Below, one piece after another: positions 1-64,000 of a DNA stretch of 64,000 nucleotides. The stretch comes from a virus. The DNA lies in the IMG/VR virus record IMGVR_UViG_3300020172_006270, positions 124,001 through 188,000 of that record; one strand, given 5' to 3'. Position numbers and translations under genes: made by a program. The notes under the pieces are model-generated. The model saw only the letters and a list, made by a program, of their open reading frames with translations. It ran no database searches and was not told the DNA's origin. Within the stretch, counting starts at the first letter, position 1. Every line of letters begins with the position of its first letter.

Positions 1-345
1 GATCTACAAAGAGAAGAACTCAGAGCATCTACAGACAGCGGAATTGAAAAGACGTTTATTCACTGTCTACCTGCCGTTCTAAGAACCAGAAAAGATTCTC
101 TTTATGGTGATTCGTACACCACTGTCCAATATGGAAGGCCAACTTCTTTTGAAGGAGTGATTCTTAATCAGCAAGATTTGTTCATTGAAGTTTGGACTGA
201 CACCGATGCAATCAACGCTGGGTCGATCCTCTTTCCGAAGCAAGGTTACAAACGATGGTGGCGAGTCCAGGGAAAAGAGCAAAAAGGAGGGGGCTGGGTC
301 TTATCGGCAACGCCTTCAGATCACCAGCCCTCTTTCGATCTATGA
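1..345 (+). CDS. C-terminal part of an unrecognised (probably virion) protein
   Basis: Frame 1 is open from the first base to a TGA at 343-345, giving the last 114 residues of a protein that starts outside the window. It reads like a folded structural protein: a basic start, then LYGDSYTTVQYGRPTSFEG, an aromatic stretch YKRWWRV and a Gly/Lys-rich tail. It runs toward the convergent minus-strand gene, overlapping its end by 6 nt. Its closeness to the gp13-like neck gene suggests neck or tail completion, but I do not recognise the family. Confidence 0.6.
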   Translation, partial: DLQREELRASTDSGIEKTFIHCLPAVLRTRKDSLYGDSYTTVQYGRPTSFEGVILNQQDLFIEVWTDTDAINAGSILFPKQGYKRWWRVQGKEQKGGGWVLSATPSDHQPSFDL

Positions 346-609
346 CTTTCCTGGCGGTACGATCCGTGCAACCAGTCCTGCCTTTTGAAGTTGTTCTCTA
401 TGGTCGTTGACAGCTTTCAAATAAGCCATCTCGTAAATGTCACCGACCATTTTCAAAAATGCAGTAAGGTCGTTCTCTGTAAGGAGGGTGACTCCCATTC
501 TTTCAATTATCTGCTCATTCTGTGCGTATCTTTCTTGCAATACTTCAAACATTGTCTTCTTTAAGTAATGCCCACGGGGGTTACTCATGTAATCCATCCA
601 ACTTGCCAT
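340..609 (-). CDS. Small helical protein, unknown (89 aa)
   Basis: Starts at an ATG that shares one base with the TAA of the 1015-aa gene upstream (TAATG), so the two are translationally coupled. The sequence is mostly amphipathic helix (MFEVLQERYAQNEQIIERMG and onward). No domain is recognised. It is probably a late partner of the large upstream protein. Confidence 0.6.
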   Translation of the reverse strand: MASWMDYMSNPRGHYLKKTMFEVLQERYAQNEQIIERMGVTLLTENDLTAFLKMVGDIYEMAYLKAVNDHREQLQKAGLVARIVPPGKS

Positions 610-3600
610 TAGGCTTCTCCCCTTATTGATTTTTCAAGATTAGCAACAGCCGAAGCATATTCGTGCGGTTGGTATTTGTCCTTGTTTGTATGGAAGTGAT
701 TGAGTAACTTCTTCTTCTGTTCTATCAAAGCTGGCGAGTGAGTTCCCAAATAATGTGGGTGGTGAGCAACACCAAGCCAATTCTTTTTAGCAAATAACTC
801 ACTGACGCTTTCTGTAGGCGCAGGCACTTGCTGTCCGGCTGGTGCCGTAGCCGGGGCTGGTGCTGGTGCTGCTGTAGCTGTAGCCGCTGCCGGTGTAGGA
901 GCAGGAGCTACCGGATTTGCTTCTGGCGCAGCGGTTTGTCCCAGCTTTCGTTTGGCAATAGTATCCCTCAAACGAGTGCCTTGAGCTTTTGTATCTACAT
1001 CTGCCGTTGGCTTTGTCGGAGGCGTAATTTCTCTAGCCGCTTGTGATGCCGCTGGTGCTGGCAAATTAAAGCGTCGATTGATTTCAGCCTGAACTCGATC
1101 CATTACATTGGTGTTGTCCTTACCGACAATTTTTTTGGATACAAGTTCTTGTATAAAGTTGCCATATTTTGCGCCCCGCTTTGCCAGCAAGTTGAATTTC
1201 ATTTCATCTTTTTCTTCAAAATCAGCTTCTTCCATATTGTCGAATGCCAATTGCAAGTAATGCAAAGCACTCTTTAACTCTTTGTCTGATTCTTGACCGT
1301 TATCAACGGGACGAATTTTTCCAGGATCGCCTGATCCAACTTCGATTGCTTGTTTTACCAAGGGGTGATTTTGGAACGCAGACATCAATTGTTCGGATGT
1401 TCTAAGTCCATCTTCATCAATCCAACCCTTAACTAACCTCTCTGCGGTTTCTTTGGCCTCTTCTTGCGACATTCCGGTGTTTCTATACAGAGTGCCAAGT
1501 GTGTTGCCTAAGAATAACTTGAAGTCAATTTGCGAGTTGATGCCATCACGAATCATTTTAATGATGTGAACACCAGTTTCATGATTGCTTAGTTCTTTTG
1601 CTGTATGAGTAAGTTCATCGGCCTTTGCTGCATCTTGTTGCATTTTCAGTATGGCGTCACGCATAACGGAAATGTTGTATGGAGTTTGCAACCCACTTGT
1701 GTCCCACGCCCGTTCGCCTTTGCCACGCTTTTTTTTGCCAATACCGCCGCCAGATTTAACTCGACTCATTAGATCGTCTTCAATGTTGGCATCTCCACCA
1801 TCACTAAAGCTGACTGTGTGAGCATCCTCTCCACCACCTAGCATTCTCATGCGACGACTGCCACCACCTTTGCCTTGGTCTTTTTGCATGAGGTTTGATA
1901 ATTTACCTTTCGCAAACTTCCTGCGACCCTCTGGCGTGAGTAGCTCAGGGTCGTCCATAGATTGAATCATTTTTGAATAGATGTATGAGTGCAATCCTTC
2001 AAGATCGTTCCTGGCAATTTTTCTTTCATGTGCCGTAGCGCCACCACAGGCAGTTCCCCATAGGCAATCTTTCATGCCATTGGCGATGTCTTCATAGAAA
2101 TTCCCCCGTGGATCAGGCGTGATTCTGCCATTTTGGTCCATGTGAACTTTTTGTTGACTATCGAATATTTTATCGTAAGTTTCTTGCCATTTAGGGTTTC
2201 CTCTAGTCATGTGCAAAACTTTCTCAGAGTCATGATTGACATCCAATCCTCCTGGAGCCTTGTGTTTTTGTTTTCCATAAACATCATCTGGAACATGAAC
2301 GAAAGATTTATCATGACCTCTTAATTGGTCTTCCGGTACTTTGTAGATCGGCTCTCCAGTTTCAGGATTGTATTTTTTTCTTGCATTCCCTTCGGCATCA
2401 TATTCATATTCATAGTCAGAATCTTCGCTACCCAATTCACGAAGATAATGCGCAGGATTAACGATAGGCATGTCCACAGGGACGGACTGCACTTTTCCAT
2501 CTATGACCTTTTGAATCATTTGCTTTTTAACTGGCAAATAAAGAGGAGGGTTTACAAACTTTGGGCCTTCTGATGTCATTCTGATCCCAATTGGAAATCC
2601 CTTGGGATTCACGCCTGGAATTGGCGGTCCTCTAAATTCTCCTTTTTCCACTCTATCAAAAAGTTCTGCATTTACTTGTTTGTTTGCTTCTTTGCGAAGA
2701 TCAGAATCTTTTCCTTTCCATGTTCTTCTTAATCCTGCTTCGATTTTCTTTCTTAGTTCGTTTCTGATATATTGAGCCGACCAAGTATCTTGCTTGCCTT
2801 TCATTTCTTTCCACTCAACATCTTTTGGTAGCTCTCCAAAAATGCGGTGGGAATTTGCACTTAAAAATTCGCCCATGTTGGTGCTTATTGACGCTTCCGC
2901 TGGAAACTTAAATCCCGAAGTTAGATGTGAACCAGAAACCTTGCGTTCGTCTCCATCATCATCGAAGACTGTTTTAATGTTCTTTTTGCCATCAATCGGG
3001 TCGGTCATATCAAAGCCGTATTTGCCTTGACCTTGCAGCCCCGACTCTGGATGGAACTCTTCTCCAGGCGTAGTTTCCAACTTATGGTAAAGCCGATTCA
3101 AAAATGGCTTTGCCATAAATGTTTGCTTTCTTGGAACGGCTGATGTGTCGCTAGAAGTAAGCGTAAATGGAACTGCTTCCTTTGGTTCGTCAACGTGTGC
3201 CGTTTGCTTTCTGATAAACTCGTGGGCCAGTTTTTCAGCATGTGCTTCTTTTTGATGTCGATTCATCATCTTAGAGCCGCTTTGCTTTAAGTGCGTAATT
3301 TCCCAAGCTGGCACGACCCCATCTAGGTGGCTCCACTCGCCTGTTTCCATAGCAGTGACAATTGCTTGTACTAATTCTTTTTGCTTGTATTCGCCGTGTC
3401 TCTTTTCATGCAAGCCCTGTACTGCCCGAAACAGCATTTCATATCGAGCTTTCTTTGCAGTTACCCAAAAATCATGCGGAAACTGTCGTAGGAATTCAAG
3501 ATCGTCATCGTCAAATTTAATTGGCATATCATTGCGAATGTGGTGTCGCACAGCCATTTCTGTAAAGAAATAGCCGGGTCTAAAGTATCGGGTTGCTTTT

Positions 3601-3656
3601 TCTTCCTGGAATTTATGTTCAAAAAACCCACGGAATGTTCTTGTGATTACAGCCAT
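609..3656 (-). CDS. Large unrecognised late protein (1015 aa)
   Basis: The ATG at 3656 follows AAAGGTAGGAC; an in-frame extension to 3749 would run through the divergent promoter and into the neck gene, so I reject it. The protein begins MAVITRTFRGFFEHKFQEE, loosely like the capsid-targeting N-termini found elsewhere in the window. The middle is rich in charged and Gly residues (GGGSRRMRMLGGGED; KSGGGIGKKKRGKGER). Near residues 560-610 is a helical stretch ARNDLEGLHSYIYSKM. An Ala/Pro linker (about residues 915-960) separates a C-terminal helical domain. No family is recognised. The size and coupling to a small helical protein suggest a virion or injected protein. Confidence 0.7.
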   Translation of the reverse strand: MAVITRTFRGFFEHKFQEEKATRYFRPGYFFTEMAVRHHIRNDMPIKFDDDDLEFLRQFPHDFWVTAKKARYEMLFRAVQGLHEKRHGEYKQKELVQAIVTAMETGEWSHLDGVVPAWEITHLKQSGSKMMNRHQKEAHAEKLAHEFIRKQTAHVDEPKEAVPFTLTSSDTSAVPRKQTFMAKPFLNRLYHKLETTPGEEFHPESGLQGQGKYGFDMTDPIDGKKNIKTVFDDDGDERKVSGSHLTSGFKFPAEASISTNMGEFLSANSHRIFGELPKDVEWKEMKGKQDTWSAQYIRNELRKKIEAGLRRTWKGKDSDLRKEANKQVNAELFDRVEKGEFRGPPIPGVNPKGFPIGIRMTSEGPKFVNPPLYLPVKKQMIQKVIDGKVQSVPVDMPIVNPAHYLRELGSEDSDYEYEYDAEGNARKKYNPETGEPIYKVPEDQLRGHDKSFVHVPDDVYGKQKHKAPGGLDVNHDSEKVLHMTRGNPKWQETYDKIFDSQQKVHMDQNGRITPDPRGNFYEDIANGMKDCLWGTACGGATAHERKIARNDLEGLHSYIYSKMIQSMDDPELLTPEGRRKFAKGKLSNLMQKDQGKGGGSRRMRMLGGGEDAHTVSFSDGGDANIEDDLMSRVKSGGGIGKKKRGKGERAWDTSGLQTPYNISVMRDAILKMQQDAAKADELTHTAKELSNHETGVHIIKMIRDGINSQIDFKLFLGNTLGTLYRNTGMSQEEAKETAERLVKGWIDEDGLRTSEQLMSAFQNHPLVKQAIEVGSGDPGKIRPVDNGQESDKELKSALHYLQLAFDNMEEADFEEKDEMKFNLLAKRGAKYGNFIQELVSKKIVGKDNTNVMDRVQAEINRRFNLPAPAASQAAREITPPTKPTADVDTKAQGTRLRDTIAKRKLGQTAAPEANPVAPAPTPAAATATAAPAPAPATAPAGQQVPAPTESVSELFAKKNWLGVAHHPHYLGTHSPALIEQKKKLLNHFHTNKDKYQPHEYASAVANLEKSIRGEA

Positions 3657-3691
3657 AGTCCTACCTTTACGAGTTTCACTCATGCTCCTGA

Positions 3692-3697
3692 TATATA
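3692..3697. promoter_or_regulatory. Bidirectional late-type TATATA box
   Basis: A palindromic TATATA between two divergent genes. On the plus strand it ends 7 nt before the ATG of the neck gene, which has no Shine-Dalgarno. On the minus strand it lies 36 nt before the 1015-aa gene. The arrangement resembles other divergent pairs in the window (21402, 30491, 57747). Confidence 0.45.
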
Positions 3698-3704
3698 GAT
3701 TACC

Positions 3705-4577
3705 ATGATGAATAATATGCTTTTTATCCCACGACCGACCAAGGACCAATTCTCACAACTTTCCTGTGGACAGGGTTGCGGAGATTTAGGCCCTACTGAT
3801 CCCTTAGATAAGATAGGCCCACGCAGAAATCGAGAAAAAGTGCGTGGTCAAATCAAAGAATACGTCCTAACAATGCTTGGCGCTCCAGTATTGCCGCTTG
3901 AATTGGACGATCAGCAGATCGAAAACTGTATTGATTTTGCTCTGCAAATTTTTGAAGACTATGCCCCAATGGAATACTTTCAGTATCACACCTTCTACAC
4001 GGTGCCAGGGCAAAGCGTCTATCAAATGCCACCAGATGTTGGCTTCATTAGACAAATTTCCTACAAAGAAACAGCAAATTATGCCTTCTCAGCCTCCGAT
4101 CTCGGTGGCGTAATCCCTCTGGATTACATGGGCGGCGGTGCCTATGGCTCCATTGCTGGTGGCATCAATCCTCAACAACCAGTCTGGGGGAAGATGTCAG
4201 ATTGGGTTTTGTATAAGCAATACGAGGATATGTACAATAGAATCTCCGGGCAACAAGGTGGTTGGGAATTCCTCGGTGGCTACAATCACATTAAGCTATA
4301 CCCAATTCCATATCGCAGCTATCCCGTAGCAGTTCGGTATCTTCAGAGACGACCAGACTTCCGTATGGTTACTCAAGCTATGCAGGAAGGGGCCTTGGCA
4401 TTCGCCAAGATTGTATTGGGTCGTATTCGTAGTCGTATTGCTAATCCTCCTGGTCCTGGTGGCGGCGTTCAGTTGGATGGGCAGGCAATTCTTGCCGAAG
4501 GTCTTCAAGAGAAGAAAGATTGGGAAGAACGACTTCTAACTAGATTTGGCGACCTTCTTGGCCCAAGAATGATGTAA
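3705..4577 (+). CDS. gp13-like neck (head-completion) protein
   Basis: 290 aa. Residues about 45-85 carry the pattern typical of T4 gp13-type neck proteins: VRGQIKEYVLTMLGAPVLPL followed by an acidic helix with DDQQIENCIDFALQIFEDY. In this family the protein sits at the portal/neck and helps join the packaged head to the tail. A Gly-rich middle (GGVIPLDYMGGGAYGSIAGG) is followed by a beta/helical C-terminus. The start (MMNNML) is just downstream of a TATATA box, without a clear ribosome site. The assignment is by motif recognition only. Confidence 0.65.
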   Translation: MMNNMLFIPRPTKDQFSQLSCGQGCGDLGPTDPLDKIGPRRNREKVRGQIKEYVLTMLGAPVLPLELDDQQIENCIDFALQIFEDYAPMEYFQYHTFYTVPGQSVYQMPPDVGFIRQISYKETANYAFSASDLGGVIPLDYMGGGAYGSIAGGINPQQPVWGKMSDWVLYKQYEDMYNRISGQQGGWEFLGGYNHIKLYPIPYRSYPVAVRYLQRRPDFRMVTQAMQEGALAFAKIVLGRIRSRIANPPGPGGGVQLDGQAILAEGLQEKKDWEERLLTRFGDLLGPRMM

Positions 4578-4589
4578 CGAGGACAAATA

Positions 4590-5183
4590 ATGAAAGATTT
4601 TCAAGTATGGCGAAATGAGCAAAGTGCCGAAACGCATACCGAACTCAAGGTAGAGCGTGAGGACTTCTTGCGTATTTGCCAAGAGTATTTTGCCACAACC
4701 CTACGGGGCGGCATGAAAACCCATCATGAATATCTGGAAGAAAATCTAGTCGAAGCCGTCGAGACATCCAGATATGCAATTGAAGTCAATTATCGCACTA
4801 CCTCTAAAGAATCCTTGGAAGGATTTGCCAAGATATGCCTTGGATATGTAAGTGCCGCTCTGAAAAATCACGGATACCACACCAAGCACGTCTTTACAGA
4901 GAAACCCCTCCGTCTGCTCGTCTCGTCCCGTAATTGGGATGACGGCGAATGGACGGGGGTTGTGACCTGGAATACAGATCACAATTGTTTTGTCATTAGC
5001 AAGGGCTTTTATAACAAAGACCGTCGTACCGTATCCGTTCAGCACGCTCAGAAGTGCAACGGAGATTCAGCGGCAGAGGTTACGAAGGAATTGCACAACA
5101 TGATGCACCATCTGAAGGGACAGCCAGATCGTCATGTTGCGAAAATGAAACCAGTGCCATTGAAGAGAGGTCCAAAGGGATAA
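4590..5183 (+). CDS. Unknown protein with capsid-targeting-like N-terminus (197 aa)
   Basis: Begins MKDFQVWRNEQS, fitting the F-x-x-W-x-x-E module seen on many proteins here. It is preceded by GAGGACAAATA. The rest is an alpha/beta domain with no recognised motif and a basic tail (KMKPVPLKRGPKG). It lies 12 nt after the neck gene and its TAA overlaps the ATG of the Nudix gene. A packaged, possibly injected protein is inferred from the N-terminus alone. Confidence 0.7.
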   Translation: MKDFQVWRNEQSAETHTELKVEREDFLRICQEYFATTLRGGMKTHHEYLEENLVEAVETSRYAIEVNYRTTSKESLEGFAKICLGYVSAALKNHGYHTKHVFTEKPLRLLVSSRNWDDGEWTGVVTWNTDHNCFVISKGFYNKDRRTVSVQHAQKCNGDSAAEVTKELHNMMHHLKGQPDRHVAKMKPVPLKRGPKG

Positions 5184-5797
5184 TGAACCACGATATTTGC
5201 CAACACTGCGGAGCGAACATAAATGAAATCGCTCAAGAACTTCCGCTTTGCGATATTTGCAAACAATGGGGAATAACTCGCCAAGAGATATATCCAACCG
5301 TGGCTGATATGGCAGAGCAGTTTCATCGCATTGGCAAGGGCGGCACCAAATATTGGGGTCGATTGGGCGCTGGCATCGTGTTCACCGATGGAGATAAGAT
5401 TCTTTTGCTAAAAAGAGATGATTCTGGTGACTACGCCGGTCATTGGGGCATTCCAGGTGGAAAGGCAAAAGAAGGCGAAGCACCGCTTGATGTGGCTCAC
5501 CGGGAATCCAGAGAAGAATGCGGAAATGTCGAAGGACAACGCTTCGGACATTTCCATTCCAGAGACGGCGCACACCATTTCCACACATATCTGATGGCAG
5601 TCGCAAAGCCTTTCGACGTACAGCTTTCAAAAGAACACGATGCGTCAGAATGGGCGTCTTTGGACAAGGTGGATGGGATGAAATTGCACCCCAAATTCAA
5701 AGAGGCGTGGCCCGGCTACTTGCGAGCGATCAGGAAGAAATTCCCAAATAAGACCTCATTTGCTGATTGGTGTGAGACTCGCAAAGCCCAAAATTGA
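5183..5797 (+). CDS. Nudix hydrolase with N-terminal zinc ribbon
   Basis: 204 aa, start ATG inside TAATG. An N-terminal CxxC...CxxC pair (CQHCG and CDIC, residues about 6-27) looks like a small zinc ribbon. The Nudix box follows at about residues 90-115: G-x5-E-x7-RE-x2-EE-x-G (GGKAKEGEAPLDVAHRESRE, then ECGN). Nudix enzymes hydrolyse nucleoside diphosphates linked to another group. The zinc ribbon plus Nudix architecture is reminiscent of NADH pyrophosphatase (NudC), but the substrate cannot be told from sequence. It could belong to the NAD-related set with NAMPT at 6181. Confidence 0.85.
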   Translation: MNHDICQHCGANINEIAQELPLCDICKQWGITRQEIYPTVADMAEQFHRIGKGGTKYWGRLGAGIVFTDGDKILLLKRDDSGDYAGHWGIPGGKAKEGEAPLDVAHRESREECGNVEGQRFGHFHSRDGAHHFHTYLMAVAKPFDVQLSKEHDASEWASLDKVDGMKLHPKFKEAWPGYLRAIRKKFPNKTSFADWCETRKAQN

Positions 5798-5820
5798 TGG
5801 GTTTACAACCAATTCTTAAC

Positions 5821-5849
5821 TTGACTGCTATCGTAAATCGGGCTAGAAT
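5821..5849 (+). promoter_or_regulatory. Sigma-70-like (early-type) promoter
   Basis: TTGACT at 5821-5826, a 17-nt spacer, and TAGAAT at 5844-5849. It lies in the 112-nt gap before the winged-helix gene at 5910. The -10 is identical to those upstream of NAMPT and glutamate dehydrogenase. Confidence 0.7.
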
Positions 5850-5909
5850 CTTTTGTCGTAGGTGTACAACAGATATTTTTTAGAGCAGGGACGCTCAGAG
5901 GAGCAAACC

Positions 5910-6200
5910 ATGCTTGCCAAGCTCGTATGTGAAATCGTTCAGTCCCAGCCAGATGGCCTCAAGCACGCTGAAGTGGTCAAGGCCGTATTGCGTAGCGGAT
6001 ATAGACACCAAGGCAACCAGCCTATCTCTGTGGCTGTCTACGAGACTCTGAAAGGTCTTGTGGTCAGTGGCGCAATCAGCCGTATTCAAGATGATCTCAT
6101 GGAGCGGCGATATAAAACAATCGGGGCAACCACCGATTGTCACGATGATTGCCCCGATGAGAAAATTGGTAATCGAATGCTTACAGAATTGTATGCGTAG
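5910..6200 (+). CDS. Small winged-helix DNA-binding protein
   Basis: 96 aa. The ATG at 5910 is 8 nt after AGAGGAG; an upstream in-frame ATG at 5862 has no ribosome site. Residues 1-65 fit a winged helix: helix LVCEIVQSQPDG, recognition region HAEVVKAVLRSG, then YETLKGLVVSGAISRI. It has its own early-type promoter, so it may regulate early transcription. Its last 20 nt overlap the convergent NAMPT gene. Confidence 0.7.
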   Translation: MLAKLVCEIVQSQPDGLKHAEVVKAVLRSGYRHQGNQPISVAVYETLKGLVVSGAISRIQDDLMERRYKTIGATTDCHDDCPDEKIGNRMLTELYA

Positions 6201-7602
6201 TCGCTTCTCGGATTTGAGTAAGCGTCTGATCCACCAGAAGTTCGCCGTTTCTGAAAACGAACTGCAACTGGTCTGGACGAGGATCGGCCTCACTCACAGT
6301 TTGCAATACCTTTCCATGAGCGCCCGCCTCTGACCACACCAGCTTCAGCCGTCCAGCTTTGGACTTCTTACCGCCGTCTGTGACAGGCTGCTTGTAAACG
6401 TCTCGGACTTCATCGCCCACGACCGCCGAAGAACACTTGAAGGCGAACCGTTGCGTATCCCGGTTGAGTTTCTGGAGCAATCCACCACCTGAGCCGAAAG
6501 CGATGTTGTCAGCCGACCAACCGGCCTTTTCCATAGCCGAGAGGATCAGATCGAGCATCTTGAAGTCGATGCCGTCTCCCTGAATAACTCGAACCTTTGG
6601 ATGCAGGACTTTATATCCCTTTGAGTTGACCGTGACGCCAAACTTCTCGCCGAGAATATCCAACACCTTGACCACAACGGTCGGAGGATCGCCGGAGTCC
6701 GGGCGAACAACCAGCACGCCATCACGGGCTAGAACTTCGTCCTTGAGGACGCCGCCCCAAATGTTGGCACAGCAGTTGAAAATGTCGTAGCTGTCGCTCA
6801 CCGTTGCCACGAGTCCGTCTGGATATTGCACCAGCATGTTGCGGCAAGCATCGACTTCGTGTTCACGACCCCACGAAGTAATCGTGCTGTGTTCAGCGGC
6901 AGGAATCGAGAAGCCAGCACATTCTTGATCGTACTGTCCGTAGAACTCATCGTGTAGAACCAATCCAGGGGCAGTATCGGTTCCTCTGAAATTCAGAAGG
7001 TGTGCTGCGCCGCCGATTGCTGCTTGTTCGGGACAAGTGACTCCACGGAATCCGAAGTCATGCAACTTGAAGTCAACCAGTGAAGTGTCGCCGGTTTGTG
7101 CAAGGTACTTGAGGATGACCTTTTTCATCGCCCGGCTTTGCGTGGCGACCGTCGAAGGATACCACACCTGAACCAGTAGCGTTTCCAGGTAGTTGGTCAA
7201 CCAAGCTACCTTGTCGTCGGTGTTCTCCACCGTCATCAGGACGTTGGATTCCCCAACTACGGTTCCTTCGGGAGCCGCCTTGATTTCAACGGGAAGCCGA
7301 CCGCCGTGGGCGTTCAGGATATATTCCCAACCTTCACGGTTGAAGACCTTGCCGCCGAAGTGTCGGTTGAATAATCGTTCCGCTCGGTCAATTTTCTCGG
7401 CGGTAACGACCTGCCCAACCAGATATTGCTTCAGCCAATATTGGAGGCCGAAAAAGGTCGTGGCGGGGTGAACTGACCCGGAACGGGACTCAAAATACGA
7501 ATAGATACGCCGTGTTCCAGGTGGATATTGCTTCCAATGGCTGATTTTGTACGAGTCAGAAAGCCAACAGATGTTGTTGAGCCAATGCCAATTCAGGTTC
7601 AT
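6181..7602 (-). CDS. nadV: Nicotinamide phosphoribosyltransferase (NAMPT/NadV)
   Basis: 473 aa, full length for the family. It makes nicotinamide mononucleotide from nicotinamide and PRPP, the rate-limiting step of NAD salvage. Visible family features: N-terminal DSYKISHWKQYPPGT, the VDFKLHDFGFRGVT motif that holds the nicotinamide stack, the IQGDGIDF phosphate-binding segment and GSGGGLLQKLNRDT. It has its own promoter at 7643-7671. NadV genes are known in several large phages, where they sustain NAD and can counter NAD-depleting defences. A nucleoside hydrolase (55882) and a Nudix enzyme (5183) in this window may feed the same pool. Confidence 0.95.
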   Translation of the reverse strand: MNLNWHWLNNICWLSDSYKISHWKQYPPGTRRIYSYFESRSGSVHPATTFFGLQYWLKQYLVGQVVTAEKIDRAERLFNRHFGGKVFNREGWEYILNAHGGRLPVEIKAAPEGTVVGESNVLMTVENTDDKVAWLTNYLETLLVQVWYPSTVATQSRAMKKVILKYLAQTGDTSLVDFKLHDFGFRGVTCPEQAAIGGAAHLLNFRGTDTAPGLVLHDEFYGQYDQECAGFSIPAAEHSTITSWGREHEVDACRNMLVQYPDGLVATVSDSYDIFNCCANIWGGVLKDEVLARDGVLVVRPDSGDPPTVVVKVLDILGEKFGVTVNSKGYKVLHPKVRVIQGDGIDFKMLDLILSAMEKAGWSADNIAFGSGGGLLQKLNRDTQRFAFKCSSAVVGDEVRDVYKQPVTDGGKKSKAGRLKLVWSEAGAHGKVLQTVSEADPRPDQLQFVFRNGELLVDQTLTQIREATTHTIL

Positions 7603-7642
7603 TTTCGGGTCGTCCTTTCTTGAGAATACCTTGGTTGGAAGG

Positions 7643-7671
7643 ATTCTACCACGAAAGGTGCCGTTTGTAAA
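7643..7671 (-). promoter_or_regulatory. Sigma-70-like promoter for the NAMPT gene
   Basis: On the minus strand: TTTACA (7666-7671), 17-nt spacer, TAGAAT (7643-7648). The leader to the ATG at 7602 is about 35 nt and contains AAGAAAGGA. Confidence 0.7.
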
Positions 7672-7672
7672 T

Positions 7673-8560
7673 TTAGACTATGACCTGTTGGGCGATCCAC
7701 GCAATTTTTTCGGCGTGTCCAAATATGATCTTGGGAAATTCCACGGGCAGTTCGTTAAATGAACTGCGAGCCGGGTCAAGAATTGACTTTACCTTCTCGA
7801 CCAAACGGTTGTAATACATTTCGCCATCTGTTTCGTTCTTGACCGCCTGGATATTGGTTTCACCTGTGCGATCAAGAAATTGAACGTCGCTTGCAAAGCT
7901 CAACCAGAAACAAAGTTTGCCCTCTTGGTGTAGCTTTAATGCTTGGAATTCCAGTAGAAGGTCTTCGCCCAATAATTGGTCTTCATCGTATTCAAGTGTC
8001 TCGGCAAATTTTCGACTGTAGAATACATGCCCGCCCAGATTGTGAGCGGCCCCTCTATTTGTAAACATATCGTGCTGTGCCGGGCCGTAAGTGTACGGCA
8101 AAGGGAATATATTGTCGCCCCAACAACAGGCGTGTACTTTGTCCGCTATTTGAACCGAGTTATTACTATAGTTGTTGATTTGATCGGATGGCTTGACGAT
8201 CAACAAATCGGTGCCAGGATGATGTTTTAGATGTCGTTCTATTTGAAGACCAGCACTTGGATAATACAGGTCGTCACCATCGACCATGCACATTCCATCG
8301 TATTGAGATTCCCGAAAGAATTTGAGGCATTGATTCTTGCCTGCGGCTGGCGTTCCTTTAGATGGTGTGATTTTGTATTGAACTGATTCTTGATCGCACC
8401 ACTGTCTGAATTCACTAATGAATGCAGAGTTCAAAGAATTGATGATGGCAACAACCGAAAATTCAACTTCGGTTGTTGGCATCATATTGCGAATAGAATT
8501 GACAGCCCGAATTGCTTTCGGAACGTCTCGACTGACCAGTGGGCAAACTACAACTTTCAC
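7673..8560 (-). CDS. GT-A-fold glycosyltransferase-like protein
   Basis: 295 aa from a GTG at 8560 whose bases overlap the TGA of rfbA (GTGA), with GGAAAGAAG upstream. An in-frame ATG at 8596 would overlap rfbA by 40 nt and is less likely. The fold starts with KVVVCPLVSRDVPKAIRAV and has MVDGDDLYYP, an acidic metal/sugar-nucleotide motif of the DxD type. Coupling to the nucleotide-sugar enzyme RfbA suggests transfer of a dTDP-derived sugar. The acceptor is unknown. Confidence 0.7.
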   Translation of the reverse strand: MKVVVCPLVSRDVPKAIRAVNSIRNMMPTTEVEFSVVAIINSLNSAFISEFRQWCDQESVQYKITPSKGTPAAGKNQCLKFFRESQYDGMCMVDGDDLYYPSAGLQIERHLKHHPGTDLLIVKPSDQINNYSNNSVQIADKVHACCWGDNIFPLPYTYGPAQHDMFTNRGAAHNLGGHVFYSRKFAETLEYDEDQLLGEDLLLEFQALKLHQEGKLCFWLSFASDVQFLDRTGETNIQAVKNETDGEMYYNRLVEKVKSILDPARSSFNELPVEFPKIIFGHAEKIAWIAQQVIV

Positions 8561-9291
8561 AGGTTCTTCTTTCCAAGTTTGCTGGCTGCATAGCAAGTCT
8601 GCGTATATCCTTCGAGGCTTTCACCGCAGTCTGCCCACCAACCGTCAATCTTGTGGGCATGGAGTTTTCCAATATTCAAGTAACGGTTGTTGAGATCGGT
8701 GATTTCGAGTTCATTACGTTTGGATGGCTTGAGTGTTCTGATGTAATCCCACACTCCTCCATCGTACATATACAACCCTGTTGCAATCAAGTTGGACTTC
8801 GGCTCTTTTGGCTTTTCTTCGATGCCAATTACCTTGCCTGCTGCGTCCGTTTCGACTACGCCATAACACTCTGGATGTTCTACCGGCGTTAAGAAGATGT
8901 GCGCCCCATCTGGGTTTGCCTCGAATTCAGTAACAATCTGAGGGACAGGGTTCTCGTAGATATTGTCGGCCAAGATTACTGCAACTGGCTCGTTGTCGGC
9001 CCACTCCTCGGCCAGCGACAAAGCGTCGGCAATGCCTTTGGCTTCTTTCTGGTATGTGTAGTGAAGATGCTTCAGTCCAAATTCTTCGCCGTTGCCAAGA
9101 ATCCTGAGAAATTCACCAGCGGCGTTGCCGCCACATACCAAAAGAATGTCTTTAATGCCGCTGCCCACCAGCGTTTGAATCGGCCAATAAATCATGGGTC
9201 GATCATACACTGGCAATAAGCATTTGTTGGTTACTTTTGTCAAAGGATGAAGTCTCGTCCCCATCCCGCCTGCTAAAATAATGCCTTTCAT
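8557..9291 (-). CDS. rfbA: Glucose-1-phosphate thymidylyltransferase (RfbA/RmlA-type)
   Basis: 244 aa, the short form of the family. It makes dTDP-glucose from dTTP and glucose-1-phosphate, the first step to rhamnose-type sugars. Visible: the nucleotide-binding signature GGMGTRLHPLTKVTNKCLLP (residues 8-27), YDRPMIYWPIQTL, GxCYGVVE-like HPECYGVVETD, and EEKPKEPKSN. The start follows CGGAGAAAACAG. It forms a two-gene unit with the glycosyltransferase downstream. No rmlB/C/D is visible here, so the product may enter a host pathway. Confidence 0.92.
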   Translation of the reverse strand: MKGIILAGGMGTRLHPLTKVTNKCLLPVYDRPMIYWPIQTLVGSGIKDILLVCGGNAAGEFLRILGNGEEFGLKHLHYTYQKEAKGIADALSLAEEWADNEPVAVILADNIYENPVPQIVTEFEANPDGAHIFLTPVEHPECYGVVETDAAGKVIGIEEKPKEPKSNLIATGLYMYDGGVWDYIRTLKPSKRNELEITDLNNRYLNIGKLHAHKIDGWWADCGESLEGYTQTCYAASKLGKKNL

Positions 9292-9360
9292 TCTGTTTTC
9301 TCCGATAAAAGGGTGGACAGAATAAAGGAGTGTTCAAAAACAAAATCCAAATGACACAAC

Positions 9361-9387
9361 TATATAACTCTTGAAGGACACTTCAAG
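9361..9387 (+). promoter_or_regulatory. TATATA box and inverted repeat before a secreted-protein gene
   Basis: TATATA at 9361-9366, followed by the perfect inverted repeat CTTGAA-6 nt-TTCAAG (9370-9387). The repeat could be an operator or a leader stem-loop for the gene starting at 9416. Confidence 0.35.
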
Positions 9388-9415
9388 ACACACTTTTTTG
9401 CACATGGAGGGCATA

Positions 9416-9922
9416 GTGAAACACTTATTGGTTCTATTGGCATTGCTTGTACCAAGCATCTTTATGCCACAAATTGCTAGTGCGGCAAACGCAGAGGCGA
9501 CAATAGAGAAGGAAATCGAACTCAAATCAACAGCACAAAGAACGATTGATTGGGTCGATTCTCATCGAGATGCCGTTCGAGAGGCATCAGGCGTATCTCT
9601 TTTAGAAGACCTTGGCAATGGTAAGTTTAAGGTCCGTAGAGATTCCAGCAAGGGGGTCTTCATCTGGATCAGCAAAGAGACAATTGAAAAGAAACCAGAT
9701 GGCAGTTTTGTCTTTAAGTCTACTATGGTTGAATCTATTGAGGGTGGAATAGAATATTCCAAATCCGAAGTTACAATCAAAGACATTAAAGGCGGCGTTA
9801 GCATCAAAATCAAAACGTCTACTGGCATCAATAACCGACGTGTCACATCAGGACAGCTTCGGATTGACACCAATGTTCATCTCAACAGAGTGAAAAGACT
9901 GTTAGAAGAAAACATCCGTTAA
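9416..9922 (+). CDS. Exported protein of unknown function
   Basis: 168 aa from a GTG at 9416, five bases after GGAGG. The ATG at 9404 overlaps that ribosome site and an earlier one (9371) sits in the inverted repeat, so GTG is preferred. The N-terminus is a clear signal peptide: VKH, a hydrophobic core LLVLLALLVPSIFM, then a cleavage region QIASA/ANA. The mature part is beta-rich and charged with no recognised motif. It is exported, perhaps to the periplasm. A strong terminator follows. Confidence 0.75.
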   Translation: MKHLLVLLALLVPSIFMPQIASAANAEATIEKEIELKSTAQRTIDWVDSHRDAVREASGVSLLEDLGNGKFKVRRDSSKGVFIWISKETIEKKPDGSFVFKSTMVESIEGGIEYSKSEVTIKDIKGGVSIKIKTSTGINNRRVTSGQLRIDTNVHLNRVKRLLEENIR

Positions 9923-9927
9923 ACAAA

Positions 9928-9955
9928 AAAGGCCCCGGTAAAAACCGGGGCCTTT
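9928..9955. terminator. Bidirectional rho-independent terminator
   Basis: 12-bp perfect stem AAAGGCCCCGGT / ACCGGGGCCTTT with an AAAA loop. A-runs and T-runs on both sides serve the plus gene ending at 9922 and the minus gene ending at 9960. Confidence 0.9.
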
Positions 9956-9959
9956 CTCT

Positions 9960-10793
9960 TTATGCTGCCGCTTCTGAGGTTTGTAATCTTGGTTCTTCGC
10001 CAAAGAAGATTACTCCTGGTCTGTTTACCACTTTGTTAAATGGCGGCATATCCAGTTCTGCGTATTCGGTACGCTCAAAGAACAAACTGTCGGTGGGTTC
10101 GGTTCTTGCCTTGTGCTTAGGCGGCAACTGATCCATTTCTTCAACAGTAAATGGCTTCATGGTCTTCTTGCGTTGTACGAATGTGCCTCGCTTAAAGAAT
10201 GCAGGATAGTCATTCCAGTTGATTCCTTTTTCTTTCCACAGCATTTCTTGCATCTGTGGGCCGTTCTTGTTTTCAACCTGTTTGTGGCTGAAGTAAGTAC
10301 GAGCCGCCATCGAGATGCTGTTCTTGGTTGCGTCGTGTTCTCTCCACAAGAAAGCGTTGGCACCTTCCATAGCGTTTGGAACACACCATACTCGACAGTC
10401 AAACGTCGGCATCTTGGCCGAATATTCTTCTGGCAAGTATTTGGGCAGGTTCTTGTTGAAATACACCGACTGCATAGCTGCCAAGATGGAGAGCATTTTG
10501 CTTACCCTTCCATCAAAGAAGATTTCGCAGTCGAAGTCCGCAGCAAACCACCCAAGGGTGATCTCATCAGACTGAGTATATCCGCAACTTGCGTTCGTCT
10601 CTTGCACCAAGTATTTGGTGCTATCAATCATGAGCCTTGACATGCGCTCATCATATGGCCGTTTGAGGCCCTTGCAAAAACTGTGAAATGCCCGGCCATC
10701 AAGCCGTGCAATGACCGGCAGCAAGGGCATCAGTTTTCGCCCCGCTTCGCTCATCTCGTACAGTTTCATTCGGTCGCCAAAGTCGTCTTTCAT
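9960..10793 (-). CDS. Thg1-like 3'-5' polymerase (tRNA-His guanylyltransferase family)
   Basis: 277 aa. N-terminal DDFGDRMKLYE and the catalytic RLDGRAFHSF (residues 30-39), with YTQSDEITL (72-80), match the Thg1/TLP family. The metal-binding acids are D32 and D76/E77. Members add nucleotides in the 3'-5' direction, either G-1 of tRNA-His or repair of 5'-truncated tRNAs. The gene overlaps the end of the upstream gene by 95 nt, but the family start is well matched at 10793 (GGAAAG upstream). No tRNA gene is seen in this window, so the substrate would be host tRNA or tRNAs elsewhere in the phage. Confidence 0.9.
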   Translation of the reverse strand: MKDDFGDRMKLYEMSEAGRKLMPLLPVIARLDGRAFHSFCKGLKRPYDERMSRLMIDSTKYLVQETNASCGYTQSDEITLGWFAADFDCEIFFDGRVSKMLSILAAMQSVYFNKNLPKYLPEEYSAKMPTFDCRVWCVPNAMEGANAFLWREHDATKNSISMAARTYFSHKQVENKNGPQMQEMLWKEKGINWNDYPAFFKRGTFVQRKKTMKPFTVEEMDQLPPKHKARTEPTDSLFFERTEYAELDMPPFNKVVNRPGVIFFGEEPRLQTSEAAA

Positions 10794-11028
10794 TTTCTTT
10801 CCGGTGCTTGTGGTAGCCCGCCTCCATCAAATTTCTGGCACATTCTCCAAACAAATCAGCACCAACCGTGTCCCCGATGTGGGTCGCCAGCACGGTAAAC
10901 TCAACGGCGACGTGATACGCTTGGTCGCCGTGTTCATTGACAAGCTCAACAGCCTTGGGGTTCACGAGAAAATCCTCAGAGGAAAGAATTAGATCGAGCC
11001 ACTTTAGAAAAGACTCGCCAATTTGCAA
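10699..11028 (-). CDS. Small helical protein overlapping the Thg1-like gene
   Basis: 109 aa from a TTG at 11028. The ribosome site is poor there; a GTG at 10965, 8 nt after GAGG, is an alternative start. The first 75 residues look like a real helical protein (NPKAVELVNEHGDQAYHVAV...). The last 30 are encoded in the bases that also encode the start of Thg1 and look biased by that overlap. Function unknown. Confidence 0.45.
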   Translation of the reverse strand: MQIGESFLKWLDLILSSEDFLVNPKAVELVNEHGDQAYHVAVEFTVLATHIGDTVGADLFGECARNLMEAGYHKHRKENERRLWRPNETVRDERSGAKTDALAAGHCTA

Positions 11029-11031
11029 CCC

Positions 11032-11514
11032 TCAAGTTGTCTTTCTCACGATCCAGGCATAAGGAGCAATGCCGCATTCGTGACAGTAGTACAGATGATG
11101 TTGTAACCAATGAGATCGAAAACTCGCCTTTGTCCACCATCCGGTATATCCCAATGTATTAACGCAAAAGAATTCTTTCGGATTCCTTTCGGCAATCAAG
11201 TAATAATGGCCTTCGAGTTTTTCTTTGAAGATAAAAGCTGATTTCATTATGACGGCTCGTCCCGCCTTTAACGCATCATCTATTACTTGAATATTTGGGT
11301 TAGATCGAGGGGTTATTTTGATCCCATCTATGCTGTACAGTGATTCGACAAAGCAACTTAAATCAGTTCCATCAGGCTTGCAGTTGCAATGCTCCATCCA
11401 GTAATTATAACGTGTTGCGTAAGTGGCTTTTTTGCCAAGCCATTTTTCCAAGTTCAGCAGAGCAACGGGGCCGCATGAGTGTTCGTTCCGTTGGTTTATC
11501 CATCGGGTCTTCAT
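11032..11514 (-). CDS. C39-like papain-fold cysteine peptidase
   Basis: 160 aa. Q8 and C14 in NQRNEHSCGPVALLN match the oxyanion Gln and catalytic Cys of C39-type bacteriocin-processing peptidases. A later EGHYYLIAER...FFCVN supplies His and Asn/Asp candidates. There is no transporter domain, so this is a stand-alone peptidase. The start has no Shine-Dalgarno but has TAAATA exactly 4 nt before the ATG. It is a possible processing or anti-host protease. Confidence 0.7.
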   Translation of the reverse strand: MKTRWINQRNEHSCGPVALLNLEKWLGKKATYATRYNYWMEHCNCKPDGTDLSCFVESLYSIDGIKITPRSNPNIQVIDDALKAGRAVIMKSAFIFKEKLEGHYYLIAERNPKEFFCVNTLGYTGWWTKASFRSHWLQHHLYYCHECGIAPYAWIVRKTT

Positions 11515-11518
11515 GCCC

Positions 11519-11524
11519 TATTTA
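11519..11524 (-). promoter_or_regulatory. TAAATA box 4 nt before ATG (leaderless-type late promoter)
   Basis: Minus-strand TAAATA, then GGGC, then the ATG of the C39-like peptidase. It lies inside the end of the upstream gene. Part of a recurring class in this window. Confidence 0.55.
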
Positions 11525-12292
11525 TGACTGAGCATTGTATTGAGCCAAAAATTGTGGCACCAATTGCATGATTTGATCGTGCGGATTTTCGTGGTTATAG
11601 CCAAATCTATTGACATTTTTTTGCCAAACTTCAGGCTTTGCAAAACCGCTGAAGTAATTCTTATGGGTTGTGGTGAACCCCGGCTTGTCCAATATTGATT
11701 GTGCTTTGGTTAAATCGAATGGTTCGCCGGGGAAGTTTTTGGCATACAAATAGGCCATTTGTCTGGCGTGCGCTCGAACCTCTCCGGGATTGCTCATGTA
11801 TTGCATCGCCATGCGGTGCTTATCGTCGCCTTCCCAATCGTTTGAATCATATTCTGCACCCACATTGTAAATGTGTTCTGCTTCATGGTGCATTGCCGAT
11901 TTAAGAGTTGCCAAATGTGCATCAACATCTTCTATGCTCTTGGCATAGTTGAAAGGATACATATTGATGACAAAGCCCTCGAACTTGCCGTTGTTGTGAA
12001 CGGTATCGGCAGCATTGTGGCCCAGCTTGAGTTTGAATTGAACTCGTTGACCAGCAATATCAGCGGGGAAGATGTTGGGCAGCACAAATTCGCCGTTTTG
12101 AACAGCGTCTTGCGGCCAAACTTGTCTGACGTAGTTCGTATACGTCTGATTTGGCTGACCGGCCTGCATGTCTCTCTTTTTGAGAGCGGTGGCCTTGTCA
12201 AGAATATCTTCAAGAAAACGTGCGACTTGAATCTCAACGATGTGTTGAGATTCTTGAAGATTTAGCCAATGATGAAATGAAAACTTCCCCAT
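11522..12292 (-). CDS. Capsid-targeting-like N-terminus on a zincin metalloprotease-like protein
   Basis: 256 aa. Begins MGKFSFHHWLNLQES: the F-x-x-W-L-x-L-x-E module, with LQE as the predicted cut site. Residues 136-140 are HEAEH, an HExxH zinc site, and E171 in NPGEVRAHA is a good third ligand. The surroundings are helical. It is expressed from a box inside a terminator hairpin with no Shine-Dalgarno. I infer a head-packaged protease delivered with the DNA. Confidence 0.7.
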   Translation of the reverse strand: MGKFSFHHWLNLQESQHIVEIQVARFLEDILDKATALKKRDMQAGQPNQTYTNYVRQVWPQDAVQNGEFVLPNIFPADIAGQRVQFKLKLGHNAADTVHNNGKFEGFVINMYPFNYAKSIEDVDAHLATLKSAMHHEAEHIYNVGAEYDSNDWEGDDKHRMAMQYMSNPGEVRAHARQMAYLYAKNFPGEPFDLTKAQSILDKPGFTTTHKNYFSGFAKPEVWQKNVNRFGYNHENPHDQIMQLVPQFLAQYNAQS

Positions 12293-12316
12293 GACGTTAT
12301 TTACGTCATGGGGAAG
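12284..12316 (-). terminator. Terminator hairpin with late promoter box and start codon embedded
   Basis: A perfect 14-bp stem (CTTCCCCATGACGT / ACGTCATGGGGAAG) with a 5-nt loop, followed on the minus strand by TTTT. It terminates the gene ending at 12322. The minus-strand loop region contains TAAATA (12298-12303), and the 3' arm contains the ATG (12292) and first codons of the next gene. Confidence 0.75.
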
Positions 12317-12321
12317 CGAAA

Positions 12322-13404
12322 TTACTCGGTCATTGCAGCAACGCCGTCTTTATATCCTTCGCTGGTCATAATGCCAGACGGGGACCAGCCAGGACCAACG
12401 ATCCATTCCAACCACCGATCAGCCGACATTGGCTCGGCTGCGCCCCACGGCGGGGAGTTGGCCATCCATTCGGCCAAAATACGAGGGTCTGAGAATGCCG
12501 GGGAAATTGGCGATCCTTCCGATACTGTTTCCCAAATCTGGTACGCCTCACCAGCAGGCGGTTCTTCTTTCACCCAATCTTCAGCCCATTGTTCAGCCTC
12601 GGCAGGTTGCCAGATTGAACCATGACCATTGCATACGTCACATTTAACGGTGTATCCTTCACGTTTGCATCTTGCCTCGATACAAACGTGACAGTTGATG
12701 GAATCGTGACCGAAACCACCAATGCTCCATCCGTTCACTTCTTCAGGTGTAGGCATATATCCATTTGGGAATGGAAGCCAAGGTCCGTTATGTTCCTCTG
12801 CGGCCTTTTCCCAAAAGATCGTGCCGTCGCCTTCAGGACGACCCGCTTCTTCCCACAAGTAATATGCACGGGTGCGGATATATTCCTCCAATGGAATATC
12901 CTTCAACCGTCTGCGAGTGAAGTCGTACAATCGCTCTGCCTCAACTAATGCAGCAACATCTGCGGCATTCAAGTGATGGTTCCATTGCTGGTTCCACATT
13001 TCCAGTAGTCGATTGCATTCTCGTTCAATGGCTTGCTCACGAGTATATCGACCATTCTCGGTGTAGTAGCACGTCTTGCCGGTGCGGGTTGAACGAAAAC
13101 CAGGATGAAACTCTAGGGCAGTTCCAGCGGCAGCTTCACGAATGGAGCGATCTACCTGATGCTCTACGAAGGCTTTTAGAGCGGGAGTTTCAGGCGTAAG
13201 CAATTCGCTGCCATAGGCAATGGGATCGAACTTTGAGTTTCCATACCATTGCTCTTTGTACAAGTGTGCCATTGTGCTGTATCCTGTTCCATCACAAACA
13301 GCACAACTGTGCGAATGCTTGTAGTATGGATTAAGATAGCCTTCCCACGTCTTGTCCAAAGGCCAATCAAAGCTCGTGGCTACACGTTTTACTTCACGAC
13401 CCAC
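12322..13404 (-). CDS. Zinc-ribbon protein with DnaJ-like CxxCxGxG repeats
   Basis: 360 aa from a GTG at 13404 preceded by AGGAGA; an ATG at 13464 lies inside the upstream gene. CAVCDGTGY near the N-terminus and CDVCNGHGS near residue 265 match the CxxCxGxG zinc repeat of DnaJ, with CHVC about 15 residues before the second. Between them are long helices. Zinc binding and protein or RNA contact are inferred. It lies 11 nt downstream of an AAA+ ATPase and is probably its functional partner. Confidence 0.6.
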   Translation of the reverse strand: MGREVKRVATSFDWPLDKTWEGYLNPYYKHSHSCAVCDGTGYSTMAHLYKEQWYGNSKFDPIAYGSELLTPETPALKAFVEHQVDRSIREAAAGTALEFHPGFRSTRTGKTCYYTENGRYTREQAIERECNRLLEMWNQQWNHHLNAADVAALVEAERLYDFTRRRLKDIPLEEYIRTRAYYLWEEAGRPEGDGTIFWEKAAEEHNGPWLPFPNGYMPTPEEVNGWSIGGFGHDSINCHVCIEARCKREGYTVKCDVCNGHGSIWQPAEAEQWAEDWVKEEPPAGEAYQIWETVSEGSPISPAFSDPRILAEWMANSPPWGAAEPMSADRWLEWIVGPGWSPSGIMTSEGYKDGVAAMTE

Positions 13405-13414
13405 GGTCGATCTC

Positions 13415-14722
13415 CTATTTGTTGTTGAATGAATTCTGAGCGGAATGAATAGCCTGCCAGTCACGCTGATAAGTTCCGTCTAGCAATCGGTCCCCACCAG
13501 CAAGATAGCTGCGAACAATACGAGGGTCACTCACACCCATCTCGGTTGCCAGTTGAATTGCTGGGGCAATCCACTCTTGCCGTCCACCCTTCTCTCGAAC
13601 TTCTTTATCGAGAATCTGCAACAGCACAGCTTGGCTAGGACGTGGGAAATACACCTGCGTCACACACCGGCTGGACAAAGCACCCGCTTCTGTTCCATCG
13701 CTGCCCATCATCTTGTCGAATAGGGCCTTATTGTTGACAGAGCAGATGAACAGCACTTTGACTGAACGAAGTTGGTTGACTCGGAAGTTGACCTTTCGGA
13801 TTTCACCACGGTCGTCCAGAGCGCCCAGCCAAATTTTCAGTGCTTCAGGATCGGCCTTTTCAGCCTCTTCCATGAAGACCAGCGGCGGGATTTCGTTCAG
13901 GTCATTGAAGAATAGCTTCTCCAACCCTGCCTTAGTGGTGCTGGTTGCGTCCAGCTTCAATACGGCATCGGCCCCGAACATGCTTTCCAATGCGAACATG
14001 GTGGTCGTCTTGCCGCACCCGGCGTGACCAAACAATACAGCGTGGTTACGGCTTTCACCGTTTGTTTCCTGCGCCCGCTTGATGTTGCTGAGGATGATGC
14101 GAGTTTGGGCATTGACACCATACAGGTTCTTCCATGCCGGGTGTTCGGCAAGGTGATTGTCGCTTTCTCGGCCCAATAGTTCGGGCGGCACAACCAATTG
14201 ATCCCACTTCTTGGCGGGGCCAAATAGTCCGACCGTGCGAACGCCACCCAGGATTTGGGTGAGCATACCATCCAATACACCCTCGAAGCCTTCAGGTTGA
14301 GGCAGTGGAGTCGTAGCGATGGCGTCCGGGTCAAGTTCGGCTTCTGGCTGCACTGGTTGAGCCAATTGGACTACAGGAGCAGTGGCAGCAGGCACAACAT
14401 TTTGTCCGACCTGAACCGTCCAAGGGAAGGGCTGGAAACGAGTGATGGCCCCGGTCTGTTGGAGCATCGCTTTGATTTCTTCCCACTGCTTATATTCGGC
14501 ATCCTGCCCACGTTCGCCACGCTTCTTCTCGAATGTGATTCGATATTTGAACAGCCAGTTGCCGCTTTCCTGTTGAATGGGCGGCATACGATGCGGAATA
14601 GCTTCCCATGTCTTGCCACGGGTTCCGGCCATTCCACGCTGAAGGATGTATTCGATCTGAGCCTGAATCTTCTCGTCGCCACTTCGCTTGGACAGAACCC
14701 GCTGCAAATACAGAGTGTACAT
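13415..14722 (-). CDS. AAA+ ATPase
   Basis: 435 aa. Residues 1-100 form a distinct N-terminal domain, then an Ala/Pro/Gln linker (about 108-140). The AAA+ core has Walker A GHAGCGKTT (232-240), Walker B PPLVFMEEAE, a sensor-1 region ICSVNN and an arginine-finger candidate in LSSRC. The helical lid follows (IVRSYLAGGDRLL). It resembles RuvB/clamp-loader-type remodelling ATPases, but the precise substrate is unknown. It is read from its own promoter and followed by a zinc-repeat protein. Confidence 0.85.
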   Translation of the reverse strand: MYTLYLQRVLSKRSGDEKIQAQIEYILQRGMAGTRGKTWEAIPHRMPPIQQESGNWLFKYRITFEKKRGERGQDAEYKQWEEIKAMLQQTGAITRFQPFPWTVQVGQNVVPAATAPVVQLAQPVQPEAELDPDAIATTPLPQPEGFEGVLDGMLTQILGGVRTVGLFGPAKKWDQLVVPPELLGRESDNHLAEHPAWKNLYGVNAQTRIILSNIKRAQETNGESRNHAVLFGHAGCGKTTTMFALESMFGADAVLKLDATSTTKAGLEKLFFNDLNEIPPLVFMEEAEKADPEALKIWLGALDDRGEIRKVNFRVNQLRSVKVLFICSVNNKALFDKMMGSDGTEAGALSSRCVTQVYFPRPSQAVLLQILDKEVREKGGRQEWIAPAIQLATEMGVSDPRIVRSYLAGGDRLLDGTYQRDWQAIHSAQNSFNNK

Positions 14723-14841
14723 GGTTGCTCCACAGATTTGATTGACGCATCACTGATCGACCAAGCCCTAGAGAGTCAGATGGTCGTTTGGTTCACTGCG
14801 ACAGACGAAAATATTCGGAGGCAAAATATGCCGTGGTTCAG

Positions 14842-14870
14842 ATTATACCACGGGGGAGCAGACTTGTAAA
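14842..14870 (-). promoter_or_regulatory. Sigma-70-like promoter for the AAA+ operon
   Basis: Minus strand: TTTACA (14865-14870), 17-nt spacer, TATAAT (14842-14847, consensus). The 5' leader to 14722 is about 110 nt. The 217-nt gap at 14723-14939 holds only this promoter, the leader and the terminator at 14888. Confidence 0.8.
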
Positions 14871-14887
14871 ATCGGCTGTAAATAAAA

Positions 14888-14913
14888 ACAGCACCCGAAT
14901 ATCCGGGTGCTGT
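14888..14913 (-). terminator. Rho-independent terminator
   Basis: 10-bp stem ACAGCACCCG / CGGGTGCTGT with a 6-nt loop, followed on the minus strand by TTTTTATT. It ends the transcript of the gene at 14940-15458 just before the next promoter. Confidence 0.85.
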
Positions 14914-14939
14914 TGTCGTTCTTCGTATTGACTTGGATA

Positions 14940-15458
14940 TTAGCCCAAGATAATCTCAACGCCATCCAACGGGTCTTCCGTCAAAAGAACCTCGGCGGGC
15001 TTCTTTTGAGAAAGGTCCGTATTGTCGTTGATCGGCTGCTGACCCGGCTCTGCAACCACTCTCTCGATCTTGCCGTGTTGAGTGATGCAATCAGGCTGGT
15101 CTAGCAATAGTTGGCGCTCATTAGCCATAGCTTCGTCCTCCAGTAATTGTTCTTGTTTGGCTCGGTGTTCCATTAGTTCCACATGAGTCATTTTTGGAAC
15201 TACTTCTTCAACTAACTTGAGAAGGTTCATTGGCGAACCAACCCATTGCAGATAGTAGCTGTCTCCCTGGAACCGACATCCAGGTTTGTTTTTGGGAGAA
15301 ATCTGACGAACCCCTGAATCTGTCGGCTTCGGCAGCTTCAAATCGCCCTCAGTATTGTTCTCGTAAATGTAAACGCCTGTGCCACTCATGTCGTTCTTCA
15401 GCTTCTCAGCGTGCATTTCCCGACGCTCGTAGCGGCTCAATCTTGGTGAATTTCTCAT
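14940..15458 (-). CDS. Unknown acidic protein (172 aa)
   Basis: ATG at 15458, 8 nt after AAAGGAAAGG. The start is basic (MRNSPRLSRYERREMHAEKL), the centre contains a small beta domain (GCRFQGDSYYLQWVGSPMNLLKLVEE) and the rest is a long acidic helix and a disordered tail. No family recognised. Bracketed by its own TATATA box and terminator, so it is a single-gene unit. Confidence 0.65.
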   Translation of the reverse strand: MRNSPRLSRYERREMHAEKLKNDMSGTGVYIYENNTEGDLKLPKPTDSGVRQISPKNKPGCRFQGDSYYLQWVGSPMNLLKLVEEVVPKMTHVELMEHRAKQEQLLEDEAMANERQLLLDQPDCITQHGKIERVVAEPGQQPINDNTDLSQKKPAEVLLTEDPLDGVEIILG

Positions 15459-15481
15459 TTCGGCCTTTCCTTTAAGCAGAG

Positions 15482-15487
15482 TATATA
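15482..15487 (-). promoter_or_regulatory. TATATA box before the 172-aa gene
   Basis: TATATA located 23 nt before the ATG at 15458, at a distance compatible with a short leader carrying the ribosome site. Confidence 0.35.
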
Positions 15488-15563
15488 ATTCAAGGGGTTG
15501 GATTTTCTCCAAATTCCTCAATATTATAGTATGGCAATCTCGCCATTTTTTTCGGAGGCAATC

Positions 15564-15899
15564 ATGAAGAATAAAGTTAAGACACCGCCTAAGTGGACTG
15601 CGGTGTATCCTCAAGGCAGTAAAGAGGGCGACGAAGAACAAGGATTCTTCATCGCTTTGGCTCGTAGTCCAAAATGGCAATGGCGATCAACCGCTCAACT
15701 TGCAAAAGAAGCAAAATTGTCCAAAGAACGGGTTGATGAAATCTTGAATAAGTATTGGAAGAAAGGCATGGTCTTCCAAAACCCAGCCAATGAAGACCAA
15801 TGGGGTTATTGGGAACGGGTTCCTGAGATGTTGCCAGTTGAAGAAGAGTCGATTACGTCCAAGGACCATAACGACCGCATCAACAAGGTTAAGGGCTAA
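15564..15899 (+). CDS. Small winged-helix-like protein
   Basis: 111 aa, ATG 7 nt after CGGAGG. Basic N-terminus, then a helical pair fitting a winged helix-turn-helix: WRSTAQLAKEAKLSKERVDE, followed by ILNKYWKKGMVFQNPANEDQ as the wing. Probable DNA-binding regulator. It has its own terminator. Confidence 0.65.
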   Translation: MKNKVKTPPKWTAVYPQGSKEGDEEQGFFIALARSPKWQWRSTAQLAKEAKLSKERVDEILNKYWKKGMVFQNPANEDQWGYWERVPEMLPVEEESITSKDHNDRINKVKG

Positions 15900-15902
15900 C
15901 AC

Positions 15903-15933
15903 AAAAACCCCCGCCAAATTGACGGGGGTTTTT
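15903..15933 (+). terminator. Rho-independent terminator
   Basis: 11-bp stem AAAAACCCCCG / CGGGGGTTTTT with a 9-nt loop, directly after the winged-helix gene. Confidence 0.9.
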
Positions 15934-16009
15934 ATAACCCAAGGGAAATGTCTACCCGCCCATGATGCTCAATTGTCCTTGCGGACTAGAGGAGCAGCGG
16001 GTTTGTTAC

Positions 16010-16234
16010 TTACCAAGAGCTATCAGCAGGTGCCTTGCGGCTTGGCTGATGCTTGCCCATTTTCTGGAGAGCATCTGCGGCGGTAGGCATGAAATAACCA
16101 TCTGGATACTGTTGACGAACGTATGCGTCCGGGTAAGCCCAATGTGCAATACCAGCACGCTTTGTGTTTTCGTCTTGCATATACAGAGGCAGTTCTTTCT
16201 TGACTTCGCCTGCCCATTGAATAAATGTCTTCAT
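16010..16234 (-). CDS. Small protein with capsid-targeting-like N-terminus (74 aa)
   Basis: MKTFIQWAGEVKKE at the start fits the F-x-x-W-x-x-E module and is close to the T4 internal-protein start MKTYQEFIAEA. GAGGAAAAAAAT precedes the ATG. The remainder is short, with Tyr/Trp/Pro-rich segments. A packaged small internal protein is inferred. Confidence 0.65.
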   Translation of the reverse strand: MKTFIQWAGEVKKELPLYMQDENTKRAGIAHWAYPDAYVRQQYPDGYFMPTAADALQKMGKHQPSRKAPADSSW

Positions 16235-16315
16235 ATTTTTTTCCTCGTTCTGGTGATTGAGTACACTCGCTTCTTATTATGTATGCGAGCTTTCTCAAAT
16301 TTCGGTGAATAAACG

Positions 16316-17014
16316 ATGTCTGAAAAACTTTCTATGTGCCAAGTTCGGCTTAAACCGATCCCCGCCACCCTCTCAGGAGAGCTATCGGACAAAGTTTTCC
16401 GCAAATGTTGCTTTTGTGAAAAGAACTGTGAGTCCGTCAGCACCCAATCACAGCTAATAGATAGGCTTTCGGGGCCAGGAAATTTTTACTGTTCTTTTTG
16501 CCTTCGCCACGGCTTGAACAACAAAGGAAGCCGAGATGTTCTGATTTTGAGTTTTCGGAGCATAATTGGATATTTCTACTTCCAGAACTATATCCAAGCT
16601 AATAATGGGCAAAAACTTTGGATTTCACAGATCGAAGATTACATCGACGCCCATCATAAGGCCGGGGCGGTAAACCCACTGTTCCTGTATGACCCGGACA
16701 CAATGCTCTGGTTCGTAAACTTCTCCAAGATCGGGACCAGCAAGAAGAAAGTTCCAGTTGAAGAAGTCATGAAAACCATTGTGAGCATATTGACGACTTT
16801 CAACTTGTCGGAGACTACACCCGGCGTCAGCATGTCGTCACTGTATACGAAATACAAGGATGCCGTTGATGGTTTTTATAGAAAGAGATTTCGTCCTGCT
16901 GATCGGCGAATGCTGATCCCGACTCTTTGCAACACGGGTGTCATCGAACCCAAAATATGCAGCTTAGACAAGATGAGAAACTTTGTGTTTGATGATTTGA
17001 AAGCAAAAAAATAA
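16316..17014 (+). CDS. Zinc-finger protein, unknown family (232 aa)
   Basis: An N-terminal four-cysteine unit (CCFCEKNC ... FYCSFCLRHG, residues about 31-65) fits a treble-clef-like zinc site. A mostly helical domain follows with aromatic patches (SIIGYFYFQNYIQ) and basic C-terminal segments (FYRKRFRPADRR). Possibly nucleic-acid binding. No family recognised; single gene on the plus strand. Confidence 0.65.
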   Translation: MSEKLSMCQVRLKPIPATLSGELSDKVFRKCCFCEKNCESVSTQSQLIDRLSGPGNFYCSFCLRHGLNNKGSRDVLILSFRSIIGYFYFQNYIQANNGQKLWISQIEDYIDAHHKAGAVNPLFLYDPDTMLWFVNFSKIGTSKKKVPVEEVMKTIVSILTTFNLSETTPGVSMSSLYTKYKDAVDGFYRKRFRPADRRMLIPTLCNTGVIEPKICSLDKMRNFVFDDLKAKK

Positions 17015-17112
17015 ATGAAAGATATTGACCGACTACTATGTTGAATATAGAATTCCCTAACGTGTGGGAAACCTACATAGACCTATTCCATGAAAGAAAG
17101 GCACGAACCCGA

Positions 17113-17457
17113 ATGAGTAACACTCTGTCTGTCCGAGTTGCCAGCCGCAAGAGCGATGCTGGTGATTATTACGAAGGAACTGTCAGCATCGCTGGCCTCA
17201 AGCCAACCAAGTTGGCTCGCCGAAGCGATGGTAGCACACAGTTCCCTACCAAGTCCGCTGTCAGCGGCGCTGCACGCAATCTCGCCAAGTCTCTGGGCTT
17301 CACTGATGTTGATGTCAGCGACACCAGCAAGACTGCGACTCCTGCAACTGCAACGCTGAAGAAGGCTGCAAAGAAGTCTTCTGTTTCCAAGAAGGCTTCT
17401 ATCAAGGCTCCGGCCAAGAGCAAGTCTTCGACTGCATCGACAACAACTCAGTCGTAA
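17113..17457 (+). CDS. Histone-H1-like tailed DNA-binding protein
   Basis: 115 aa from the ATG at 17113 (MSNTLSVRVASRK); an earlier ATG at 17038 is possible. The first 70 residues form a compact beta/helix domain (DYYEGTVSIAGLKP, then a Ser/Thr/Ala helix). The last 45 are Lys/Ala/Ser/Thr-rich (KKAAKKSSVSKKASIKAPAK), like histone H1 or bacterial HU-extension tails. DNA compaction or host-chromatin binding is inferred from composition. Confidence 0.65.
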   Translation: MSNTLSVRVASRKSDAGDYYEGTVSIAGLKPTKLARRSDGSTQFPTKSAVSGAARNLAKSLGFTDVDVSDTSKTATPATATLKKAAKKSSVSKKASIKAPAKSKSSTASTTTQS

Positions 17458-17487
17458 TTGCTGAGTTCGTTGAGTTGGTCACTTCCG

Positions 17488-17519
17488 AGAGCGAGTAAAC
17501 ATCAAAGTTTGCTCGCTCT
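17488..17519 (+). terminator. Rho-independent terminator
   Basis: 13-bp stem AGAGCGAGTAAAC / GTTTGCTCGCTCT (one G-T pair), 6-nt loop, then TTTTCTTTTT. The convergent minus gene ends inside it (17502). Confidence 0.85.
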
Positions 17520-18347
17520 TTTCTTTTTACTGTGGTTCTCAATTTCTGAGATCAGCATTAACTTTGTTAAGTCGTTGTGCTGTCCTTTTTGGTGATGAAG
17601 CACATCTTCCATCGCATCAATGGCGTCTGCGTCATATCCCTTGTAGATGCTCTGTTCTACAGTTTTCAGCATCATTTGAATTGCCCACGGTTCAATCCAA
17701 TTTTCGCCAACGATGGTCGAATAGTTCAAATCTGTATGGCACGCAGCCCCAGGAATACACACAGCTAATTTTCTTCCCTGTGTATTCAAATATGAAAAGG
17801 CACCATGATCGTCGGGATTAGTGCCGCCACACCATTTGTGCCATATTTCCATATCCTTCTTCAATACACCTGCTGTAGATGCGAACGTCATGCAAGTGGA
17901 GATAGATGTTCTCCAATGAGACGATGCGGTGCGAAACACTTTAGATGTTTCGCCGCCATCATATAACGGGCCGTATTTATCCGGGTGGTCATATAGGGTG
18001 ATATAATCCACGCCAGAGGCAATGCCTTCTTCAAGAAGTGTGCGAGATGTCGGCAAATGAAGGTAGTCATCTTCTACGAAATAGATCAGCGTATCGTCTG
18101 GGTAATACTGAACCTGTGACAATGTAAACAAAAAAGATTGAGCGTTGCCATAGTCTGTCGTCAATGTGGACAAACCACGTCGTTCAATTTCGCTTAATGT
18201 CTGCTCGTCACAATTATCAGCCAGCACATTGATTTCAGGACCAAATGCACTTATGAAATTGTCCAAGCATCGGAGCTTGTTTGCTCCTGGCAGTTTCGGC
18301 TTAGGCAGGCTATTGCTGCTAATCCTGTAGAAGATTTTACAGTTCAT
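17502..18347 (-). CDS. Glycosyltransferase-like protein
   Basis: 281 aa. The ATG at 18347 follows AAGGAAATATTTG and overlaps the end of the upstream gene by 11 nt. YFVEDDYLHLP at about residue 95 resembles the acidic sugar-nucleotide site of GT-A enzymes, in the same position as in the protein at 56768 (FMEEDIWF). The remainder includes a conserved-looking FRTASSHWRTSISTCMTF and HGAFSYLNTQGRKLAVCIPG. Third gene of an operon with a TPR-glycosyltransferase, so a glycan role is likely. Confidence 0.6.
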   Translation of the reverse strand: MNCKIFYRISSNSLPKPKLPGANKLRCLDNFISAFGPEINVLADNCDEQTLSEIERRGLSTLTTDYGNAQSFLFTLSQVQYYPDDTLIYFVEDDYLHLPTSRTLLEEGIASGVDYITLYDHPDKYGPLYDGGETSKVFRTASSHWRTSISTCMTFASTAGVLKKDMEIWHKWCGGTNPDDHGAFSYLNTQGRKLAVCIPGAACHTDLNYSTIVGENWIEPWAIQMMLKTVEQSIYKGYDADAIDAMEDVLHHQKGQHNDLTKLMLISEIENHSKKKRASKL

Positions 18348-18609
18348 CAAATATTTCCTTGGCCTTAATTGGGTTTACTGTATGTAGGAAGCGAATTGCT
18401 TTCTTCGCTTCGTCCGCAGTTCCGAAGAAGTGGAAAATCTTTTCTGCCATTGGCAGTAAGTCGTCAGTGATTTCCTTTTCGTAAGCCTCCGTAGGAGAAT
18501 AATTGAGCTTTTCCTCCTCGTCGTAGTAAAAGGCATGGAACACCAGCTTCGCAATTTGGTGTACTTGGTCTTGGTAAACTAAATTTTTCTCAACGTAATC
18601 ATTGTTCAT
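18337..18609 (-). CDS. Small helical protein between two glycosyltransferase genes
   Basis: 90 aa (MNNDYVEKNLVYQDQVHQIA...). The start overlaps the end of the TPR-glycosyltransferase gene by 11 nt and its own end overlaps the next gene, so it is translationally coupled on both sides. Unknown; possibly an accessory subunit. Confidence 0.6.
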   Translation of the reverse strand: MNNDYVEKNLVYQDQVHQIAKLVFHAFYYDEEEKLNYSPTEAYEKEITDDLLPMAEKIFHFFGTADEAKKAIRFLHTVNPIKAKEIFDEL

Positions 18610-20077
18610 TGTAAATCTCTTTCTTGATGTTTGAAAATACTGAATGCCAATCGCCTTTTGACGGCTGGCGAAATATCCTAACGCTTGGATACCATGCTGT
18701 TTCTGTTCCTGCTCCCCATCTCCAATCACAAATATACGGCAGTAAAGCCCAGGTTGGTTTACCCATCGACCCAGCCAGATGCAGAACAGATGTGTCTACA
18801 GTAATCACCAGATCGAGAGAATTGATTATCTCTGCTGTATCACCAAAAGTGTTCATGAGTGGTGCCATATCCACGATCTTCATTTCTTCAGTTCCTTCAG
18901 TTAGATCAATAGGATCAGAATTGAAACGATAGATGCGAGGCCGGATGTCCTTTACCAAGCTAAACAACTTGACGCCTGGAATGTCATGAATCTCTTGAAA
19001 ATACTTCAGATGGCAAGAGCGATTAGCGTCATTTGGGTGCTGGGGATTGCCAGCCCACACGATTCCAATCTTAAATGAATTAGAGTAACGATCAAGATTT
19101 ATGCTCTTGTCGATTTTCAATGGGAATGCCGGTGCTTCTTTCAATTTTAGAAGATAAGGTAGGCTCAAAATAGAACAATGATAATCATGGGCAGGCAATT
19201 GTTCTGTTTTTGTTTCGCTCGGTTCGTTCGTGTAAATATCATCAACATGACCAGCAAATATATCTGCCAGATCGCTAGAGCAATGTAAGATCACATGGGC
19301 ATTCTTCAAGTATTGGATATACCGAAAGAATTGAATTGTGTCTCCATGACCTTGCTCTCCATGTATGATTATGGTTTTTCCTTCGAGTGGTTGTCCCGTC
19401 CATTTCTTGGCGGGATCATAAAGAGTCTGCCAAACTTTGAGTTGCTCGAATACTTCGTGTCGCCATTCATATTCTTCCCACGCCTTGTCCCATTCGCCCT
19501 TCAAGTGATACACGTTGGCCAAGTCCACATGCCCGCCTGCGAAGTCTGGATTGATCTCAATAGATTTCTTGAAACACTTTTCAGCCTCATCCAAATCCCT
19601 CTTCTCGCCATAGCAGCCGCCTAACATTCCCCAAGTTAATTCATTCTCTTCAATGGAAAGTGACTTTTGGAAACATTCTATTGCGACATCGAGATTGTTG
19701 ATGTTTCGGTACTGAAGTCCTAGATTGCTGTGCATGTAGGAGCATGTTGGATTTAGCTCTATTGCTTTCTTTAGCATTTCAATTGCAATGTCGTATTTTC
19801 CATTGTTTGAATAGCATAAGCCTATATTGTTGTAGTTTTCTGGATTGTTTGGTTCGATTTCGATAGTTCTGTTGAAGATGTCGATGGCTTCTGTGAATTT
19901 GCCAAGACTATGCTTTACAAGTCCCATCAATTGAAGTGCGTGGATTTCGTTTGGGAAGACTTTAAGCGTTTGGTTGAGAATTACCTCAGCATCTTGGTAA
20001 TATCCAGCGTTAAACTTTTTGAATGCAGCGTCAGTCGCTTTTTCAATTAGCTTCAATATCTCGTCTTCTGTAAACAT
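18599..20077 (-). CDS. TPR-repeat protein with C-terminal GT-B (heptosyltransferase-like) domain
   Basis: 492 aa. The ATG at 20077 follows AAAAAGGATT; upstream in-frame starts run into the divergent gene. Residues about 1-200 hold five or so tetratricopeptide repeats (for example NPENYNNIGLCYSNNGKYDI). The C-terminal half has GEQGHGDTIQFFRYI, IGIVWAGNPQHPNDANRSC and VDTSVLHLAGSMGKPTWALL, the signatures of GT9-like domains seen in TPR-glycosyltransferases. Such proteins glycosylate proteins or surface glycans; target unknown. Confidence 0.85.
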   Translation of the reverse strand: MFTEDEILKLIEKATDAAFKKFNAGYYQDAEVILNQTLKVFPNEIHALQLMGLVKHSLGKFTEAIDIFNRTIEIEPNNPENYNNIGLCYSNNGKYDIAIEMLKKAIELNPTCSYMHSNLGLQYRNINNLDVAIECFQKSLSIEENELTWGMLGGCYGEKRDLDEAEKCFKKSIEINPDFAGGHVDLANVYHLKGEWDKAWEEYEWRHEVFEQLKVWQTLYDPAKKWTGQPLEGKTIIIHGEQGHGDTIQFFRYIQYLKNAHVILHCSSDLADIFAGHVDDIYTNEPSETKTEQLPAHDYHCSILSLPYLLKLKEAPAFPLKIDKSINLDRYSNSFKIGIVWAGNPQHPNDANRSCHLKYFQEIHDIPGVKLFSLVKDIRPRIYRFNSDPIDLTEGTEEMKIVDMAPLMNTFGDTAEIINSLDLVITVDTSVLHLAGSMGKPTWALLPYICDWRWGAGTETAWYPSVRIFRQPSKGDWHSVFSNIKKEIYNEQ

Positions 20078-20106
20078 ATTGGAAATCCTTTTTGGTTGCT
20101 CGTCCA

Positions 20107-20112
20107 TAAATA
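20107..20112 (+). promoter_or_regulatory. TAAATA box 4 nt before ATG (leaderless-type late promoter)
   Basis: TAAATA, GAGT, then the ATG at 20117. No Shine-Dalgarno upstream. Confidence 0.55.
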
Positions 20113-20116
20113 GAGT

Positions 20117-20299
20117 ATGGACCAATCGCAAGTACCAAACGAGAAGCCAAACGAGAAACCAAAGGAAGGTTGCGGTTGTGGCAGTACGAAGATGGCTCCA
20201 GCACTGACCGAGCAGCAAGAAAAGTTGATTAGTCGTATTCAAAAGACCAGTCAGCGAAAAAACTCGATCTATAAAACCAATACACGTTATTTCATGTGA
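20117..20299 (+). CDS. Small Cys-Gly-Cys protein (60 aa)
   Basis: MDQSQVPNEKPNEKPKEGCG followed by CGSTK. A short tandem repeat NEKP NEKP leads into a GCGCG turn, then a basic helix (QQEKLISRIQKTSQRKNSIY). The late box directly before the start supports it as a real gene. The next gene encodes another small protein with an ACGC motif. Confidence 0.6.
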   Translation: MDQSQVPNEKPNEKPKEGCGCGSTKMAPALTEQQEKLISRIQKTSQRKNSIYKTNTRYFM

Positions 20300-20307
20300 G
20301 GTCAATT

Positions 20308-20544
20308 ATGGCATGTGGATGCAGCAAAAATCGGGGCGGTGGCGGTCGTAGTGGACCAGTTCTTCGTCCAACTACATCTGTTCGTTCAACATCAGGGGGC
20401 ATTGCCGCTGGGCCTACTCCAACTCAACTTCGTGCGCAGGCAGCACCGCCTCAGCAGCCTACCAATGCTGCCGGATTAAGTGCGGAACGTCGTAAAACAC
20501 AGGCGATTAGACGAGACGCCATCAGGAAGGCGCTCAACAAGTAA
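20308..20544 (+). CDS. Small basic Gly/Ala-rich protein with CGC motif (78 aa)
   Basis: ATG at 20308, 8 nt after GAGG. Begins MACGCSKNRGGGGRSGP, then a Pro/Ala/Gln-rich stretch and a basic C-terminal helix (AERRKTQAIRRDAIRKALNK). Probably a nucleic-acid- or capsid-binding peptide. Convergent, 1 nt from the next minus gene. Confidence 0.6.
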   Translation: MACGCSKNRGGGGRSGPVLRPTTSVRSTSGGIAAGPTPTQLRAQAAPPQQPTNAAGLSAERRKTQAIRRDAIRKALNK

Positions 20545-21366
20545 TTACTTTCCCATGTCTATCTTGCTTCTCATGTCGGGCATCACCCAAAATTGCGGGT
20601 CGATGCCCACATTTGTTTGTACATCTGACAAATCCCAATCGAGAGTTATGCCTTCCTCGTACCAAATAATGAGTATTTTTCGAGGAATGACGCCTGAAAA
20701 GTCCTGATATTCAGTGCTGGCAATCAATTTGCCATTCTGATTGTACAAGTATCTTCCAACCACTACCTTTTGAGTGGGGTGTATCAGTGTAACCACTGTG
20801 ACTTGTTCTCCTGTGCCGCTCGTTCTTGGTTGAATCGTAGCCCAGAAATCTTTGAATTTAGCGATTTCAATATTTTCTGTGCTAACCGGGCTTACATTAA
20901 GCGATTCCATCATCCAGGCCGGGTTCAGCGCAGTTCTCAGCATTGTCTTGTCGAGGTCTTCATGTTTTGCATAATGCAATGCCGGAGGGGTCATTCGCTT
21001 CGACCAGAACCAAAAAAGATTCTTGTTTGAGCCAATGTCCATTTCTTTCCCGGTCAATTTGTGTGTTACCTTCAACCGGAAATTCTTATCTTTTTCCATT
21101 GCCAATTCGCCATAAACTTTGGCCGTCATATTGCCTTGCTGAAGACGAATAGGCATTTCAGCGATGTAAAGGCTCTTAACTTTTGAGCTTCTGTCGTTGA
21201 TTACTTTGATAATATCGTAAATCTCGTGGACTGGCTGTGGCTTTTCTTGCTTGGATATTTGATCTGTTGGGGATAGATAAACCGGCGTTGTTCTAGGCGT
21301 GGTTAAAAACCAATACAGATACGCCAGCGTACCGAAGAAAGCCAAAGCGAGAAGTATTTTTTTCAT
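20545..21366 (-). CDS. Membrane-anchored LolA-like protein
   Basis: 273 aa. ATG at 21366 with AAAGGAAC upstream; an earlier in-frame start at 21402 lies in the promoter box. N-terminal MKKILLALAFFGTLAYLYWF is an uncleaved anchor or signal. The rest alternates beta strands with features of the LolA/LolB half-barrel (MTAKVYGELAMEKDKNFRLK; NKNLFWFWSKRM; WMMESL). Such proteins bind lipids or lipoproteins at the envelope. The assignment is by pattern only. Confidence 0.5.
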   Translation of the reverse strand: MKKILLALAFFGTLAYLYWFLTTPRTTPVYLSPTDQISKQEKPQPVHEIYDIIKVINDRSSKVKSLYIAEMPIRLQQGNMTAKVYGELAMEKDKNFRLKVTHKLTGKEMDIGSNKNLFWFWSKRMTPPALHYAKHEDLDKTMLRTALNPAWMMESLNVSPVSTENIEIAKFKDFWATIQPRTSGTGEQVTVVTLIHPTQKVVVGRYLYNQNGKLIASTEYQDFSGVIPRKILIIWYEEGITLDWDLSDVQTNVGIDPQFWVMPDMRSKIDMGK

Positions 21367-21401
21367 TTCCCGTTCCTTTGGAAAAGATTTGGAGCCTGTC
21401 A

Positions 21402-21407
21402 TATATA
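21402..21407. promoter_or_regulatory. Bidirectional TATATA box
   Basis: Lies between divergent genes at 21366 (minus) and 21442 (plus), each with its own ribosome site 8-12 nt before the start. Same arrangement as at 3692, 30491 and 57747. Confidence 0.4.
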
Positions 21408-21441
21408 GATTTAACCCGTTTAGATCGAAAGAGGAATAATT

Positions 21442-22449
21442 ATGCTATCGTACAAACAGTGGAAGACGCTGAATGAGTCTGTATTACCGAGCTTCAATCT
21501 TGGTATTGCCAACCCATCAAACCTGGGCATTCAAGCTCCATCCGGCTTCGGCATGGACCTAGAAGAAGCCAAAAAGATGTCCAAGAAGAAAGCCAAAAAG
21601 AAAATGTTTGGCGATGATGAGGAAGATGAAACCGGCGACGGTGAGATGGTTGAACCATCTTCTGAAAAAGACGATCCAGATGTGGACGTTGATGTGGATT
21701 CTGATGATGACGGCGATGAAAAGCCTAAGTTCAGCAAGAAGTGCGGCAATATGTGCGGCGCTCAATCCAAGAAGAAGTCCAAGGCCAAGTGTGGTGCCGA
21801 TATGGACGATGATGATATGGACGATGAAGAAGGTGCCGATATTGACGCCGAGGGCGACGATGAAGGCGATGACGAGGGCAAGAAAGACTTGAACTCGGTT
21901 CTCTTCTCGAAGAAGAAGTCCAAGAAGAAAATGATGAAGTCCAAGAAGAAAATGTGGTCTGACAATGACGACAGCGACGGCGACGATGAAGACGCTGAAG
22001 ACATGGGCGACGAAGACATGAGCGACGAAGACATGAGCGACGAAAACATGAGCGACGAAGACATGGAAGACGCCGAAGAAGAGGCCGGTGTAGACTTGGA
22101 CGGCGATGACGAAGAAGGCGAGCCAGAAGAACACAAGAAAAAGGTTCTAGGTGGCAAAGGCGGCGATGTCGGCGGCGGCATGGGTGATGCAGGCCCAATG
22201 TTCTCCAAGAAGTCATCTAAGAAGAAAATGCAAAAAGAAGCCACTGACGAAGAGAAGTGGTGGAATAGCGTTCAAAGCATGACCGGCAGTTCTCCTGATA
22301 CGAAGTACAACGATGGTTGGACTGAATATCAAAGCACTGGTGGCGGCGAAAATCTATTCACTCCAGTTGATACCGAGAACTTAACTCAGGCTGTTCGTCC
22401 TGAGCCGGGTCAGCCAGGATTTGCTCCTTCCGGTCGCATTGGCAGCTAA
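21442..22449 (+). CDS. Alternating acidic/basic low-complexity protein with capsid-targeting-like start
   Basis: 335 aa. Begins MLSYKQWKTLNES, with the module and an LNE cut site; GAGGAATAATT precedes it. Beyond residue 40, long Asp/Glu blocks (including tandem MSDED repeats, about residues 192-208) alternate with FSKK/SKKKSKKK basic blocks at about residues 97, 154 and 255. It also contains Cys-rich bits (KKCGNMCGAQSKKKSKAKCG). The last 80 residues are a Gly/Pro-rich non-repetitive tail. A disordered polyampholyte packed in the head is inferred. Confidence 0.75.
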   Translation: MLSYKQWKTLNESVLPSFNLGIANPSNLGIQAPSGFGMDLEEAKKMSKKKAKKKMFGDDEEDETGDGEMVEPSSEKDDPDVDVDVDSDDDGDEKPKFSKKCGNMCGAQSKKKSKAKCGADMDDDDMDDEEGADIDAEGDDEGDDEGKKDLNSVLFSKKKSKKKMMKSKKKMWSDNDDSDGDDEDAEDMGDEDMSDEDMSDENMSDEDMEDAEEEAGVDLDGDDEEGEPEEHKKKVLGGKGGDVGGGMGDAGPMFSKKSSKKKMQKEATDEEKWWNSVQSMTGSSPDTKYNDGWTEYQSTGGGENLFTPVDTENLTQAVRPEPGQPGFAPSGRIGS

Positions 22450-22472
22450 ATAACAGATCAACGGGTTAAGAG

Positions 22473-22496
22473 AGCCACGATATTTATATCGTGGCT
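22473..22496. terminator. Rho-independent terminator
   Basis: 10-bp stem AGCCACGATA / TATCGTGGCT with a 4-nt loop, then T7 on the plus strand. The convergent minus-strand epimerase ends inside the stem (22484). Confidence 0.85.
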
Positions 22497-23395
22497 TTTT
22501 TTGTTTCTTCAACGAACTTCTTGATCCCGCTGGCTGGCTCGTATTCTGGCGAATAGCCTAAGCACGTTTTTGAATGGTGTAAATCCAATAACGTATGAGC
22601 TTGATAGGCATCCAAAAAGGGGCAGTTGATATATTCGGGTTCCAAATCCGTACCCAACTCTAAATTCAGCGTGCTTACAACATCATTGAAGCTCATGGCT
22701 TTTCCTGATCCCACGTTGAATACATTGGAGTGCCTGTATTGGCTTGCCAATAAGTTTGCATTTACAACATCTTCGATGTACACCCAATCTCTTAAATGCT
22801 CTCCAAATTTGAATATTTTTGGCCTTTCCCCTCGCAGCATTTTTTGCAATAATTGGCTTATCATACTCGACCGTTTTCCCTTGTGACTTTCTCCTGGGCC
22901 GTAAACATTGGAATATCTAAGTCCAACAAGATTGACGCCGTATTCTAAGGCGAAACTTTCCGCAAATTGCTCAAACAACATTTTGGAGTGAGCATATGGG
23001 TTCAACGGGTCTAATCGTGTCTTCTTCTCGCAATATGGAACAGACTCGTTGCCATATACAGAACAACTTGACGCATATACGAACTGCTTGCAGCTTTTTT
23101 CTCTCGCCAAGCGATAGAATAGATTTGAAGGAGCGGTCAGATTCGACCGGAGCATATTCTCCATGTCCATATCTGTCGTGTCGTTATTTGCCGCTTGATG
23201 AAAACAAACATCAATCTTGGGGATCAAATCCCAGGATATTCCGTCCAAGTTTATTTGGAGGAACTTATGGCACAAAGGATTGTTTTCACTTTTGCTTCCA
23301 ACAGCAATTACGTTCCAATTGTTGTTGTAAAGCCTGTTGCAAATGTGATGGCCCACAAAACCTGTGGCTCCAGTGACTAGGGCTGTTTTCGACAT
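22484..23395 (-). CDS. HldD-like NAD-dependent sugar epimerase
   Basis: 303 aa SDR-type epimerase. Rossmann motif GATGFVGHH (residues 8-16), Ser/Thr-Tyr-Lys site SSCSVYG and YAHSK. Segments DTTDMDMENMLRSNLTAPSN, VGLRYSNVYGPGESHKG and FGEHLRDWVYIEDV are especially like ADP-L-glycero-D-manno-heptose 6-epimerase (HldD/RfaD). A UDP-sugar epimerase remains possible. It would supply a heptose or related sugar for glycosyltransferases. Confidence 0.8.
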   Translation of the reverse strand: MSKTALVTGATGFVGHHICNRLYNNNWNVIAVGSKSENNPLCHKFLQINLDGISWDLIPKIDVCFHQAANNDTTDMDMENMLRSNLTAPSNLFYRLAREKSCKQFVYASSCSVYGNESVPYCEKKTRLDPLNPYAHSKMLFEQFAESFALEYGVNLVGLRYSNVYGPGESHKGKRSSMISQLLQKMLRGERPKIFKFGEHLRDWVYIEDVVNANLLASQYRHSNVFNVGSGKAMSFNDVVSTLNLELGTDLEPEYINCPFLDAYQAHTLLDLHHSKTCLGYSPEYEPASGIKKFVEETKKATI

Positions 23396-23430
23396 TGATT
23401 TTACCTCTTAACAATAGTAGAGTGTGCAAA

Positions 23431-23589
23431 ATGAAACTGCGTAACTTCTGGCTCAACAAATCAAACGAGAAGAACATTCTCAAGGTAGTAGAGTGGGCGC
23501 ATCGCCAAGGTGTCATGATTGAAAGTCTCACCACTGGCGATATTATTGAAGCTATGAAATCATATCTTCGTGATCCGTCTCACTCGTAA
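23431..23589 (+). CDS. Small protein, possibly capsid-targeted (52 aa)
   Basis: MKLRNFWLNKSNEKN at the start has F-W-L...NE, a loose match to the capsid-targeting module. The rest is two helices. Divergent from the epimerase, 36 nt apart; 11 nt before the prim-pol gene, so probably co-transcribed with it. Confidence 0.5.
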   Translation: MKLRNFWLNKSNEKNILKVVEWAHRQGVMIESLTTGDIIEAMKSYLRDPSHS

Positions 23590-23600
23590 GCAGGGCATAC

Positions 23601-24314
23601 ATGGCAACAAAGGCACAATGGTTTGAACTCTACGTTCAAGCAGGGTTACAACCAATTGCGGTCTACTTGGGAAAGAAAGCCCCGGTGGGGCTGAACTGGA
23701 ACAGCAATTGGAATGCTGAAAAATGGCGTCCGTATTTTGACAATGACAATGCCTATGACATGGGCATTTTACTTGGCGATATTGTTGACGTAGAAGGCGA
23801 TACAGAAGAAGCCAATGATCTTCTGAATCAAATGACGGAGTATGTTCCTCATCCTAAATTTCGTAGCTCTAAGTCAACGCATCATCTTTTTAGGAATCCT
23901 GATCCATACCTTACCCGCAAGGTTTTTAACGGGATGGAGTTTCGAGCGCACAAACACCAATCGGTTGTGCCGCCTTCTACACATGAGTTCGGTTCTAAAT
24001 ATGGATGGCTTGTTGGCTCCACGCTGGTCATACCAGATATGCCAGATGAGCTATTGCGATATTATCAATCGCATACTTCTAAGCAAAAAGAAAAGACATG
24101 CAGCCAAGCCAAAGATGGCTTCACACAGATGTTGTGTAGGGCTTGCAAGAATGAATTCTTTATCCATGAAAAGAGGTTATTCTTGGAAGTAAAAGCCTTC
24201 CAAGAATACAAGTTGCCGTGGATGTGTCACAAATGCCGAGAGTTTGATTTACGGCAAAGATGTCGAGTTATTCGGAAGTCTCTTCAGAAGAATAGTTTGT
24301 TTTTTCAGGCATAG
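23601..24314 (+). CDS. Stand-alone primase-polymerase (prim-pol, AEP-like) domain
   Basis: 237 aa. Follows the N-terminal prim-pol domain of phage/plasmid replication proteins: KKAPVGLNWNSNW, MGILLGDIVDVEGDT with the DVE acids, STHHLFRN, then MEFRAHKHQSVVPPSTHEFG. A C-terminal zinc-binding region (CRACKNEF ... CHKC, residues about 178-215) follows. These enzymes lay primers or copy short DNA. No helicase domain is attached, so it must work with a separate one. The last 47 nt overlap the convergent hydrolase gene. Confidence 0.75.
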   Translation: MATKAQWFELYVQAGLQPIAVYLGKKAPVGLNWNSNWNAEKWRPYFDNDNAYDMGILLGDIVDVEGDTEEANDLLNQMTEYVPHPKFRSSKSTHHLFRNPDPYLTRKVFNGMEFRAHKHQSVVPPSTHEFGSKYGWLVGSTLVIPDMPDELLRYYQSHTSKQKEKTCSQAKDGFTQMLCRACKNEFFIHEKRLFLEVKAFQEYKLPWMCHKCREFDLRQRCRVIRKSLQKNSLFFQA

Positions 24315-24930
24315 GCAGATCATATTGTTCTCTAATCCAGAAGCCAGCGTCTTCGACATCTTCTGGGGCAATAAAATGACCGCCGACTTCACCCTCGATT
24401 ACTTCCAAATCGTAGCCTCGGTCAAGCAAGGCATTCTTCATAGGCAAATATCGTTCTTCCCATGAAAAGCAATCGTCGTTTTCATTGTGAATAACAAGAT
24501 ATTTAGTCGGGTGTCGAGACTTAGGTAATTCGTCTGGCTCCAATATCGCCCCGTTATGGGCAATTACGGCGTTGAATGGATTATCTGTAAAAGCGGCAAG
24601 CTGAATGGCCATCACCGCTCCAGCAGAAAATCCACCCAATATTACATTGGACCGATCCACTTCAAACTCCTCTTCGAGTTCTGCAATGAATTCGTCCATC
24701 TGAGGGACTGATAGCTTTAGGCCCCAAACCGCTTCCATTTGATCTCCTGCCCCCTTGGGCGCAGGATACCACTCATCCATTGGTTCAATGGCTACCAATG
24801 TGAATTGATCCAATGTTGAAAAGCGATGATACCGGGCCAGGATGTCCTTTGCAGGCTGTCCTCGACCCGGTAGCAACACGACCAGACCGAGGCAATCCCC
24901 TTCTGGTTCACGCACGATGACTTCATACAT
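24268..24930 (-). CDS. Alpha/beta hydrolase (carboxylesterase/phospholipase type)
   Basis: 220 aa. GGFSAGAVMA (residues about 123-132) holds the nucleophile elbow GxSxG. NENDDCFSW supplies the Asp region and GGHFIAPED the catalytic His. No signal peptide, so it acts in the cytoplasm. Its ATG overlaps the TAA of the amidoligase (TAATG), so it may cleave what the ligase makes, or act on the same substrate. Confidence 0.8.
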   Translation of the reverse strand: MYEVIVREPEGDCLGLVVLLPGRGQPAKDILARYHRFSTLDQFTLVAIEPMDEWYPAPKGAGDQMEAVWGLKLSVPQMDEFIAELEEEFEVDRSNVILGGFSAGAVMAIQLAAFTDNPFNAVIAHNGAILEPDELPKSRHPTKYLVIHNENDDCFSWEERYLPMKNALLDRGYDLEVIEGEVGGHFIAPEDVEDAGFWIREQYDLPMPEKTNYSSEETSE

Positions 24931-25871
24931 TATTCAATATTCCATGCAACATAAGGGTCAGGAAGGGCTTTGCCAGAAAGCCGGTCAATCGCCTGAAGCA
25001 AGCGAGTTGGAAGATAGTTGCTCACGAACATCATGAACTTGTCAGCTTCTTTTCGATTGCAGGTATCAATTGCCTTGCGAAGCATATTGGCGTCGTAGCC
25101 AAAACAAGAATATGCAACACTAGGGTCTTCTTCGTCCAATAGGTCTTCATTCACGGTCCAGAATCGTTCGTGAACTTTCTGATTCACGAAGCTCAGAACG
25201 AATGAGGTCAGATCATACATCAAGGCCACATGCTCAGGAGAAGACAACCAGAAGTTGCCCAAAGCACGATATTCCAGACCATAATCTGGCGTGCGATGCG
25301 AGCCTGCATGACCATAGATTCTTCTTCTGTCCTTGGATGTCTCATCAGTATCCATGAAGATAGACGGAATTCCCAGGAACAAGTCCATCATGCGAATGAC
25401 ACTGAAGGCTTCCATAGGGTCTTGAAGCCGTTCGCTGCCAATGTGAATGTGACCACCCGCCGACCGGAACGGCGTTTTGAATTGATAGTAGCCATCCAGA
25501 AGGTCTACGTCATCATCGGGCGGGAACACCTGCTGAAGACTGTACACGTTCCATTCTGGATTGCATCCAGCAATCTTGGCATCCGGGCAATTCAATTCTT
25601 TCTTAGGGTAATTGCCAGACGCCCTAATGATGAACTTGGCAGGTTGAATGATCTGAGCCAGTCCATGTAATGCAGATCGCACATTGCATAGTGCTTCGTC
25701 TTTGTTCTTGGCTGGTTTTACTGCGATCTCGGCTAAGACGTTATCGAAGTAGTACCCATGCCCGTGCTTAACGACAGCATCTTCTTTTTTGGGAAGAACA
25801 CTGATTGCGCTCTTGAGTTCATCATGATGGGTCAACATGAACTCAGGGTCGGTTCCAAATGAAAAAGTCAT
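24930..25871 (-). CDS. phiEco32-like amidoligase (COOH-NH2 ligase type 2)
   Basis: 313 aa. GTDPEFML at residues 6-13, a histidine-rich GGHIHIG near 138, and the run RRIYGHAGSHRTPDYGLEYR at about 180-200 match the glutamine-synthetase-like amidoligases first described in phage phiEco32. They form an amide between a carboxylate and an amine with ATP. Substrate unknown; peptide tagging or cell-wall/small-molecule modification have been proposed for the family. Middle gene of a three-gene operon. Confidence 0.85.
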   Translation of the reverse strand: MTFSFGTDPEFMLTHHDELKSAISVLPKKEDAVVKHGHGYYFDNVLAEIAVKPAKNKDEALCNVRSALHGLAQIIQPAKFIIRASGNYPKKELNCPDAKIAGCNPEWNVYSLQQVFPPDDDVDLLDGYYQFKTPFRSAGGHIHIGSERLQDPMEAFSVIRMMDLFLGIPSIFMDTDETSKDRRRIYGHAGSHRTPDYGLEYRALGNFWLSSPEHVALMYDLTSFVLSFVNQKVHERFWTVNEDLLDEEDPSVAYSCFGYDANMLRKAIDTCNRKEADKFMMFVSNYLPTRLLQAIDRLSGKALPDPYVAWNIE

Positions 25872-25880
25872 AGCGAATCC

Positions 25881-26657
25881 TCACTTTTGATAGTGCCAGT
25901 ACGGAACGAGAACGGGTTGGCCAATGGCCTTGTACATCATGTCAGTAGCAAACCCGATAATACCCAGCCTATTGTGGATCGAGTCGATCTGCATATTGCT
26001 AGGGTAGTTCAACTGAATATCTCTGTAGAAGATTCGCCGGTCGCCGACCCGCAAAATCTTTTGAAGGGCGACATCTGAGCTTTTGAGCCAGTATCCATCC
26101 TTCTTCTGGTAAGGCTTGATCTCACCAGACTTGACTCCTTCGATTGTTTTCATGAAGGAATCACCTACTGTGTGGCAGAACCCTACACGCAATAATAGGG
26201 TGTAGAGTGAGAGCATCGGCGGCGACTGAATCCATCTTTTGCTTCCCTCGAACATAAACACACCAGCTTTTTGGTATGCTTCGGGTGGATAGCCGCATTG
26301 CCGAGCAAATGATTTTTTGATCTTGAGGCGTTCTTCGATTTGATTGATGAAATCAAGAACAGCCGGGATTTTCTCTGCGAACTTCTTGTCTTTTGAGTTT
26401 GTGAGCAGCAATCTAACCCGATCAAGGCAAGGAGCCGGATCGAGAGCAGGGTTGTATTTGAATTTGTATATTTCAAACCACTTATTGTGGAGGGTTCCGT
26501 ACATAACGTCATGCAAGAAATCCTTGCACCAGACAAACGGATGGCACTGCTCATAGTCGGAAGAAACCAAGGCATACTCCAAACCCTTGGAGTATATCTG
26601 TAGAATCTTTGAGTTTAACGGCACTGGTTTCCAGTCGATGTAGCGATTATAACCCAT
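25881..26657 (-). CDS. Amidoligase-operon protein, unknown (258 aa)
   Basis: ATG at 26657, 6-7 nt after GGAGG. Mostly alpha-helical, with Trp/Tyr/Cys-rich patches (YNRYIDWKPVP; EQCHPFVWCKDFLHD). No recognised domain. First gene of the operon, 9 nt before the amidoligase, so it is likely the substrate, carrier or partner of the ligase. Confidence 0.7.
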   Translation of the reverse strand: MGYNRYIDWKPVPLNSKILQIYSKGLEYALVSSDYEQCHPFVWCKDFLHDVMYGTLHNKWFEIYKFKYNPALDPAPCLDRVRLLLTNSKDKKFAEKIPAVLDFINQIEERLKIKKSFARQCGYPPEAYQKAGVFMFEGSKRWIQSPPMLSLYTLLLRVGFCHTVGDSFMKTIEGVKSGEIKPYQKKDGYWLKSSDVALQKILRVGDRRIFYRDIQLNYPSNMQIDSIHNRLGIIGFATDMMYKAIGQPVLVPYWHYQK

Positions 26658-26676
26658 GAGCAACCTCCAGCCTTAA

Positions 26677-26705
26677 ATGTTATCGTTGTATATTCGGTGG
26701 GTCAA
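26677..26705 (-). promoter_or_regulatory. Sigma-70-like promoter of the amidoligase operon
   Basis: Minus strand: TTGACC (26700-26705), 17-nt spacer, TAACAT (26677-26682), about 20 nt before the start at 26657. Confidence 0.65.
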
Positions 26706-26737
26706 TACCCTTTTTGGGGAAAAATAACCCCCAAGCG

Positions 26738-26743
26738 TAAATA
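26738..26743 (+). promoter_or_regulatory. TAAATA box 4 nt before ATG (leaderless-type late promoter)
   Basis: TAAATA, AAGC, ATG at 26748. No Shine-Dalgarno. Back to back with the early-type promoter of the amidoligase operon. Confidence 0.6.
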
Positions 26744-26747
26744 AAGC

Positions 26748-27053
26748 ATGTACGGATTCAAACAATTTATCACCGATCAGGGCGGCGATGGGGACATCAT
26801 AAATGTTTACCTTAACAGCCCAAAAATACGCATCTCCGAAATTGCTCAACAATTTGGCAAATCGGAGGCCGAGATATATCGTATTCTACACTCCAACGAC
26901 GTGTCGCCGAATAGACAAAAGGTGAATCATCAAAAAGTTCAGAACCTCGCTCAATTAGGCTGGGGAGTTCGAGAAATAGCCGAGTTCACCGGATATACCC
27001 CTCGCAACGTCCGATATATCCTGGCGAAGAATATCTCTGAAGGTAACAAATAA
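26748..27053 (+). CDS. Double helix-turn-helix protein with capsid-targeting-like start
   Basis: 101 aa. MYGFKQFITDQGG matches F-x-x-F-I but has D rather than E at the expected cut. Two helix-turn-helix units follow: ISEIAQQFGKSEAEIYRIL (residues about 29-47) and VREIAEFTGYTPRNVRYIL (about 75-93). A DNA-binding protein that may be packaged and act on entering DNA or host promoters. Its TAA overlaps the ATG of the next gene. Confidence 0.7.
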   Translation: MYGFKQFITDQGGDGDIINVYLNSPKIRISEIAQQFGKSEAEIYRILHSNDVSPNRQKVNHQKVQNLAQLGWGVREIAEFTGYTPRNVRYILAKNISEGNK

Positions 27054-27877
27054 TGGCTTTATCAATTTCTGACATCACCTTTACTTTTTCGGGCGGGAGC
27101 AACAACTCTGATCCTGATGAATCTTTGGGTGGCGATCCGTCTGTTCAGCCAATCCTCAACAAAAGACTGTTTGATGATGTCACGGATGCTGAAACGAAAT
27201 CTGGCGTGATCGACTATCGTTGCTTTTATGTCAATAACGAAAGCAATATTGATTCTCTTTACAACGCATTGATTTACGTTGCGTATGACACTCCAGGCGA
27301 AGTGACTGTGCAATTGGGCTTTGACTTTGCGAATGAGCGGCAAAATCTGACAATCACAAATGCCACATCTATTACAGGTGGCTCTTTCACTTTGACATAC
27401 ACTGACACCAGCAACCATGACGTGCTGGTAAATTGGAACTCTGACTTATCTGTTTGGTCAGGCAATCTTCAAACTGCACTTCGAGCGATCACAAATCTTG
27501 AAGACGTTGTTGTGTCTGGTTCTTTGTCTGTATCGAGTGTTGTGTTTGAAATTGACTTTGATGGAGCGGCATCAAAAAGGTATCATGAGGTATTGGCTCT
27601 CAAGACGGGAGGCAACAACCTAGTCGCCAGTCAAACAACAACGATTAGCGTCGTGAAGTCAGTGAGTGGTGGTCCGATCAATCGCATAGCCGATGTTATT
27701 GATGTTGACACAACTACTCCCAACAATATCGTTTTTAACACAACGGCTTCTGTGGGAGATATTCGTCCCTTAGATAGCATCCCTATTTGGATCAAAAGAA
27801 TTGTTCCTGCCAACACTCCGGCGATTGAAAATGACGGGTTTGTTTTGAGAATAAAAGGTGACGGCATTCCCGCATAA
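27053..27877 (+). CDS. Beta-rich virion protein
   Basis: 274 aa, all-beta. The stretch GSFTLTYTDTSNHDVLVNWN followed by SGNLQTALRAITNLEDVVVSG resembles the small beta modules common in phage surface and tail proteins. The C-terminal IPIWIKRIVPANTPA is reminiscent of tail-associated proteins. Coupled to the preceding late gene (TAATG), so it is late. The exact location in the virion is unknown. Confidence 0.65.
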   Translation: MALSISDITFTFSGGSNNSDPDESLGGDPSVQPILNKRLFDDVTDAETKSGVIDYRCFYVNNESNIDSLYNALIYVAYDTPGEVTVQLGFDFANERQNLTITNATSITGGSFTLTYTDTSNHDVLVNWNSDLSVWSGNLQTALRAITNLEDVVVSGSLSVSSVVFEIDFDGAASKRYHEVLALKTGGNNLVASQTTTISVVKSVSGGPINRIADVIDVDTTTPNNIVFNTTASVGDIRPLDSIPIWIKRIVPANTPAIENDGFVLRIKGDGIPA

Positions 27878-27929
27878 ATTCATTCTTATTGCTCCTATGA
27901 ATATGTGGACTATCCACATTGGAGATAAA

Positions 27930-28505
27930 ATGAAATACTTACTTTGTTTTTTGCTGGTCATGGCGTTTGGCATCAATTGTCAGATTGCTAGTGCGCAAAT
28001 CATCATCTTCACTCCAGAGCCACCGCCTCCTCTTTTGGGGGATTACGAAAAGGCTTTGGGCCATTTCAAAAAGGTTGAGGCCGCTACATTCACTGGTGGA
28101 TACAAAGACCTTAAATTGATTGTCGGAGCTACCAAGACAGAAAAAAAGCTCAGTGACTTATCGACTCAAGAGCAAAATGTTTTTATACTTGATTTGGCTG
28201 AGAAACAAACCAAGCTAATGAATACCTTGCAGAAAGCCTGGAGTCGTGAACTTAAAAAGTTTGACAATCCTGATTACAAACCGAAAGGTGAGGGCGAAGA
28301 CAAGCCTGCTCTCAAGGCCGATGTTGAGAAGTACAATAATCAACTATTGGAATTGAGAAAGAAATATGCTGTCGCCTACGAAGCGTTTGCCGAAAAGACC
28401 TTAAAGGAATTCGATAAATTGGACAAGAAAGAAGTTGATTTTACGCTTAATCAAATTCGATCTATTCACAATGTCGAAAAGTTAATCGAAAGAAAAAAGG
28501 AATGA
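27930..28505 (+). CDS. Exported protein, unknown
   Basis: 191 aa from an ATG 6 nt after TTGGAGAT. Signal peptide MKYLLCFLLVMAFGINCQIASA then QII. The mature part is mainly charged helix (YEKALGHFKKVEAAT...) with no recognised motif. A TAAATT box at 27875-27880 may be its promoter, and an inverted repeat (TGTGGA-3 nt-TCCACA) lies just before the ribosome site. It ends 3 nt before the McsA-like gene. Confidence 0.65.
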   Translation: MKYLLCFLLVMAFGINCQIASAQIIIFTPEPPPPLLGDYEKALGHFKKVEAATFTGGYKDLKLIVGATKTEKKLSDLSTQEQNVFILDLAEKQTKLMNTLQKAWSRELKKFDNPDYKPKGEGEDKPALKADVEKYNNQLLELRKKYAVAYEAFAEKTLKEFDKLDKKEVDFTLNQIRSIHNVEKLIERKKE

Positions 28506-28508
28506 CCT

Positions 28509-29099
28509 ATGGACTGTCCGTATTCCAAACAACCTTGTGATGATAAGAAGGTTCTGCATGTTACAGAACTGAAGGATGGCAGTTATGTTGAGTCGCATAT
28601 GTGCGATAAATGTGCAGCAAAATATACTGGCGGTCCAGTCGAACCAGAGGTTAAGCCCGAACCAGAAAAACCATCTAGTTTGGGTGGATTACTTGGCTTA
28701 TTGTCTTTGTTGATGCTTGGGACCGTTGCTTCTCAGAAGCGAGCAACAGTTAAAGCTGCATCACAAACAACAAAATGTCCTGGTTGTGGAACAACTCCAG
28801 AAGACATTTCTAAGACCGGCAAGTTCGGTTGTGCCAAGTGCTATGAATACTATCAAGCATCTGTTGAACACATTCTTCAGAAGTGTCAGAATGGTGCAAC
28901 TAAACACGTTGGCAAAGTGCCTAAGAAATTTCCCGAAGAACAAGAAAAACGCCGCCTCCAAGAAGAAGCGGCGCTCAGTGTTCAGGATCAAATCAAAAAC
29001 CTTGAAGATAAAATGGCCAAGGCCGTCAAGGTTGAAAACTATGAAGTTGCTGGAGTCTTGAAATTAAAGATTCAAGAACTTCGAGAACAACTAATGTGA
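28509..29099 (+). CDS. McsA-like protein (zinc fingers plus UVR-like helix pair)
   Basis: 196 aa. The centre and C-terminus follow McsA: CPGCGTTPEDISKTGKFGCA then KCYEYYQ (C90, C93, C108, C111) and HVGKVPK, then a helical UVR-type pair (LEDKMAKAVKVENYEVAGVL). The N-terminus has another CxxC set (C3/C10, C32/C35) and a hydrophobic stretch (residues 58-73) that could touch a membrane. In bacteria McsA activates the arginine kinase McsB and tags proteins for ClpCP. A phage copy could redirect that system. Confidence 0.8.
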   Translation: MDCPYSKQPCDDKKVLHVTELKDGSYVESHMCDKCAAKYTGGPVEPEVKPEPEKPSSLGGLLGLLSLLMLGTVASQKRATVKAASQTTKCPGCGTTPEDISKTGKFGCAKCYEYYQASVEHILQKCQNGATKHVGKVPKKFPEEQEKRRLQEEAALSVQDQIKNLEDKMAKAVKVENYEVAGVLKLKIQELREQLM

Positions 29100-30047
29100 T
29101 TTGACCCACTCTTCCATTTTGCGTGGATCAATAATCCCGAATCCCTCAAAGAACTTTTGACCAGCGAATTCGGGATTTTTCGTTGGTGTCGTATAGGACT
29201 TCATCAAGTTGATGTAGTCTGTATTGTCTTTTAGTTGGATGTTCAAGCCTTTGTTTCGCTTATAGGAAAGCAGCAATGCTGCCACACCTACAGCAAACGG
29301 ATTTGCCATACTTGTCCCTGAGAGAACAGCATACCAGTTATCTGGAACTGTACTCAGGATTCGCACACCTGGGGCAACGAAGTCCAAGTCTGGACCAGTG
29401 CAGCTAAATGAAGCACGGTCAAAATTCTCATCAATAGCACCAATGCCAATTACTTCAGGGTAAGCAGCCGGATAGAATATTTGACGTGTCTTGCCAGCAT
29501 TACCGGCAGCACACCATGTTATCGCTCCCTTAGAAGCTGCATAGCGAATGGCATCTTGAATCATCGGCATTTGAGCCGGTGCGCCAAGAGACATCGTAAT
29601 GAAGTCGGCACCCTGGTCTGCGGCCCAACGAATACCATTGGCGACGTTAGGTAGGTTTCCAGCGCCTTTGTTGTCCAATACCTTAACAGGAATGACCTTT
29701 GCCTTCGGAGCCACGCCCACAACACCAACATCGTTGTTGATGGCACAAATAATGCCTGTAACGTGTGAACCGTGGCCGTTATCGTCTTCTGGTGGTGAAT
29801 TAGGATCAACGAAGTTTCTGCCAGGAAGAAGATTTCCTACGAGGTCGTCGTGATCTAAATCTGCACCTGTGTCGAGTACAGCGATAACTACCCCTTCGCC
29901 TTTGGTGAATTCCCAGGCTTCAGGCAGATTAAATGCTGTAATTTCCCAGCCTACTTTTTGTTGGACATCTTGAATAGTCAAGAGGTCTTCTCGGTCGTAG
30001 GGTAAAAGATTGCATACGGGATTACGCAACTTGATCCGTTGTGCCAT
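29091..30047 (-). CDS. Subtilisin-like serine protease (intracellular type)
   Basis: 318 aa, no signal peptide. Catalytic D59 (AVLDTGAD), H92 (GHGSHVTG) and S246 (SGTSMANP), with N183 in AAGNAG. The N-terminal NLLPY resembles the LIPY inhibitory prosegment of intracellular subtilisins. Likely degrades host or phage proteins inside the cell. It overlaps the membrane-protein gene upstream by 26 nt and the McsA-like gene (convergent) by 9. Confidence 0.92.
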   Translation of the reverse strand: MAQRIKLRNPVCNLLPYDREDLLTIQDVQQKVGWEITAFNLPEAWEFTKGEGVVIAVLDTGADLDHDDLVGNLLPGRNFVDPNSPPEDDNGHGSHVTGIICAINNDVGVVGVAPKAKVIPVKVLDNKGAGNLPNVANGIRWAADQGADFITMSLGAPAQMPMIQDAIRYAASKGAITWCAAGNAGKTRQIFYPAAYPEVIGIGAIDENFDRASFSCTGPDLDFVAPGVRILSTVPDNWYAVLSGTSMANPFAVGVAALLLSYKRNKGLNIQLKDNTDYINLMKSYTTPTKNPEFAGQKFFEGFGIIDPRKMEEWVKSH

Positions 30048-30462
30048 TTGTAGCCTCCTGCTTCATAGACCAATAACCAGAGTTGTATTTGGCAACGATA
30101 AAATCAATCAAATGACTGATGATAATGCCTACCACAATTGCTTTAATTGTCCCTGCAAATGGCTTCAGCCAGAAAGGGAACGCTTGAACTACAATGTAGT
30201 CAAATAGCTTGCCTACTACTGCCAAAACAGCAGCCTTCTTGTCGCTGCCTTCTGGGATGACTGGCTCGACAAACGTAATCAGTTCGTCAAGAATGCCGAC
30301 AATAAATGTCGTTGCTTGTAAGATGTAGCTTCTTGGCACCGTAAACCAAGAGCGAACGCCACCAGGGTTCTCCTGATTCCAGCGAACCTTTAGATCGTTT
30401 AGATATAATTCAAGTTTACGGAGTACATCTTGTACTTCAAATGCGGTAAGCTGTCGTTTCAT
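30022..30462 (-). CDS. Small membrane protein (possible holin-like)
   Basis: 146 aa, ATG after GGGAGGAATC. Helical N-terminus, then two or three hydrophobic segments (YILQATTFIVGILDELITFV; AAVLAVVGKLFDYIVVQAF; GTIKAIVVGIIISHLIDFIV). Topology would fit a holin or a membrane anchor for the protease. No family assigned. Confidence 0.55.
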   Translation of the reverse strand: MKRQLTAFEVQDVLRKLELYLNDLKVRWNQENPGGVRSWFTVPRSYILQATTFIVGILDELITFVEPVIPEGSDKKAAVLAVVGKLFDYIVVQAFPFWLKPFAGTIKAIVVGIIISHLIDFIVAKYNSGYWSMKQEATNGTTDQVA

Positions 30463-30490
30463 GATTCCTCCCTGTTTTAAGCAGCTAAGA

Positions 30491-30496
30491 TATATA
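30491..30496. promoter_or_regulatory. Bidirectional TATATA box
   Basis: Between the divergent membrane-protein (30462) and epimerase (30555) genes. Each has a strong ribosome site near its start. Confidence 0.4.
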
Positions 30497-30554
30497 GTGT
30501 CGTCACTGAAAAATAGAATTCGGCACCCTCTCTTAATGCAAGGAGAATCTAATT

Positions 30555-31469
30555 ATGCGATGTATTGTTACTGGTGGATTAGGGTTTATTGGATCAAATT
30601 TAACCGATAGGCTTGTCGAATTGGGTTGCGAAGTTTGTGTGGTGGACAACCTTTCAACGGGCAAACAAAGTCGTCTGAATCCAAAAACAAAATGGATCAA
30701 TGCGGACATTCAAGATGATTTGTCTTCTCTATTTGCCGATGAAGACAAATACGATGTGATATTTCACTTAGGCGCACAAGCACGCATTCAGCCGAGCTTT
30801 GAATTGCCCATTGAAACATCTAGCATCAATGTGCTTGGCACGATGAGAGCTTTGGAGCTTGCCAAGAAGATGGGGGCCAAACTGGTCTACGCAGGATCAT
30901 CTTCCTTTTATGGCGATCCTCATAAAAACCCATATGCACTGTCAAAATGGCTCGGTGAAGAAATGTGCATCATGTACAATCAGGTCTATGGTGTTCCTGT
31001 TGCCATTGCAAGGTTCTTTAATGTTTATGGGCCACGACAACCAACCGAAGGTCAATATGCAACGGTAATTGGAATCTTTGAAAGACAGAAGGCCGCTAAA
31101 GAACCAATCACTGTTACTGGCACCGGCGAACAGAGAAGAGACTTTACGCACGTCAGCGATATTGTGACTGGTTTGATCGCCATGTCGTGTGAAAGTTGGA
31201 ATGGAGAGATTTTCAATTTGGGTTCCGGCGTTAACTTCTCTATCAAAGAAGTAGCAGAGATGTTTGAACCTCAAGAGATCGTCTATCTTCCTCAGCGTCC
31301 CGGCGAAGCCGATGTCACACTTGCAGATATTCAGTTTACAACTGATAAGTTAGGTTGGGTTCCACTGAAATCGCTTTATGATTACATCAACGAATTCTTG
31401 GATGAAGTAGACCCGCTTCCTGAAGATAAGTCTAGTTGGTCGAATTGGCTGAAGGGATTGTTCTCATGA
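30555..31469 (+). CDS. NAD-dependent nucleotide-sugar epimerase/dehydratase
   Basis: 304 aa. GGLGFIGSNLTDRL (residues 7-20), SSSFYGDPHKNPYALSKWLG with Tyr and Lys of the active site, and RDFTHVSDIV are typical of UDP-glucose 4-epimerase-like SDR enzymes. AAGGAGAATC lies before the ATG. Its last bases overlap the next gene (ATGA), forming an operon with two methyltransferase-like genes: sugar synthesis and methylation. Confidence 0.88.
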   Translation: MRCIVTGGLGFIGSNLTDRLVELGCEVCVVDNLSTGKQSRLNPKTKWINADIQDDLSSLFADEDKYDVIFHLGAQARIQPSFELPIETSSINVLGTMRALELAKKMGAKLVYAGSSSFYGDPHKNPYALSKWLGEEMCIMYNQVYGVPVAIARFFNVYGPRQPTEGQYATVIGIFERQKAAKEPITVTGTGEQRRDFTHVSDIVTGLIAMSCESWNGEIFNLGSGVNFSIKEVAEMFEPQEIVYLPQRPGEADVTLADIQFTTDKLGWVPLKSLYDYINEFLDEVDPLPEDKSSWSNWLKGLFS

Positions 31470-32068
31470 TTCCCTTAATCAACAAAGATTGCATTGAGCA
31501 ATGGATCACTCGTGATGAAATGTTTAATGGTAGCTATCATGGAACAAATAGCTTTCTTGGTGGTGGAATATTGCATTATGCTTTTCCTTATATGTACAAA
31601 TCCAAGTGCTGTGTCTGCCTCGGATCAGGAAGCGGCTTTGTTCCTCGATTGATGCGACAGGCTCAATTTGATGTTGGAATATTCAATGAAAGCGAAACTA
31701 TTTTGGTAGATGCAGACATGCCAGAAGCCGGTTGGGGAGAGCCAGATTATCACAAACAAGAGACGTTTTTCACTCAGTCTTTTGATGTAAAGATCATCAA
31801 GAAAACAACCAAAGATGCTTTGGTGGATTTTTCTGGTAAGCAAATAGATTACTTACACATAGACGCCGACCATTCATACGAATGGGCGAAACATGACTTC
31901 TTTGCATATGCAGAAATGGTTCCAGTGCATGGAATCATTACTTTACATGACAGCATGGTTCAAACGGGCGTGCCTAAGCTAGTAGAAGAATTGCAACAAT
32001 TAAATTCATATGAAGTGTGCAACATCAGGATTGGCACTGGTGTAGCCATTGTGAGGAAATTGGCATGA
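31466..32068 (+). CDS. SAM-dependent methyltransferase (class I, methyltransferase-24-like)
   Basis: 200 aa, start by ATGA overlap. CVCLGSGSGFVPRL binds SAM; LHIDADHSYEWAKHDFFAYA and IITLHDS match methyltransferase-24 type enzymes that often methylate sugars. Context with an epimerase supports a glycan target. Confidence 0.75.
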   Translation: MIPLINKDCIEQWITRDEMFNGSYHGTNSFLGGGILHYAFPYMYKSKCCVCLGSGSGFVPRLMRQAQFDVGIFNESETILVDADMPEAGWGEPDYHKQETFFTQSFDVKIIKKTTKDALVDFSGKQIDYLHIDADHSYEWAKHDFFAYAEMVPVHGIITLHDSMVQTGVPKLVEELQQLNSYEVCNIRIGTGVAIVRKLA

Positions 32069-32580
32069 TTGAATGGAAGTATTTATGGTCAGAACCATTT
32101 AAGGCTCGCAGCATACTGGCTGCTCACTTTGTTCGTGATTGTAAAACAGTAATTGAATTAGGTGGATACAAGACTCCTATGACTGCCTTCTTGCCATCTG
32201 ATAAGAAAGTTGTTGTTATTGATCCACGAACAGACTTATTGGAAAGTGAGAATCATCAGCATCTCCAAATTGGATTTGAAAACTGGACCGGCAAGCCAGA
32301 TAAACCATTTGGAGTTGTTATTCTTGGCATTGAACTTCATTTGCCAGAAGAGGCGTGGCAGAAGTTATTTCAATTGATTGAAGAATCAGAAATTACAGTC
32401 ATCGAAGTTCCGATTGAACACTGCCATTCAGTGGATCAATTTTCAAGGATTTGCTCAAACACTACAAAGAAGGTTTCTTGTCGCATTTTGCTTGATCTGT
32501 CCGACAATGATTTTGGAGACATGAATGGTAGTGCGCCGCCTAAATGTCTGCGACAAATCAATGTGTTGTCAGCTTCTTGA
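32065..32580 (+). CDS. Methyltransferase-like protein
   Basis: 171 aa, start by ATGA overlap. A Rossmann-like core (TVIELGGYKTPMTAFLP; KVVVIDPRTDLL; VVILGIELHLPEE) resembles class I methyltransferases, but the glycine motif is weak. It may be a degenerate or divergent enzyme. Third gene of the sugar operon. Confidence 0.6.
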   Translation: MIEWKYLWSEPFKARSILAAHFVRDCKTVIELGGYKTPMTAFLPSDKKVVVIDPRTDLLESENHQHLQIGFENWTGKPDKPFGVVILGIELHLPEEAWQKLFQLIEESEITVIEVPIEHCHSVDQFSRICSNTTKKVSCRILLDLSDNDFGDMNGSAPPKCLRQINVLSAS

Positions 32581-33178
32581 GCAGTGATTCTAAAGCATCC
32601 CAATCGTTGTACGCTTCCACGTCCCAAGAACTTCCGAAGATATAAAATACGCTATCTGGTTCGGCTTTAGTCAACATCTCATCGGCAAAATACTCCCAGC
32701 ATTTATCGACGTATTCAATACGGTCGATGCCGATTTGAACAGTGCATTGAATTGCAAAAGGATCGTCACCGGGTCGCAAATGGCCCGGTATACTACTGCG
32801 AGCAGATTTGTATCCTGCTCCTCGAATGAGAGCTTTGGTCAAGCTGTTCATACTGCTTTTCGGATAAGCAAAAGACTCAACTTCCTGCCCTGTCAAGTCC
32901 TGCCAATGCTTACGAGAATCAGTGATTTCCATGCCTAATTGCGGGATGGTCATTTTACTCATCGGCTGATGGCTTGCAGAATGTGATCCAATCTCAAATC
33001 TGCTGGCAATTTCTTTACAATCTTTCTCAGTCAACCACGAGCTAGTCATGGCCATATTTTTGGCTTTTCCCAACATGGACGGCCAATAGAAGATGGTCGG
33101 CACATTGTAGCGTGCCATAAGCTCTGCCATTTTAAGATCAGCAGTTGATCCATCATCCCAAGAGGCTAATACGTCCAT
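32558..33178 (-). CDS. Polysaccharide deacetylase (NodB-like)
   Basis: 206 aa. SWDDGST near residue 6 supplies the metal Asp pair; GSHSASH (about residue 68) supplies the metal His pair; FAYPKS is the next motif. It removes acetyl groups from sugar polymers. No signal peptide, so cytoplasmic or virion-linked. Overlaps the convergent methyltransferase-like gene by 23 nt and the glycosyltransferase upstream by 26. Confidence 0.85.
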   Translation of the reverse strand: MDVLASWDDGSTADLKMAELMARYNVPTIFYWPSMLGKAKNMAMTSSWLTEKDCKEIASRFEIGSHSASHQPMSKMTIPQLGMEITDSRKHWQDLTGQEVESFAYPKSSMNSLTKALIRGAGYKSARSSIPGHLRPGDDPFAIQCTVQIGIDRIEYVDKCWEYFADEMLTKAEPDSVFYIFGSSWDVEAYNDWDALESLLKKLTTH

Positions 33179-35204
33179 TGTTCACTTCCTCAAGTAAGTC
33201 TTGCACTTTGTACCACATATCGTCTACTGATACTTTGTTTATACAATCCAGTGTGCCTGTTTCGCAGGTTTTGGTTACAGTGGATGGTGCTGGCTTGCGA
33301 TGGTGACATCCTAAGCACGGCAAGTCCTTGGCATTGATCCCACGCATCTTGCTGCTATAGATTCGTGACTCCGGCCAGACACATCCGAAGAAGGACACTC
33401 CAGGCACATCAAAGGCTTGAGCAACGTGCATAGGCAATGAGTCGATCCCTACAAATGCCTTTGCTTTATTCATTACATGGGCCATTTCTGCAATAGATGT
33501 CTTTGATCTCAGGTCCATTGTGCAAGGAATTTGACTTTCTGAGTATTTCCCGACCGCTACGACGTTTTCTCCAGCAGCCATTAGCCTTTTGGATAATTCA
33601 ACGAAATTTTCATGCGGCCAATCTCTTCCAGCCCAATCAGTTCGACCAGCGTGAACAACAACAAAGTCATCTGGCAACTTGAAGCCAAGAATTGGATATG
33701 GCACCATGCAGACTTTGCAATCTTCTTTTTTGACACCGACAGCTTCAGCATAGGCAGTAAGTATGTTGATTCTTGGACGCCATTCATAACAGAAGTCTAA
33801 GTTGTAGAACACGTCAAATGGCGTCTGGTGGATTTGCCGCACATCAATAAATTCATCAATGTAAGGATTCTCACATATGACTTCAGGGAATAGCGTGCAA
33901 AACATAATGTGAGCTTTAGGGTATTTCTTCCTAAGCCCGGCGCATACGCCTGCCGCAACCAGGGCATCTCCATGTGCATTGCTGCGACGAACAAGAATTC
34001 GTGTCACAGGGTCTTGGCTTTTTGGTCGTGCTTCTGTTAACAAGAGATCATCAAGTCGGTGAGACTTGACCCATTTATTCATGAAGTAAAGTTTATTGTG
34101 ACCAAAGTATCTGTGTCCACCGGAGGCTGTATGACCTAACTTGTGATAAATTACAGATTTTGGCTGGAACATGACTTTGTAGCCAAGCTCTCTTACGTTG
34201 AGACAGATTTCTGAATCTTCCCAATATCCAATTCTATAGTTTGGATTAAACCCGCCAATGTATTCAAACAATGAAGCTCGCATTGCAAAGCAACAGCCAG
34301 TCACCATTTCACGCTCGCTAACTTCTAACAAGTCTCTTGGTGCGTTTTCTGGTTTGTATGGGCCTGATATTCCTTGTTTGCGATAACAGTGGCGTCCAAT
34401 GTGGACAAACGACATATCGTTCCATTTCCACTCGGAGCCTGCACTGTCAATTGTTCCGTTGTGATCTCCACCTTCTTTAAGGTGCATGTTCCCGACCAAT
34501 CCGGTTTTGGGATCATCAAATAGCTCAATCATCGGATCAACCCAACCCGGCGTCACTTTTGTATCGGCGTTCAAGAAAATCAAATACTTGCCCGACGCAG
34601 CAGCGGCTCCTGCATTGCAGGCTTGTCCATAGCCTTTATTGGTCGAGTTGAAAATGATCTTGCCGACTGGACTCTTGAGTTCAGCTTTGCGAAGCGTCCA
34701 CGCTTGTAATACTACGTCTTTGGATTTCTTCGGACATTGATCGTCAACGAAGATGATTTCAACGCTGTATTTGCCATTTTCAATTGGCCATGTGCGGATC
34801 AAATCCTGAATGACACTATCGCTCTTGTACAATGGAATAATCACAGAAACATCTACAGGCTCTCTTGTTCGGAACCATCCAGGTGTAGGCCATTCATTAG
34901 AGCGACCATCTGCCGCACCCAATGATTCCATGTAACTATTGCCTGTGGCTTGATCGGTCAATACGACGGTGAGAGGGCGATTGCTAAATCTCTTACGATT
35001 CTTAGCGTTCTTTACAAGGCGGTCTTTAAGTAACCTTTCCTTTTCTGGAGGAATTCCACCGGAAAGTTGCTGCATCTGCAATGGGGAAATACCTTGAGTA
35101 TTCAAATGCGATGCAGTTGGCTTCTTTGCCAATGCTTCTTTCAGTTTATCGTGTTGGGTTTTTCTTGTGGTATTCTGCCTTACGATATGTTTTCTCTCGT
35201 TCAT
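33153..35204 (-). CDS. Two-domain glycosyltransferase: GT2 plus heptosyltransferase-like GT9
   Basis: 683 aa. After a basic N-terminal region the GT2 domain (about 115-380) shows VSVIIPLYKSDSVIQDLI, VDDQCPKK, FLNADTKV and YWEDSEICL. The second domain (about 405-680) shows RILVRRSNAHGDALVAAGV, VVHAGRTDWAGRDWP and GIDSLPMHVAQAF, as in GT9 heptosyltransferases. The fusion could add two sugars in sequence. A Cys-rich segment (CLGCHHRKP...CETGTLDC) lies near the end. Confidence 0.88.
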   Translation of the reverse strand: MNERKHIVRQNTTRKTQHDKLKEALAKKPTASHLNTQGISPLQMQQLSGGIPPEKERLLKDRLVKNAKNRKRFSNRPLTVVLTDQATGNSYMESLGAADGRSNEWPTPGWFRTREPVDVSVIIPLYKSDSVIQDLIRTWPIENGKYSVEIIFVDDQCPKKSKDVVLQAWTLRKAELKSPVGKIIFNSTNKGYGQACNAGAAAASGKYLIFLNADTKVTPGWVDPMIELFDDPKTGLVGNMHLKEGGDHNGTIDSAGSEWKWNDMSFVHIGRHCYRKQGISGPYKPENAPRDLLEVSEREMVTGCCFAMRASLFEYIGGFNPNYRIGYWEDSEICLNVRELGYKVMFQPKSVIYHKLGHTASGGHRYFGHNKLYFMNKWVKSHRLDDLLLTEARPKSQDPVTRILVRRSNAHGDALVAAGVCAGLRKKYPKAHIMFCTLFPEVICENPYIDEFIDVRQIHQTPFDVFYNLDFCYEWRPRINILTAYAEAVGVKKEDCKVCMVPYPILGFKLPDDFVVVHAGRTDWAGRDWPHENFVELSKRLMAAGENVVAVGKYSESQIPCTMDLRSKTSIAEMAHVMNKAKAFVGIDSLPMHVAQAFDVPGVSFFGCVWPESRIYSSKMRGINAKDLPCLGCHHRKPAPSTVTKTCETGTLDCINKVSVDDMWYKVQDLLEEVNNGRISLLG

Positions 35205-35218
35205 TCATAATTCCTTGT

Positions 35219-35620
35219 TTAGCCGTTTGCCATTGGCTGCATAGGAGGAGTCATTCCACTGCCATTGGTAGTCATCGCATTGCGAGTTGTTTGAGTAGCA
35301 CCTGTAGCACTGAGCTTGCCCCCACCAGCAACTTGTTGGATAATTGTAGTCAATAGAGTAGCGGTTTTGTTCTTATTCAGATTGTGTCTATCTAGCACCT
35401 GGAAAAGACGGTGAACTTGACGTTGAATGTCGTTGGTGATGCCTTCCATTTCCGCTGCTGCTTCTGGCGGTGGATCACGGTCTGTCCCCTGACCAGGATT
35501 TTGTCCCTCTGGACTTGGACCTGTAGGTGGCATTTGATTAGCAGCCGGGTTCATCTGGTTTTGAGCAGGCGGCATCCCGTCTTCTTCTTTTAAGCAAACA
35601 AAATCATGAAAACTTTTCAT
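35219..35620 (-). CDS. Pro/Gln-rich protein with capsid-targeting-like start (133 aa)
   Basis: MKSFHDFVCLKEEDG: F-x-x-F...LKE. Then a Pro/Asn/Gln-rich linker and a short helix (QRQVHRLFQVLDRHNLNKNK). ATG overlaps the stop of the next gene upstream (TAATG). Third of three tandem genes with the same N-terminal module. Confidence 0.7.
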   Translation of the reverse strand: MKSFHDFVCLKEEDGMPPAQNQMNPAANQMPPTGPSPEGQNPGQGTDRDPPPEAAAEMEGITNDIQRQVHRLFQVLDRHNLNKNKTATLLTTIIQQVAGGGKLSATGATQTTRNAMTTNGSGMTPPMQPMANG

Positions 35621-36000
35621 TATCCCCTCGATGCGGCTGGAGTTTGTGGTTCATCTTGAGGCAACATCTGTGGTGGTTGCTGCTGTTGTGGAGTCATGGG
35701 CGGTTGTCCGTGGCCCGTTTGAGCCGCTTGTGGGTCCATGCCACCAAAGAACGCTTCCAGCGTCGAGGACACGATTGCTTGGGCAAACTGATCTCGTACT
35801 TCAGGTGGAACATCCCTGAAGGATTTGATCTTTGGATTTCCTTCACTTAATCGAAGCACTATGGCTTCTTGAAGTTTCCCCACCCTGGGTGCAATAAACG
35901 CTTTCATGTCAGGGCTTGTAGGGAACTTCATTGACTTGATGTGATCCCACTCAGCATTTTGAGTGTTCTCTTTGATTCGCCAATCTTTAAGTGATTTCAT
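35620..36000 (-). CDS. Helical protein with capsid-targeting-like start (126 aa)
   Basis: MKSLKDWRIKENTQ: W followed by IKE as the predicted cut site. A helical core (VGKLQEAIVLRLSEGNPKIK; FAQAIVSSTLEAFF) and a Gln/Pro-rich tail. TAATG coupling on both sides. Confidence 0.7.
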   Translation of the reverse strand: MKSLKDWRIKENTQNAEWDHIKSMKFPTSPDMKAFIAPRVGKLQEAIVLRLSEGNPKIKSFRDVPPEVRDQFAQAIVSSTLEAFFGGMDPQAAQTGHGQPPMTPQQQQPPQMLPQDEPQTPAASRG

Positions 36001-36338
36001 TATTGCACCGGATTCATGACAATAGTATGTGGGTCAGGCTCGTCAGATTGCCCGGTCTTGAGCAACTTGCCGTTATCTTTAGGGTCAGGCGAAGCATCGG
36101 CTTGCCTGACCTTATCGAGAACATGCTTTACCTTGTCATGCCAACCAGAAATCTTTGTGGTTGGAATATCAAGCAATTGTGAAAGACCTTCTGAGTTGTT
36201 GATGACCAATAGAAAATCATCCCAAAACTCATCACGAACGCCTATGCCAGTGCGTATAGCGGACATGGCCCTATCATCTTGGGGCGTCTTTTCTTTCTGA
36301 GCTTGGATATTTTCCCACAGTCGTTGAAACGAACTCAT
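36000..36338 (-). CDS. Helical protein with capsid-targeting-like start (112 aa)
   Basis: MSSFQRLWENIQAQKEKT: F-x-x-L-W-E. Helical, with GISQ-like segment TTKISGWHDKVKHVLDKV. First of three coupled genes (36338 to 35219) whose N-termini all fit the module. Confidence 0.6.
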   Translation of the reverse strand: MSSFQRLWENIQAQKEKTPQDDRAMSAIRTGIGVRDEFWDDFLLVINNSEGLSQLLDIPTTKISGWHDKVKHVLDKVRQADASPDPKDNGKLLKTGQSDEPDPHTIVMNPVQ

Positions 36339-36371
36339 TTCCCACCCTATTGAATGACAAAGCTATGTAAA

Positions 36372-36668
36372 TTAGTCTTCTGATACGATTTGAAGAACGT
36401 CGTCGGCATTGCCCAACACATATGTCTTCTTCAAATACATAGCTTGCGAATCAGTGGCGGTAAACGTGTCGCCGTGGTGCAAGTACCCCTTTGGACCAAT
36501 ACCTTGTGTATTAGTGTGTAACAAGCCAGGGATGTAAATGGTGCGAGTAGCACGCATGTTGTCAGCTTCAGAAACAGTCTCATTGCCTTCCAGCGTCGTG
36601 CGGTTTGGCTGCAAGAAACCTTGACGGTTTACTGTTTCAAGATTTACTCTAAATGTAATTGTTTTCAT
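36372..36668 (-). CDS. Small beta-rich protein (98 aa)
   Basis: ATG at 36668 directly after GGAGGAAGTG. MKTITFRVNLETVNRQGFLQ, then beta strands with two TATD/THT-like turns. No family recognised. Overlaps the end of the upstream capsid-targeted gene by 20 nt. Confidence 0.6.
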   Translation of the reverse strand: MKTITFRVNLETVNRQGFLQPNRTTLEGNETVSEADNMRATRTIYIPGLLHTNTQGIGPKGYLHHGDTFTATDSQAMYLKKTYVLGNADDVLQIVSED

Positions 36669-36909
36669 CACTTCCTCCAGTATTGGAATTCTTCTCTGTA
36701 TCTAGTTTAGGGTTACGCTTTTTCGATATTCCAAAGAATAGCTTTTCAGGGTCTATCTCCACTTGACCTGACTTGTTTTGAGAGACATTTCTGGATTTAG
36801 CTCCAGTTCTCCCGAAATCGAGATCGGCATTGGAACGGTTGTCCCATATTTCGCCCCCGCCTTCTGGCGCAGTCTTAGATAGCCATTCTTTGAAACCTGA
36901 TAAACTCAT
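36649..36909 (-). CDS. Small protein with capsid-targeting-like start (86 aa)
   Basis: MSLSGFKEWLSKTAPEGGGE: F-x-x-W-L...PE/GG. The remainder is polar and probably disordered. Preceded by TAAATA five bases before the ATG and by a terminator for the previous gene. Confidence 0.65.
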   Translation of the reverse strand: MSLSGFKEWLSKTAPEGGGEIWDNRSNADLDFGRTGAKSRNVSQNKSGQVEIDPEKLFFGISKKRNPKLDTEKNSNTGGSDENNYI

Positions 36910-36914
36910 GCGGG

Positions 36915-36920
36915 TATTTA
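36915..36920 (-). promoter_or_regulatory. TAAATA box 5 nt before ATG (leaderless-type late promoter)
   Basis: Minus strand TAAATA, CCCGC, ATG at 36909. No Shine-Dalgarno. Confidence 0.55.
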
Positions 36921-36937
36921 GGGTTGGCGCAACAAAA

Positions 36938-36967
36938 AAGCGGACCCGAAATAAATCGGGTCCGCTT
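36938..36967 (-). terminator. Rho-independent terminator
   Basis: 12-bp perfect stem AAGCGGACCCGA / TCGGGTCCGCTT, 6-nt loop, then a T-run on the minus strand. Ends the methyltransferase transcript just before the next late promoter. Confidence 0.9.
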
Positions 36968-36993
36968 AGGGAAGAGGGGGCTTCAGTCGAAGG

Positions 36994-37545
36994 TCACTGT
37001 TTTTCAAAACAGGCCCAAGCAACTTCTCCCATTACATTTGACATATGTGGGATAAGATTGCATTCTTTGATCGTATCTTCAATGTCTTTTTTTCTGATTT
37101 CAATCCAATTCCAACCACAAGTGTTTTCTTCATAATCGTGTGCCATTATGAAATCGCCCGGCTTCAGATAAGGGGCGAAAACATTGAATTCTCTGGGCTT
37201 GTCTCCACCATCACAGATCAACAAAACTTTCTTTTCTTCCAATATCATCCTGACAATATCTTCTTTTCCTTCAAAAAACACATTCTCTATGTGTTTCGTC
37301 GCTCCATCAATTCGATATTTCATCCATTCAGTTACATCAAAAGTGTGGATTTCTGCAAAGGGATTAAGATCGACCAACAACATTGTCAAGCCGCCAAAAG
37401 CAGTTCCAATTTCAATTATTGTGTCAAATTGTTTATCTTTGAAAAATTCTTTGAAGCAACCAATGATTTTTGGAGCTTGGCGCATTTCTGATGAGCCGCA
37501 ATGACCTTTGTATGGGCCACCACCAGAGACATAATTGAATTTCAT
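36994..37545 (-). CDS. SAM-dependent methyltransferase (class I, cephalosporin-hydroxylase-like)
   Basis: 183 aa, ATG at 37545 6 nt after GGAG. DTIIEIGTAFGGLTMLL is the SAM-binding motif; IHTFDVTEW, LLICDGGDKPREFNVFAPYL and FIMAHDYEENT fit CmcI/methyltransferase-24-type enzymes, often sugar O-methyltransferases. A longer start at 37572 would include the terminator and is rejected. Confidence 0.75.
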   Translation of the reverse strand: MKFNYVSGGGPYKGHCGSSEMRQAPKIIGCFKEFFKDKQFDTIIEIGTAFGGLTMLLVDLNPFAEIHTFDVTEWMKYRIDGATKHIENVFFEGKEDIVRMILEEKKVLLICDGGDKPREFNVFAPYLKPGDFIMAHDYEENTCGWNWIEIRKKDIEDTIKECNLIPHMSNVMGEVAWACFEKQ

Positions 37546-37558
37546 ATTTACTCCAAAA

Positions 37559-37585
37559 AGCGGTCCCGACATAATCGGAACCGCT
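37559..37585 (-). terminator. Rho-independent terminator
   Basis: 11-bp stem AGCGGTCCCGA / TCGGAACCGCT with one mismatch and a 5-nt loop, then TTTTT on the minus strand. It ends the vWA gene transcript and abuts the ribosome site of the methyltransferase. Confidence 0.8.
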
Positions 37586-37615
37586 CAGTGGGAGAAAATG
37601 GGGAGAAGTGGGAGA

Positions 37616-38575
37616 TTACTTCTTCTTGATTCCACGCCGAACTACGTTCTGGACGGGCATGGCTGCTGCCATCGAGACTGCGGTTGCACCATGATTGCCC
37701 GCAAAATCCGCACCAGCTTCGCCAGTCCAGGCAACCTTCATGGAGTTGGCAAACAAAGGTCCACCATTCCACGTTGGAGACGCCTGAACTTCATACTTCG
37801 GCTGACGACTCAAGACGCTGGCGAAGTCAACTTTCGGCAAAGCAGCCACATCTACCAGCACAGGAGCCGGTGCCGATTCCACAACATCTTCAGTGAAGTC
37901 GGCAACACTCAGGCTGTCTGAGGCGTAATTGGCCGCAGCGGTTTGTCCCATAGCTCGTTCGGCGAAATACTTCGCTTGACGATTACGCATATTGGAGAAT
38001 CCCTTGCCCGCATCGGCTGAGGTCTTGTTAGACCATGATGCCATATTGGAAGCACTGGTTCCAACATTGTGTGAGAGTTGTTCCATATACTCCTTGGTGC
38101 AACCCATATAGGTGAACGTCCACTTCTTGGTGGCTTCGCATCCCTGGGTCAACTCTTTCAGAGCATCCCAACTGTAATGACGGTCTTGGTTGGTTTGACC
38201 ATCAGAGATTGTCACGATCAAGTAGGCCGTATTGGGGTCTTCATGATCGGTCGTGTTCAGCAATTTCTGAACTGTATATCCCACTGCATCTCGCATGGCA
38301 GTATTGCCAAGCGGTTGGAATTCTTCGACATTTGCTTCCGACAGTTTTTCTGCTGGAACATTCCACAGATGCTCGAACACTTCACCGTTGAAAGTTACCA
38401 ACGAGCAGTAAATTTCCTGCGTCTTGGAGTCTTCCTTCAATTGTTGAACTTGTTCGTTGAACCCACTGATTGCTCCGGCCTTCGTCGCAGCCATTGAGCC
38501 GGACTTGTCCAGAATGATGGCAACATACGTCTTGGGCTTTGCGACTGCTACTGCTACTGCTTTCTTCTTCGCCAT
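37616..38575 (-). CDS. von Willebrand factor A domain protein
   Basis: 319 aa. The metal-ion adhesion site is D23-x-S25-x-S27 (ILDKSGSM), with T in PLGNTAMRDAV and D in VTISDGQTNQD. vWA domains bind partner proteins through a metal ion. The last 120 residues are Ala-rich and end in a basic RRGIKKK. In bacteria vWA proteins often pair with MoxR AAA+ ATPases; an AAA+ ATPase lies at 13415, but no link is shown. Confidence 0.85.
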   Translation of the reverse strand: MAKKKAVAVAVAKPKTYVAIILDKSGSMAATKAGAISGFNEQVQQLKEDSKTQEIYCSLVTFNGEVFEHLWNVPAEKLSEANVEEFQPLGNTAMRDAVGYTVQKLLNTTDHEDPNTAYLIVTISDGQTNQDRHYSWDALKELTQGCEATKKWTFTYMGCTKEYMEQLSHNVGTSASNMASWSNKTSADAGKGFSNMRNRQAKYFAERAMGQTAAANYASDSLSVADFTEDVVESAPAPVLVDVAALPKVDFASVLSRQPKYEVQASPTWNGGPLFANSMKVAWTGEAGADFAGNHGATAVSMAAAMPVQNVVRRGIKKK

Positions 38576-38612
38576 TATGATGTACCTTATTTGAGATGTG
38601 TGCTAAGAGAAA

Positions 38613-38644
38613 ATATCCTGCCCACATACGAATGGGCAGGATAT
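38613..38644 (-). terminator. Rho-independent terminator
   Basis: 12-bp perfect stem ATATCCTGCCCA / TGGGCAGGATAT with an 8-nt loop, then TTTT on the minus strand, after the gene ending at 38658. Confidence 0.8.
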
Positions 38645-38657
38645 ATTTTGCGTTTGC

Positions 38658-39662
38658 TTACTTCTTGGGAGCGATGTTATTGGTGAAGGTTCCACCACCA
38701 CCGGCCCGGAAGTTACGAGGCGACTGGTTGCTGATGTAAGCATTGGGCAGAGCAGGGCTTTGACCCCAAACTACTTGCTTACCCCCGGAAAAAGGGCTGG
38801 TGCTTTCGCTGCCTCCGTCGAGAGGAATCTTCAGCGTCGGAAGATCGCCGGTCTTAGCAAGTTCATCGAACTTGATTGCTGCCTTGCGGTAGCGAGAACG
38901 GAGTTTCTTCAGAGCGCCAGCTTCCATCACGGCGTCGAGAGTGTCATGGGCGATTTCATGCGTGACTCGCAGTTCGCCTTCATCCATTGCAACACGGATG
39001 AGTTGACGGACAGAAAGATCAACGCCTTCCCAGCTTCTACCAGTCTGATCGCACGTTCCGTCAGGACGCAACGGACGATCTCGATACAAAGGATTCTCGT
39101 CAGCGTAGTTCTCCGGCAATTCGCCGATTCGGTACGTCTTCTTGATGGCCCCGTTTACATCCACATCATCACGACCAGGATAGCCGCCCTTGATTTCCGA
39201 GAGCAACTTGAACGTGGTGTCCACGTCCACAATTCGTCCATCGGAATAAACGATGAACTTTTCGCCCTTGGAAATTGTGGCAAGACGGACCCCGACTGCG
39301 TTGCTGTAGTCTTCGGGATCGAATGCTTCCACCAATTCACGAGGCGTCATTTTGTCGGCTTTTTTGCCGGAAACTGGACGCTTTTCGTCGGTCTTGGAAG
39401 CAGCAGATTTACTGCGGAAGATGTCGGCGATTTCTTTCGCCAAGACACGGGGCTTGACCCCGGTTGGGGATGCTGGCATACAGGCCAGTAAATCCTCATG
39501 GGACAGAGCAGAGAGTCTTTCCTCGCTGGTCCCGCCAGAAGCCTTTACGCATTGGATGAATTCGTCAGGGCTAAGATACCCTGCTTTGCCTTCACCACCC
39601 ACGGCTTCGTTGTGTTCTTTGATTGCTGCGAGCGCAGCCTCGATACGGTCGTTGTACGACAT
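38658..39662 (-). CDS. Unknown protein upstream of the vWA gene (334 aa)
   Basis: N-terminal helical domain (about 1-85) built around AALAAIKEHNEAVGG and LSALSHEDLLACMPAS. A middle beta/helix domain contains KGEKFIVYSDGRIVDVDTTF. A C-terminal region is Gly/Ser-rich and disordered (FRAGGGGTFTNN). No family recognised. Own promoter and terminator; next gene downstream is the vWA protein. Confidence 0.65.
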   Translation of the reverse strand: MSYNDRIEAALAAIKEHNEAVGGEGKAGYLSPDEFIQCVKASGGTSEERLSALSHEDLLACMPASPTGVKPRVLAKEIADIFRSKSAASKTDEKRPVSGKKADKMTPRELVEAFDPEDYSNAVGVRLATISKGEKFIVYSDGRIVDVDTTFKLLSEIKGGYPGRDDVDVNGAIKKTYRIGELPENYADENPLYRDRPLRPDGTCDQTGRSWEGVDLSVRQLIRVAMDEGELRVTHEIAHDTLDAVMEAGALKKLRSRYRKAAIKFDELAKTGDLPTLKIPLDGGSESTSPFSGGKQVVWGQSPALPNAYISNQSPRNFRAGGGGTFTNNIAPKK

Positions 39663-39745
39663 TGTTCACCTTACTTCTATCTAACTTCTTCTAACTTCAG
39701 TGGATTTGGGAAACACTCCCGTCGCTCCACAACTGCGACATCTGA

Positions 39746-39773
39746 ATCTTACCTGAGCAGGACACGAAGTCAA
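39746..39773 (-). promoter_or_regulatory. Sigma-70-like promoter
   Basis: Minus strand: TTGACT (39768-39773), 16-nt spacer, TAAGAT (39746-39751). Drives the 334-aa gene. Confidence 0.55.
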
Positions 39774-39809
39774 GTCAGGTTTTTGATTCTGATCTAGTTA
39801 GCCGGTTGC

Positions 39810-40607
39810 TCAGTAATTTTTCCAAATCACTTCGACCTTTTTCTCTTTCGTCTTCTGTTGCGACGAGTGATTTGCAATCTTTTTCTTTTCGACATTCCAT
39901 TCTTTATACAGTCGATTGTATAAAGGCGAAGCGTATCCGCTAATCATCGCTTTGCCCTGAAATGCGTTCAAAGCATGAGCCAATTCAATATGATCGTCGG
40001 TAGTCATTTCCGACGCATATACGGTTTTGGATACTCGTGTTTCGTGCAAATATGGTGGATCACAATATACGAAAGTATTTGGCGAGTTAAATGCCTTCAT
40101 GACCTCGGTAGCAGGCTTATTGAAGATATAGACTTCTCTTATTCGCTCTGCTAAATCCGGCAAGCCTTTTACAGCGGTCATCCATGCGTTGACATCTCCA
40201 GGTTGACCGCCTCGTAGACGATTGCTCCAAGCAAATGCTTTTTTCAACCCGCCACGGCTCATGCGTCGAACAATAAATTCGTTAACCGCTTGATCCAGAT
40301 AATCGTCGTACTGAGTCTTCTTGCTGGCTCTGTCGAATGTTTCTTCGCAATACTTGCAGAGGTTCAGACGCCGAATCAACTCTCTCGGCTCATCTCGTAA
40401 AGCCTGATAGATTTGAATGACGTTTGGATCGAGATCGTTCATTATCTCGATGGCAGATTTTTCTTTATTCAAAAGGACATTCGCACCCCCACAAAAGGGT
40501 TCCAAGTACGTCATTTCTTTGTACTGTTCAGGAAAATGCGAAATGATCCATTGTGCCAAATAGAATTTTCCACCGTGGCACTTAAACACTGGTCTGATGG
40601 TTTTCAT
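39810..40607 (-). CDS. dam: DNA adenine methyltransferase (Dam-like, N6)
   Basis: 265 aa. K-x-x-GGK at residues 9-14 with LEPFCGGANV (35-44) binds SAM; DPPYLHETR (about 178) is the catalytic DPPY. Order and length fit the Dam/M.EcoDam alpha class. It methylates adenine in a short target, probably protecting phage DNA from restriction or marking it. Overlaps the small zinc-ribbon gene upstream by 26 nt. Confidence 0.93.
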   Translation of the reverse strand: MKTIRPVFKCHGGKFYLAQWIISHFPEQYKEMTYLEPFCGGANVLLNKEKSAIEIMNDLDPNVIQIYQALRDEPRELIRRLNLCKYCEETFDRASKKTQYDDYLDQAVNEFIVRRMSRGGLKKAFAWSNRLRGGQPGDVNAWMTAVKGLPDLAERIREVYIFNKPATEVMKAFNSPNTFVYCDPPYLHETRVSKTVYASEMTTDDHIELAHALNAFQGKAMISGYASPLYNRLYKEWNVEKKKIANHSSQQKTKEKKVEVIWKNY

Positions 40608-40845
40608 TCGTAATCCCTTGCCCTATCTCGTTGTTGGTATTGGACTTAGGGGCGGCGTGTACCACATGCCCGCATTTATTGCAGACAAATTCAAAAGGTC
40701 CGTAACCGAGCCTTGATCCTTCCCAAAACCATCCTAGACCGGGGTATTTCGGATGACACTGTTCACACAACACGTTCATCGTTCGTTCTTCTTCGGGGAT
40801 TGACTCGTCCATCCAAAGATAACAATCTTCTTGCCGCACGTCCAT
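40582..40845 (-). CDS. Small zinc-ribbon protein (87 aa)
   Basis: ATG at 40845 with TAGATA exactly 4 nt before. Two CxxC pairs (CEQC; CNKCGHVVH) fit a zinc ribbon. Upstream partner of the dam gene by 26-nt overlap. Confidence 0.6.
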   Translation of the reverse strand: MDVRQEDCYLWMDESIPEEERTMNVLCEQCHPKYPGLGWFWEGSRLGYGPFEFVCNKCGHVVHAAPKSNTNNEIGQGITNENHQTSV

Positions 40846-40849
40846 ACTG

Positions 40850-40855
40850 TATCTA
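40850..40855 (-). promoter_or_regulatory. TAGATA box 4 nt before ATG (leaderless-type late promoter)
   Basis: Minus strand TAGATA, CAGT, ATG at 40845. Confidence 0.45.
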
Positions 40856-40863
40856 CTCCCGCA

Positions 40864-40869
40864 TAAATA
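40864..40869 (+). promoter_or_regulatory. TAAATA box with leader
   Basis: TAAATA 27 nt before the ATG at 40897, which has AGAGGG as ribosome site. Late-type box with a normal leader. Confidence 0.45.
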
Positions 40870-40896
40870 AGTTGTTCTTAATAGAGGGTAAAATTC

Positions 40897-41241
40897 ATGA
40901 ATCCATATTTGCAAGCCTGTCTTCCCGACCAAAGATTGTCAAAAGCGACCCTTTTGGCCATGTTGGACAGTCATATTGACACATCAAAGGTGATTGTTGT
41001 GTCATCTGGTGAGATTATAGACGTGAGCCAACTGGCTCAAACGGAGATAAACCCTCATTTGAATGATGGGACGTGGGTGTACTACGAAGACCGCCTCCCA
41101 AGGAGGCTGTTGTTGACCAACCAGAACTGGAGAATAGTGAGCTTTAATTCGGCGTCACGTCTGGTTTGTGTACAGATATTTCCCGCATCGGGTATGCGGG
41201 TGCTAAATTTTACATTGCCTCAATTGACGGCAAAATTTTAG
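40897..41241 (+). CDS. Small unknown protein (114 aa)
   Basis: MNPYLQACLPDQRLSKATLL, then beta strands (KVIVVSSGEIIDVSQLAQT). No recognised motif. Convergent, overlaps the next minus gene by 4 nt. Confidence 0.55.
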   Translation: MNPYLQACLPDQRLSKATLLAMLDSHIDTSKVIVVSSGEIIDVSQLAQTEINPHLNDGTWVYYEDRLPRRLLLTNQNWRIVSFNSASRLVCVQIFPASGMRVLNFTLPQLTAKF

Positions 41242-41498
41242 CCCGCCATTCCGTCTCTAATGCCAACTATTACTTTGTCATTTTTAACGGAATAGGCAAT
41301 TTCGCACCAATCTGAATCCTTGGCAGGATTGTATTTGTGCTTCGCTCTAACCGCCTGGAGAGCCGCTTTTTCGTATTTTTGCACTATTGCGAGTGCCGCA
41401 CGCAGTTTTTCAGATTCTTCTCTCGTAATCTCAATGGAGACGTTGGTTAATCCCCAAACTACTCCACTAGGACCACGTTCGACGCTTTCAAGTTTCAT
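41238..41498 (-). CDS. Small unknown protein (86 aa)
   Basis: Start overlaps the stop of the glutamate dehydrogenase gene (ATGA), so it is co-translated. Alternating strand and helix (VSIEITREESEKLRAALAIV). No family recognised. Confidence 0.6.
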   Translation of the reverse strand: MKLESVERGPSGVVWGLTNVSIEITREESEKLRAALAIVQKYEKAALQAVRAKHKYNPAKDSDWCEIAYSVKNDKVIVGIRDGMAG

Positions 41499-42760
41499 CT
41501 CTGGAAATATCCCTTGTTGCCCAAGCAGGCGTTCGCTGCATTGATTCGCTTCAAAGCTAAGACATATGCTGCTGTCCGAGCAGAAATATCGTGCTTCATA
41601 TGCAAGGCGATTACTTTCTCGGTTGCATATACCATCATCTCTCGTAAATCATGATCGACCTCTGGCAATGTGCGGCTGATCGCAGTTCGGTTTTGAAGCC
41701 ATTCAAAATAGCTGACTACAACACCACCAGCGTTAGCCAGAATATCGGGAATCACTAACACTCCACGATCATTGAGAATTGCATCAGCCTCATTTGTGGT
41801 AGGGCCGTTGGCCATTTCCAAGATCACCTTTGCTTTGATCTTGTCTGCATTGTTAATGGTGATGACGTTCTCAACAGCAGATGGAGCCAATACGTCAATA
41901 TCGAGGGACCACAATTCTTCATTGGTGATCTTATCGCCGTCGCCCCATTCTTTGCCACCACTCTCATCGAGGGACTTGCGGCACGCCGATACATTGAGTC
42001 CGTGTTCATTATATGAACCACCAAACTCATTGGTCAGGGCCACCACCTTCAATCCAGAACGGAAGCATTTCTCGGCCAACCAATATCCTACCTTTCCGAA
42101 TCCTTGAATTGCAATTCGGATGTCTTCTGGGTTAGACGGGATATTCACTTTGCTGATACTGTTGTTGAGAACATTTTCCAGAACGTAATATCCACCATAT
42201 CCGGTGGCAGAACTTCTGCCTTCAATGCCGCCCAGGGCAACTGGTTTTCCAGTGACAATATCCTTTGGGTGTCCACCTTTGATTCTTTTATATTCGGAGT
42301 ACATCCACCCCATGATTCGTTCGTCGGTGTACAAGTCAGGCGCAGGCACATCGACATCAGGACCGATAAAGTCGATCATGGATGCGATATATGCTTTGCT
42401 GAGTCGTTCCAATTCACGGTGCGATAATTTTGTCGCATCAACGCAAATACCGCCTTTGGCACCACCATATGGCAATTTTAAGCACGCACATTTGAACGTC
42501 ATCCACAGGGCAAGAGCCTCGCAGTGGTCAGCATCTACAGATGGATGGTAACGAATGCCGCCCTTTGCCGGGCCAAGAGTTGTGTCGTATTGGCATCTAA
42601 ATGCCTGATACATTTTGAGAGTCCCGTCATCATGTCGCATTGGGATTGTGACATTCAGGGTCTTTTGTGGATATTGAAGTCGCTGCCAGCTTTCATCATC
42701 AATTTCAGCAAATTTATAGGCAGCATCAAGTTGTTTTTTGGCTTCTTCTAACATCGACAT
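41495..42760 (-). CDS. NAD(P)-dependent glutamate dehydrogenase family protein
   Basis: 421 aa, full length. PAKGGIRYHP, LPYGGAKGGI and GPDVDVPAPD (substrate side) and AIQGFGKVGYWLAEK (NAD site) are the signatures of the Glu/Leu/Phe/Val dehydrogenase family; the catalytic Lys is in GGAKGG. It interconverts glutamate and 2-oxoglutarate plus ammonia. GAGGG lies before the start and it has an early-type promoter. It may pair with the lysine aminotransferase at 45550. Confidence 0.93.
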   Translation of the reverse strand: MSMLEEAKKQLDAAYKFAEIDDESWQRLQYPQKTLNVTIPMRHDDGTLKMYQAFRCQYDTTLGPAKGGIRYHPSVDADHCEALALWMTFKCACLKLPYGGAKGGICVDATKLSHRELERLSKAYIASMIDFIGPDVDVPAPDLYTDERIMGWMYSEYKRIKGGHPKDIVTGKPVALGGIEGRSSATGYGGYYVLENVLNNSISKVNIPSNPEDIRIAIQGFGKVGYWLAEKCFRSGLKVVALTNEFGGSYNEHGLNVSACRKSLDESGGKEWGDGDKITNEELWSLDIDVLAPSAVENVITINNADKIKAKVILEMANGPTTNEADAILNDRGVLVIPDILANAGGVVVSYFEWLQNRTAISRTLPEVDHDLREMMVYATEKVIALHMKHDISARTAAYVLALKRINAANACLGNKGYFQR

Positions 42761-42801
42761 GAAAAAATCCCTCGCACGGTCTGGAATAATGAACCTACAA
42801 T

Positions 42802-42831
42802 ATTCTAGTATGCGAGGGAGCTAATTCGCAA
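42802..42831 (-). promoter_or_regulatory. Sigma-70-like promoter for the dehydrogenase gene
   Basis: Minus strand: TTGCGA (42826-42831), 18-nt spacer, TAGAAT (42802-42807), about 35 nt before the start. Confidence 0.6.
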
Positions 42832-42852
42832 CTGCGAATATTACCAAACCCT

Positions 42853-43158
42853 TCACGGATTTCGACGATCTCTAAGCCGTCTTTTTAGCTGCCTTTGTTC
42901 TGGTTCCGTTTCTGGCTCTAGTTCTTCGGGTATACTAGGTTCCACCTGTGGTTCTTCTTTTGGCTCCACATCAATAGGTGGAGGGACAATTTGAGCAGAG
43001 TCGTCCTTCAAAGGACCAGCTTCTTCTTGCCAAGGCTCCACTGTTGGTTTGTCGCCCACGATTTCAGAAAAGAAATTGGGGTTGTTCTTTTGAACATAAA
43101 CGCCGCATAGCGCTATAGCTAAGAATGTAGCTATTCCATAAAGGAAATTCCTATCCAT
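42853..43158 (-). CDS. Small membrane-anchored Pro/Glu-rich protein (101 aa)
   Basis: MDRNFLYGIATFLAIALCGV is a signal anchor. The rest is a Pro/Glu-rich, likely extended tail ending in a basic RRLRDRR. Divergent from the trypsin-like protease gene, with AGGAGG before the start. Confidence 0.65.
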   Translation of the reverse strand: MDRNFLYGIATFLAIALCGVYVQKNNPNFFSEIVGDKPTVEPWQEEAGPLKDDSAQIVPPPIDVEPKEEPQVEPSIPEELEPETEPEQRQLKRRLRDRRNP

Positions 43159-43186
43159 TTGATTGTCCTCCTATAACAAGGAATAT

Positions 43187-44011
43187 ATGCACAAAATATT
43201 GTTCAGCATCGTGCTAACCCTTTGTACTTTTTCCACTCTTGTATTTAGTGAAGAAAGAGACAAAACTCCAAGGAAGAGACAGGGAACCAATGCAGTTGAT
43301 AAAAAACTGCACAAACAGTGTATTTACCCAACTGTGAAAATCACAGATGGAGACGAGTCTGGCGGTAGCGGCGTCGTTGTAAGATCAACCCAAGTCGGGG
43401 ATAAATGGCACAATACTGTCGTTCTCGCAGCCCATGTTGTTGAAGATGAAGATGTCCTTGAAGTCCATGTGGCTGAATACCAGAATTGGTCTGAAATCAA
43501 AGACTACAAAAAGCATCGCATGGTGAGCTATGCGATAGACCCAGCCAGAGATTTGGCTGTTGGTTACTTCGTAAGTGACCAGAAAATGCCAGTGGCAAAA
43601 CTATGTTTTGAATCAAAACTTTACATAAACACTAAGGTATTCCATTGCGGATATGCCTTATTGGACGATGTTAGAATTGACTATGGGCAAGTCACACAGC
43701 CTAAAACTCTTCTCCCTAAAGGGTTTCAGGGCTTGATTCGAGCCAATTGCTTTGCCTTTATGGGTGATTCAGGCGGTCCATTGTTTTTGGAGGACAATTA
43801 CCAAGTAATTGGAATTTGTGTCGGCATCCGTTCTCACAGGCACACATTGCTTTCTAATGTGTCTTATTATCGTCCTATCTCGGACCTCAAAACTTGGGAC
43901 GCAGAGCTAAATAATGCTCTTGAATCGGTATATACGGAGTCGGCGGCGTTGCCTTTACTTCCCTTTGTGAAGTTAAAACTGAAAGAATACGAATACCAGT
44001 TGCCAGAATAG
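43187..44011 (+). CDS. Secreted trypsin-like serine protease
   Basis: 274 aa. Signal peptide about residues 1-21 (HKILFSIVLTLCTFSTLVFS). Catalytic H83 (LAAHVV), D122 (ARDLAV) and S195 (GDSGGP), in the order and spacing of family S1. Four or five Cys may form disulfides. It acts outside the cytoplasm, perhaps on the host surface during lysis or entry. AAGGAA lies before the ATG. Confidence 0.88.
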   Translation: MHKILFSIVLTLCTFSTLVFSEERDKTPRKRQGTNAVDKKLHKQCIYPTVKITDGDESGGSGVVVRSTQVGDKWHNTVVLAAHVVEDEDVLEVHVAEYQNWSEIKDYKKHRMVSYAIDPARDLAVGYFVSDQKMPVAKLCFESKLYINTKVFHCGYALLDDVRIDYGQVTQPKTLLPKGFQGLIRANCFAFMGDSGGPLFLEDNYQVIGICVGIRSHRHTLLSNVSYYRPISDLKTWDAELNNALESVYTESAALPLLPFVKLKLKEYEYQLPE

Positions 44012-44024
44012 TATGAGGAACTAA

Positions 44025-45566
44025 ATGAGAACATTTACTGAAAGCCTACAAGTCACCACCAATCTCAGAATGGCCAAAGAATCATTCATTCTGATGTCCG
44101 AGCGTGGAGTTGACCCTAATGATTTTGTCGAGTGGTACACAACCGATGGAATCGGCATACAAGACCAGGGCTTGCTTGTAGAAGCATCCGAAGAATGGTT
44201 AGAAGGCCAAATCGCCAACTGGTTTAGAGACTATGCTGGTCAAAAGGGATTAGGCAAAGCTACCAATGCACTCGCCACAGGAATTGGTGGTGCTGCTGGT
44301 GCTGGCTTAGAAACGGCTAAAGGACTCGGTGGTGCCGCAGTTGATAATGCAACTGCTGCTGCCAATAGAGTTGGTGGGGCATTCAAGGCTGTAACAGGTT
44401 GGGGCAATAATCCCGCTCCTGCTTCTCCCGCAGGAGGCTCTGGCACTCCTGGTGGCAATCCCGGTGCTGCTCAACCACAAGCACAAGCACAAGCACAAGC
44501 ACAAGCACAACCTCAAGCTCCTGAGCCTGCTTATGCACAACATGCCAAGAATGCGGCGACCGCAGTTGACGCACTTTCTAAGCGTATGTCTAAGTCTAAA
44601 TCGTTGATGGAAAAACTTGGCGGTCCATCTTTCCAAGCGGTAGTTGTTAATTTACTGAATATGCTCAAGAATCCATCTAATATGGTTCAAGCTGCTCCAC
44701 AAGCAACTCCACAAGCACCAGCAAGTTCTAGTGCTGACACACCATCTTTTGAGTCAACTGGCTTCGGCAATTTCACTCGCAAGATTAGACTTCATAATGA
44801 AATCAAGACTGGTCTGCGAACTCTTCAACAACATAACATTGATCCTGTCAAGTTTGTTGATTGGTATATCGAAGAAGGACAATACCTCAATGAAGGTATG
44901 TTTGATGGGGTAAAAGACTGGTTTGGTCGTCAATGGGCTAATGCTAAGGGTGCGTGGGGTCAATGGGGCAAGGCTGGTGACGAATATCAGGCCCAGAAAG
45001 ATCAGGGTCGTGATAACGACGCTATTCAGCAAGCAATGCACGCCTTGGGCGAACTTGAAAAGGGAATGGGAGGCAGTCAGCCAGCAGAAGATTTTGCTGC
45101 TGTATTGAAGCAAGTTCAAGCAGGCTTGAATCAAGCATCACAGGCTCCGGCTGCTCCTGAATCACCAGCCGCCACTCCTGAAGCTGCTCCTGAAGCTGCT
45201 CCTGAAGCTGCTCCTGAATCACCAGCCGCCACTCCTGAAACACCTGCTCCATTTGATCCACTACAGTCATACATGAAAGAATTGTTGAATGTCTCTAGTG
45301 CTGATCCTAAGACCATTCAATCCGAAGTACCAAAGATTATGGACTTTGCCAAGAAAGCAGGAGTCGATCAAAACCAATTGTTGTCTCAACTGAAGGCACA
45401 GGGAATTGATCTCAAGAAATTGGGATTACCAGAACCAACTTACACTCCACCTTCAGAAGAAGAGTGGATGAATGCAGTTCACGGTGGCGCAAACACACCG
45501 AGCTTTGAGAATAGAGTTCGTAGTGGAATGCCATTGTTCTTTGAGTATCTTAAACGGCGTGCTTAA
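44025..45566 (+). CDS. Duplicated-domain protein with Ala/Gln/Pro repeats
   Basis: 513 aa. Two related copies of an about 60-residue helical unit: residues about 10-70 (ERGVDPNDFVEWY) and about 245-305 (QHNIDPVKFVDWY). Between and after them lie Ala/Pro linkers with tandem repeats (QAQAQAQAQAQ; EAAPEAAPEAAPE). The start MRTFTESLQ and the end TPSFENRVR resemble each other and an internal TPSFESTGFG. A late structural or packaged protein is inferred. Confidence 0.65.
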   Translation: MRTFTESLQVTTNLRMAKESFILMSERGVDPNDFVEWYTTDGIGIQDQGLLVEASEEWLEGQIANWFRDYAGQKGLGKATNALATGIGGAAGAGLETAKGLGGAAVDNATAAANRVGGAFKAVTGWGNNPAPASPAGGSGTPGGNPGAAQPQAQAQAQAQAQPQAPEPAYAQHAKNAATAVDALSKRMSKSKSLMEKLGGPSFQAVVVNLLNMLKNPSNMVQAAPQATPQAPASSSADTPSFESTGFGNFTRKIRLHNEIKTGLRTLQQHNIDPVKFVDWYIEEGQYLNEGMFDGVKDWFGRQWANAKGAWGQWGKAGDEYQAQKDQGRDNDAIQQAMHALGELEKGMGGSQPAEDFAAVLKQVQAGLNQASQAPAAPESPAATPEAAPEAAPEAAPESPAATPETPAPFDPLQSYMKELLNVSSADPKTIQSEVPKIMDFAKKAGVDQNQLLSQLKAQGIDLKKLGLPEPTYTPPSEEEWMNAVHGGANTPSFENRVRSGMPLFFEYLKRRA

Positions 45567-46809
45567 TGATTTCGATGGCCTCGTCTACGTCGGCCATTGA
45601 GAATATCAAATGTGGTCTTAATCGAATTGACCGTTCTCCGCAAGGCAGGACGGTCATTCTTTTTAGTAGGTTATCTAAGACCGCATTGCGTGCTTCAGGC
45701 GTCTCTAAGTCAAACGCCAGCATCAATCCCTTGCCACGAACATTAGTGATGCGTGGAACCGTGAGAAGCTGCTTCAAGAAGTAGTCGCCTACTATGGCGA
45801 CCCGATTCAGAATGTCGTCTTCCTTCATGATCTGAGCTATGTGCGTGAATCGGATCATGTCAATAATGTTGCCGCCCCACGTCGAGTTGATACGACTGGA
45901 CTGCTTGAATACATTATCGGGAACTTCATCAATACGGGTGGTAGAAGCGAAACCACAGACCTGCGCTTTCTTCCCGAACGCTATCATATCTGGCCGCAGC
46001 CCGGCATGATGTTCGTAGGCCCATGTTGTCCCGGTCAAACCTACGCCGGTTTGAACTTCATCAAGTATGAGCATAGCTTCATACTCAAAGGCCATTTTAC
46101 GCAGGGCTGCAAAGTATTCGGAAGAAAAGTGGTTATCACCCCCTTCGCCTTGAATGGTTTCCAGAATAATTGCGGCCACACGGTTTGTCTTGAGAGCGTC
46201 TTCTGCTTGTCGCAGCGAGAGTTCTTCGACCACCGTGGTTTCGCTTTCCACCAACGGGAAGTGTATCTTTGGATTCTTTATTCTGCTCCAATTGAATTTG
46301 GGGAACAAGGCAGTCTTATTTGCGAATGTATTGGTTAAAGAGAGTGTGTATCCGCTACGACCGTGGAATGCTTGTTCCAGGTGTACGACATCTAGCGAAT
46401 TAGCGTCGGCTTCGCTGAGGCCGAGTTTCTTCATCTTCCAATCAAATGCTGCTTTCAGGGCATTCTCTACGCCCAGGGTGCCGCCTTCGACAAAGAAGAA
46501 ATGATTGAAGTCTGGTGCAATACCTGCAAACGTATGGACGAACTCAGCCAATGGAACGCTGTAGTAGTCTGAGTTGGCAATTTTGTGGACAGCATACAGA
46601 TTGATGCTTTCCATTTTTTCTTTTAGTTTGGGATGGTTCCATCCCAGGGGCATACTTGCGAATTGCGAGGAGCAATCAAGAAAAGGTTGTCCGGTTTTGG
46701 CGTCAACCAAGTGGGTGCCGAAACTTTTTTCAAAATCAATGACAATAGGCTCACCATCGCCGATGGTGTGTCTTTTCATGACATCATGTACTTGGTCCGG
46801 TCTAAACAT
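45550..46809 (-). CDS. lat: L-lysine 6-aminotransferase (class III, PLP)
   Basis: 419 aa. Signature of lysine-epsilon aminotransferases: TGQPFLDCSSQFASMPLGWN, then FVEGGTLGVENALK, ILDEVQTGVG (the PLP Asp) and AFGKKAQVCGF (the Schiff-base Lys). It converts lysine and 2-oxoglutarate to allysine/piperideine-carboxylate and glutamate. Other class III aminotransferases are possible but less like it. Overlaps the DUF3307-type gene upstream by 8 nt. Confidence 0.85.
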   Translation of the reverse strand: MFRPDQVHDVMKRHTIGDGEPIVIDFEKSFGTHLVDAKTGQPFLDCSSQFASMPLGWNHPKLKEKMESINLYAVHKIANSDYYSVPLAEFVHTFAGIAPDFNHFFFVEGGTLGVENALKAAFDWKMKKLGLSEADANSLDVVHLEQAFHGRSGYTLSLTNTFANKTALFPKFNWSRIKNPKIHFPLVESETTVVEELSLRQAEDALKTNRVAAIILETIQGEGGDNHFSSEYFAALRKMAFEYEAMLILDEVQTGVGLTGTTWAYEHHAGLRPDMIAFGKKAQVCGFASTTRIDEVPDNVFKQSSRINSTWGGNIIDMIRFTHIAQIMKEDDILNRVAIVGDYFLKQLLTVPRITNVRGKGLMLAFDLETPEARNAVLDNLLKRMTVLPCGERSIRLRPHLIFSMADVDEAIEIIKHAV

Positions 46810-47179
46810 TGAAGAACATCCTCGCCGTGGTCATCAGACAGAGTTGATGAATAAGCTGGTCTAGTCCGACTACCACGAAAAATTTATGTACGTCCTGCTT
46901 TGCCCAAAAATACTTCGTGAATTGACTGGTGGTAATATCAGTCAGCCAATGTAAAACAAAGTTCACGCCGATGAACCAGAGGAGAGCTTCGCCGGTTACT
47001 TTATCGGCAAATGTAAGCCACGGGTTCAATAGGCCAACAAAGAGGACTAGACTGTATGTAGTGACGTGTAGGGTTAATGCCCAAGGGTTCTTGCTTTTGT
47101 TGTTTGCCATCCATCTGGTTTGGCAAACGAAATCCCCTAACCAATGGTTGAGAAACAAGACCCCTAGCATTTCGTACAT
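46802..47179 (-). CDS. DUF3307-type small membrane protein
   Basis: 125 aa, four hydrophobic segments. NHWLGDFVCQTRWM at the start and later HWLTDITT match the H...D motifs of DUF3307, a membrane family found in phages and bacteria. Function unknown. AAGGTG before the start. Confidence 0.75.
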   Translation of the reverse strand: MYEMLGVLFLNHWLGDFVCQTRWMANNKSKNPWALTLHVTTYSLVLFVGLLNPWLTFADKVTGEALLWFIGVNFVLHWLTDITTSQFTKYFWAKQDVHKFFVVVGLDQLIHQLCLMTTARMFFNV

Positions 47180-47192
47180 GGTCTACACCTTC

Positions 47193-47489
47193 TTAAATCC
47201 ATCCATCTTTGATCGCCACCTTGATCTCTTCCATTGTAACCTTTCGGCTCAAGGTTTCGGATACCGCCTCGATAAAATGTTCCTCAATGCTTCGCTGAAT
47301 CTCTCGGCGATACATTGGTCCCATTTTCATGGCGTCCAAATATGAGTTCATGTCAATTTGCCAATCCAGAAGCTCACCGTCAATGAAGATGGCTTTTTCA
47401 ATACCACCGCCTTTGGCTGGCCGCATCTTAACTTCAAATCGTTTTTTTCCCTCTGGAGGCGTCGGGAATTGGAGTATTTCTTCGCTCAT
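47193..47489 (-). CDS. Small unknown protein (98 aa)
   Basis: ATG at 47489, four bases after TATTAT (47494-47499) and without a Shine-Dalgarno. MSEEILQFPTPPEGKKRFEV, then helix-rich. No family. Divergent from the SWIM-finger gene with only 33 nt between starts. Confidence 0.6.
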   Translation of the reverse strand: MSEEILQFPTPPEGKKRFEVKMRPAKGGGIEKAIFIDGELLDWQIDMNSYLDAMKMGPMYRREIQRSIEEHFIEAVSETLSRKVTMEEIKVAIKDGWI

Positions 47490-47512
47490 GACAATAATAG
47501 AGTTCGACTGCG

Positions 47513-47518
47513 TAAATA
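47513..47518 (+). promoter_or_regulatory. TAAATA box 4 nt before ATG (leaderless-type late promoter)
   Basis: TAAATA, TTGT, ATG at 47523. The 33-nt divergent gap also carries TATTAT (47494-47499) four bases before the minus ATG. Confidence 0.6.
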
Positions 47519-47522
47519 TTGT

Positions 47523-48059
47523 ATGCGTTTTCACAATTGGCTAGTTTTGCAGGAATCTAACCTACAAGACCTCTATACAAGTACGGTTCAAGCCTTCCCC
47601 CGGACGACCAAAAGACAACATGCCACCGATTTAGTTCGGATCATCGAGTTGAATTGGACGCCCTTCTTGGGGGTCAAAACCCTATTCATAAAGGGTATTG
47701 CGCATAGCGAAGAAAGCGGAAAAGAATATTCCCCAATGGTATTGTTCAAAGGTGTGAATTATCACAACGCCAAGGACAACCAGAATTGGATCGAGATTGT
47801 AGCGAATGATGGTCGTCACTACGTCTTTGAAAGACTCAGTAACGATAACGATGTGTTAGTTCGGTGTGATTGTAATGATTTCAAATGGCGTTTCAACTAC
47901 ACAGATCACATAGATACATCGTTGTATGGGAGAGTCAGAAAGAAGTACGAAGCGAATGTGAATCCTGGCTCGGCGAATCCGCTCGAAATGCCGGGAATGT
48001 GCAAGCACTTAATCAAACTCGTGCAATCTCTCGATCACGCTGGAATCTTGGAGGATTAA
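47523..48059 (+). CDS. SWIM-type zinc-finger protein with capsid-targeting-like start
   Basis: 178 aa. MRFHNWLVLQESN carries the module with LQE as cut site. A SWIM-like CxC...CxH zinc site is formed by C115/C117 (VRCDCNDF) and C160/H162 (MCKHLIK). SWIM fingers bind DNA or proteins. I infer a packaged DNA-binding protein. Confidence 0.75.
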   Translation: MRFHNWLVLQESNLQDLYTSTVQAFPRTTKRQHATDLVRIIELNWTPFLGVKTLFIKGIAHSEESGKEYSPMVLFKGVNYHNAKDNQNWIEIVANDGRHYVFERLSNDNDVLVRCDCNDFKWRFNYTDHIDTSLYGRVRKKYEANVNPGSANPLEMPGMCKHLIKLVQSLDHAGILED

Positions 48060-48063
48060 CCAT

Positions 48064-48627
48064 ATGGAAAAGGAATTTGAATTGTTGATTGAGGCACTGA
48101 AAAAGTTCGATGGTTTTACACTGATCGACACCAGTGCTGAAGCAACCTGGATACATTTTAAGCTAACAGAAGAAACAAGTTTGGTGAACATATCAAACCA
48201 AGTTTCGGATATTAAAGAACAACACCCTTGCAGTCTCTTGGTATTGGCCAATCAGGACAATCCAGATGACTTCTCGTACCAACTCATCATTGAAGCAGAT
48301 GATCGGTTGATGGCAATGAAAGTATTGACAAAGAAGTTGAACACCATCCTAGAAGCTGGTGGTGATGCTATGCGGGCCAAGCATAAAGAATTGGGCCTGC
48401 CTGATCTTTCCCTTGTGACCATCCGTCAAATGGCAATGGAATTGAAGCAGCGTCACAACTTGACGTTTGCTCTGGTTTGGATTGAGAACAATGAGCGAGA
48501 CAATATCGCTATTGAAGGAAGTGGCAATCCAACGCAGCTTGTGGGCCTCTTGGCAAGAGGATCACACATGGCAATCGAATGGGCCGACAAGAACATTAAG
48601 TTCTATCGTCCACGAGATGAAGAATAA
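48064..48627 (+). CDS. Unknown protein (187 aa)
   Basis: TTGGAGGATTAACC lies before the ATG, 4 nt after the SWIM gene. Alpha/beta pattern with segments FDGFTLIDTSAEATWIHFKL and VLTKKLNTILEAGGDAM. No recognised motif. Likely co-transcribed with the SWIM gene. Confidence 0.6.
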   Translation: MEKEFELLIEALKKFDGFTLIDTSAEATWIHFKLTEETSLVNISNQVSDIKEQHPCSLLVLANQDNPDDFSYQLIIEADDRLMAMKVLTKKLNTILEAGGDAMRAKHKELGLPDLSLVTIRQMAMELKQRHNLTFALVWIENNERDNIAIEGSGNPTQLVGLLARGSHMAIEWADKNIKFYRPRDEE

Positions 48628-48645
48628 TCTCTGTAGAAACAAAAA

Positions 48646-48673
48646 CAGGTCCGGTGTATCGACACCGGACCTG
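48646..48673. terminator. Rho-independent terminator
   Basis: 12-bp perfect stem CAGGTCCGGTGT / ACACCGGACCTG, ATCG loop. The T-run is on the minus strand (TTTTTG), so it mainly ends the gene at 48782; the plus gene also runs into it. The 100-nt gap at 48681-48781 holds nothing else recognised. Confidence 0.85.
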
Positions 48674-48781
48674 CTTCTGCTTAATTAGAAAGGCTAATAA
48701 GGATGAGTTTTGCCTTTTTCCAAAAAGAAATGCTGCCGGGCATTTCAATTTGCTTCATTCAATTCTTTCGTGTTCAGTTAA

Positions 48782-49120
48782 TTAGCTGCCGATCTTAACG
48801 ACGGCCCAATTGACTACTGCACCGGAACCACCTGTTGCTGTGAAGCCCCACTGATCGGTGTCTGAAATCGCTGCCAAAGCAGTCGATACATAAACGTGTG
48901 CGCTTGTGTTGGCCGACAGGATAACGACATAATCGCTAACTGCACCAACCAAAGCTGGAAATTCTACGACGCCAGTTGTGCCGGTCAAAGTAATCTTACC
49001 AGCAGCAGAAACCTTCGGACCAATCAACTTGGCTACGCCAAGAGACATATGCTCCGAACCCTTCTGAATGCCAGCTACACTTCCTGGACCGCTAACGCCT
49101 GTTACGCTTGTTGCTCCCAT
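48782..49120 (-). CDS. Virion surface protein, MGxxSVTGVSGPG family
   Basis: 112 aa. Start MGATSVTGVSGPGSVAG, followed by an all-beta domain. A paralog at 60849 begins MGASSVTGVSGPG. These N-termini are common in phage decoration or head-fibre proteins; the location on the virion is inferred. AAAGGAGAT lies before the start. Confidence 0.65.
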   Translation of the reverse strand: MGATSVTGVSGPGSVAGIQKGSEHMSLGVAKLIGPKVSAAGKITLTGTTGVVEFPALVGAVSDYVVILSANTSAHVYVSTALAAISDTDQWGFTATGGSGAVVNWAVVKIGS

Positions 49121-49230
49121 AGTATTTTATCTCCTTTAATACGAGTGAACTTTTTGTTCACAATAGCTATGCAGGCCATATTTTTATTCCGATTTCGTCT
49201 ACATATCTTCGGGAAAAATATTGCGAAACG

Positions 49231-49236
49231 TATATA
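49231..49236 (+). promoter_or_regulatory. TATATA box
   Basis: 21 nt before the ATG of the homing endonuclease, which has AAGGAG. Confidence 0.4.
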
Positions 49237-49256
49237 GGGTATACAAGGAGACAATT

Positions 49257-49829
49257 ATGACTTATCAGTGCGGACCAACATTAAAAGACAGCCAGCGACA
49301 AGTATTGTACGGGACCATCCTTGGAGGTTCCTCGATCATTCACCCTGAGCGTGGCAAGAACTGCTACCTCGCCATGCGTGACCACGACAATATGTGGTTG
49401 TCCTATAAGATCGAGGTCTTGAAAGATTTTTTCAAGATCGACCAGAATACCATCAAAAAGGACAAGAACACTTACAGGTGTTACAGTGTGGCGTTCCCGA
49501 TTTTCAATGAAGCGTATGAAATGTACTACAAAGACGGGGCCAAGACGGTCACTCGTGAAATGCTGGAGATTTTGACAGACGAAGCCTGGATGGTTTGGTT
49601 CGTTGATGCCGGTCGGAAAAGTAAAAGAAAAGCCTATCTGCGAACTCACAAGTTTGGAGAAGAAGGCACCAAGATCATAGCGGAATACTTTAATTCCCTA
49701 GATTGCTTCTGTGATGTGCATCAATGCCGAGGCAGATACGAAATTGTGTTTACCAACAAGGGAGCTTTTGAATTGCTTTCAATTATCGCTCCCAAGTTGC
49801 CTTCGTTCTTGATTGAGAAGTACGAGTGA
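49257..49829 (+). CDS. LAGLIDADG-type homing endonuclease (free-standing)
   Basis: 190 aa. YGTILGGSSI (residues about 18-27) and ILTDEAWMVWFVDAGRKSK (about 102-120) are the two LAGLIDADG-type helices. The enzyme cuts long targets and spreads its gene. No intron or split gene is visible around it, so it is a free-standing element. Followed by the metallophosphoesterase gene, 29 nt later. Confidence 0.75.
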   Translation: MTYQCGPTLKDSQRQVLYGTILGGSSIIHPERGKNCYLAMRDHDNMWLSYKIEVLKDFFKIDQNTIKKDKNTYRCYSVAFPIFNEAYEMYYKDGAKTVTREMLEILTDEAWMVWFVDAGRKSKRKAYLRTHKFGEEGTKIIAEYFNSLDCFCDVHQCRGRYEIVFTNKGAFELLSIIAPKLPSFLIEKYE

Positions 49830-49858
49830 TACATAAGGCAAACCATTGAGGAATTGCC

Positions 49859-50578
49859 ATGTATGATGCGGTCATTATTTCTGATTTACACCTTGGCAGC
49901 ACGATTTGTCAAGCAAAGCAAATTTTGAAGTTTTTGCATCTGATAGAAGAGGATCAGAGCTTCACACAGAGATTGATCCTCAATGGTGACGTTTTTGATT
50001 CATGGGACTTCCGGCGATTATGCAAGAATCAATGGAAGGTATTGTCAAAGCTAAGAAAACTTTCCGATGAAATTCAAATCATTTGGATCAACGGCAATCA
50101 CGATGGTCCAGCGGAGATTATTTCTCAGCTTTTAGGCATTGAGGTTGTTGAAGAACTTATATTTGAAAGTGGAGACAAAAAAGTATTGGCCTTGCATGGT
50201 CATATTTTTGATGACTTCATTAGTGATTACCCTGTGCTTACTTGTTTGGCCGATCAGATTTATCGCTGGCTTCAAAAGATTCATATCTATTGGGCCAGAA
50301 GTGCAAAGAAGTGCAGCAAGACATTTCTTCGTTGCTCCGATAAGATTGAACGAGATGCAAAGAAATATGCTATTGCAAAAAAATGTCAAATAGTGTGTTG
50401 TGGTCATACGCATTTAGAAATAGAGCATCCAGGTGAAATAGGTTATTTCAATAGTGGATGCTGGACAGAACTGCCTTGTACTTATTTGATCGTTTCCAAT
50501 GGAGATGTGTTTGTACACAAATTTTATGATGAGCAAGCAAATAATCATAGCGACGGATGCGTGGGAGCCGCAGCTTAA
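49859..50578 (+). CDS. Metallophosphoesterase, LpxH-like
   Basis: 239 aa. ISDLHLGS, LNGDVFDSW, INGNHDG, LHGHIFDD and CGHTHLE are the metal-binding motifs of calcineurin-like phosphoesterases, spaced as in UDP-2,3-diacylglucosamine pyrophosphatase (LpxH). Overlaps a GT4 glycosyltransferase gene by about 50 nt; the two form a pair known from lipid A/glycolipid loci. Exact substrate unknown. Confidence 0.8.
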   Translation: MYDAVIISDLHLGSTICQAKQILKFLHLIEEDQSFTQRLILNGDVFDSWDFRRLCKNQWKVLSKLRKLSDEIQIIWINGNHDGPAEIISQLLGIEVVEELIFESGDKKVLALHGHIFDDFISDYPVLTCLADQIYRWLQKIHIYWARSAKKCSKTFLRCSDKIERDAKKYAIAKKCQIVCCGHTHLEIEHPGEIGYFNSGCWTELPCTYLIVSNGDVFVHKFYDEQANNHSDGCVGAAA

Positions 50579-51542
50579 CGGCGTTGCCCGCACACTCAAA
50601 CAAACTGCATACTGTCTCTCACAGATGGGACACACAGTCCAGGTTATTCAACCTGGACTCTTTCGTTCCGTTCCATGTCCATTCTCTTCTGACGTTAGAT
50701 TGGCATACGGGATTAAGTCCAAGTATTTAGCAGATGTGATTCAGCGACCTTGTGCGGTTCACATCTCGACAGAAGGGCCGATAGGCTTGGCTGTTCGTAG
50801 ACATTGCATTAAAAACAAAATACCTTTCACCACTGCTTACCACACCAAGTTTCCTGAGTATTTGAAAAAATATACTCACGTTCCGCTTTGGATGACAAGA
50901 AGTTACTTGAGATGGTTTCACGGACCTTCTGAAGCAATCATGGCGACCACGCCGAGCTTGATGTCTTCTGTTAAAGGCATAAAGATTAAGTCTGATGTGA
51001 AACTTTGGACTCGTGGAGTTGATTTTGGTTTGTTTCATCCTCGGCCAAAAACCATTGCGATGGATAAGCCAGTTGGAATATACGTTGGAAGAATATCAAA
51101 AGAAAAAAGCATCGAAGACTTCTTGTCCCTGGATTTGGACATTGAAAAAATCGTGGTCGGCGATGGGCCTATTCTGAATAATCTTAAACGAAAATATCCA
51201 CAAGCAATATTTACTGGTCCTTTAAGGGGCGAAGCATTAGCTCAGATGTATTGCAACGCAGATGTGTTTGTTTTCCCAAGTAAAACTGACACTTTCGGAT
51301 TGGTCGTATTGGAATCAATTGCGTGTGGCGTGCCTGTGGCCTGCTATCCAGTCGAAGGTCCAGGCGAGATCATTGGAGATGGACAAAATCCGGGTATAGG
51401 CAAAGCCTCGTGGGATTTGAAAGAGGCAGTAGAACACTGCCTAAAAATAAAATCCGTGCAAGCCTGTTTGACGTTTGCAAAAAAGCATTCGTGGGAGGCT
51501 TGCACGGATCAGTTTTTCAATAACTTAACTTTTGCGGATTAA
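50529..51542 (+). CDS. GT4 glycosyltransferase
   Basis: 337 aa from the ATG at 50529 (50526 also possible), overlapping the phosphoesterase gene. TDAWEPQLNGVARTL, TRGVDFGLFHP, IYVGRISKEKS and PSKTDTFGLVVLESIACG match GT4 enzymes of the glycolipid/mannosyl type. With the LpxH-like enzyme it may glycosylate a lipid. Confidence 0.85.
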   Translation: MSKQIIIATDAWEPQLNGVARTLKQTAYCLSQMGHTVQVIQPGLFRSVPCPFSSDVRLAYGIKSKYLADVIQRPCAVHISTEGPIGLAVRRHCIKNKIPFTTAYHTKFPEYLKKYTHVPLWMTRSYLRWFHGPSEAIMATTPSLMSSVKGIKIKSDVKLWTRGVDFGLFHPRPKTIAMDKPVGIYVGRISKEKSIEDFLSLDLDIEKIVVGDGPILNNLKRKYPQAIFTGPLRGEALAQMYCNADVFVFPSKTDTFGLVVLESIACGVPVACYPVEGPGEIIGDGQNPGIGKASWDLKEAVEHCLKIKSVQACLTFAKKHSWEACTDQFFNNLTFAD

Positions 51543-51715
51543 CGATCAGAATAACTCCTGGGGACATAAGCATCCCATTCCCATTTATCTGACCAGCTTT
51601 GCCATTCTACATTTCTGTATCGCTTGTTTGGCTTTTGTTTGATTTCAATATTTGAGGCCCGAATATCAACATGATAGACGGGCTTTTCAAATACAAAAAA
51701 ATTACAATAGTCCAC
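51539..51715 (-). pseudogene. Possible small gene or remnant (58 codons)
   Basis: Open from a GTG at 51715 to TAA at 51539, reading VDYCNFFVFEKPVYHVDIRA and ending AYVPRSYSDR. The frame is open up to a TAA near 51757 and the reading looks protein-like (Trp, Tyr, Lys), but no ATG or ribosome site exists. Either a GTG-started small gene or the tail of a broken gene. The region 51543-51743 has nothing else. Confidence 0.3.
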
Positions 51716-51743
51716 AAAATTGAAAGACGTGAAAAGCCTTTCA

Positions 51744-52202
51744 CTATCTGATGTTTAAGCTAAAGCCTGGAACTCTCAGCGAGAACCCTGGTGGGCAATG
51801 CTGCTCGTGATAGTATGGACGATTGCAGCCACGATCATGAACTCCGATCTGGTAGCCCTGAACATATTCTGGGCAGTTCTGACGCATTCCTAGACCACTC
51901 CATCCATCTGAATATCCCTGCCAGAATTCGTTTCTGTTGTGATATTGTGGATAGGCTTGTGGGTATGGACGACCAATGATGATCTGTTGTGCTGGTGGCG
52001 TCACGATGATTTGTGGCGCAGGTTGCTGTTGTGCTGGTCTTTCTCTTGGGAAATTGCCCTTGAAGTGCGGAGTGCTTATTTCGATCCGATCTCGGTGATC
52101 GCAATGCTCATCTTCGTCAAGAAGCCATTTTCCTGTAATGACAATCGCTACGAATCCTAACAGACCCACAACGATAACAGCGACAGAGTTGTTGTTGCTC
52201 AT
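51744..52202 (-). CDS. Membrane-anchored protein with GY-DGW domain
   Basis: 152 aa, ATG at 52202 after GGAGGAAGAT. N-terminal anchor SVAVIVVGLLGFVAIVITG, a Pro/Gln-rich linker, then FWQGYSDGWSGLGM...YVQGYQIGVHDR. The C-terminal pattern GY-x-DGW-x-G...Y-x-x-G-x-x-x-G-x-x-DR also occurs in the protein at 57769. Role unknown, at the membrane surface. Confidence 0.7.
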   Translation of the reverse strand: MSNNNSVAVIVVGLLGFVAIVITGKWLLDEDEHCDHRDRIEISTPHFKGNFPRERPAQQQPAPQIIVTPPAQQIIIGRPYPQAYPQYHNRNEFWQGYSDGWSGLGMRQNCPEYVQGYQIGVHDRGCNRPYYHEQHCPPGFSLRVPGFSLNIR

Positions 52203-52241
52203 ATCTTCCTCCATGTTGATTGATGATTTCTCTATCAAATG

Positions 52242-52247
52242 TATTTA
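52242..52247 (-). promoter_or_regulatory. TAAATA box with leader
   Basis: TAAATACATTT on the minus strand, 40 nt before the start at 52202. The extended TAAATACATT also occurs at 55388 and 59946. Confidence 0.5.
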
Positions 52248-52309
52248 TGTCTTTCTAAGGGCTTTTTTGAATAATCAAAGTTGCTTATAATGCACTCAGG
52301 AGAAAATAC

Positions 52310-52807
52310 ATGGGTCAGAAGTTTATTTGGTCTGCGGAATGGAGAGACGATAAGACATGGCAGCTTATCGCACCGCCTGCTCCTGTACAAATTGGCACAC
52401 GTCCACATTTGACCATAGAAGAAATAGCCGTGCAGCATGGCAATAATACTGCGTGGATACCCGGCAAGGCATCCTGGAATGAAACAAAGATCACCTATAA
52501 CGACGTAGAAAATGAAGAAGGTGGTGCGTTGTTTATGCGATGGGTGTCTGAGCAATATCGTGCCTTAGACACAACAGAAAGCCGTGGCTGGCAATCAGAA
52601 CGAGCGACAGTTATTTTGAGGCTACATGGTGGAAATGGTGAAGTTTTAGAAGTGTGGTACTTGGAAGATTCTTTTATCACCGCTCTGGATTTTGGCTGTC
52701 CAGGCTACACTAGCTCCTTAGATTACGAGCTAAATGTTGCTGTTAGATATTCCGATGTCAGCTATTCGACACCTGATCCTAAAACATGGCTGAAGCCACT
52801 TACTTGA
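52310..52807 (+). CDS. Tail-tube-like virion protein
   Basis: 165 aa, CAGGAG before the ATG and TATAAT at 52286-52291. The second half has the strand order of tail-tube proteins: ATVILRLHGGNGEVLEVWYL followed by EDSFITALDFG and SLDYELNVAVRYSDVSY, as in T4 gp19-type proteins. The fold is inferred from pattern only. Overlaps the convergent minus gene by 8 nt. Confidence 0.45.
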   Translation: MGQKFIWSAEWRDDKTWQLIAPPAPVQIGTRPHLTIEEIAVQHGNNTAWIPGKASWNETKITYNDVENEEGGALFMRWVSEQYRALDTTESRGWQSERATVILRLHGGNGEVLEVWYLEDSFITALDFGCPGYTSSLDYELNVAVRYSDVSYSTPDPKTWLKPLT

Positions 52808-53000
52808 CGGGAACTGCTGTTGCACCACCTGCTCCTTTGCAAGCTCCACCTGGGCCGGGACCACCACCCATGCCACACAATTTTAGATCGTGTGGTTTTG
52901 GAGTTGTATCTTTTGGGCCGGGCTTAAACAAAGAGTCTTGAGCCTTCCCTTTGCTGATCCAACCGCCTTCGTTCAATGATAGCCAATGTTTGAAATCCAT
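52800..53000 (-). CDS. Small protein with capsid-targeting-like start (66 aa)
   Basis: MDFKHWLSLNEGG: F-x-x-W-L-x-L-N-E, one of the clearest copies. Then a short Gly/Pro/Lys tail. TACATA lies four bases before the ATG. After cleavage at LNE little would remain, so a packaged peptide is likely. Confidence 0.65.
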   Translation of the reverse strand: MDFKHWLSLNEGGWISKGKAQDSLFKPGPKDTTPKPHDLKLCGMGGGPGPGGACKGAGGATAVPVK

Positions 53001-53004
53001 GAAG

Positions 53005-53010
53005 TATGTA
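53005..53010 (-). promoter_or_regulatory. TACATA box 4 nt before ATG (leaderless-type late promoter)
   Basis: Minus strand TACATA, CTTC, ATG at 53000. Sits 16 nt after a terminator. Confidence 0.45.
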
Positions 53011-53026
53011 CGCTCGGCGCATAAAA

Positions 53027-53052
53027 AAAGGACGGCATGAAAGCCGTCCTTT
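53027..53052 (-). terminator. Rho-independent terminator
   Basis: 10-bp stem AAAGGACGGC / GCCGTCCTTT, 6-nt loop, T7 on the minus strand. Ends the gene at 53073-53558. Confidence 0.9.
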
Positions 53053-53072
53053 ATCCTTCCCGCAATTGGGTA

Positions 53073-53558
53073 CTACTTCTTCAACTGATACAACCCACGT
53101 CCCGACCGTTCGATGTAGCCACGTTTGACCATCCGACTCAGTTCGACACTAGGATTGGTGGAGTTTCCGTGCTTCTCCAGGAAGTCTTTGATTTGCTTCG
53201 TGTCCAACGGCCTTCCGTTCTTGCGAAGACATTCTGTAATCAAAGTTCCCGTCGCATCAGACGGTTCACGAGTTCGACTTTCAGACCTTGGAGGCTGACT
53301 CAGGGTTTGACTCATCAATGGGCCGACATGCTTCCTCAACGAGTCTCGTAAATCGTTGATTTGATTCTCGTGGCCTTTGATGTCCTGTTTCCGTTCCTCG
53401 ATCTGTTCTTCGTGCCATTTGATCTTCTCCAAGACCTTTCCAATGGCATTGTGAAGTCCAAGAATCTCTTGTTCGTCCGTGTCGGCAATGACCGGGGCGA
53501 CAATCTTTTCCGGTTCTTCTGTTGCGGTGGCGTCCATGCCCTCTTGCGTTGTAGTCAT
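53073..53558 (-). CDS. Coiled-coil plus winged-helix protein
   Basis: 161 aa. Residues about 30-80 form a coiled coil (LEKIKWHEEQIEERKQDIKG). Residues about 105-160 fit a winged helix (ITECLRKNGRPLDTKQIKDF; VELSRMVKRGYIERSGRGLY). Probable dimeric DNA-binding regulator. A TTGCAT-16 nt-TAAAAT promoter lies upstream. Confidence 0.65.
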   Translation of the reverse strand: MTTTQEGMDATATEEPEKIVAPVIADTDEQEILGLHNAIGKVLEKIKWHEEQIEERKQDIKGHENQINDLRDSLRKHVGPLMSQTLSQPPRSESRTREPSDATGTLITECLRKNGRPLDTKQIKDFLEKHGNSTNPSVELSRMVKRGYIERSGRGLYQLKK

Positions 53559-53630
53559 AGTTTGACTCCGTGAGGGGTTGACCAGCAGAAATGTAATTGG
53601 ACGGCACGCTGATCTGTACTGCCAAGTTTT

Positions 53631-53658
53631 ATTTTACTTGGTGGACAACCGAATGCAA
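53631..53658 (-). promoter_or_regulatory. Sigma-70-like promoter
   Basis: Minus strand: TTGCAT (53653-53658), 16-nt spacer, TAAAAT (53631-53636). Leader to 53558 about 70 nt. Confidence 0.45.
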
Positions 53659-53666
53659 GCAGAATC

Positions 53667-53978
53667 TTATCCGTCGAATTGAGAAACTTCCCAAGGATCG
53701 GTGATGCTTCTGTGGACTTTTGTTGGCTTTACAACCCCATAATCAACAAAAGCCTCATCAATTAGTTTCTTTCCATAACGTGTCAAAATGTCCTTGGTTG
53801 GAATGAACACATTTGGATCAAGGACAACTGGCGTTTGCGTGATGGGAATATATGGTGCGTAGAAATATCCGCTGTCCATATAGGAACTTCCTTTGAATCC
53901 CATGAGATTTCCCCCGCCCGAAAAAAGAGGGTCTTTATAGGTTTTGAGTCGTATTTCTTTTGGTTCTCGGTCGATCAT
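53667..53978 (-). CDS. Free-standing copy of the C-terminal part of the major capsid protein
   Basis: 103 aa. Residues 14-72 align with the end of the capsid protein at 61296: YKDPLF, SYMDSGYFY, TQTPVVLDP and ILTRYGKKL are shared, 44 of 59 by my hand count. The DNA has diverged at many third positions, so it is an old, kept copy. It starts MIDREPKEIR, TATAAT ends 5 nt before its ATG, and it ends ITDPWEVSQFDG, a peptide also at the start of the protein at 55508. It may be a capsid-vertex or accessory piece, or a regulator of assembly. Confidence 0.7.
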   Translation of the reverse strand: MIDREPKEIRLKTYKDPLFSGGGNLMGFKGSSYMDSGYFYAPYIPITQTPVVLDPNVFIPTKDILTRYGKKLIDEAFVDYGVVKPTKVHRSITDPWEVSQFDG

Positions 53979-53983
53979 ATTTC

Positions 53984-53989
53984 ATTATA
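53984..53989 (-). promoter_or_regulatory. TATAAT box 5 nt before ATG (leaderless-type promoter)
   Basis: Minus strand TATAAT, GAAAT, ATG at 53978. No Shine-Dalgarno. Confidence 0.45.
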
Positions 53990-54020
53990 TTCACTTTCAA
54001 AGAATATGTACATCGGGAGA

Positions 54021-54026
54021 TAAATA
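54021..54026 (+). promoter_or_regulatory. TAAATA box 4 nt before ATG (leaderless-type late promoter)
   Basis: TAAATA, AGCT, ATG at 54031. A GGGAG 11-16 nt upstream could serve as a weak ribosome site if the transcript starts earlier. Confidence 0.55.
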
Positions 54027-54030
54027 AGCT

Positions 54031-54762
54031 ATGAACTTTTCAGAATGGTTATCAACTAATGAAGCTCGCTGGCGAGGCCCCGTAGGTGGAGCCTTTGGCC
54101 GTGATTCTCGTCGTATGCAACAACAACAAAAGCCGGTGACACCTGTGGCAAAACCAGAAGAAGAATCGCCCAAGCCAGATTTAGGACATGCTCCCAACCC
54201 TGCTGAACGTACTCCACCGCCTCAAATGCGTATGGGCAATAGGTTCCAGAATATTGACCAGAGAGTTCAATATGGAAAGAGCATTGAAAAGCAAATATTT
54301 GATAGCTTGGTTCGATGTGGGATGAAGCTCCGTGAACCGTCCAGCCAAGAAGATATGTACGACAAGATTGACGGCTGGTGGGAAACGCCGAGTGGTGAGA
54401 AGCCTATTCAGATCAAATATCGTGACACCGGAGATGATATTCTCTTCGAGGTAATGAAGGATTATCGACGTGGCGTGCCAGGAAGAGACATGGTTGGTAA
54501 AGCTGAGTTTTATGCCGTGCTAACTCGTGCCGGAGGCAAAATCGTATTAGTGAGCGTTGCAGAAGCCAAAAAGCTCATAGAAGAGATGCGTACCAGAGCC
54601 GAAGATGAAGGGTTTGACCAGCGTGGCAACTTCCGCATGGGTGGTGCAATATTGCGAGTTCGACCTGATCCACGATCACAACAAGATAAACTCATGGCGT
54701 ATATTCCGGTTTCAATGCTCAAGCAAATCACGCCGCCATGTTCTGCCCAAGTAAAATTCTAA
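54031..54762 (+). CDS. Capsid-targeted PD-(D/E)XK nuclease-like protein
   Basis: 243 aa. MNFSEWLSTNEAR carries the module with TNE as the cut site. A Pro/Gln-rich linker (about 30-68) follows, then a domain with E86 (YGKSIEKQIF), D114 (DKIDGWW) and Q127-I-K129 (PIQIKYR), the order of the restriction-fold nuclease site. I infer a nuclease packaged in the head and injected. It is followed 7 nt later by a methyltransferase. Confidence 0.7.
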   Translation: MNFSEWLSTNEARWRGPVGGAFGRDSRRMQQQQKPVTPVAKPEEESPKPDLGHAPNPAERTPPPQMRMGNRFQNIDQRVQYGKSIEKQIFDSLVRCGMKLREPSSQEDMYDKIDGWWETPSGEKPIQIKYRDTGDDILFEVMKDYRRGVPGRDMVGKAEFYAVLTRAGGKIVLVSVAEAKKLIEEMRTRAEDEGFDQRGNFRMGGAILRVRPDPRSQQDKLMAYIPVSMLKQITPPCSAQVKF

Positions 54763-54769
54763 GGGCTAT

Positions 54770-55390
54770 ATGCTTAAAATTTTAAGGTCAAATGTGCCAT
54801 CAACTCGTTTGGAATTGATTTCACATCTAATCCAAGAACTTGATTATAAAACTTACTTGGAAATTGGTGTGGGTGTATTCGATACCTTTAATCACATTGA
54901 ATGCCCACATAAAGTCTGTGTAGACCCGGCTAATGTCGAGGCCACATATCACATGACTTCAGATCAGTTCTTTGCCATCAATACGCAAAAGTTCGATTTG
55001 ATCTTTATTGATGGACTGCATCAGTCAGATCAAGTCGATAAAGACATCCTTAATTCTTTGAAGTGCATCAATGAAGGCGGCACTATTGTCGTGCATGATT
55101 GCAACCCTTTTCTGGAAGAACACCAAACATATTTTCAAACCACTATTGCATGGACTGGTGATGTTTGGAAGTCCTTTGTGAAGTTCCGTAATTCATGGAA
55201 CCTGCCTGCATATGTGGTGAATATTGATTGGGGGTGTGGCGTGATTGAATGCGACATCCCTGCAACTCAAATCCATAATTTCAACAGAAGCATCAGTTGG
55301 AATGAGTTTGCTATTGAAAAGGACAAATTGTTGGGGCTAATTCATCCAAATGAACTTATGGAAAAAGTGAAGTCTCGCCAGAAAGGATAA
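54770..55390 (+). CDS. SAM-dependent methyltransferase (class I, methyltransferase-24-like)
   Basis: 206 aa. YLEIGVGVFDTFNHI binds SAM; FDLIFIDGLHQSDQVDKDIL and GGTIVVHDCNPF match methyltransferase-24 type. Could act on glycan or protein. Next to the nuclease gene, but its sequence is not that of a DNA methyltransferase. Confidence 0.75.
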   Translation: MLKILRSNVPSTRLELISHLIQELDYKTYLEIGVGVFDTFNHIECPHKVCVDPANVEATYHMTSDQFFAINTQKFDLIFIDGLHQSDQVDKDILNSLKCINEGGTIVVHDCNPFLEEHQTYFQTTIAWTGDVWKSFVKFRNSWNLPAYVVNIDWGCGVIECDIPATQIHNFNRSISWNEFAIEKDKLLGLIHPNELMEKVKSRQKG

Positions 55391-55393
55391 ATA
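55388..55393 (+). promoter_or_regulatory. TAAATA box with leader
   Basis: TAAATACATT, about 30 nt before a small ORF at 55423 that has AGGAGG. Confidence 0.5.
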
Positions 55394-55422
55394 CATTCGG
55401 TTCCTTTGGCATAGGAGGCTGT

Positions 55423-55539
55423 ATGAACCGAATATGGAAATTCATCAAGGAGATTTTTCACGACGATGGATCGTGGGGAAAAATCGAAGCAGCACACATC
55501 AGAAGACTCATTTTGTTGTATTATCGGCGTCGGGATTAG
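55423..55539 (+). CDS. Small ORF (38 aa)
   Basis: ATG 6 nt after AGGAGG, with a late-type box upstream. Begins MNRIWKFIKEIFHDDGSWGK and ends basic. Amphipathic start with a Trp/Phe face. The TAG at 55537 lies 32 nt inside the convergent gene at 55508. Likely a real peptide gene, function unknown. Confidence 0.5.
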   Translation: MNRIWKFIKEIFHDDGSWGKIEAAHIRRLILLYYRRRD

Positions 55540-55885
55540 GCATTTGATGATAGTTTTTTCCTTTACCTAAACAAGCCTGCTCGATAAGCGCAATGTAGTA
55601 ATCATCAAGATTGTCGATGCCGAGTTCTTGCTCGCCGAATCCGTTTTTGCGAAGCAAGTTTCTCATACTCATGCCCCAACCAAAATGGTGCGTCACCCAC
55701 CATCTGGTTGGGCTTTCTTGTATCATATCTGATACAACTTCAATCAAAGGCCGCTCAGGGTCTTTGTCTTCTTCTTTGCCTGTCTGTTGGGATAGCCAGT
55801 TATTCAAAAAAATAATGGCACCATCCAATGTCTTAGGCGGTGAGTCTTTGCTTACTTCCCAAGGGTCGGTGATTTTGCGTGTCAT
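55508..55885 (-). CDS. DUF6794-like small protein (125 aa)
   Basis: ATG at 55885 overlaps the stop of the nucleoside hydrolase gene (ATGA). Begins MTRKITDPWEVSKDSPP, sharing ITDPWEVS with the capsid fragment at 53667. The later HHFGWGMSMRNLLRKNGFGE resembles DUF6794-type proteins. Role unknown. Confidence 0.55.
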   Translation of the reverse strand: MTRKITDPWEVSKDSPPKTLDGAIIFLNNWLSQQTGKEEDKDPERPLIEVVSDMIQESPTRWWVTHHFGWGMSMRNLLRKNGFGEQELGIDNLDDYYIALIEQACLGKGKNYHQMPNPDADNTTK

Positions 55886-56760
55886 CTTCCATCCAATAAA
55901 TGCGACCAAAGTAAATCGTAATCAATATCAGCCAGGATATAATCCCCTTCGGGATTAGGCTTCGTGGTCCAACCACTTTCTTCTTTCACGGCATTGCCAC
56001 GAATCCATTTGCCGATCTCAGGATGCAGATGGCAAGCAGCGGCAGTAGGGTCGTGAAACTTTTTGGAATCATGTCGTTCCAAATACATCAATGCTGCCTT
56101 CTCAAAGAGATTGTGTGCAGCGACGTTTTTAACGACAACTTGATTGTCTCTCTTTTCCCAGGCTTCTTTGTTGAATAGAACCGTGTGACAAATGTTCTTG
56201 CCGACCATTCGTCGCTCACCAATATTGCCTGAAAGGAATGTAACGCCAGCAGGCCGGTCCCCATTCAGGTTGAACGTCGGCATCCAGTTCTTTCCCTCGA
56301 AATCAAGGTGTGGTTGCTTGGGGCCATAGAGAGAATAAGGCAGGAAGCCGCCCTGCATTGTGGCCCTTTTGAAATGAGTCTCAGGGTGTTTGCTCATGTA
56401 TTTGCCAACACTCGAAACCGGGCCGATGATAAACAACTCACTCTCCGGGTAAGCGGCGACAACATCTTGAATGATGTCTACGCCTAACCCGTCAGCTTTC
56501 TGCTCAAGAGGGTAGTTATACTCCTTGAGCAGTTGATGATGAATCGAACCTGAAGACAGCTTGGTTCTATCAGTCTTGCTCGTACCGATAGGGATTTTTA
56601 GCCCGGTTTCCTCACATAGAAATCTGGCAATGGCTATCTGATCGGGGTCGCCCGGAGAAATGAGTATGGCTCGAAGATTGACCCCGGCTGCGATCAGATA
56701 AGAGATCGCAAAGAAATCATCAGGGTCATGACCAATATCTGTTTCTACAATTAAATCCAT
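55882..56760 (-). CDS. Inosine/uridine-type nucleoside hydrolase
   Basis: 292 aa from the ATG at 56760. ETDIGHDPDDFFAI is the Ca-binding D-x-x-x-DD motif of the IU-nucleoside hydrolase family; the later HDPTAAACHLHPE supplies His. It splits nucleosides into base and ribose. In this phage it may free nicotinamide or bases for salvage. Ends by ATGA overlap with the next gene. Confidence 0.8.
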   Translation of the reverse strand: MDLIVETDIGHDPDDFFAISYLIAAGVNLRAILISPGDPDQIAIARFLCEETGLKIPIGTSKTDRTKLSSGSIHHQLLKEYNYPLEQKADGLGVDIIQDVVAAYPESELFIIGPVSSVGKYMSKHPETHFKRATMQGGFLPYSLYGPKQPHLDFEGKNWMPTFNLNGDRPAGVTFLSGNIGERRMVGKNICHTVLFNKEAWEKRDNQVVVKNVAAHNLFEKAALMYLERHDSKKFHDPTAAACHLHPEIGKWIRGNAVKEESGWTTKPNPEGDYILADIDYDLLWSHLLDGR

Positions 56761-56767
56761 GTTGACA

Positions 56768-57718
56768 TTATACCTTCTTCCTGTTCGGGGAGAAGCCATT
56801 CATTAAAACGTGCAGGGAGTCTAGTCTGGTGTATTCTTCAAATGTCATCCACTCGCTGCCAGTCAACAACAGTCTTGCTATTTCTCTTTTACTTTCTTTT
56901 TGAGCCTTGGTCCAGTCCAAGTGATGGATGTGCTTCCATAGTCCAACCGTGTAATATACAGCAACAACGAGCAGCACGTCCACATATGGCAGTTTCTTTT
57001 GTATTTCATGCAACCGTTCTTTGGTGGCATACAGATAAACGTCTGGATACATGCGGTGCATACTTTCTGGGCCTCTCACATGCAGAGCTTTGACTTCGTG
57101 TTCTATTTGAGTCTTCTCAACCAAGGCACAATACAGACCAAATTCATCAAAGGTGTCTGGGTTCTGATACATCGACATGGTGATATGACCACCGAATTCT
57201 TCGTCATATTTCTTTTGGTTTTTGGTCAAGAACGTATTGCGAACAAAAGAGAAGTCGATGCCGAACTCGATTGCATTTTGGACAATGCTGCTGTGAATCG
57301 CCTGAGCGCCTTCCCAAATCCTGTTGTGCATAATTTGGTCGTTCAACATGATGTTGCGATATGACCCACGAGGCAGAAATCCACGAATCATTTTGGGATC
57401 ATCTTGAATGGGCGGCTTTGCGAAGAACCAAATATCCTCTTCCATAAACAAAAACCATTCAGGATATATTTGGTACTCTTTTATGATTCTGGGAAAATGT
57501 TTCCAAAAGTTGATGAATCCGTTTTCCGTCACATTCTGGGCAATGAAGGGAATGTAGGTAACTTGATTGTCGTTCTTCAGGCCGAAAGACTCAATAAAAG
57601 CTGGCAATGTAATGATGAAAATGTGATCGTCTTCCGACAACGCCCACTTCAAGTTTCGTACATGAATGTCAATTCCATCAGGAAATTGGCCGACCATCGT
57701 GATAGATGCAACTCGCAT
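56768..57718 (-). CDS. Glycosyltransferase-like protein (316 aa)
   Basis: GT-A-like start RVASITMVGQFPDGIDIHVR and an acidic motif PEWFLFMEEDIWFFAK at about residues 86-101. C-terminal helical region. Divergent from the small membrane protein at 57769. Substrate unknown. Confidence 0.6.
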   Translation of the reverse strand: MRVASITMVGQFPDGIDIHVRNLKWALSEDDHIFIITLPAFIESFGLKNDNQVTYIPFIAQNVTENGFINFWKHFPRIIKEYQIYPEWFLFMEEDIWFFAKPPIQDDPKMIRGFLPRGSYRNIMLNDQIMHNRIWEGAQAIHSSIVQNAIEFGIDFSFVRNTFLTKNQKKYDEEFGGHITMSMYQNPDTFDEFGLYCALVEKTQIEHEVKALHVRGPESMHRMYPDVYLYATKERLHEIQKKLPYVDVLLVVAVYYTVGLWKHIHHLDWTKAQKESKREIARLLLTGSEWMTFEEYTRLDSLHVLMNGFSPNRKKV

Positions 57719-57746
57719 TTAACCCCCGAATTTTTCTGGTGTGCAG

Positions 57747-57752
57747 TATATA
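57747..57752. promoter_or_regulatory. Bidirectional TATATA box
   Basis: Between divergent genes starting at 57718 (minus) and 57769 (plus). Confidence 0.4.
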
Positions 57753-57768
57753 CGGTAAAGGAGGACTT

Positions 57769-58140
57769 ATGAAAAAGAGTTTCTTTGCCGTACTAATGTT
57801 GGCGATCCTTGCCACTCCTATTGTGGTCTTGAGTATCATCGGCATTATGCGAGTCAAGCCGGAGGTCCATCAGCCTATAAATGAAGTTCCTGTAGAAGTG
57901 AAGCCAGTTCAGCCTGCAACACCATCAGAAACACCAGTCGCACCAGTTACACCAGCAACCGGAGTGCCGACTCAGCCAGTCAGCCCAACAGCTACTTTTA
58001 TGAGTGGATATTGGGATGGTTGGCATGGAAAGTGGCTCGGTCCAATTCGTTGGACATTGAGTGATGATTATCGTCAGGGTCATATGCTTGGGTCTTATGA
58101 CCGGAGAAACGGCATTGACCGTTATCCAGCACCTAAGTAA
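57769..58140 (+). CDS. Membrane-anchored protein with GY-DGW domain, paralog of 51744
   Basis: 123 aa, TAAAGGAGGACTT before the ATG. Anchor MKKSFFAVLMLAILATPIVV, Pro/Val/Thr-rich linker, then FMSGYWDGWHGKWLG...YRQGHMLGSYDRR. The same anchor-linker-GY-DGW plan as the protein at 51744. Confidence 0.7.
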   Translation: MKKSFFAVLMLAILATPIVVLSIIGIMRVKPEVHQPINEVPVEVKPVQPATPSETPVAPVTPATGVPTQPVSPTATFMSGYWDGWHGKWLGPIRWTLSDDYRQGHMLGSYDRRNGIDRYPAPK

Positions 58141-58146
58141 ACGACA

Positions 58147-58174
58147 AAAGCCAGGGGAAAAATCCCCTGGCTTT
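58147..58174. terminator. Bidirectional rho-independent terminator
   Basis: 12-bp perfect stem AAAGCCAGGGGA / TCCCCTGGCTTT, AAAA loop, T-runs on both strands. Confidence 0.9.
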
Positions 58175-58200
58175 TGCCTTTTCACGCATTCGCAGAAAAA

Positions 58201-58746
58201 TTACTTAGAGTAACTTCCGTATGCCATGTTGCCCGTCAACCGGGAATACGTTCCATCGGAAATCTTGGCGTAACTGCCATTTGGCAGTCTTCCATAAGAC
58301 TCGCCGTCGATCTGAATGCCAGCACCACCAGGGAAACCTTCTTGGTGAGGGTTCGGCGGCTGAATCTTCTTTGGCGGCAAAGGAAGTTCTTCCGGCTGAG
58401 TGGTCTTCTTTGGAGCCGGAGCAGGGAACTCACGGTACTCGCCCTTATACGGCAGATAGTTCGGCTCAGGCATCACGGCCTTCTTGCCTTCAGTGTATTG
58501 AGGCTGAGGTTGAGGCTGACCAACAATCACATATCCACCGCTCGAAGAACAACCGCTGTTGTAGCTATAGACGGGAGCAGAGTGGTAAAAAGGTGCCGAG
58601 TGGAACACTCGCCCACCAAAGACATGGCCAGAGCCACACTGGTTTCCACCAAAGAAACGCCCGCCCGTGTTGCACTGAGCCGATGCGGTGTCGCTCCAAG
58701 CGACGAGGACTGCGATTGCAGCCACGATTACAAGAAACTTCTTCAC
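58201..58746 (-). CDS. Exported Gly/Pro-rich protein
   Basis: 181 aa from a GTG at 58746 after GAAGGAG. Signal peptide KKFLVIVAAIAVLVAWSDTASA. Then Cys/Gly/His-rich (CNTGGRFFGGNQCGSGHVFG) and Pro-rich parts. No family. Exported, perhaps to the envelope. Confidence 0.65.
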   Translation of the reverse strand: MKKFLVIVAAIAVLVAWSDTASAQCNTGGRFFGGNQCGSGHVFGGRVFHSAPFYHSAPVYSYNSGCSSSGGYVIVGQPQPQPQYTEGKKAVMPEPNYLPYKGEYREFPAPAPKKTTQPEELPLPPKKIQPPNPHQEGFPGGAGIQIDGESYGRLPNGSYAKISDGTYSRLTGNMAYGSYSK

Positions 58747-58804
58747 TGCAAGACTCCTTCAGAGAATCGGAAATTCCAGTCGGTCGTTCCAACTGATCCC
58801 CCAC

Positions 58805-58832
58805 AGTTTACTCGATCTCGGTCGGAAGTCAA
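58805..58832 (-). promoter_or_regulatory. Sigma-70-like promoter
   Basis: Minus strand: TTGACT (58827-58832), 16-nt spacer, TAAACT (58805-58810). Leader to 58746 about 55 nt. Confidence 0.5.
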
Positions 58833-58836
58833 CCCG

Positions 58837-59079
58837 TCATTTCTTCTGCACCAACTTGGTGAACTCGCTGTCGGAAAGGTAGGTTTTCGGGTTGCGAAGA
58901 ATCTTTTCCATCAGTTCTTTCCCCCGTGGGCTGTTGAGATGCTCCCAGATGAAACGTCGGGTGGATATATCGTACTGATCGAGTGCGGTTTTCAGAGCAG
59001 ATACGAGGGTCGATATAGCCTGGACTTTATTGTTGCCCCGGTCTTTGCCTTCGTTGATGTATTCCTTGAATGATTCCAT
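58837..59079 (-). CDS. Small helical protein with capsid-targeting-like start (80 aa)
   Basis: MESFKEYINEGKD: F-K-E-Y-I-N-E is the closest match here to the T4 MKTYQEFIAEA. Helical remainder (STLVSALKTALDQYDISTRR). TAGATA lies four bases before the ATG. Confidence 0.7.
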   Translation of the reverse strand: MESFKEYINEGKDRGNNKVQAISTLVSALKTALDQYDISTRRFIWEHLNSPRGKELMEKILRNPKTYLSDSEFTKLVQKK

Positions 59080-59083
59080 GCTT

Positions 59084-59089
59084 TATCTA
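59084..59089 (-). promoter_or_regulatory. TAGATA box 4 nt before ATG (leaderless-type late promoter)
   Basis: Minus strand TAGATA, AAGC, ATG at 59079. Confidence 0.5.
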
Positions 59090-59166
59090 GGGTATTGGCT
59101 AAAGTTATTGTCGGCACTGCCGATATAACTTGTAACTTCCAACTACTTTCAACAACTAGGTGAACT

Positions 59167-59619
59167 ATGAAAAAGATCAACAAAACCGACCCCGCACGAA
59201 TCAAAGCTGGCGACCTGATGGCAATCGTGCATTATGTCAAAGTTAAGAGTGCCATTCCAAGCAACTACGAACTCTTCACATCCGACGTAGACTTAGACAA
59301 CCACACCATGCGAGTTCAAGGAAAAGAACTTCTGGAATGTGCCTTCTCTGCCGATCAATACTCCGAAGAAATCAAAGTCTCGAAGACACAAGCAGCGGAA
59401 CTGTTGATTCATTCTCCCAACCGCCCATTCACGGTCAGCTTCAATAAGACTGATGGCTCGGAACGCACACTGAGAGGCCGTCTGATCTCTCCAGAGCCAC
59501 TATTGGGTCGGTCAATGGTAGAAGACCTGGATGAAACCAGCGACCATAAATTGCGACAAGTGGATCACAGAACGATCAATTGGTTGATCGTCGAAGGCAC
59601 GAAGTATATCGTGAAGTAA
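59167..59619 (+). CDS. Small beta-rich protein (150 aa)
   Basis: AGGTGAACT before the ATG. NRPFTVSFNKTDGSERTLRG and LLGRSMVEDLD are short phage-type segments reminiscent of DUF2693-like proteins. Unknown function. A TCGGC-3 nt-GCCGA inverted repeat lies in the upstream gap near 59109-59122. Confidence 0.55.
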   Translation: MKKINKTDPARIKAGDLMAIVHYVKVKSAIPSNYELFTSDVDLDNHTMRVQGKELLECAFSADQYSEEIKVSKTQAAELLIHSPNRPFTVSFNKTDGSERTLRGRLISPEPLLGRSMVEDLDETSDHKLRQVDHRTINWLIVEGTKYIVK

Positions 59620-59620
59620 T

Positions 59621-59899
59621 TCAGCACCATACGACTTGGTTTTCTCTAATGAAGTAATGCGTCCTACAGGGCAATTGAAAGTTGCCGATAGAAGGACTTA
59701 GGGAAACCTTCCCATTGTCGTTTGTAAGCGTCCAACCGTTGTGTGGTGGGTTTGGATCAATAGGGGTGCATACTTGGTGTCCACAGCCACAGCAGCACTT
59801 GTGAATGGCAGTAGTGTACTCCAGAGAGATGTAGAGTACGCCTTCTTTCATGTCTTCTGGGATGTAGTGAACGAATTCGGGCGTTATGTTTGTTAGCAT
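59621..59899 (-). CDS. DUF6527-like zinc protein (92 aa)
   Basis: ATG at 59899, TAGATA four bases before, no Shine-Dalgarno. LYISLEYTTAIHKCCCGCGH, then PSIGNFQLPCRTHYFIRENQ, resemble the DUF6527 family. Zinc binding by the Cys cluster is inferred. Function unknown. Confidence 0.6.
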   Translation of the reverse strand: MLTNITPEFVHYIPEDMKEGVLYISLEYTTAIHKCCCGCGHQVCTPIDPNPPHNGWTLTNDNGKVSLSPSIGNFQLPCRTHYFIRENQVVWC

Positions 59900-59903
59900 G
59901 GTG

Positions 59904-59909
59904 TATCTA
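59904..59909 (-). promoter_or_regulatory. TAGATA box 4 nt before ATG (leaderless-type late promoter)
   Basis: Minus strand TAGATA, CACC, ATG at 59899. Confidence 0.5.
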
Positions 59910-59945
59910 TTGTCTCGCCACAATTTGTTTTGATGGCTTGCTGGC

Positions 59946-59951
59946 TAAATA
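59946..59951 (+). promoter_or_regulatory. TAAATA box with leader
   Basis: TAAATACATT, 22 nt before the ATG at 59974, which has AAAGGAG. Confidence 0.5.
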
Positions 59952-59973
59952 CATTAGCCACAAAGGAGATGAT

Positions 59974-60432
59974 ATGGCACCACAAGAAAATGAACAGAAT
60001 CCAATGTCTCTTGAAAACCTACCTGCTTACTTGAAGTCTCTTAAAGAGAAAGGAAGCACAGGTGATTGTCTTGTTGATATGGGAAGGATTGAGGAACCAA
60101 AGAAAATGCCTAATAAATGGTTATGGACTCAGCGAATCTTGTTTACGCTTGCTATCTGCATGATCGCTGGCACAACCGGGTTAATTACTTATGATTTAGC
60201 GTCACGACAAGAGCTTACTGTCGTGGTGAATCTCAACAAAGACGCCAACCCAGCCCAGGCAATTCCAGAAATGGTTTCTGACAGTGGCGGCACTGTTATA
60301 GCAGTCAAACAACATGACAGCACTTCAGCTTATGAAGTCAAGGTGTCTACCCGCAAGAGCCGGAAAGCGCTTTTGGAATGGCTCAACAAGAACAAGAACG
60401 TCAAAGAAGTGAAGCTAAAAGAAGACAAATGA
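59974..60432 (+). CDS. Single-pass membrane protein (152 aa)
   Basis: MAPQENEQNPMSLENLPAYL, then a transmembrane segment ILFTLAICMIAGTTGLITY (about residues 52-70). The outside part is a small alpha/beta domain with ELTVVVNLNKD and KVSTRKSRKALLEWLNKNK. Overlaps the GNAT gene (ATGA). Confidence 0.65.
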   Translation: MAPQENEQNPMSLENLPAYLKSLKEKGSTGDCLVDMGRIEEPKKMPNKWLWTQRILFTLAICMIAGTTGLITYDLASRQELTVVVNLNKDANPAQAIPEMVSDSGGTVIAVKQHDSTSAYEVKVSTRKSRKALLEWLNKNKNVKEVKLKEDK

Positions 60433-60845
60433 TAATTGAATTCAAACAATGGTTGGAGAATAGCTTTCCAGAAGCAGCCTGGGGTCCATCTTCTTTAGTT
60501 GGAAGCAATGGAACTTCGCTCAGAGTCAATGGTGGATACATCGACATTCAACCTGTTACTAAATGGTCGCCCAGAAGCCAATCTGTAATCGACTTTTACG
60601 TTGATGAAGCCAAAAGGAATCAAGGAATTGGAGATTGGCTAGTCAAACAAGCTAAATTGAAATTCAAAGATTTGGGAGCGCAAGTATCATCAATTCCTTC
60701 GATGAAAGTTTTCTTCAATAATGGATTTAGAAATCCAAATATGGCAAATCAATCATTTGAAGATCATGTGAAAGAATTTCAAAACAATGGCTCATCACTC
60801 TTCCTAGCCATGAATGACGACCAAGGAAAGCCTTACTTTAATTGA
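60429..60845 (+). CDS. Capsid-targeted GNAT acetyltransferase-like protein
   Basis: 138 aa, start by ATGA overlap. MIIEFKQWLENSFPEAA carries the module. The GNAT core has VDEAKRNQGIGDWL, the R/Q-x-x-G-x-G acetyl-CoA loop, and MKVFFNNGFR. Acetylates an unknown amine. Packaging and injection are inferred from the N-terminus. Confidence 0.7.
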   Translation: MIIEFKQWLENSFPEAAWGPSSLVGSNGTSLRVNGGYIDIQPVTKWSPRSQSVIDFYVDEAKRNQGIGDWLVKQAKLKFKDLGAQVSSIPSMKVFFNNGFRNPNMANQSFEDHVKEFQNNGSSLFLAMNDDQGKPYFN

Positions 60846-60848
60846 CGT

Positions 60849-61211
60849 TTATTCAACAGGAATAGCAGCTTGACCTTGGCTTATGACAGCGTAGGAAATT
60901 GATTTGTTGATTCCACTAACGCCACCCATGAAAGTCAGGTTGACTAAATAGCCATCACTTTCAGCACCACCTACACTTACAGCAAACTGATCGACTCCCA
61001 GAGCAGTACAGATATAGGAATAACTATAGAATCCTCCTGGCAATGGATCGGGGAATTCTAGTGTGTAGCCACCCCCGCCGTTTAGCGTAGCTATGCCAGC
61101 CACGATGATTCGTGGTCCTGCTAATGGCACATATGTATCACGATTATTGTGTGGACCTTTACTTGTTGCTGCGCCTGGTCCTGATACGCCTGTTACTGAT
61201 GATGCTCCCAT
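60849..61211 (-). CDS. Virion surface protein, paralog of 48782
   Basis: 120 aa from the ATG at 61211. MGASSVTGVSGPG start, then a beta-rich domain. TACATA four bases before the ATG. Head decoration or fibre is inferred. The N-terminus is almost identical to the paralog at 48782; the rest has diverged. Confidence 0.65.
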   Translation of the reverse strand: MGASSVTGVSGPGAATSKGPHNNRDTYVPLAGPRIIVAGIATLNGGGGYTLEFPDPLPGGFYSYSYICTALGVDQFAVSVGGAESDGYLVNLTFMGGVSGINKSISYAVISQGQAAIPVE

Positions 61212-61215
61212 ACTG

Positions 61216-61221
61216 TATGTA
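61216..61221 (-). promoter_or_regulatory. TACATA box 4 nt before ATG (leaderless-type late promoter)
   Basis: Minus strand TACATA, CAGT, ATG at 61211, 18 nt after the capsid-gene terminator. Confidence 0.5.
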
Positions 61222-61238
61222 TTACAGCGCAACAAAAA

Positions 61239-61262
61239 ACCCACTGGCTTTCACCAGTGGGT
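61239..61262 (-). terminator. Rho-independent terminator of the capsid gene
   Basis: 9-bp stem ACCCACTGG / CCAGTGGGT, 6-nt loop, then TTTTT on the minus strand. Confidence 0.85.
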
Positions 61263-61295
61263 CTTGTTTTTTCTTTTCTACTGACCTGTCATTGA

Positions 61296-62732
61296 TTAGA
61301 TGACGAAGTTAGCGATGCTCATACGAGCATAGAACTTGGCACCTTCACGCAGCAATTTCTTGCCGTAGCGTGTCAGAATACCCTTGCGTGGGCAGAAGGA
61401 TTCTGGGTCGAGGACCACAGGTGTCTGTGTCAGTGGAACGTATGGGCAGTAGAAGTAACCACTGTCCATGTAGCTGTCGCCCTTGTAACCCATCAAAATC
61501 TGGTTGGATGGGAAGAGAGGGTCTTTGTACAGTCTCCAACGGTTGTTAACAGTACCAACATACTGGATGCCCAGGCTGCTAGTGAATGTTTCGCTTGGGG
61601 CTGGAGCAAAACCTGCGGTTGCTGTCTCGAAGATCGAGGCAACTTCAGGGCTGGTTACGAGCCAGTTAGCTCCACCACGAAGCGTCTTACGGTGGATGAC
61701 GTTAGAAACTTCAACAACCTTGACATACAACGACTCATACTTTTCCTTGATGGTTTCACCAAGAGCAGTATTGAAGTCCCAAGCGGTTACTGTACCGCTG
61801 TTGTTGCGAAGGTCGGTTAGAACTTCACGGTCGATTTCGAGGTTGATTTCCTGGGCCAATACAGCGGTCAGTTCGGCTTCTGCGTCCAGGTTGTGCTGGC
61901 TGCGGAGGTCTTGCTGTGCTTCATAGGACCATACAGCCTTCAACTTACGGGTCTTGGCGGCAATTTCTTCCGACTCGATCACGAGGTTGATTTCTGGGAG
62001 GTCTTGCTGGCACTCCATGTTGTACTCATAGCTGATGACAGCGTGGTTAGCGCCAGGAGCCGAGTTCCATGTGAGGGCGAGTTCGCCAGTGTTGTTGTTC
62101 AAGCTACCTGCTGTAACCTTAACGCTAGGAGCGCCAATGTCAGTGAAGGTGAAGCTACCACCGGACGAAACGATGAATGTCTGGACAGCAGTGCTGCCAT
62201 CATAAATCGTACCAGTTACAGTACCGGCCAAAACTGGTGTGTGTTCCAAAGGAGTGAACACAGCAGCGGTGTCAGTACCAGCGTCAGTCGAGGTCGTCTC
62301 GTTCTGAATGAACTGGTGGGTGTAGAAGATGTCCAGGTTGGCAGTACCGTCAGCGGTCTGCATCAACGAGTTGGCGTCATCACCAGGGAAACCACCGTTG
62401 TTAGAAGCGCCACGGGTTGCACCCTTGTTGCTGCTATAACGGAAGCGTAGGTAATACACCAGACCTGTTGGGCCTAGCAATGGCTGAACGCTAACAATCT
62501 TGTTGGCGATCAACTGTGGGTAAATACGACGGACAAGCGGAATCGAGATTCGCTTGAACTGAGCGATGTCGCCAGTGTCGGTTGAGACTTCATTCATGAG
62601 TCTCTGGTTTTCGAGTAGAACTGCTGTGGCAGAGCGAACGTAACGGTCCTGAATACCTTCGAGGAGTCCGGTCTTGCCCCAACGAGATTCTAGCTCCTTA
62701 GCCTCATTCAAAAATCGAGAATTTGCGTTCAT
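61296..62732 (-). CDS. Major capsid protein (T4 gp23-like)
   Basis: 478 aa, GAGGATAAC before the ATG. Helical N-terminus (MNANSRFLNEAKELESRWGK ... LLENQRLMNE) is the likely prohead-protease-removed part, with LMNE as a candidate cut. RRIYPQLIANKIVSVQPLLG and LVYYLRFRYSS are typical gp23 segments; SYMDSGYFYCPYVPLTQTPV and ILTRYGKKL lie at the C-terminus. Follows scaffold and protease genes as in T4. Confidence 0.92.
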   Translation of the reverse strand: MNANSRFLNEAKELESRWGKTGLLEGIQDRYVRSATAVLLENQRLMNEVSTDTGDIAQFKRISIPLVRRIYPQLIANKIVSVQPLLGPTGLVYYLRFRYSSNKGATRGASNNGGFPGDDANSLMQTADGTANLDIFYTHQFIQNETTSTDAGTDTAAVFTPLEHTPVLAGTVTGTIYDGSTAVQTFIVSSGGSFTFTDIGAPSVKVTAGSLNNNTGELALTWNSAPGANHAVISYEYNMECQQDLPEINLVIESEEIAAKTRKLKAVWSYEAQQDLRSQHNLDAEAELTAVLAQEINLEIDREVLTDLRNNSGTVTAWDFNTALGETIKEKYESLYVKVVEVSNVIHRKTLRGGANWLVTSPEVASIFETATAGFAPAPSETFTSSLGIQYVGTVNNRWRLYKDPLFPSNQILMGYKGDSYMDSGYFYCPYVPLTQTPVVLDPESFCPRKGILTRYGKKLLREGAKFYARMSIANFVI

Positions 62733-62776
62733 ATTAGAGTTATCCTCTGGTTATGTGTTGCTTGGAGTTAAAAGCC

Positions 62777-63673
62777 TTATTGAGCTTGTTTCAAACCCGA
62801 CAGGATCAACAGTTGATCCACGTCATTGTTTGTGGGTGCAGCGTATTCCGAAATCACTACACCATCATCGGATGTCTTACCTCTCCCCGTTACATTCGTT
62901 GCATTCGTTGTTCTTTCTTTCTGCTCGTTGACAACCTCGGTCTTCTTCACAGACTTGATGGCCTTACGGCTCTCTGTGATAAGTTCCTGAGACTGACGCA
63001 CGGCTTCGTTCAACTTGGTGTTTTCTGTGGAGAGACGGATGTTGCGTGCTTCCATAATGCGAAGCTGGCCCTTCATCTCTTCTACACTCTTGTTGACTTC
63101 TTCCAGCTTGCTGGAAGAAACTGATGCGAAATCATCGTCCGACAAGTAGTTGCTGGTCAGATCAATGATCTTGTCCAGAGTAACCTTGTGTTCGGCCATA
63201 CGAGGATCGTTTAATACGTCCCGCTTGGCTTGTTCATAGATTTCCTGGCCCTTGAATTGCAAGAACTGGTCAACCTTATCGACAATGTATTCCTTCATCT
63301 CAGCCAGTTTCTTGTCGTACTCTTCGTACATCTCGACTTCTAGCTGCTGATTCTTGTCTCGCTCGCCCTTGAGCATCTGGTATGCTTCTTCATACCCTTC
63401 CTCAAGTGCTGCCTTGTACTCTTCACCCTGAAGCTCAAGACGGTTACGAAGATCGCCAATAATAGCGTATGCTTCTTCGTAGCCTTTCTCTGCTGTCTTT
63501 TCAGCGTTCGCCAACTCGCTAGTAAGCTCGGCGTAGGCTTCTTCAAGTTTCTGATTGTACTCAGTTTCGAGATTTACCTTAGCCTGCTCTAGCATGTCCT
63601 TGACGGCGGCTGCGACTTCGTTAATCTCAGATTCAGGTAGGAGCTTCTTCAGTGCTTCTGTAATCTTATCCAT
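62777..63673 (-). CDS. Prohead core scaffold (T4 gp22-like)
   Basis: 298 aa, almost all coiled coil and Glu-rich (AKVNLETEYNQKLEEAYAEL; YEEAYAIIGDLRNRLELQGE). The C-terminal tail is short and polar. Position between protease and capsid genes identifies it as the internal scaffold, degraded by the protease during maturation. ATG overlaps the protease stop (TAATG). Confidence 0.85.
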   Translation of the reverse strand: MDKITEALKKLLPESEINEVAAAVKDMLEQAKVNLETEYNQKLEEAYAELTSELANAEKTAEKGYEEAYAIIGDLRNRLELQGEEYKAALEEGYEEAYQMLKGERDKNQQLEVEMYEEYDKKLAEMKEYIVDKVDQFLQFKGQEIYEQAKRDVLNDPRMAEHKVTLDKIIDLTSNYLSDDDFASVSSSKLEEVNKSVEEMKGQLRIMEARNIRLSTENTKLNEAVRQSQELITESRKAIKSVKKTEVVNEQKERTTNATNVTGRGKTSDDGVVISEYAAPTNNDVDQLLILSGLKQAQ

Positions 63674-64000
63674 TAGCCTAACCTCGCTTTGATATTGCTA
63701 GTTTGTTGTTCAATGATCCCGCCCAAGCAAGCAATAAGTGCTTCTTTATTTACATTATGTATGCGGCTACATTCATTTTTCGCCACATTTTTGTGAATTT
63801 CAGAACTTGGTGCTGGTGTGTAACTTTCTTTCTTGCCAACGACCTTCTCCTGAAAGGCGTTGTAGGTGCTAGGATCAGCAACAGCATCGAAAGTAATTAG
63901 CTTGTAGCTTTCGCCAATAACTAAAATTCCATTCTCATCACTGCGACCGTTGCCAACGCCTCGGCTGCTGATTCCAACTCTCACCCCGTCAGACAAAAGA
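63673..64000 (-). CDS. Prohead protease (T4 gp21-like), C-terminal part
   Basis: The gene continues past the right edge; 109 residues are visible. LSDGVRVGISSRGVG carries the serine of the S78-type prohead protease, followed by YKLITFDAVADPST, the segment after it in the family. The protease cuts scaffold, capsid and internal proteins at (L/I)-x-E sites, the same sites predicted in the targeted proteins here. Confidence 0.8.
   Translation of the reverse strand, partial: LLSDGVRVGISSRGVGNGRSDENGILVIGESYKLITFDAVADPSTYNAFQEKVVGKKESYTPAPSSEIHKNVAKNECSRIHNVNKEALIACLGGIIEQQTSNIKARLG

Follow-up and report, generated by a model that had tools for sequence, protein, structure and literature searches.

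The window analysed here, a stretch of 64,000 nucleotides, comprises bases 124001-188000 of a 223,268-base virus record, which is a linear piece and may be incomplete. A T4-type head gene cluster lies at its right edge, with a gp23-type capsid protein, a scaffold candidate, an S77 protease and a portal; the original prediction had placed a gp21-like protease at this edge, and an S77 gene does occupy 63673..64000 and run beyond the window. Coordinates below are window positions unless marked as record positions, genes are named by their lower coordinate, and a slash within a protein sequence marks a putative cut.

61296..62732, minus strand: major capsid protein, gp23 type, with a conserved MNE/V putative maturation site
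62777..63673, minus strand: scaffold candidate (gp22 position), charged and helical by eye
63673..64000, minus strand, continuing past the window to record position 188356 (record 187673-188356): S77 (gp21-type) prohead protease

The scaffold candidate had no family match (no PHROG match) and is named from its position and character only. Record 114599-115147 holds a gene for a gp55-like late sigma factor (phrog_234, E 6.8e-9). On the portal side, the protease gene adjoins a gene for a 634-residue protein (L009:1380-3284(-), record 188380-190284) with the N-terminus MKRKLISFDAFKKIEEAS and a merely marginal family match, and the left end of the record (L002, record 1-10600) carries a run of genes that by eye include sugar-nucleotide and glycosyl transferases. 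Searches for tRNAs and known RNA families found none in the window.

Fourteen genes in the window begin with variants of a short N-terminal sequence, hereafter the tag, in which an aromatic residue (mostly residue 4 or 3) is followed by a second aromatic at +3, by L, I, V or M next to it, and then by hydrophobic-x-E. Open reading frames are present at all 14 of the main coordinates originally proposed, with N-termini reading as stated; for reverse-strand genes the coordinate used there was the 3' end, and the N-termini lie at 12292, 16234, 35620, 36000, 36338, 36909, 53000 and 59079.

4590..5183, plus strand: tagged gene, MKDFQVWRNE...; body of no known family; Shine-Dalgarno present
11522..12292, minus strand: tagged gene, MGKFSFHHWLNLQE/SQH; HEAEH in the body, metallopeptidase-like by eye (unproven)
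16010..16234, minus strand: tagged gene, MKTFIQWAGEVKKE...; small repeated family found in all relatives, whose homologs retain MKTFxxWA or near variants
21442..22449, plus strand: tagged gene, MLSYKQWKTLNE/SVL; acidic, Lys-rich body; orthologs MLGYSQWKKLNE/SFA and MNSYKKWKELNE/SFG
26748..27053, plus strand: tagged gene, MYGFKQFITDQGG; weak helix-turn-helix match in the body
35219..35620, minus strand: tagged gene, MKSFHDFVCLKE/EDG
35620..36000, minus strand: tag variant, MKSLKDWRIKE/NTQ; G001 ortholog MKSLCEWRLANSD
36000..36338, minus strand: tag variant, MSSFQRLWENIQAQKE; similar MTSFQRLLENMHNFREE in G002
36649..36909, minus strand: tagged gene, MSLSGFKEWLSKTAPE
47523..48059, plus strand: tagged gene, MRFHNWLVLQE/SNL; F, W and E invariant in 14 orthologs
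52800..53000, minus strand: tagged gene, MDFKHWLSLNE/GGW
54031..54762, plus strand: tagged gene, MNFSEWLSTNE/ARW
58837..59079, minus strand: tagged gene, MESFKEYINE/GKD
60429..60845, plus strand: tagged gene, MIIEFKQWLENSFPE/AAW; weak acetyltransferase (GNAT) match

The best supported of these, by orthologs or by the upstream box described below, are 11522, 21442, 36649, 47523, 52800, 54031 and 58837. Orthologs of 4590 begin MKSFQDWKDE (G001) and MLNFKDYVEE (LR756511). Two further genes had been put forward as possible carriers; 44025 found no support, and 23431 was ruled out because its N-terminus, MKLRNFWLNKSNEK, belongs to a small MKLRNxWL N-terminal family with orthologs in G001 and G002. 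This gene (23431-23589, plus strand) is a member of a second shared N-terminus, MK(L)xNxWLxxK/R, which occurs on several unrelated genes of the relatives, with four to six instances per relative genome against 0-1.8 expected.

To place these genes in a wider context, we called genes over the whole record with a home-made script (274 genes) and compared it with nine other phages. The closest by capsid protein are very large phages, namely LR756511 (595 kb) and the IMG/VR records G001 (533 kb), G002 (343 kb) and G003 (254 kb), which served as relatives; T4, Syn33, a Flavobacterium phage, phiKZ and XacN1 completed the set. DNA searches, near and distant, found no near match among named phages and a single unannotated 595-kb relative.

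The pattern [FYW]xx[FWY][LIVMA] starting within residues 2-7 occurred in 25 of the 274 genes, against 4.0 expected from internal positions, and in 17 genes (1.4 expected) when a later E was also required. Since chance alone should give about 4 of these 25, the set found by this pattern includes chance matches, and one might ask whether the tag is no more than chance combined with start-codon bias, given many short reading frames with common hydrophobic starts. Such an origin is barely credible: a strong excess remains under the longest-ORF start rule (24 matches), under a held-out model, and under a test of all ATGs without gene calling, and the last two lead us to reject it. The held-out test applied to the record a two-block N-terminus model trained on the four relatives alone. 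At a log-likelihood ratio (LLR) of at least 3 it recovered 26 genes, with 1.2 expected from internal methionines and 2.2 from shuffled N-termini, and at an LLR of at least 4 it recovered 19 (0.24 and 1.0 expected). A profile search for the module across the whole genome had been proposed, and the module is not confined to the reported span. Tagged genes outside the reported span lie at record positions 21342(-), 25010-25828(-), 25877(+), 37459(+), 47029(+), 76357(-), 76777(-), 86326(+), 95741(+), 122183(-), 190454(+), 196390(+), 209277(+) and 216039(-), and 20-30 tagged genes in the record is a fair estimate.

A comparable excess is present in the four relatives, and none of similar size was found in T4, Syn33, phiKZ, the Flavobacterium phage or XacN1 (nine matches against 8.7 expected in XacN1, no excess in phiKZ). 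The three genuine-looking matches in T4 were IPII, IPIII and a 54-codon ORF at 18966. Among the phages tested, the expansion is therefore confined to this clade. A terminase among the tagged proteins of relatives is probably a chance match to the pattern.

The residue order of the tag is the same as in the capsid-targeting sequence of T4 IPIII, the first ten residues of which are enough for packaging, with residues 4 and 7 mainly targeting and residues 8 and 10 governing processing (PMC9026906). Across 228 tagged N-termini from five phages, the position of E peaked at +8 (55) and +5 (47), with about 16 per position beyond +12, and hydrophobic-x-E was found in 74, against a shuffle mean of 43 (2000 shuffles, maximum 62). 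At the putative cut site P3 is mostly L, P2 most often N, and P1' was A, S or G in 40 of 80. The (L/I)-x-E type of ending that had been described for the window genes is thus enriched across the set, and its E is invariant in the 47523 orthologs; a site of clear form follows the tag in only about a third of pattern matches, and is lacking at 16010, 26748, 36000 and 36649. In the 47523 family F3, W6 and E11 are invariant in the 14 orthologs and S12 nearly so, and the stretch from L to E varies by 0-5 residues, as if selection kept the docking residues and the cut site while the spacer drifts. The capsid protein has hydrophobic-N-E (M/V/I-N-E) near its N-terminus, as a putative maturation site, at 78 of 80 loci, so one protease specificity could serve both the capsid protein and the tags.

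Structure models place a short helix within the tag (residues 6-12 in one model, 3-6 in another), as in many targeting peptides. Together with the fact that only a third of cases show an evident E-containing site, this would suit a short amphipathic helix that is unconnected with the head and directs proteins elsewhere, for example to the host membrane or a different compartment. We give this possibility only a slight chance, given the match to the T4 grammar, the conserved E followed by S, A or G behind a free spacer, the site type held in common with the capsid protein, the encoded S77 protease and the coupling to a late-promoter-like signal.

The tag behaves as a module. The tagged bodies are mutually unrelated, so the requirement that the tag sit on otherwise unrelated proteins is met, and untagged homologs exist for several of them (G001_485478 for 76357, G001_507468 for 27027 and L078 for 47523). 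Domains move while the tag stays N-terminal: the 47523 domain makes up the C-terminal part of a 472-residue G002 protein (G002_238140) starting MPDALSFRLWLQQQE, and in L031/L032 the 58837 domain ends a tagged protein of about 180 residues with the N-terminus MRNFKQWRIDE. In the G002 protein at L160:18140-19555(+), the 47523 domain is fused after a long new N-terminal region with the tag again at the start. The tag codons vary from gene to gene, which rules out copying of a single DNA cassette.

Many tagged genes carry a TANATA box (TAAATA, TATATA, TAGATA or TACATA) near the start codon, and the distance from the end of the box to the ATG shows a sharp peak at 4 and 5 nt. The instances in the window are as follows.

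12298..12303, minus strand: TAAATA, 5 nt before the ATG of 11522..12292
26738..26743, plus strand: TAAATA, 4 nt before the ATG of 26748
36915..36920, minus strand: TAAATA, 5 nt before the ATG of 36649..36909
47513..47518, plus strand: TAAATA, 4 nt before the ATG of 47523
53005..53010, minus strand: TACATA, 4 nt before the ATG of 52800..53000
54021..54026, plus strand: TAAATA, 4 nt before the ATG of 54031
59084..59089, minus strand: TAGATA, 4 nt before the ATG of 58837..59079

Over five phages, a box at 4-5 nt preceded 53 of 174 tagged and 67 of 2640 untagged genes (odds ratio 16.8). Because the compared phages are kin, pooled p-values overstate independence; single-genome Fisher tests gave p-values from 1.7e-3 to 3.5e-11. 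When gene calling was dispensed with and every ATG opening at least 40 codons was considered, 93 of 216 ATGs with the box at 4-5 nt were tagged (43%), compared with 459 of 24,499 ATGs without the box (1.9%). The short box at a fixed spacing was spotted by inspection and tested afterwards with control boxes and spacings, which behave differently, so that the coupling to the tag is spacing-specific. The full TATAAATA showed no excess upstream of tagged genes at any distance. Boxes 4-5 nt before tagged ATGs occur in the four relatives too; T4 and Syn33 showed no box peak at the start codon, and XacN1 showed a small peak at 5 nt.

The T4 late box TATAAATA sits at about -13 to -6. A box of this kind at the spacing seen here would place the transcription start at the A of the ATG, and we infer that the box genes probably yield leaderless late mRNAs. 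The spacing agrees with this reading, as do a pyrimidine at -1 (C or T in 113 of 120 box genes) and the lack of a good Shine-Dalgarno sequence in 108 of the 120. A divergent upstream neighbour was found for 46% of box genes vs 19%. The TANATA box is late-promoter-like by its sequence and by the encoded gp55-like sigma factor, and its use as a promoter is inferred from these alone. In a search of literature titles and abstracts, with subscription papers mostly not covered, no start-codon-adjacent box or leaderless late mRNA was found for T4-type phages; new here are the coupling of box and tag, the position of the box 4-5 nt before the ATG, and the prediction, still an inference, of leaderless late mRNAs.

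Some box genes lack the tag. The gene at 11032-11514(-) has the box without the full tag, starts MKTRWINQRNEHSCGPVALLN and is C39-type peptidase-like by eye, and the box also stands directly before the ATG of untagged genes at 60849-61211(-) and 20117-20299(+), the former of which adjoins the capsid gene and may be structural.

Most tagged bodies had no family match, and a fold search with the 47523 body gave no usable match. BLAST (E 1e-4) of the record's tagged genes against a set including T4 genes placed no T4 gene among the best matches listed, IPI, IPII and IPIII included, and PADLOC gave few and weak matches on tagged proteins. Among the relatives, tagged proteins matched a C39-type peptidase and a HAD-like phosphatase (G001), DUF3293 and radical SAM (G002), and a phosphoribosyltransferase and another phosphodiesterase-type protein (LR756511). 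Such enzyme-like bodies are hard to reconcile with a tag that marks structural parts of the tail, neck or baseplate instead of internal, injected cargo, and the tagged set varies between phages as accessory cargo does. Apart from box genes such as the neighbour of the capsid gene, which are untagged and may be structural, little speaks for a structural role, and we judge it very unlikely.

Both this record and G002 encode a tagged 2H phosphoesterase that scores above the Acb1 cut-off of Pfam, and a homolog in L074 is tagged in a similar way. The protein matches PF23474 at 34.9 bits (cut-off 27) and has two H-x-T motifs (PHITL and PHVTI); PF23474 is slightly outscored by the general 2'-5' RNA ligase family. 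Its structure model, built from five sequences, is of modest confidence (pLDDT 58.6) with a loose N-terminus, and in a fold search it matched the 2H superfamily, all at E>0.001, with Acb1 itself ranked low. Injection of an anti-CBASS enzyme should therefore be taken as a lead and not a result.

Because the tag meets the defining features that can be tested and follows the T4 working principle, we classify it as a T4-type capsid-targeting sequence. At the level of sequence, the T4-type reading originally advanced is supported by the tag grammar, the E site followed by A, S or G, the capsid site, the S77 protease, the late-promoter-like signal and modular fusion, and we hold with high confidence that the shared N-terminus is such a sequence on a large and mixed set of proteins, many of them predicted to be expressed late. 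For this metagenomic record there are neither virion proteomics nor transcript data, and docking, cutting, packaging and injection are inferred on the precedent of T4. During head assembly, the aromatic pair (i, i+3) would attach the tagged protein to the scaffold core. Cleavage by the S77 protease behind hydrophobic-x-E would then leave the mature protein in the head, from which it would be injected along with the DNA. Many tagged genes would be expressed late, from a promoter of gp55 type with its TANATA box immediately ahead of the start codon, on mRNAs that are probably leaderless.

These data suggest a T4-type internal-protein set that is greatly enlarged and in part co-regulated, its packaging being inferred, with which the virus would inject many diverse proteins into the host together with its DNA. 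More tentatively, and at somewhat less than even chances, the injected set may be a defined regulon, in which a start-codon-fused late promoter (giving leaderless mRNAs) and the tag form a two-part module on unrelated proteins; one of these would be an anti-CBASS enzyme, packaged in the head and acting before phage gene expression. If tag and promoter-like box together name the cargo, the injected proteome of uncultivated huge phages could be read from sequence, and an unusual use of leaderless late mRNAs is predicted along with it. Those T4 internal proteins that have been characterised inhibit Type IV restriction enzymes (PMC12373910); according to a review of 2026, Tad1 is the sole anti-defence protein described in jumbo phages (PMC13282480). 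With 20-30 tagged genes per record, many first-response anti-defence and host-takeover proteins would come to light, any such role being at present an inference.

Several known systems share parts of this arrangement. The Acb1 anti-CBASS phosphodiesterase shares with the protein found here the two H-x-T motifs and above-cut-off matches to PF23474 and the 2H superfamily; the protein here differs in bearing the tag, and structure comparison backs the 2H superfamily, with only weak support for Acb1 itself. The ejection proteins of SPN3US and phiKZ are likewise a large head-packaged set, some of whose propeptides are removed by the prohead protease, but their N-terminal propeptides are mostly longer than 100 residues (PMC5694885), whereas the tag here is short; phiKZ had no S77 Pfam match. 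T4 Alt, gp67, gp68 and other core proteins also have N-terminal propeptides or fragments cut by gp21. Alt had been thought to start MKTYQEFIAEA, which is wrong: it starts MELITELFDE, without the aromatic pair and unlike the tags here. T4-type late promoters (TATAAATA, gp55) share the TANATA box and an encoded late sigma candidate, and differ in that the box here ends 4-5 nt before the ATG. The closest parallel in design is found in T4 IPI, IPII and IPIII, which share (with the tag of IPIII) an N-terminal tag of about ten residues, aromatics at i and i+3, I or L at i+4 and E at the cut, as well as unrelated bodies and a gp21-type protease. The T4 set comprises three tagged genes, whereas the set described here comprises 20-30 dispersed genes, with W frequent at i+3, a variable spacer before E, and a promoter-like box directly at the start codon.

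Follow-up and report, generated by a model that had tools for sequence, protein, structure and literature searches.

A terminator-like hairpin enclosing a putative leaderless late promoter and a start codon: a candidate control element in a large T4-related phage

On the minus strand of the window analysed here, a 64,000-nucleotide stretch of a 223,268-base virus record, a perfect 14-bp stem lies at the end of one gene and takes in both a TAAATA box and the start codon of the next. The question raised by this locus is whether one hairpin could end early transcription, carry the late promoter of the following gene and hide its start codon in any RNA that reads through. The phage is large and T4-related: its major capsid protein is of gp23 type (E 2.3e-88), and by capsid gene the closest record is that of a 595-kb uncultured phage, LR756511.1 (72% nucleotide identity). 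A gp55-like late sigma is also encoded (family profile, E 1.5e-9); the same profile matches 7 of 14 control genomes, so this sigma has to be weighed jointly with the T4-type capsid. A single-sequence query with T4 gp55 gave no match, where the family profile did, and PF09116 detected no gp45-type clamp. Apart from the capsid gene itself, two short gp23-family matches were seen at G000:C1:46037-46351 and 177745-177951, one of them with an internal stop.

The hairpin (12284-12316) has arms of 14 nt each at 12303-12316 and 12284-12297, 100% complementary, around a 5-nt loop; the minus strand reads CTTCCCCATGACGT-AAATA-ACGTCATGGGGAAG and then TTTTCATTT, the whole spanning 12316 to 12275. Perfect stems this long with a 3-8-nt loop are expected about 0.0016 times per 64 kb. 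The RNA fold has an energy of -27.6 kcal/mol (z -6.4), and 0 of 200 shuffles were as low. An earlier, sequence-only reading had described a perfect stem closing the gene that ends at 12322, and the arm complementarity and the fold bear this out. The stop codon of that gene (12324-12322) lies 5 nt ahead of the stem, and as in intrinsic terminators a GC-rich stem and short loop are followed by a U-rich tail just past a stop codon (TTTTCATT, 12276-12283), although the run of U in the tail UUUUCAUU is interrupted. Unlike in such terminators, the loop bears a putative late promoter, and the coding sequence of the following gene takes in the 3' arm and tail; the tail doubles as codons of an F-S-F stretch and is thereby also dictated by the protein. 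The TAAATA box (12298-12303) stands 5 nt ahead of the ATG, at -11. It had been placed in the loop and does lie at the hairpin tip, but only AAATA is loop; with its first T the 5' arm ends. The ATG sits in the 3' arm, as had been claimed, and the further claim that read-through RNA would hide it agrees with the predicted fold, in which its probability of being unpaired is 0.00.

The gene that begins at this ATG (11522-12292, minus strand) encodes a protein starting MGKFSFHHWLN..., with a capsid-targeting-like N-terminus and an HEAEH motif, which makes it a possible zinc metalloprotease. Its start is backed by orthologs of 91-95% identity, in which similarity begins at that codon; one of these has unrelated DNA upstream and is still similar from the start codon on. 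The protein had been called a metalloprotease outright. Of this the motif stands, unaccompanied by a family match above cut-off, and the structure prediction is of low confidence (pLDDT 68), and nothing in the PDB matched it below E 0.001. The HEAEH gene had no homologs in phage records at E 0.01 or in genome contigs, and its alignment queried against IMG/VR matched only the same four loci. The next gene on the same strand (11032-11514), C39-peptidase-like below cut-off, has a TAAATA-N4-ATG of its own.

Whether the TAAATA box acts as a promoter can be judged from its position across the genome. TAAATA at -10 or -11 from an ATG precedes 9 of 275 called genes in this genome, against about 0.1 expected, and 24 genes in LR756511.1, against about 0.8 (about 0.4 per position); with uncalled open frames included, the sites number 11 and 31. 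In IMG/VR, a pattern of box, 4-5-nt spacer and MKTF-type start was found in 97 stretches, a count made without spacing control. Over the whole window TAAATA occurs at chance level (28 vs 24.7), as does TATAAATA; the information lies solely in where they stand with respect to starts. Late boxes of T4 lie about one helical turn ahead of the transcription start (PMC2988020), so transcription from these boxes would begin at or adjoining the ATG. Judged by this spacing, a leaderless late class is well supported. Its members lie at 11514-, 20117+, 26748+, 36909-, 47523+ and 54031+ in the window and at L011:17459, L012:7029, L014:15741 and L018:12709 elsewhere in the genome. Many have N-termini, such as MKTFTQYL, MRFKQFLL and MNFSEWL, that resemble the capsid-targeting sequences of T4 (defined as in PMC5694885; T4 ipI begins MKTFKEF).

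The enrichment at -10/-11 and the gp55-like sigma thus mark the box at 12298-12303 as a putative leaderless late promoter of T4 type. Both a TATA-type box at fixed distance and an encoded late sigma are found, and the likeness to gp55-dependent promoters extends to the TAAATA core about one helical turn ahead of the presumed start. The promoters differ from those of T4 in having no strict leading TA and in that many would direct leaderless RNAs of capsid-targeting-like genes; T4 ipI, ipII and ipIII have no late box within 70 nt. AT-rich DNA directly downstream of the box is absent at 12292, where GC-rich ACGTCATGGGG comes after it, but in T4 such AT-richness is a preponderance and not an absolute rule (PMC2988020). 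With leaderless phage mRNAs the class shares an AUG that, from the spacing, would lie at or near the 5' end, and a lack of Shine-Dalgarno sequences (Shine-Dalgarno-like in 2 of 11 leaderless genes vs 191 of 277 called genes); it differs in that a T4-type late box and N-termini of capsid-targeting-like character go with a whole class.

The chance-level total in the window could be taken to mean that TAAATA is incidental at 12292 and that the gene depends for its expression on the upstream operon, through read-through or reinitiation. In the ortholog L001, moreover, the hairpin and box are lost, and the HEAEH gene overlaps the gene upstream by ATGA. However, the position-specific enrichment is very strong, the box and its spacing are kept in L002-L004, and the overlapping gene of L001 itself has a TAAATA-N4-ATG, all of which make this explanation extremely improbable. 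That gene (L001:3447-4004), which has a capsid-targeting-like start and weakly matches an ADP-ribosyltransferase (PF18760, below cut-off), replaces the end of the upstream gene together with the hairpin and box. From this layout the HEAEH gene of L001 appears to remain late-controlled in the absence of a lock, and a lock would therefore not be essential. Where the hairpin is retained it is well conserved: its noncoding part is identical to L003 at 24 of 25 positions, compared with 54% identity at the fourfold sites of the two genes on either side.

The gene upstream of the hairpin is probably 360 codons long (12322-13404, minus strand, DUF2934 match) and belongs to a co-directional operon whose first gene is AAA-ATPase-like (13415-14722, minus strand). 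Ahead of that gene stands an extended -10 promoter of sigma-70 type, TTTACA-N14-TGGTATAAT (14842-14870, minus strand), 2.55 kb upstream, with co-directional genes between; it is kept in L001 and L003, with TATGAT in one of them, and is itself preceded by a terminator (14887-14914, minus strand). From its sequence and place we take it as the likely early promoter of the operon. An inverted repeat around this promoter was considered as a conserved element and rejected, as it is not kept in relatives. Similar promoters recur at 7671-7643 in the window and at L011:14833, L013:15232 and 5128, L014:5870, and L015:6513 and 4822, and this class probably represents the early promoters of the phage. Most are weaker: sigma-70-type promoters with 11 of 12 consensus bases and an extended -10 number only two in the genome, at 14870-14842 and L011:14833-14861. 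Both head co-directional operons, and each operon ends about 2.6 kb later at one of two hairpins.

The second of these hairpins stands at L011:17459 (G000:37459+), before a gene that is not homologous to that at 12292 (protein MGLSFSKWL...) but has the same layout. A stem TAATCCCATGCGGG/CTCGCATGGGATTA surrounds TAAATA and is followed by the tail TCTTTTTC, the stop codon of a co-directional upstream gene lies 29 nt ahead of the ATG, exactly as at 12292, and the fold is -23.6 kcal/mol (z -6.3). A genome scan for terminator-like stems of at least 9 pairs covering a start, in which L011:17459 was scored separately, returned only these two sites, and among 42 leaderless genes only these two have Gly as codon 2. 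With this recurrence, the proposal that one hairpin serves three functions stands in part: a terminator-like stem, a putative leaderless late promoter and a start codon do share one conserved hairpin, with the functions themselves read from the sequence.

Orthologs of the second site retain the pairing. L137 has a 15-bp perfect stem, and L139 has GCCAT/ATGGC where L011 has CCCAT/ATGGG, a double change from C-G to G-C that turns codon 2 from Gly to Ala. If the pairing partner is shifted by one base, the paired fraction falls from 100% to at most about 40%. The compensating mutation suggests that pairing may be under selection, although covariation from one double change in three sequences does not beat shuffles (180 of 500). 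In L137 (IMGVR_UViG_3300032462_001516, about 2985-3001) the hairpin ATG is one base out of frame with the downstream ortholog (MGLRFF, then a stop); a broken gene, an assembly error and recoding would all look alike here.

The palindromes could also act in DNA, as an operator or an aid to the late promoter, and not as RNA hairpins, as several leaderless boxes lie in short inverted repeats, some beside divergent genes. We consider this very improbable. The two strong palindromes share only CCCATG/CATGGG, start codon included, and a shared operator was rejected on that account; a search for CCCATG...TAAATA...CATGGG recovered the known relatives and nothing else that was convincing, on inspection, as a new site. 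Both palindromes also carry terminator tails, a G-U pair is kept in 2 of 3 orthologs, and the compensating change alters the sequence but not the pairing.

For the hairpin at 12284-12316, we regard it as fairly probable that it is a composite element controlling the boundary of an early operon and a late gene whose product begins in a capsid-targeting-like way. In the early phase of infection, a host-type RNA polymerase would start at 14870-14842, transcribe the genes from 14722 to 12322 and stop at the hairpin, acting as an intrinsic terminator. Any read-through RNA would keep both arms, so that its AUG would be buried in the helix and presumably silent. Later, the gp55-like sigma would bring the polymerase to TAAATA at the hairpin tip, and transcription would start, going by the spacing, at the ATG or within a base or two of it. 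As the 5' arm lies entirely upstream of that start, the late RNA would lack it, could not form the hairpin and would be translated as a leaderless mRNA. In this scheme the terminator and the late promoter stand on firmer ground. The lock is plausible as a selected function but would in part be redundant, as few leaderless genes have a Shine-Dalgarno-like sequence and read-through RNA would be poorly translated even without a hairpin. A strictly late-only switch, as first proposed, is no more than a possibility; the start-codon lock could be a side effect.

That redundancy also speaks for a simpler arrangement of terminator and late promoter only, in which the hairpin insulates the late gene from the early operon and the buried ATG is a by-product of packing. 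Most leaderless genes have no lock or strong hairpin, and at gene 36909 a conventional terminator ends 29 nt ahead of the start. On the other hand, an upstream stop about 30 nt from the ATG makes reinitiation possible, which a lock would block, and a start codon is covered at 20117 as well. There a smaller hairpin (20100-20145, plus strand) covers the leaderless ATG and a G-C pair is replaced in relatives by A-U, both sides having changed, despite the upstream gene being divergent and no terminator-like stem being seen at the site; its role cannot be termination of that gene. We think the simpler arrangement rather unlikely.

To judge how general such hairpins are, stems that enclose a box and reach the ATG were compared in score with those formed in swapped upstream contexts. 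Over 42 sites of the clade the summed stem score exceeded all 2000 swaps, but with the two strong sites removed the excess is modest (the observed score is attained in 57 of 5000 swaps), and 77 leaderless IMG/VR sites showed no excess of box-enclosing hairpins. For IMG/VR, the idea that leaderless boxes as a rule lie in hairpins was thus rejected, and the strong hairpins are to be treated as special cases.

Start-codon locks are known from T4, where in longer early RNAs of genes e, soc, 49 and I-TevI the start region is hidden in a hairpin, while the late promoter lies in the 5' part and the late RNA cannot form it (PMC3014915). The same lock logic, together with a T4-type late box, is predicted at 12292, and T4 e and 49 gave start-covering folds with the code used here. 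T4 locks serve where early transcription runs toward a late gene (PMC3014915), a setting that by analogy both hairpin sites would match if their promoters are early. In T4, however, late RNA still has a leader that includes a Shine-Dalgarno sequence (TATAAATA boxes lie 19-35 nt ahead of the ATG in the 100 kb examined), whereas here the box is 4-5 nt ahead of it. The hairpin here is also terminator-like, and terminators are not mentioned in the review (PMC3014915). What appears new relative to the T4 locks is this fusion with a terminator and a leaderless start; we found no description of the combination in the open-access papers searched, which is weak evidence of novelty. A lock of the gene e type is best read as the consequence of a terminator enclosing a leaderless late promoter and start codon. 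More tentatively, we raise the possibility that a single element uniting an early terminator, a leaderless late promoter and a start lock arose at two unrelated genes in this phage, was kept by compensating change even at an amino-acid cost, and is a compact temporal switch in its own right.

Termination and translational locking, usually separate layers, would then be joined in one 33-nt stretch, and the layout suggests that a lock of the T4 lysozyme type can work with leaderless RNAs. For large uncultured phages, leaderless late promoters ahead of capsid-targeting-like genes would offer a simple sequence rule for candidate packaged proteins. Also near the late genes, at 9960-10793 of the window, is a gene for a tRNA-His guanylyltransferase (Thg1; phrog_4717, E 1.8e-81).

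Follow-up and report, generated by a model that had tools for sequence, protein, structure and literature searches.

A compact three-gene unit joining an amidoligase, a serine hydrolase and a protein of an undescribed family in a jumbo phage

The window analyzed here is a stretch of 64,000 nucleotides, positions 124001 to 188000 of a 223,268-bp virus sequence (IMG/VR record IMGVR_UViG_3300020172_006270). The virus is a tailed phage, because a major head protein is encoded in the window (phrog_138, 1e-84), and a jumbo phage judged by its size. Three genes lie together on its minus strand, termed UNK, LIG and HYD (Table 1). A preliminary description, made from the sequence alone, had presented them as a tightly coupled unit, and this arrangement was confirmed, with 9 nt separating UNK from LIG and a 1-nt overlap of LIG and HYD in TAATG. 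The start of UNK is better set at the ATG at 26657, and the equivalent codon is used in the close relative L001, which has no upstream TTG. The order of the three genes was the same in L001 and in another close relative, L003, and purifying selection acts on all three, since dN/dS relative to L049 was 0.04 for UNK, 0.06 for LIG and 0.09 for HYD. The promoter candidate upstream of UNK had been described as early-type; it proved to be an ordinary sigma-70-like site by count (5 such sites found in the region versus 6.2 expected, which is not above chance), and nothing supports early timing, while the site itself is retained in L048 and almost retained in L049. On the other side of the unit, a gene for a protein with a Prim-Pol N-terminal domain (PF09250, 3.4e-13) converges with HYD, overlapping it by 47 nt at the 3' ends, and this convergent arrangement is retained in relatives.

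Table 1. Position and description of the three genes, the promoter candidate and other genes of the window
Feature	Position	Strand	Description
UNK	25881..26657	-	258 aa, undescribed family, first gene in the unit
LIG	24930..25871	-	313 aa, phiEco32-like COOH-NH2 ligase (PF14395), GS-type carboxylate-amine ligase
HYD	24268..24930	-	220 aa, Abhydrolase_2-type serine hydrolase
Sigma-70-like promoter candidate	26677..26705	-	TTGACC-17-TAACAT, upstream of UNK; 9/12 match
Prim-Pol N-terminal domain protein	23601..24314	+	convergent with HYD
Acidic/lysine-rich protein	21442..22449	+	335 aa, low complexity
Nucleotide-sugar epimerase	22484..23395	-	like ADP-heptose 6-epimerase
McsA homologue	28509..29099	+	protein-arginine kinase activator/Clp adaptor
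Subtilisin-like protease	29091..30047	-	Peptidase_S8
Nicotinamide phosphoribosyltransferase	6181..7602	-	
Major head protein	61296..62732	-	

LIG extends a known ligase family by one new member. In agreement with its earlier designation as a phiEco32-like amidoligase, it matched PF14395 (4.3e-16, 59.3 bits against a Pfam curated cut-off of 25) and phrog_3815 (1.2e-41), and it carries the GS-type metal/ATP/substrate motifs GxDPE, DNxxxE, GGHxHxG and ExR. Across an alignment of 40 LIG sequences, the residues G6, D8, E10, D43, N44, E48, G139, G140, H141, H143, E200, Y201 and R202 were invariant, as were R182 and R193, and P9 and G145 (the last G of GGHxHxG) were nearly invariant; we take the motif residues to be the counterparts of GS H269/H271 and E357/R359. 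The AF2 model of LIG (pLDDT 95.5) was closest in VIA structural comparison to Dop and YbdK (Z 15.2 for both), followed by PafA (14.5), GshA-type ligases (13-14) and GS (about 13), and LIG is accordingly modeled with the GS/GCS catalytic fold. The ATP-site residues were thus present in both the alignment and a confident GS-fold model. The modeled fold by itself is compatible with a protein as the substrate and also with a small molecule. Profile comparison by hhalign gave no signal between LIG and Amidoligase_2 or the other cluster families, a comparison for which the method is powerless.

The second enzyme, HYD, had been called an alpha/beta hydrolase and can now be placed as an Abhydrolase_2 serine hydrolase, with matches to PF02230 (6.4e-11, 42.9 bits, cut-off 23) and to an esterase of known structure (PDB 5dwd, E 1.7e-13). 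In 25 aligned HYD sequences, 31-83% identical to the window copy, the Ser-Asp-His triad of S102 (in GFSAG), D152 and H185 was invariant, and two clade-specific motifs, EWYPxPNGxxDQ and DDxCFxWxERYxPM, were located around residues 53-64 and 152-163, respectively. HYD therefore resembles the Abhydrolase_2 carboxylesterases and acyl-protein thioesterases in profile and triad, but differs from them in forming a clade of its own that was found only beside LIG in viral contigs. Because its closest named relatives are esterases or carboxylesterases, HYD may cut an ester instead of an amide. No HYD homologue was detected among 50,697 phage records.

UNK had no sequence match in Pfam or PHROGs (each searched with 35 homologues), in the PDB (searched with their profile) or in NCBIfam (searched with the window copy). 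The preliminary description of UNK as a helical protein holds for its C-terminal half, while the AF2 model (pLDDT 95.9) shows a beta-alpha N-terminal half and hence an alpha/beta protein overall. Residues C44, D46, E108, W142, S150, Y218, H228 and G232 are near-invariant across the family and suggest a site for binding or catalysis. In structural comparison with VIA-align, the top eight rows were all GS (Z 4.8-5.5 over 135-150 residues, the next match scoring 4.4), values below the tool's meaningful level that hint at most at a ligase-fold protein in decayed form; ExR and HxH, two GS-type motifs invariant in LIG, are unconserved in UNK. Profile comparison of UNK with the cluster families by hhalign returned nothing, and the same method also fails for LIG versus Amidoligase_2. 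The second Foldseek match of UNK in BFVD was a 290-aa protein of Cronobacter phage GAP52 (E 0.16, prob 0.33), which, going by length, may be gp028 (290 aa), encoded two genes upstream of the GAP52 ligase. A kinship of UNK with two hypothetical proteins upstream of phiEco32-like ligases was rejected, as iterative profiles left the families unconnected. A search of 84,980 bacterial and archaeal genomes with one short pattern revealed no UNK, and profile checks of the LIG loci placed UNK in two metagenome bins (L212 and L220). Our literature search found no description of the UNK family, nor of a unit composed of a ligase and a serine hydrolase.

To survey the gene neighborhoods, a scan was run with the LIG profile, which yielded 80 loci, 40 of jumbo-phage type, with a neighborhood like that in the window, and 40 of classical type; these and the following counts include near-duplicate contigs and overlapping seeded scans and are not independent. 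Among the jumbo-type loci, 30 of the 40 keep the complete unit in the order UNK-LIG-HYD, 2 have UNK and LIG, 2 have LIG and HYD, and 6 have LIG alone, so that UNK and HYD are both present in 30, both missing in 6 and represented by one only in 4, and tend to be retained or lost jointly. The classical-type loci hold LIG with some or all of GATase-II, Amidoligase_2, ATP-grasp and GGCT; UNK occurs in 8 of these 40 and HYD in none. When the scans were seeded with the partners, LIG adjoined HYD in all 37 loci of viral contigs and accompanied UNK in 37 of 40, the other 3 UNK loci lying beside the ATP-grasp and GATase-II genes of the classical cluster. UNK homologues within the classical clusters of other phages and bins were found in L085, L088-L090, L095, L099, L105, L123, L196, L204, L212, L220 and GenBank MW202615; in L095, L099, L123, L212 and L220 UNK directly follows the ATP-grasp gene, and in MW202615 it follows GATase-II. 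The diversity of jumbo-type LIG (36-97% identical to the window copy) together with this second genomic context is a stronger argument than the counts. Co-location of UNK, LIG and HYD in related jumbo-phage contigs is thereby established, and UNK counts as a new element of phage amidoligase systems, because it also sits in the classical clusters of unrelated phages. In L071, a gene for a papain-family peptidase lies immediately upstream of UNK (3340-4143, plus strand; PF00112, 1.2e-10), and L082 and L084 also have a member of this family.

Conserved proximity may also have other causes. The flanking families F1, F3, F4, F9 and F10 are conserved around the unit as well, and with such strong wider synteny in the clade the adjacency of HYD, taken alone, could be inherited gene order, HYD then being an esterase without a link to the module and carried along in a stretch conserved among jumbo phages. 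We regard this as the least probable of the readings considered here, as HYD was never found away from LIG in the viral contigs, even where the flanks have changed (L071, L077, L082, L084 and L162), and the association of UNK reaches unrelated phages with a different neighborhood. Another proposal is that UNK is a carrier or substrate, modified by LIG and restored by HYD. In its favor, UNK heads the unit directly before LIG and, at short range, is better conserved than either LIG or HYD, yet the proposal is very improbable, because UNK is fully folded in its model, in contrast to Pup-type tags, and its C-terminal tails vary within the family both in length and in sequence, leaving no conserved terminus; moreover, LIG lacks UNK in the six solitary loci and is accompanied by HYD alone in two more. 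The suggestion in the preliminary description that UNK may be the carrier is consequently disfavored, its invariant residues resembling a binding or active site.

Phage amidoligase clusters have long been predicted to modify proteins or make peptides, and our literature search found no reported substrate for them. Surveys treat linked amidoligases and ATP-grasp ligases generally, and phage R2K ATP-grasp ligases have been suggested to modify host proteins (PMC4431377; PMC7824862), while phage genome papers list the classical cluster genes without function (PMC3890496). We compared the unit with the phiEco32-type cluster (PF14395, Amidoligase_2 PF12224, GATase-II, RimK-like ATP-grasp and GGCT) of Bruynoghevirus, Grimontviridae and Zobellviridae phages. 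The two share the PF14395 ligase family, UNK homologues in some of the clusters, and a homologous class-II GATase, which the genome of the window encodes at another locus; they differ in that only UNK, LIG and HYD stand together in the window, and in that the cluster has Peptidase C26/phrog_4877 whereas the unit has a serine hydrolase. The 223-kb source record (G000), which is perhaps incomplete, gave no match to Amidoligase_2 (PF12224), phage ATP-grasp (phrog_2599) or GGCT (PF06094), whereas each of these was matched in four control phages. Its class-II GATase (395 aa, 66.9 bits against the F7 profile of the classical cluster) lies at about 96.7 kb of the record (L040:8721-9908, plus strand), 52 kb from the ligase, and 10 of the 13 jumbo records examined (G000 and 9 of 12 relatives) have one copy, far from the ligase. 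The module may thus still use a glutamine-derived amine, supplied from this separate locus. The GATase gene lies downstream of ribonucleotide-reductase-like and CTP-synthase-like genes, both named by eye.

In other phages, Peptidase C26 (family F18) occupies slots beside LIG and GGCT is found in the cluster, so the pairing of a PF14395 ligase with amide-cleaving enzymes is recurrent across phages. No locus held both HYD and the C26 family, but the two also belong to different phage groups, and HYD is at most a candidate replacement for C26. GGCT, GATase-II and Peptidase C26 are also typical of gamma-glutamyl chemistry, which is consistent with a small-molecule pathway and no tagging of proteins; LIG would form a gamma-glutamyl-type amide or a short peptide, UNK would be a further enzyme on the same route, and HYD would trim or release the product. 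In the same direction, LIG resembles YbdK and GshA in fold just as closely as it does Dop and PafA (Z 13-15), and the near-invariant C44, D46, W142 and H228 of UNK could form an active site. We consider this pathway rather unlikely, though it deserves serious attention; the operon has no known biosynthetic partner, and GGCT, Amidoligase_2 and phage ATP-grasp were not found in the genome. Pupylation by PafA and Dop offers another parallel, as both have the GS-superfamily fold, rank with YbdK as the best structural matches of LIG (Z 14.5-15.2), and combine ligation with removal, the logic proposed here for the unit. The resemblance lies in fold only, with no sequence match of LIG to PafA or Dop, and the proposed remover is an alpha/beta hydrolase, whereas that of pupylation is a GS-fold depupylase.

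Coupling of the three genes, deep conservation, intact catalytic residues in LIG and HYD, and association of UNK with amidoligases in two genomic contexts were all observed. We tentatively favor the explanation that the unit is a compact, pared-down amidoligase module, probably for reversible amide conjugation, with UNK as the partner of LIG. In such a module, LIG would activate a carboxylate at the expense of ATP and couple it with an amine, in the manner of GS, YbdK, GshA and PafA; UNK would be its dedicated partner and would probably either bind the ligase or present the acceptor; and HYD would cleave the conjugate or a product related to it, so that the modification could be reversed or edited. 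The removal step is assigned to HYD because HYD strictly accompanies LIG and because classical clusters hold Peptidase C26 and GGCT. We infer a single pathway for the three proteins, with the product of LIG as the target of HYD and with UNK as a partner and not an independent enzyme or substrate. Arguing against a module, the six loci with neither UNK nor HYD indicate that LIG can work or persist alone. The earlier idea of making and removing an amide tag on a protein, peptide or wall component remains reasonable, apart from the cell-wall target, which is unsupported. A more specific version, which we consider improbable, holds that UNK is a degenerate GS-fold protein forming a ligase-pseudoligase pair with LIG, and that it selects the protein, of phage or host, that receives a reversible amide tag, neither ubiquitin nor Pup, which HYD removes.

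An ATP-driven bond maker, a bond cutter and an undescribed protein in one unit suggest a reversible chemical modification during infection. With only three genes, this version is small and has few components for expression and testing, and UNK, a new and confidently modeled family that marks amidoligase systems in two unrelated phage contexts, offers a starting point for finding the target of the ligase.

Several other genes of the window were also identified. A divergent operon near the unit encodes an McsA homologue (NCBIfam NF053706, 3.5e-25, below the equivalog cut-off; PDB 8wtb, 3e-17), a family present in 38 of 81 LIG loci; no McsB-type guanido kinase was matched in 13 jumbo records, and the control genomes gave no match either. 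The adjacent subtilisin-like protease (Peptidase_S8, 1.2e-52; phrog_3677, 1.5e-77) is conserved near the unit in 35 loci, and the nucleotide-sugar epimerase (TIGR02197, 9.7e-63, below cut-off) is likewise conserved in the neighborhood. The very acidic, lysine-rich protein, without a family match in NCBIfam, is conserved in 29 loci, and the nicotinamide phosphoribosyltransferase near the start of the window matched phrog_448 (2e-161).

Follow-up and report, generated by a model that had tools for sequence, protein, structure and literature searches.

Bacteria are known to use a pathway of quality control and stress response in which proteins are marked with phosphoarginine. In Bacillus subtilis, McsA activates McsB, and McsB marks proteins for ClpCP (PMC5506225), and the McsA zinc finger of Staphylococcus aureus makes contact with an extended McsB loop and positions the catalytic cysteine of the kinase (PMC12467219). 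McsB and McsA have also been described outside Bacillota, in Chlamydia (PMC5177608). Interference with ClpCP by a phage is already known from SPO1, whose Gp53 is thought to target the ClpC/ClpP adaptor layer (PMC6873191). Genes for ClpP and ClpS have been described in jumbo phages (PMC7824862), in a survey whose text mentions neither McsA nor McsB. No description of a phage McsA was found in the literature that we searched, most subscription papers lying outside its scope.

The window analysed here, a stretch of 64,000 nucleotides, covers bases 124001-188000 of a 223,268-base virus record. It encodes a T4 gp23-like major capsid protein (61296-62732, - strand) whose nearest annotated relative, at 79.8% identity, belongs to a 595-kb uncultured phage (LR756511.1). 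The window's phage is a T4-like huge phage, and 337 stretches in IMG/VR are related to it.

Results

An mcsA-like open reading frame extends from an ATG (28509) to a TGA (29099), with a ribosome-binding-like AAGGA located 7-8 nt 5' of the start codon. The gene and the parts of its product are as follows.

28509-29099, + strand: mcsA-like gene, 196 aa, with two zinc fingers, a leucine-rich linker and a UVR hairpin (NCBIfam McsA, PDB 8wtb, fold matches, dN/dS)
28515-28613, + strand: first zinc finger (C3, C10, C32, C35), CX6C...CXXC, invariant in 12 phage copies
28677-28733, + strand: hydrophobic linker stretch SLGGLLGLLSLLMLGTVAS, sitting where bacterial FSIHNLLSGLL sits
28776-28922, + strand: second zinc finger, residues 90-138, which includes HxGKxP and corresponds to the module that contacts McsB in S. 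aureus
28986-29090, + strand: UVR helical hairpin, residues 160-194 (PF02151, 24.6 bits against a Pfam cut-off of 21.5; pLDDT 94-98)

An earlier note on this DNA had proposed a McsA-like protein on the basis of a zinc pattern and a UVR-like tail, and profile and fold searches bear this out. The NCBIfam McsA profile (NF053706) matched residues 8-194 over profile positions 4-173 of 182 with E=3.5e-25, B. subtilis McsA (PDB 8wtb, from McsA/McsB crystal structures) matched with E=3.2e-17, the N-terminal finger included, and the S. aureus McsA finger matched with E=9e-11. The profile score of 88.9 bits is below the NCBIfam equivalog cut-off of 210 bits; judged by its sequence, the phage protein is a McsA-family homologue, functional equivalence lying beyond the score reached. 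Pfam alone detected only the UVR motif, and no match to UvrB was present beyond this motif: residues 130-194 aligned weakly with the UvrB C terminus (E about 0.01), and the McsA profile outperformed UvrB models by more than 20 orders of magnitude. In an AlphaFold2 model that drew on 47 other McsAs, block means of pLDDT were 88-91 over residues 91-120 in the second finger and highest over the UVR helices, with an uncertain linker, and the only PDB fold matches with E<=1e-3 were the McsA chains of 8wtb and 8wtc, both McsA/McsB complex structures. The dN/dS of mcsA was 0.037 against a close relative (L001) and 0.059 against a more distant one (L002), which shows that the reading frame encodes a protein under purifying selection. 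That 28509-29099 is a real, full-length phage-encoded McsA homologue is thus well supported by sequence comparison; it is a phage variant of the known McsA family and not a new kind of protein.

Two Cys-rich fingers, a leucine-rich linker, a UVR hairpin and a full-length alignment are common to the phage protein and described McsA (NF053706; B. subtilis 8wtb/8wtc, S. aureus 8gqd). The earlier note had called extra cysteines and a hydrophobic stretch unusual. Most of these features occupy canonical McsA positions and are not additions, since bacterial McsA has a finger and FSIHNLLSGLL there; what stands is the spacing of the first cysteine pair and the stronger hydrophobicity. All four cysteines of the N-terminal finger are present, the first pair being CX6C in 12/12 full-length phage copies instead of the CXXC found in 44/44 Bacillota copies examined. 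The 19-residue Kyte-Doolittle mean over linker residues 57-75 is 1.77, compared with 0.3-1.0 in eight bacterial McsAs. The second finger, in which residues 90-113 read CPGCGTTPEDISKTGKFGCAKCYE, carries the McsA pattern CxxC...GCxxCY...HxGKxP (with CPxCG at its start) and is the best-preserved part of phage McsAs, whose overall identity falls to 26-38%; C90, C93, G107, C108, C111, H133, G135, K136 and P138 are invariant across the phage copies. In contrast, phage copies vary at several positions that are invariant or almost so in Bacillota McsA (e.g., F100, G104, F106, P121, G129 and R140), which suggests that the McsB interface may have changed.

Viral contigs found directly with mcsA comprised L001-L003 (84-98%) and the 245-kb L016 (32%), and the gene is also present in the 595-kb phage. 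Divergent copies (26-38% identical) are present at the corresponding syntenic position in another 11 lineages of T4-like huge phages, with genomes of up to 595 kb. Among 22 contigs >30 kb selected by capsid gene, a sample picked independently of mcsA, nine carry mcsA, including all three >200 kb (532, 343 and 254 kb), and many of the contigs without mcsA are without the whole locus. Where the adjacent gene for a 274-aa protein is present, 9/10 contigs also carry mcsA, which indicates that mcsA is near-core in this clade. The phage-encoded McsA that the earlier note had read from a single sequence is therefore better supported than could be seen at that stage, as it is conserved across a clade of huge phages. 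One copy (G027) is reduced to 88 aa and contains the second finger only, with no UVR. A tree that included 44 Bacillota McsAs as its only bacterial members separated phage from bacterial copies at one branch (98/93); the phage branches are long.

Across 50,697 annotated phage records, the sole convincing phage McsA was that of the unannotated 595-kb genome; the other matches read were bacterial DNA. Three phage-database matches (H2, H3 and H9; two faecal 'Bacteriophage sp.' and one 95-kb Staphylococcus record) were rejected as phage McsA, since mcsB directly follows mcsA in each and they look like mislabelled bacterial DNA, and the same probably applies to 1.5-2.9-kb Listeria and Staphylococcus records and to other faecal matches. 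Clostridioides difficile 'plasmids' with mcsA carry ctsR-mcsA-mcsB-clpC together with pyruvate carboxylase, EF-G, radA and disA, and look chromosomal. An apparent Bacillota chromosomal ctsR-mcsA-mcsB-clpC region was observed in the phage-labelled MT835711.1, MT839167.1 and OR844998.1 and in the plasmid-labelled NZ_CP149721.1 and NZ_CP149745.1. Such mislabelled records could be mistaken for evidence that phages or plasmids carry mcsA.

The gene order around mcsA is conserved in 12 other regions, where genes for a 313-aa, a 260-aa, an HTH, a 274-aa and a helical protein precede mcsA and a convergent subtilase follows it. The 274-aa gene and mcsA each occur in 12/12 of these regions, and the subtilase in 9/12. 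In the window, the neighbours are:

26748-27053, + strand: 101-aa HTH protein encoded first in the gene run (HTH Pfam matches; N terminus like the T4 capsid-targeting motif)
27053-27877, + strand: 274-aa phage protein, phrog_13135, in all 12 syntenic regions and in the same gene run as mcsA
27930-28505, + strand: helical protein that looks exported (signal peptide judged by eye), stopping 3 nt before the mcsA start
29091-30047, - strand: convergent subtilase (Peptidase_S8, PF00082, E=1.2e-52; Asp/His/Ser motifs intact on visual inspection)

The subtilisin-like protease that the earlier note placed convergently beside mcsA is indeed there and is a conserved neighbour. A consistent association with mcsA is seen, however, for the upstream helical-protein gene, which that note did not mention. 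It lies immediately 5' of mcsA in 11/13 regions, the window counted (in G027 by position and hydrophobic start only), and the gap between the two genes is -4 to +3 nt in the regions measured, suggesting translational coupling. A conserved W and, at the C terminus, an LIERKK motif characterise this helical family; an AlphaFold2 model from three sequences was poor (mean pLDDT 56.5). In a close relative, G009 (HTH protein 72% and subtilase 75% identical), the subtilase gene comes straight after the 274-aa gene; the helical gene and mcsA are both absent from this locus, and tblastn found no remnant of them there. This joint loss indicates that the two genes behave as a cassette and that a phage can live without them. 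As G009 retains the subtilase without mcsA, and mcsA occurs elsewhere without the subtilase, the protease is not tied to mcsA. In L016, a gene for a circularly permuted YpsA of the SLOG family (8629-9201, + strand) lies between mcsA and the subtilase.

We then consider the partners of McsA. The McsB arginine kinase (PF00217) was found in 0/28 phage records (six McsA-bearing records and the 22 capsid-chosen contigs), whereas a Bacillus positive control was detected with E=3e-77; a kinase partner must therefore come from the host. An arginine-phosphatase candidate (LMWPc) was absent from six of the phages. Neither mcsB, ctsR nor clpC lies beside phage mcsA, which thus differs from the ctsR-mcsA-mcsB-clpC-type operon in context as well as in being phage-encoded and directly 3' of a gene for an exported-looking protein. 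Among Bacillota loci, an mcsB motif was close 3' of mcsA in 30/44, and mcsB adjacency typifies the Bacillota operon without being a requirement for the McsA family. ClpP-family proteins are encoded by the 595-, 532-, 343- and 245-kb phages and two more contigs, a full ClpX with its zinc finger by the 595-kb phage, and a ClpX-sized AAA_2 protein (458-aa frame) by the 532-kb phage; Clp-type protein entries in relatives are L098, L100, L102, L206-L210 and L220. No ClpP or ClpX was found in the record under study, which may be incomplete, and no ClpP in the 254-kb relative.

Discussion

The conservation of a kinase-less McsA suggests that huge phages may plug into, or jam, the protein-degradation system of their hosts. 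We propose that phage McsA acts in trans on the host phosphoarginine/Clp machinery, switching on or setting host McsB, a reading that we hold tentatively and at somewhat short of an even chance. The second zinc finger would dock on a McsB-type arginine kinase of the host, docked phage McsA would turn this kinase on or keep it in a phage-set state, and chosen proteins would then be marked and delivered to ClpCP during infection. We infer the presence of McsB in the host, its binding by phage McsA, and activation, not inhibition, as the result. Action on host McsB is the simplest reading given the absence of a phage kinase, and it is favoured by the full-length McsA match and the McsA-only significant fold matches, by the McsB-contacting finger being both the best-kept part and the sole part left in G027, and by the conservation of one syntenic locus in the clade with dN/dS of 0.04-0.06. 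It is weakened by the variation of Bacillota-fixed residues and by the missed equivalog cut-off; moreover, folding alone would also preserve the zinc ligands.

Phage McsA could instead be an adaptor that works without any arginine kinase, its zinc fingers and UVR hairpin bridging substrates or the upstream partner to host ClpC/ClpX or to the ClpX/ClpP that relatives encode themselves. The Clp proteins of these relatives and the ClpS adaptors known from jumbo phages (PMC7824862) speak for such a role, ClpS being, however, an adaptor of ClpAP, and the UVR hairpin has a fold like the ClpC M-domain at a weak Z of 6.1-6.4. This likeness concerns a common two-helix hairpin, though, the G027 copy keeps the second finger and not the UVR, and ClpP was not seen in the phage under study or in the 254-kb relative; we consider the adaptor role rather unlikely. 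In line with the changed interface residues, phage McsA might be a decoy that occupies host McsB without proper activation or keeps it off its targets, sparing phage proteins or stopping the host stress response. SPO1 Gp53 offers a precedent in modulating ClpCP through competition with adaptors (PMC6873191), but it binds ClpC itself and has little sequence in common with B. subtilis adaptors, whereas phage McsA is homologous to the McsB-targeting McsA. As a simple blocker needs less than the complete set of domains, zinc ligands and UVR retained by nearly all copies, inhibition seems quite improbable. A role outside proteolysis, for instance as a virion or repair-related zinc protein merely descended from McsA, would fit the gene run shared with the 274-aa and exported-looking proteins, the loss of the helical gene and mcsA as a unit, and the detection of just the UVR motif by Pfam alone. 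Against it stand the feeble UvrB match next to that of McsA and the fact that the McsA-specific finger is the conserved part, and we give such a role slightly less probability still.

It is tempting to speculate that huge phages evolved a cassette of exported-looking helical protein and phage-type McsA that diverts the host protein-degradation machinery without a phage kinase and perhaps couples events at the envelope to Clp proteolysis in the cytosol; we think this broader scenario unlikely as it stands. If McsA is near-core in a widespread clade of huge phages, the phosphoarginine pathway would become a target of phages. Relatives with and without the cassette at one locus provide a natural comparison, and its role is testable once a host is cultured. 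With regard to the host, a scan of genome contigs with patterns that lean on Bacillota returned Bacillota matches only, and the occurrence of McsB and McsA in Chlamydia makes a non-Bacillota host possible. The secreted proteins of these phages give an impression of a planctomycete-like look; for a cytochrome-like protein encoded by the 595-kb relative, neither a plasmid match nor a planctomycete-specific Pfam match was obtained.

Two metabolic genes carried by the phage were also observed, a glutamate dehydrogenase in the window (41495-42760, - strand) that is common to two relatives, and a GlpX-type fructose-1,6-bisphosphatase in L015 (8699-9637, + strand; E=1.6e-92). Finally, a start resembling the T4 capsid-targeting sequence, M-x-[F/Y]-[K/R..]-x-[F/W]-[L..]-x-x-[E], occurs in ten open reading frames of the record as compared with 1.6 expected from shuffles. 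Five of these lie in the window (11522-12292, - strand; 21442-22449, + strand; 26748-27053, + strand; 52800-53000, - strand; 54031-54762, + strand) and five more in the record, and the proteins that bear the motif, the HTH protein of the mcsA run among them, may possibly be packaged or ejected.
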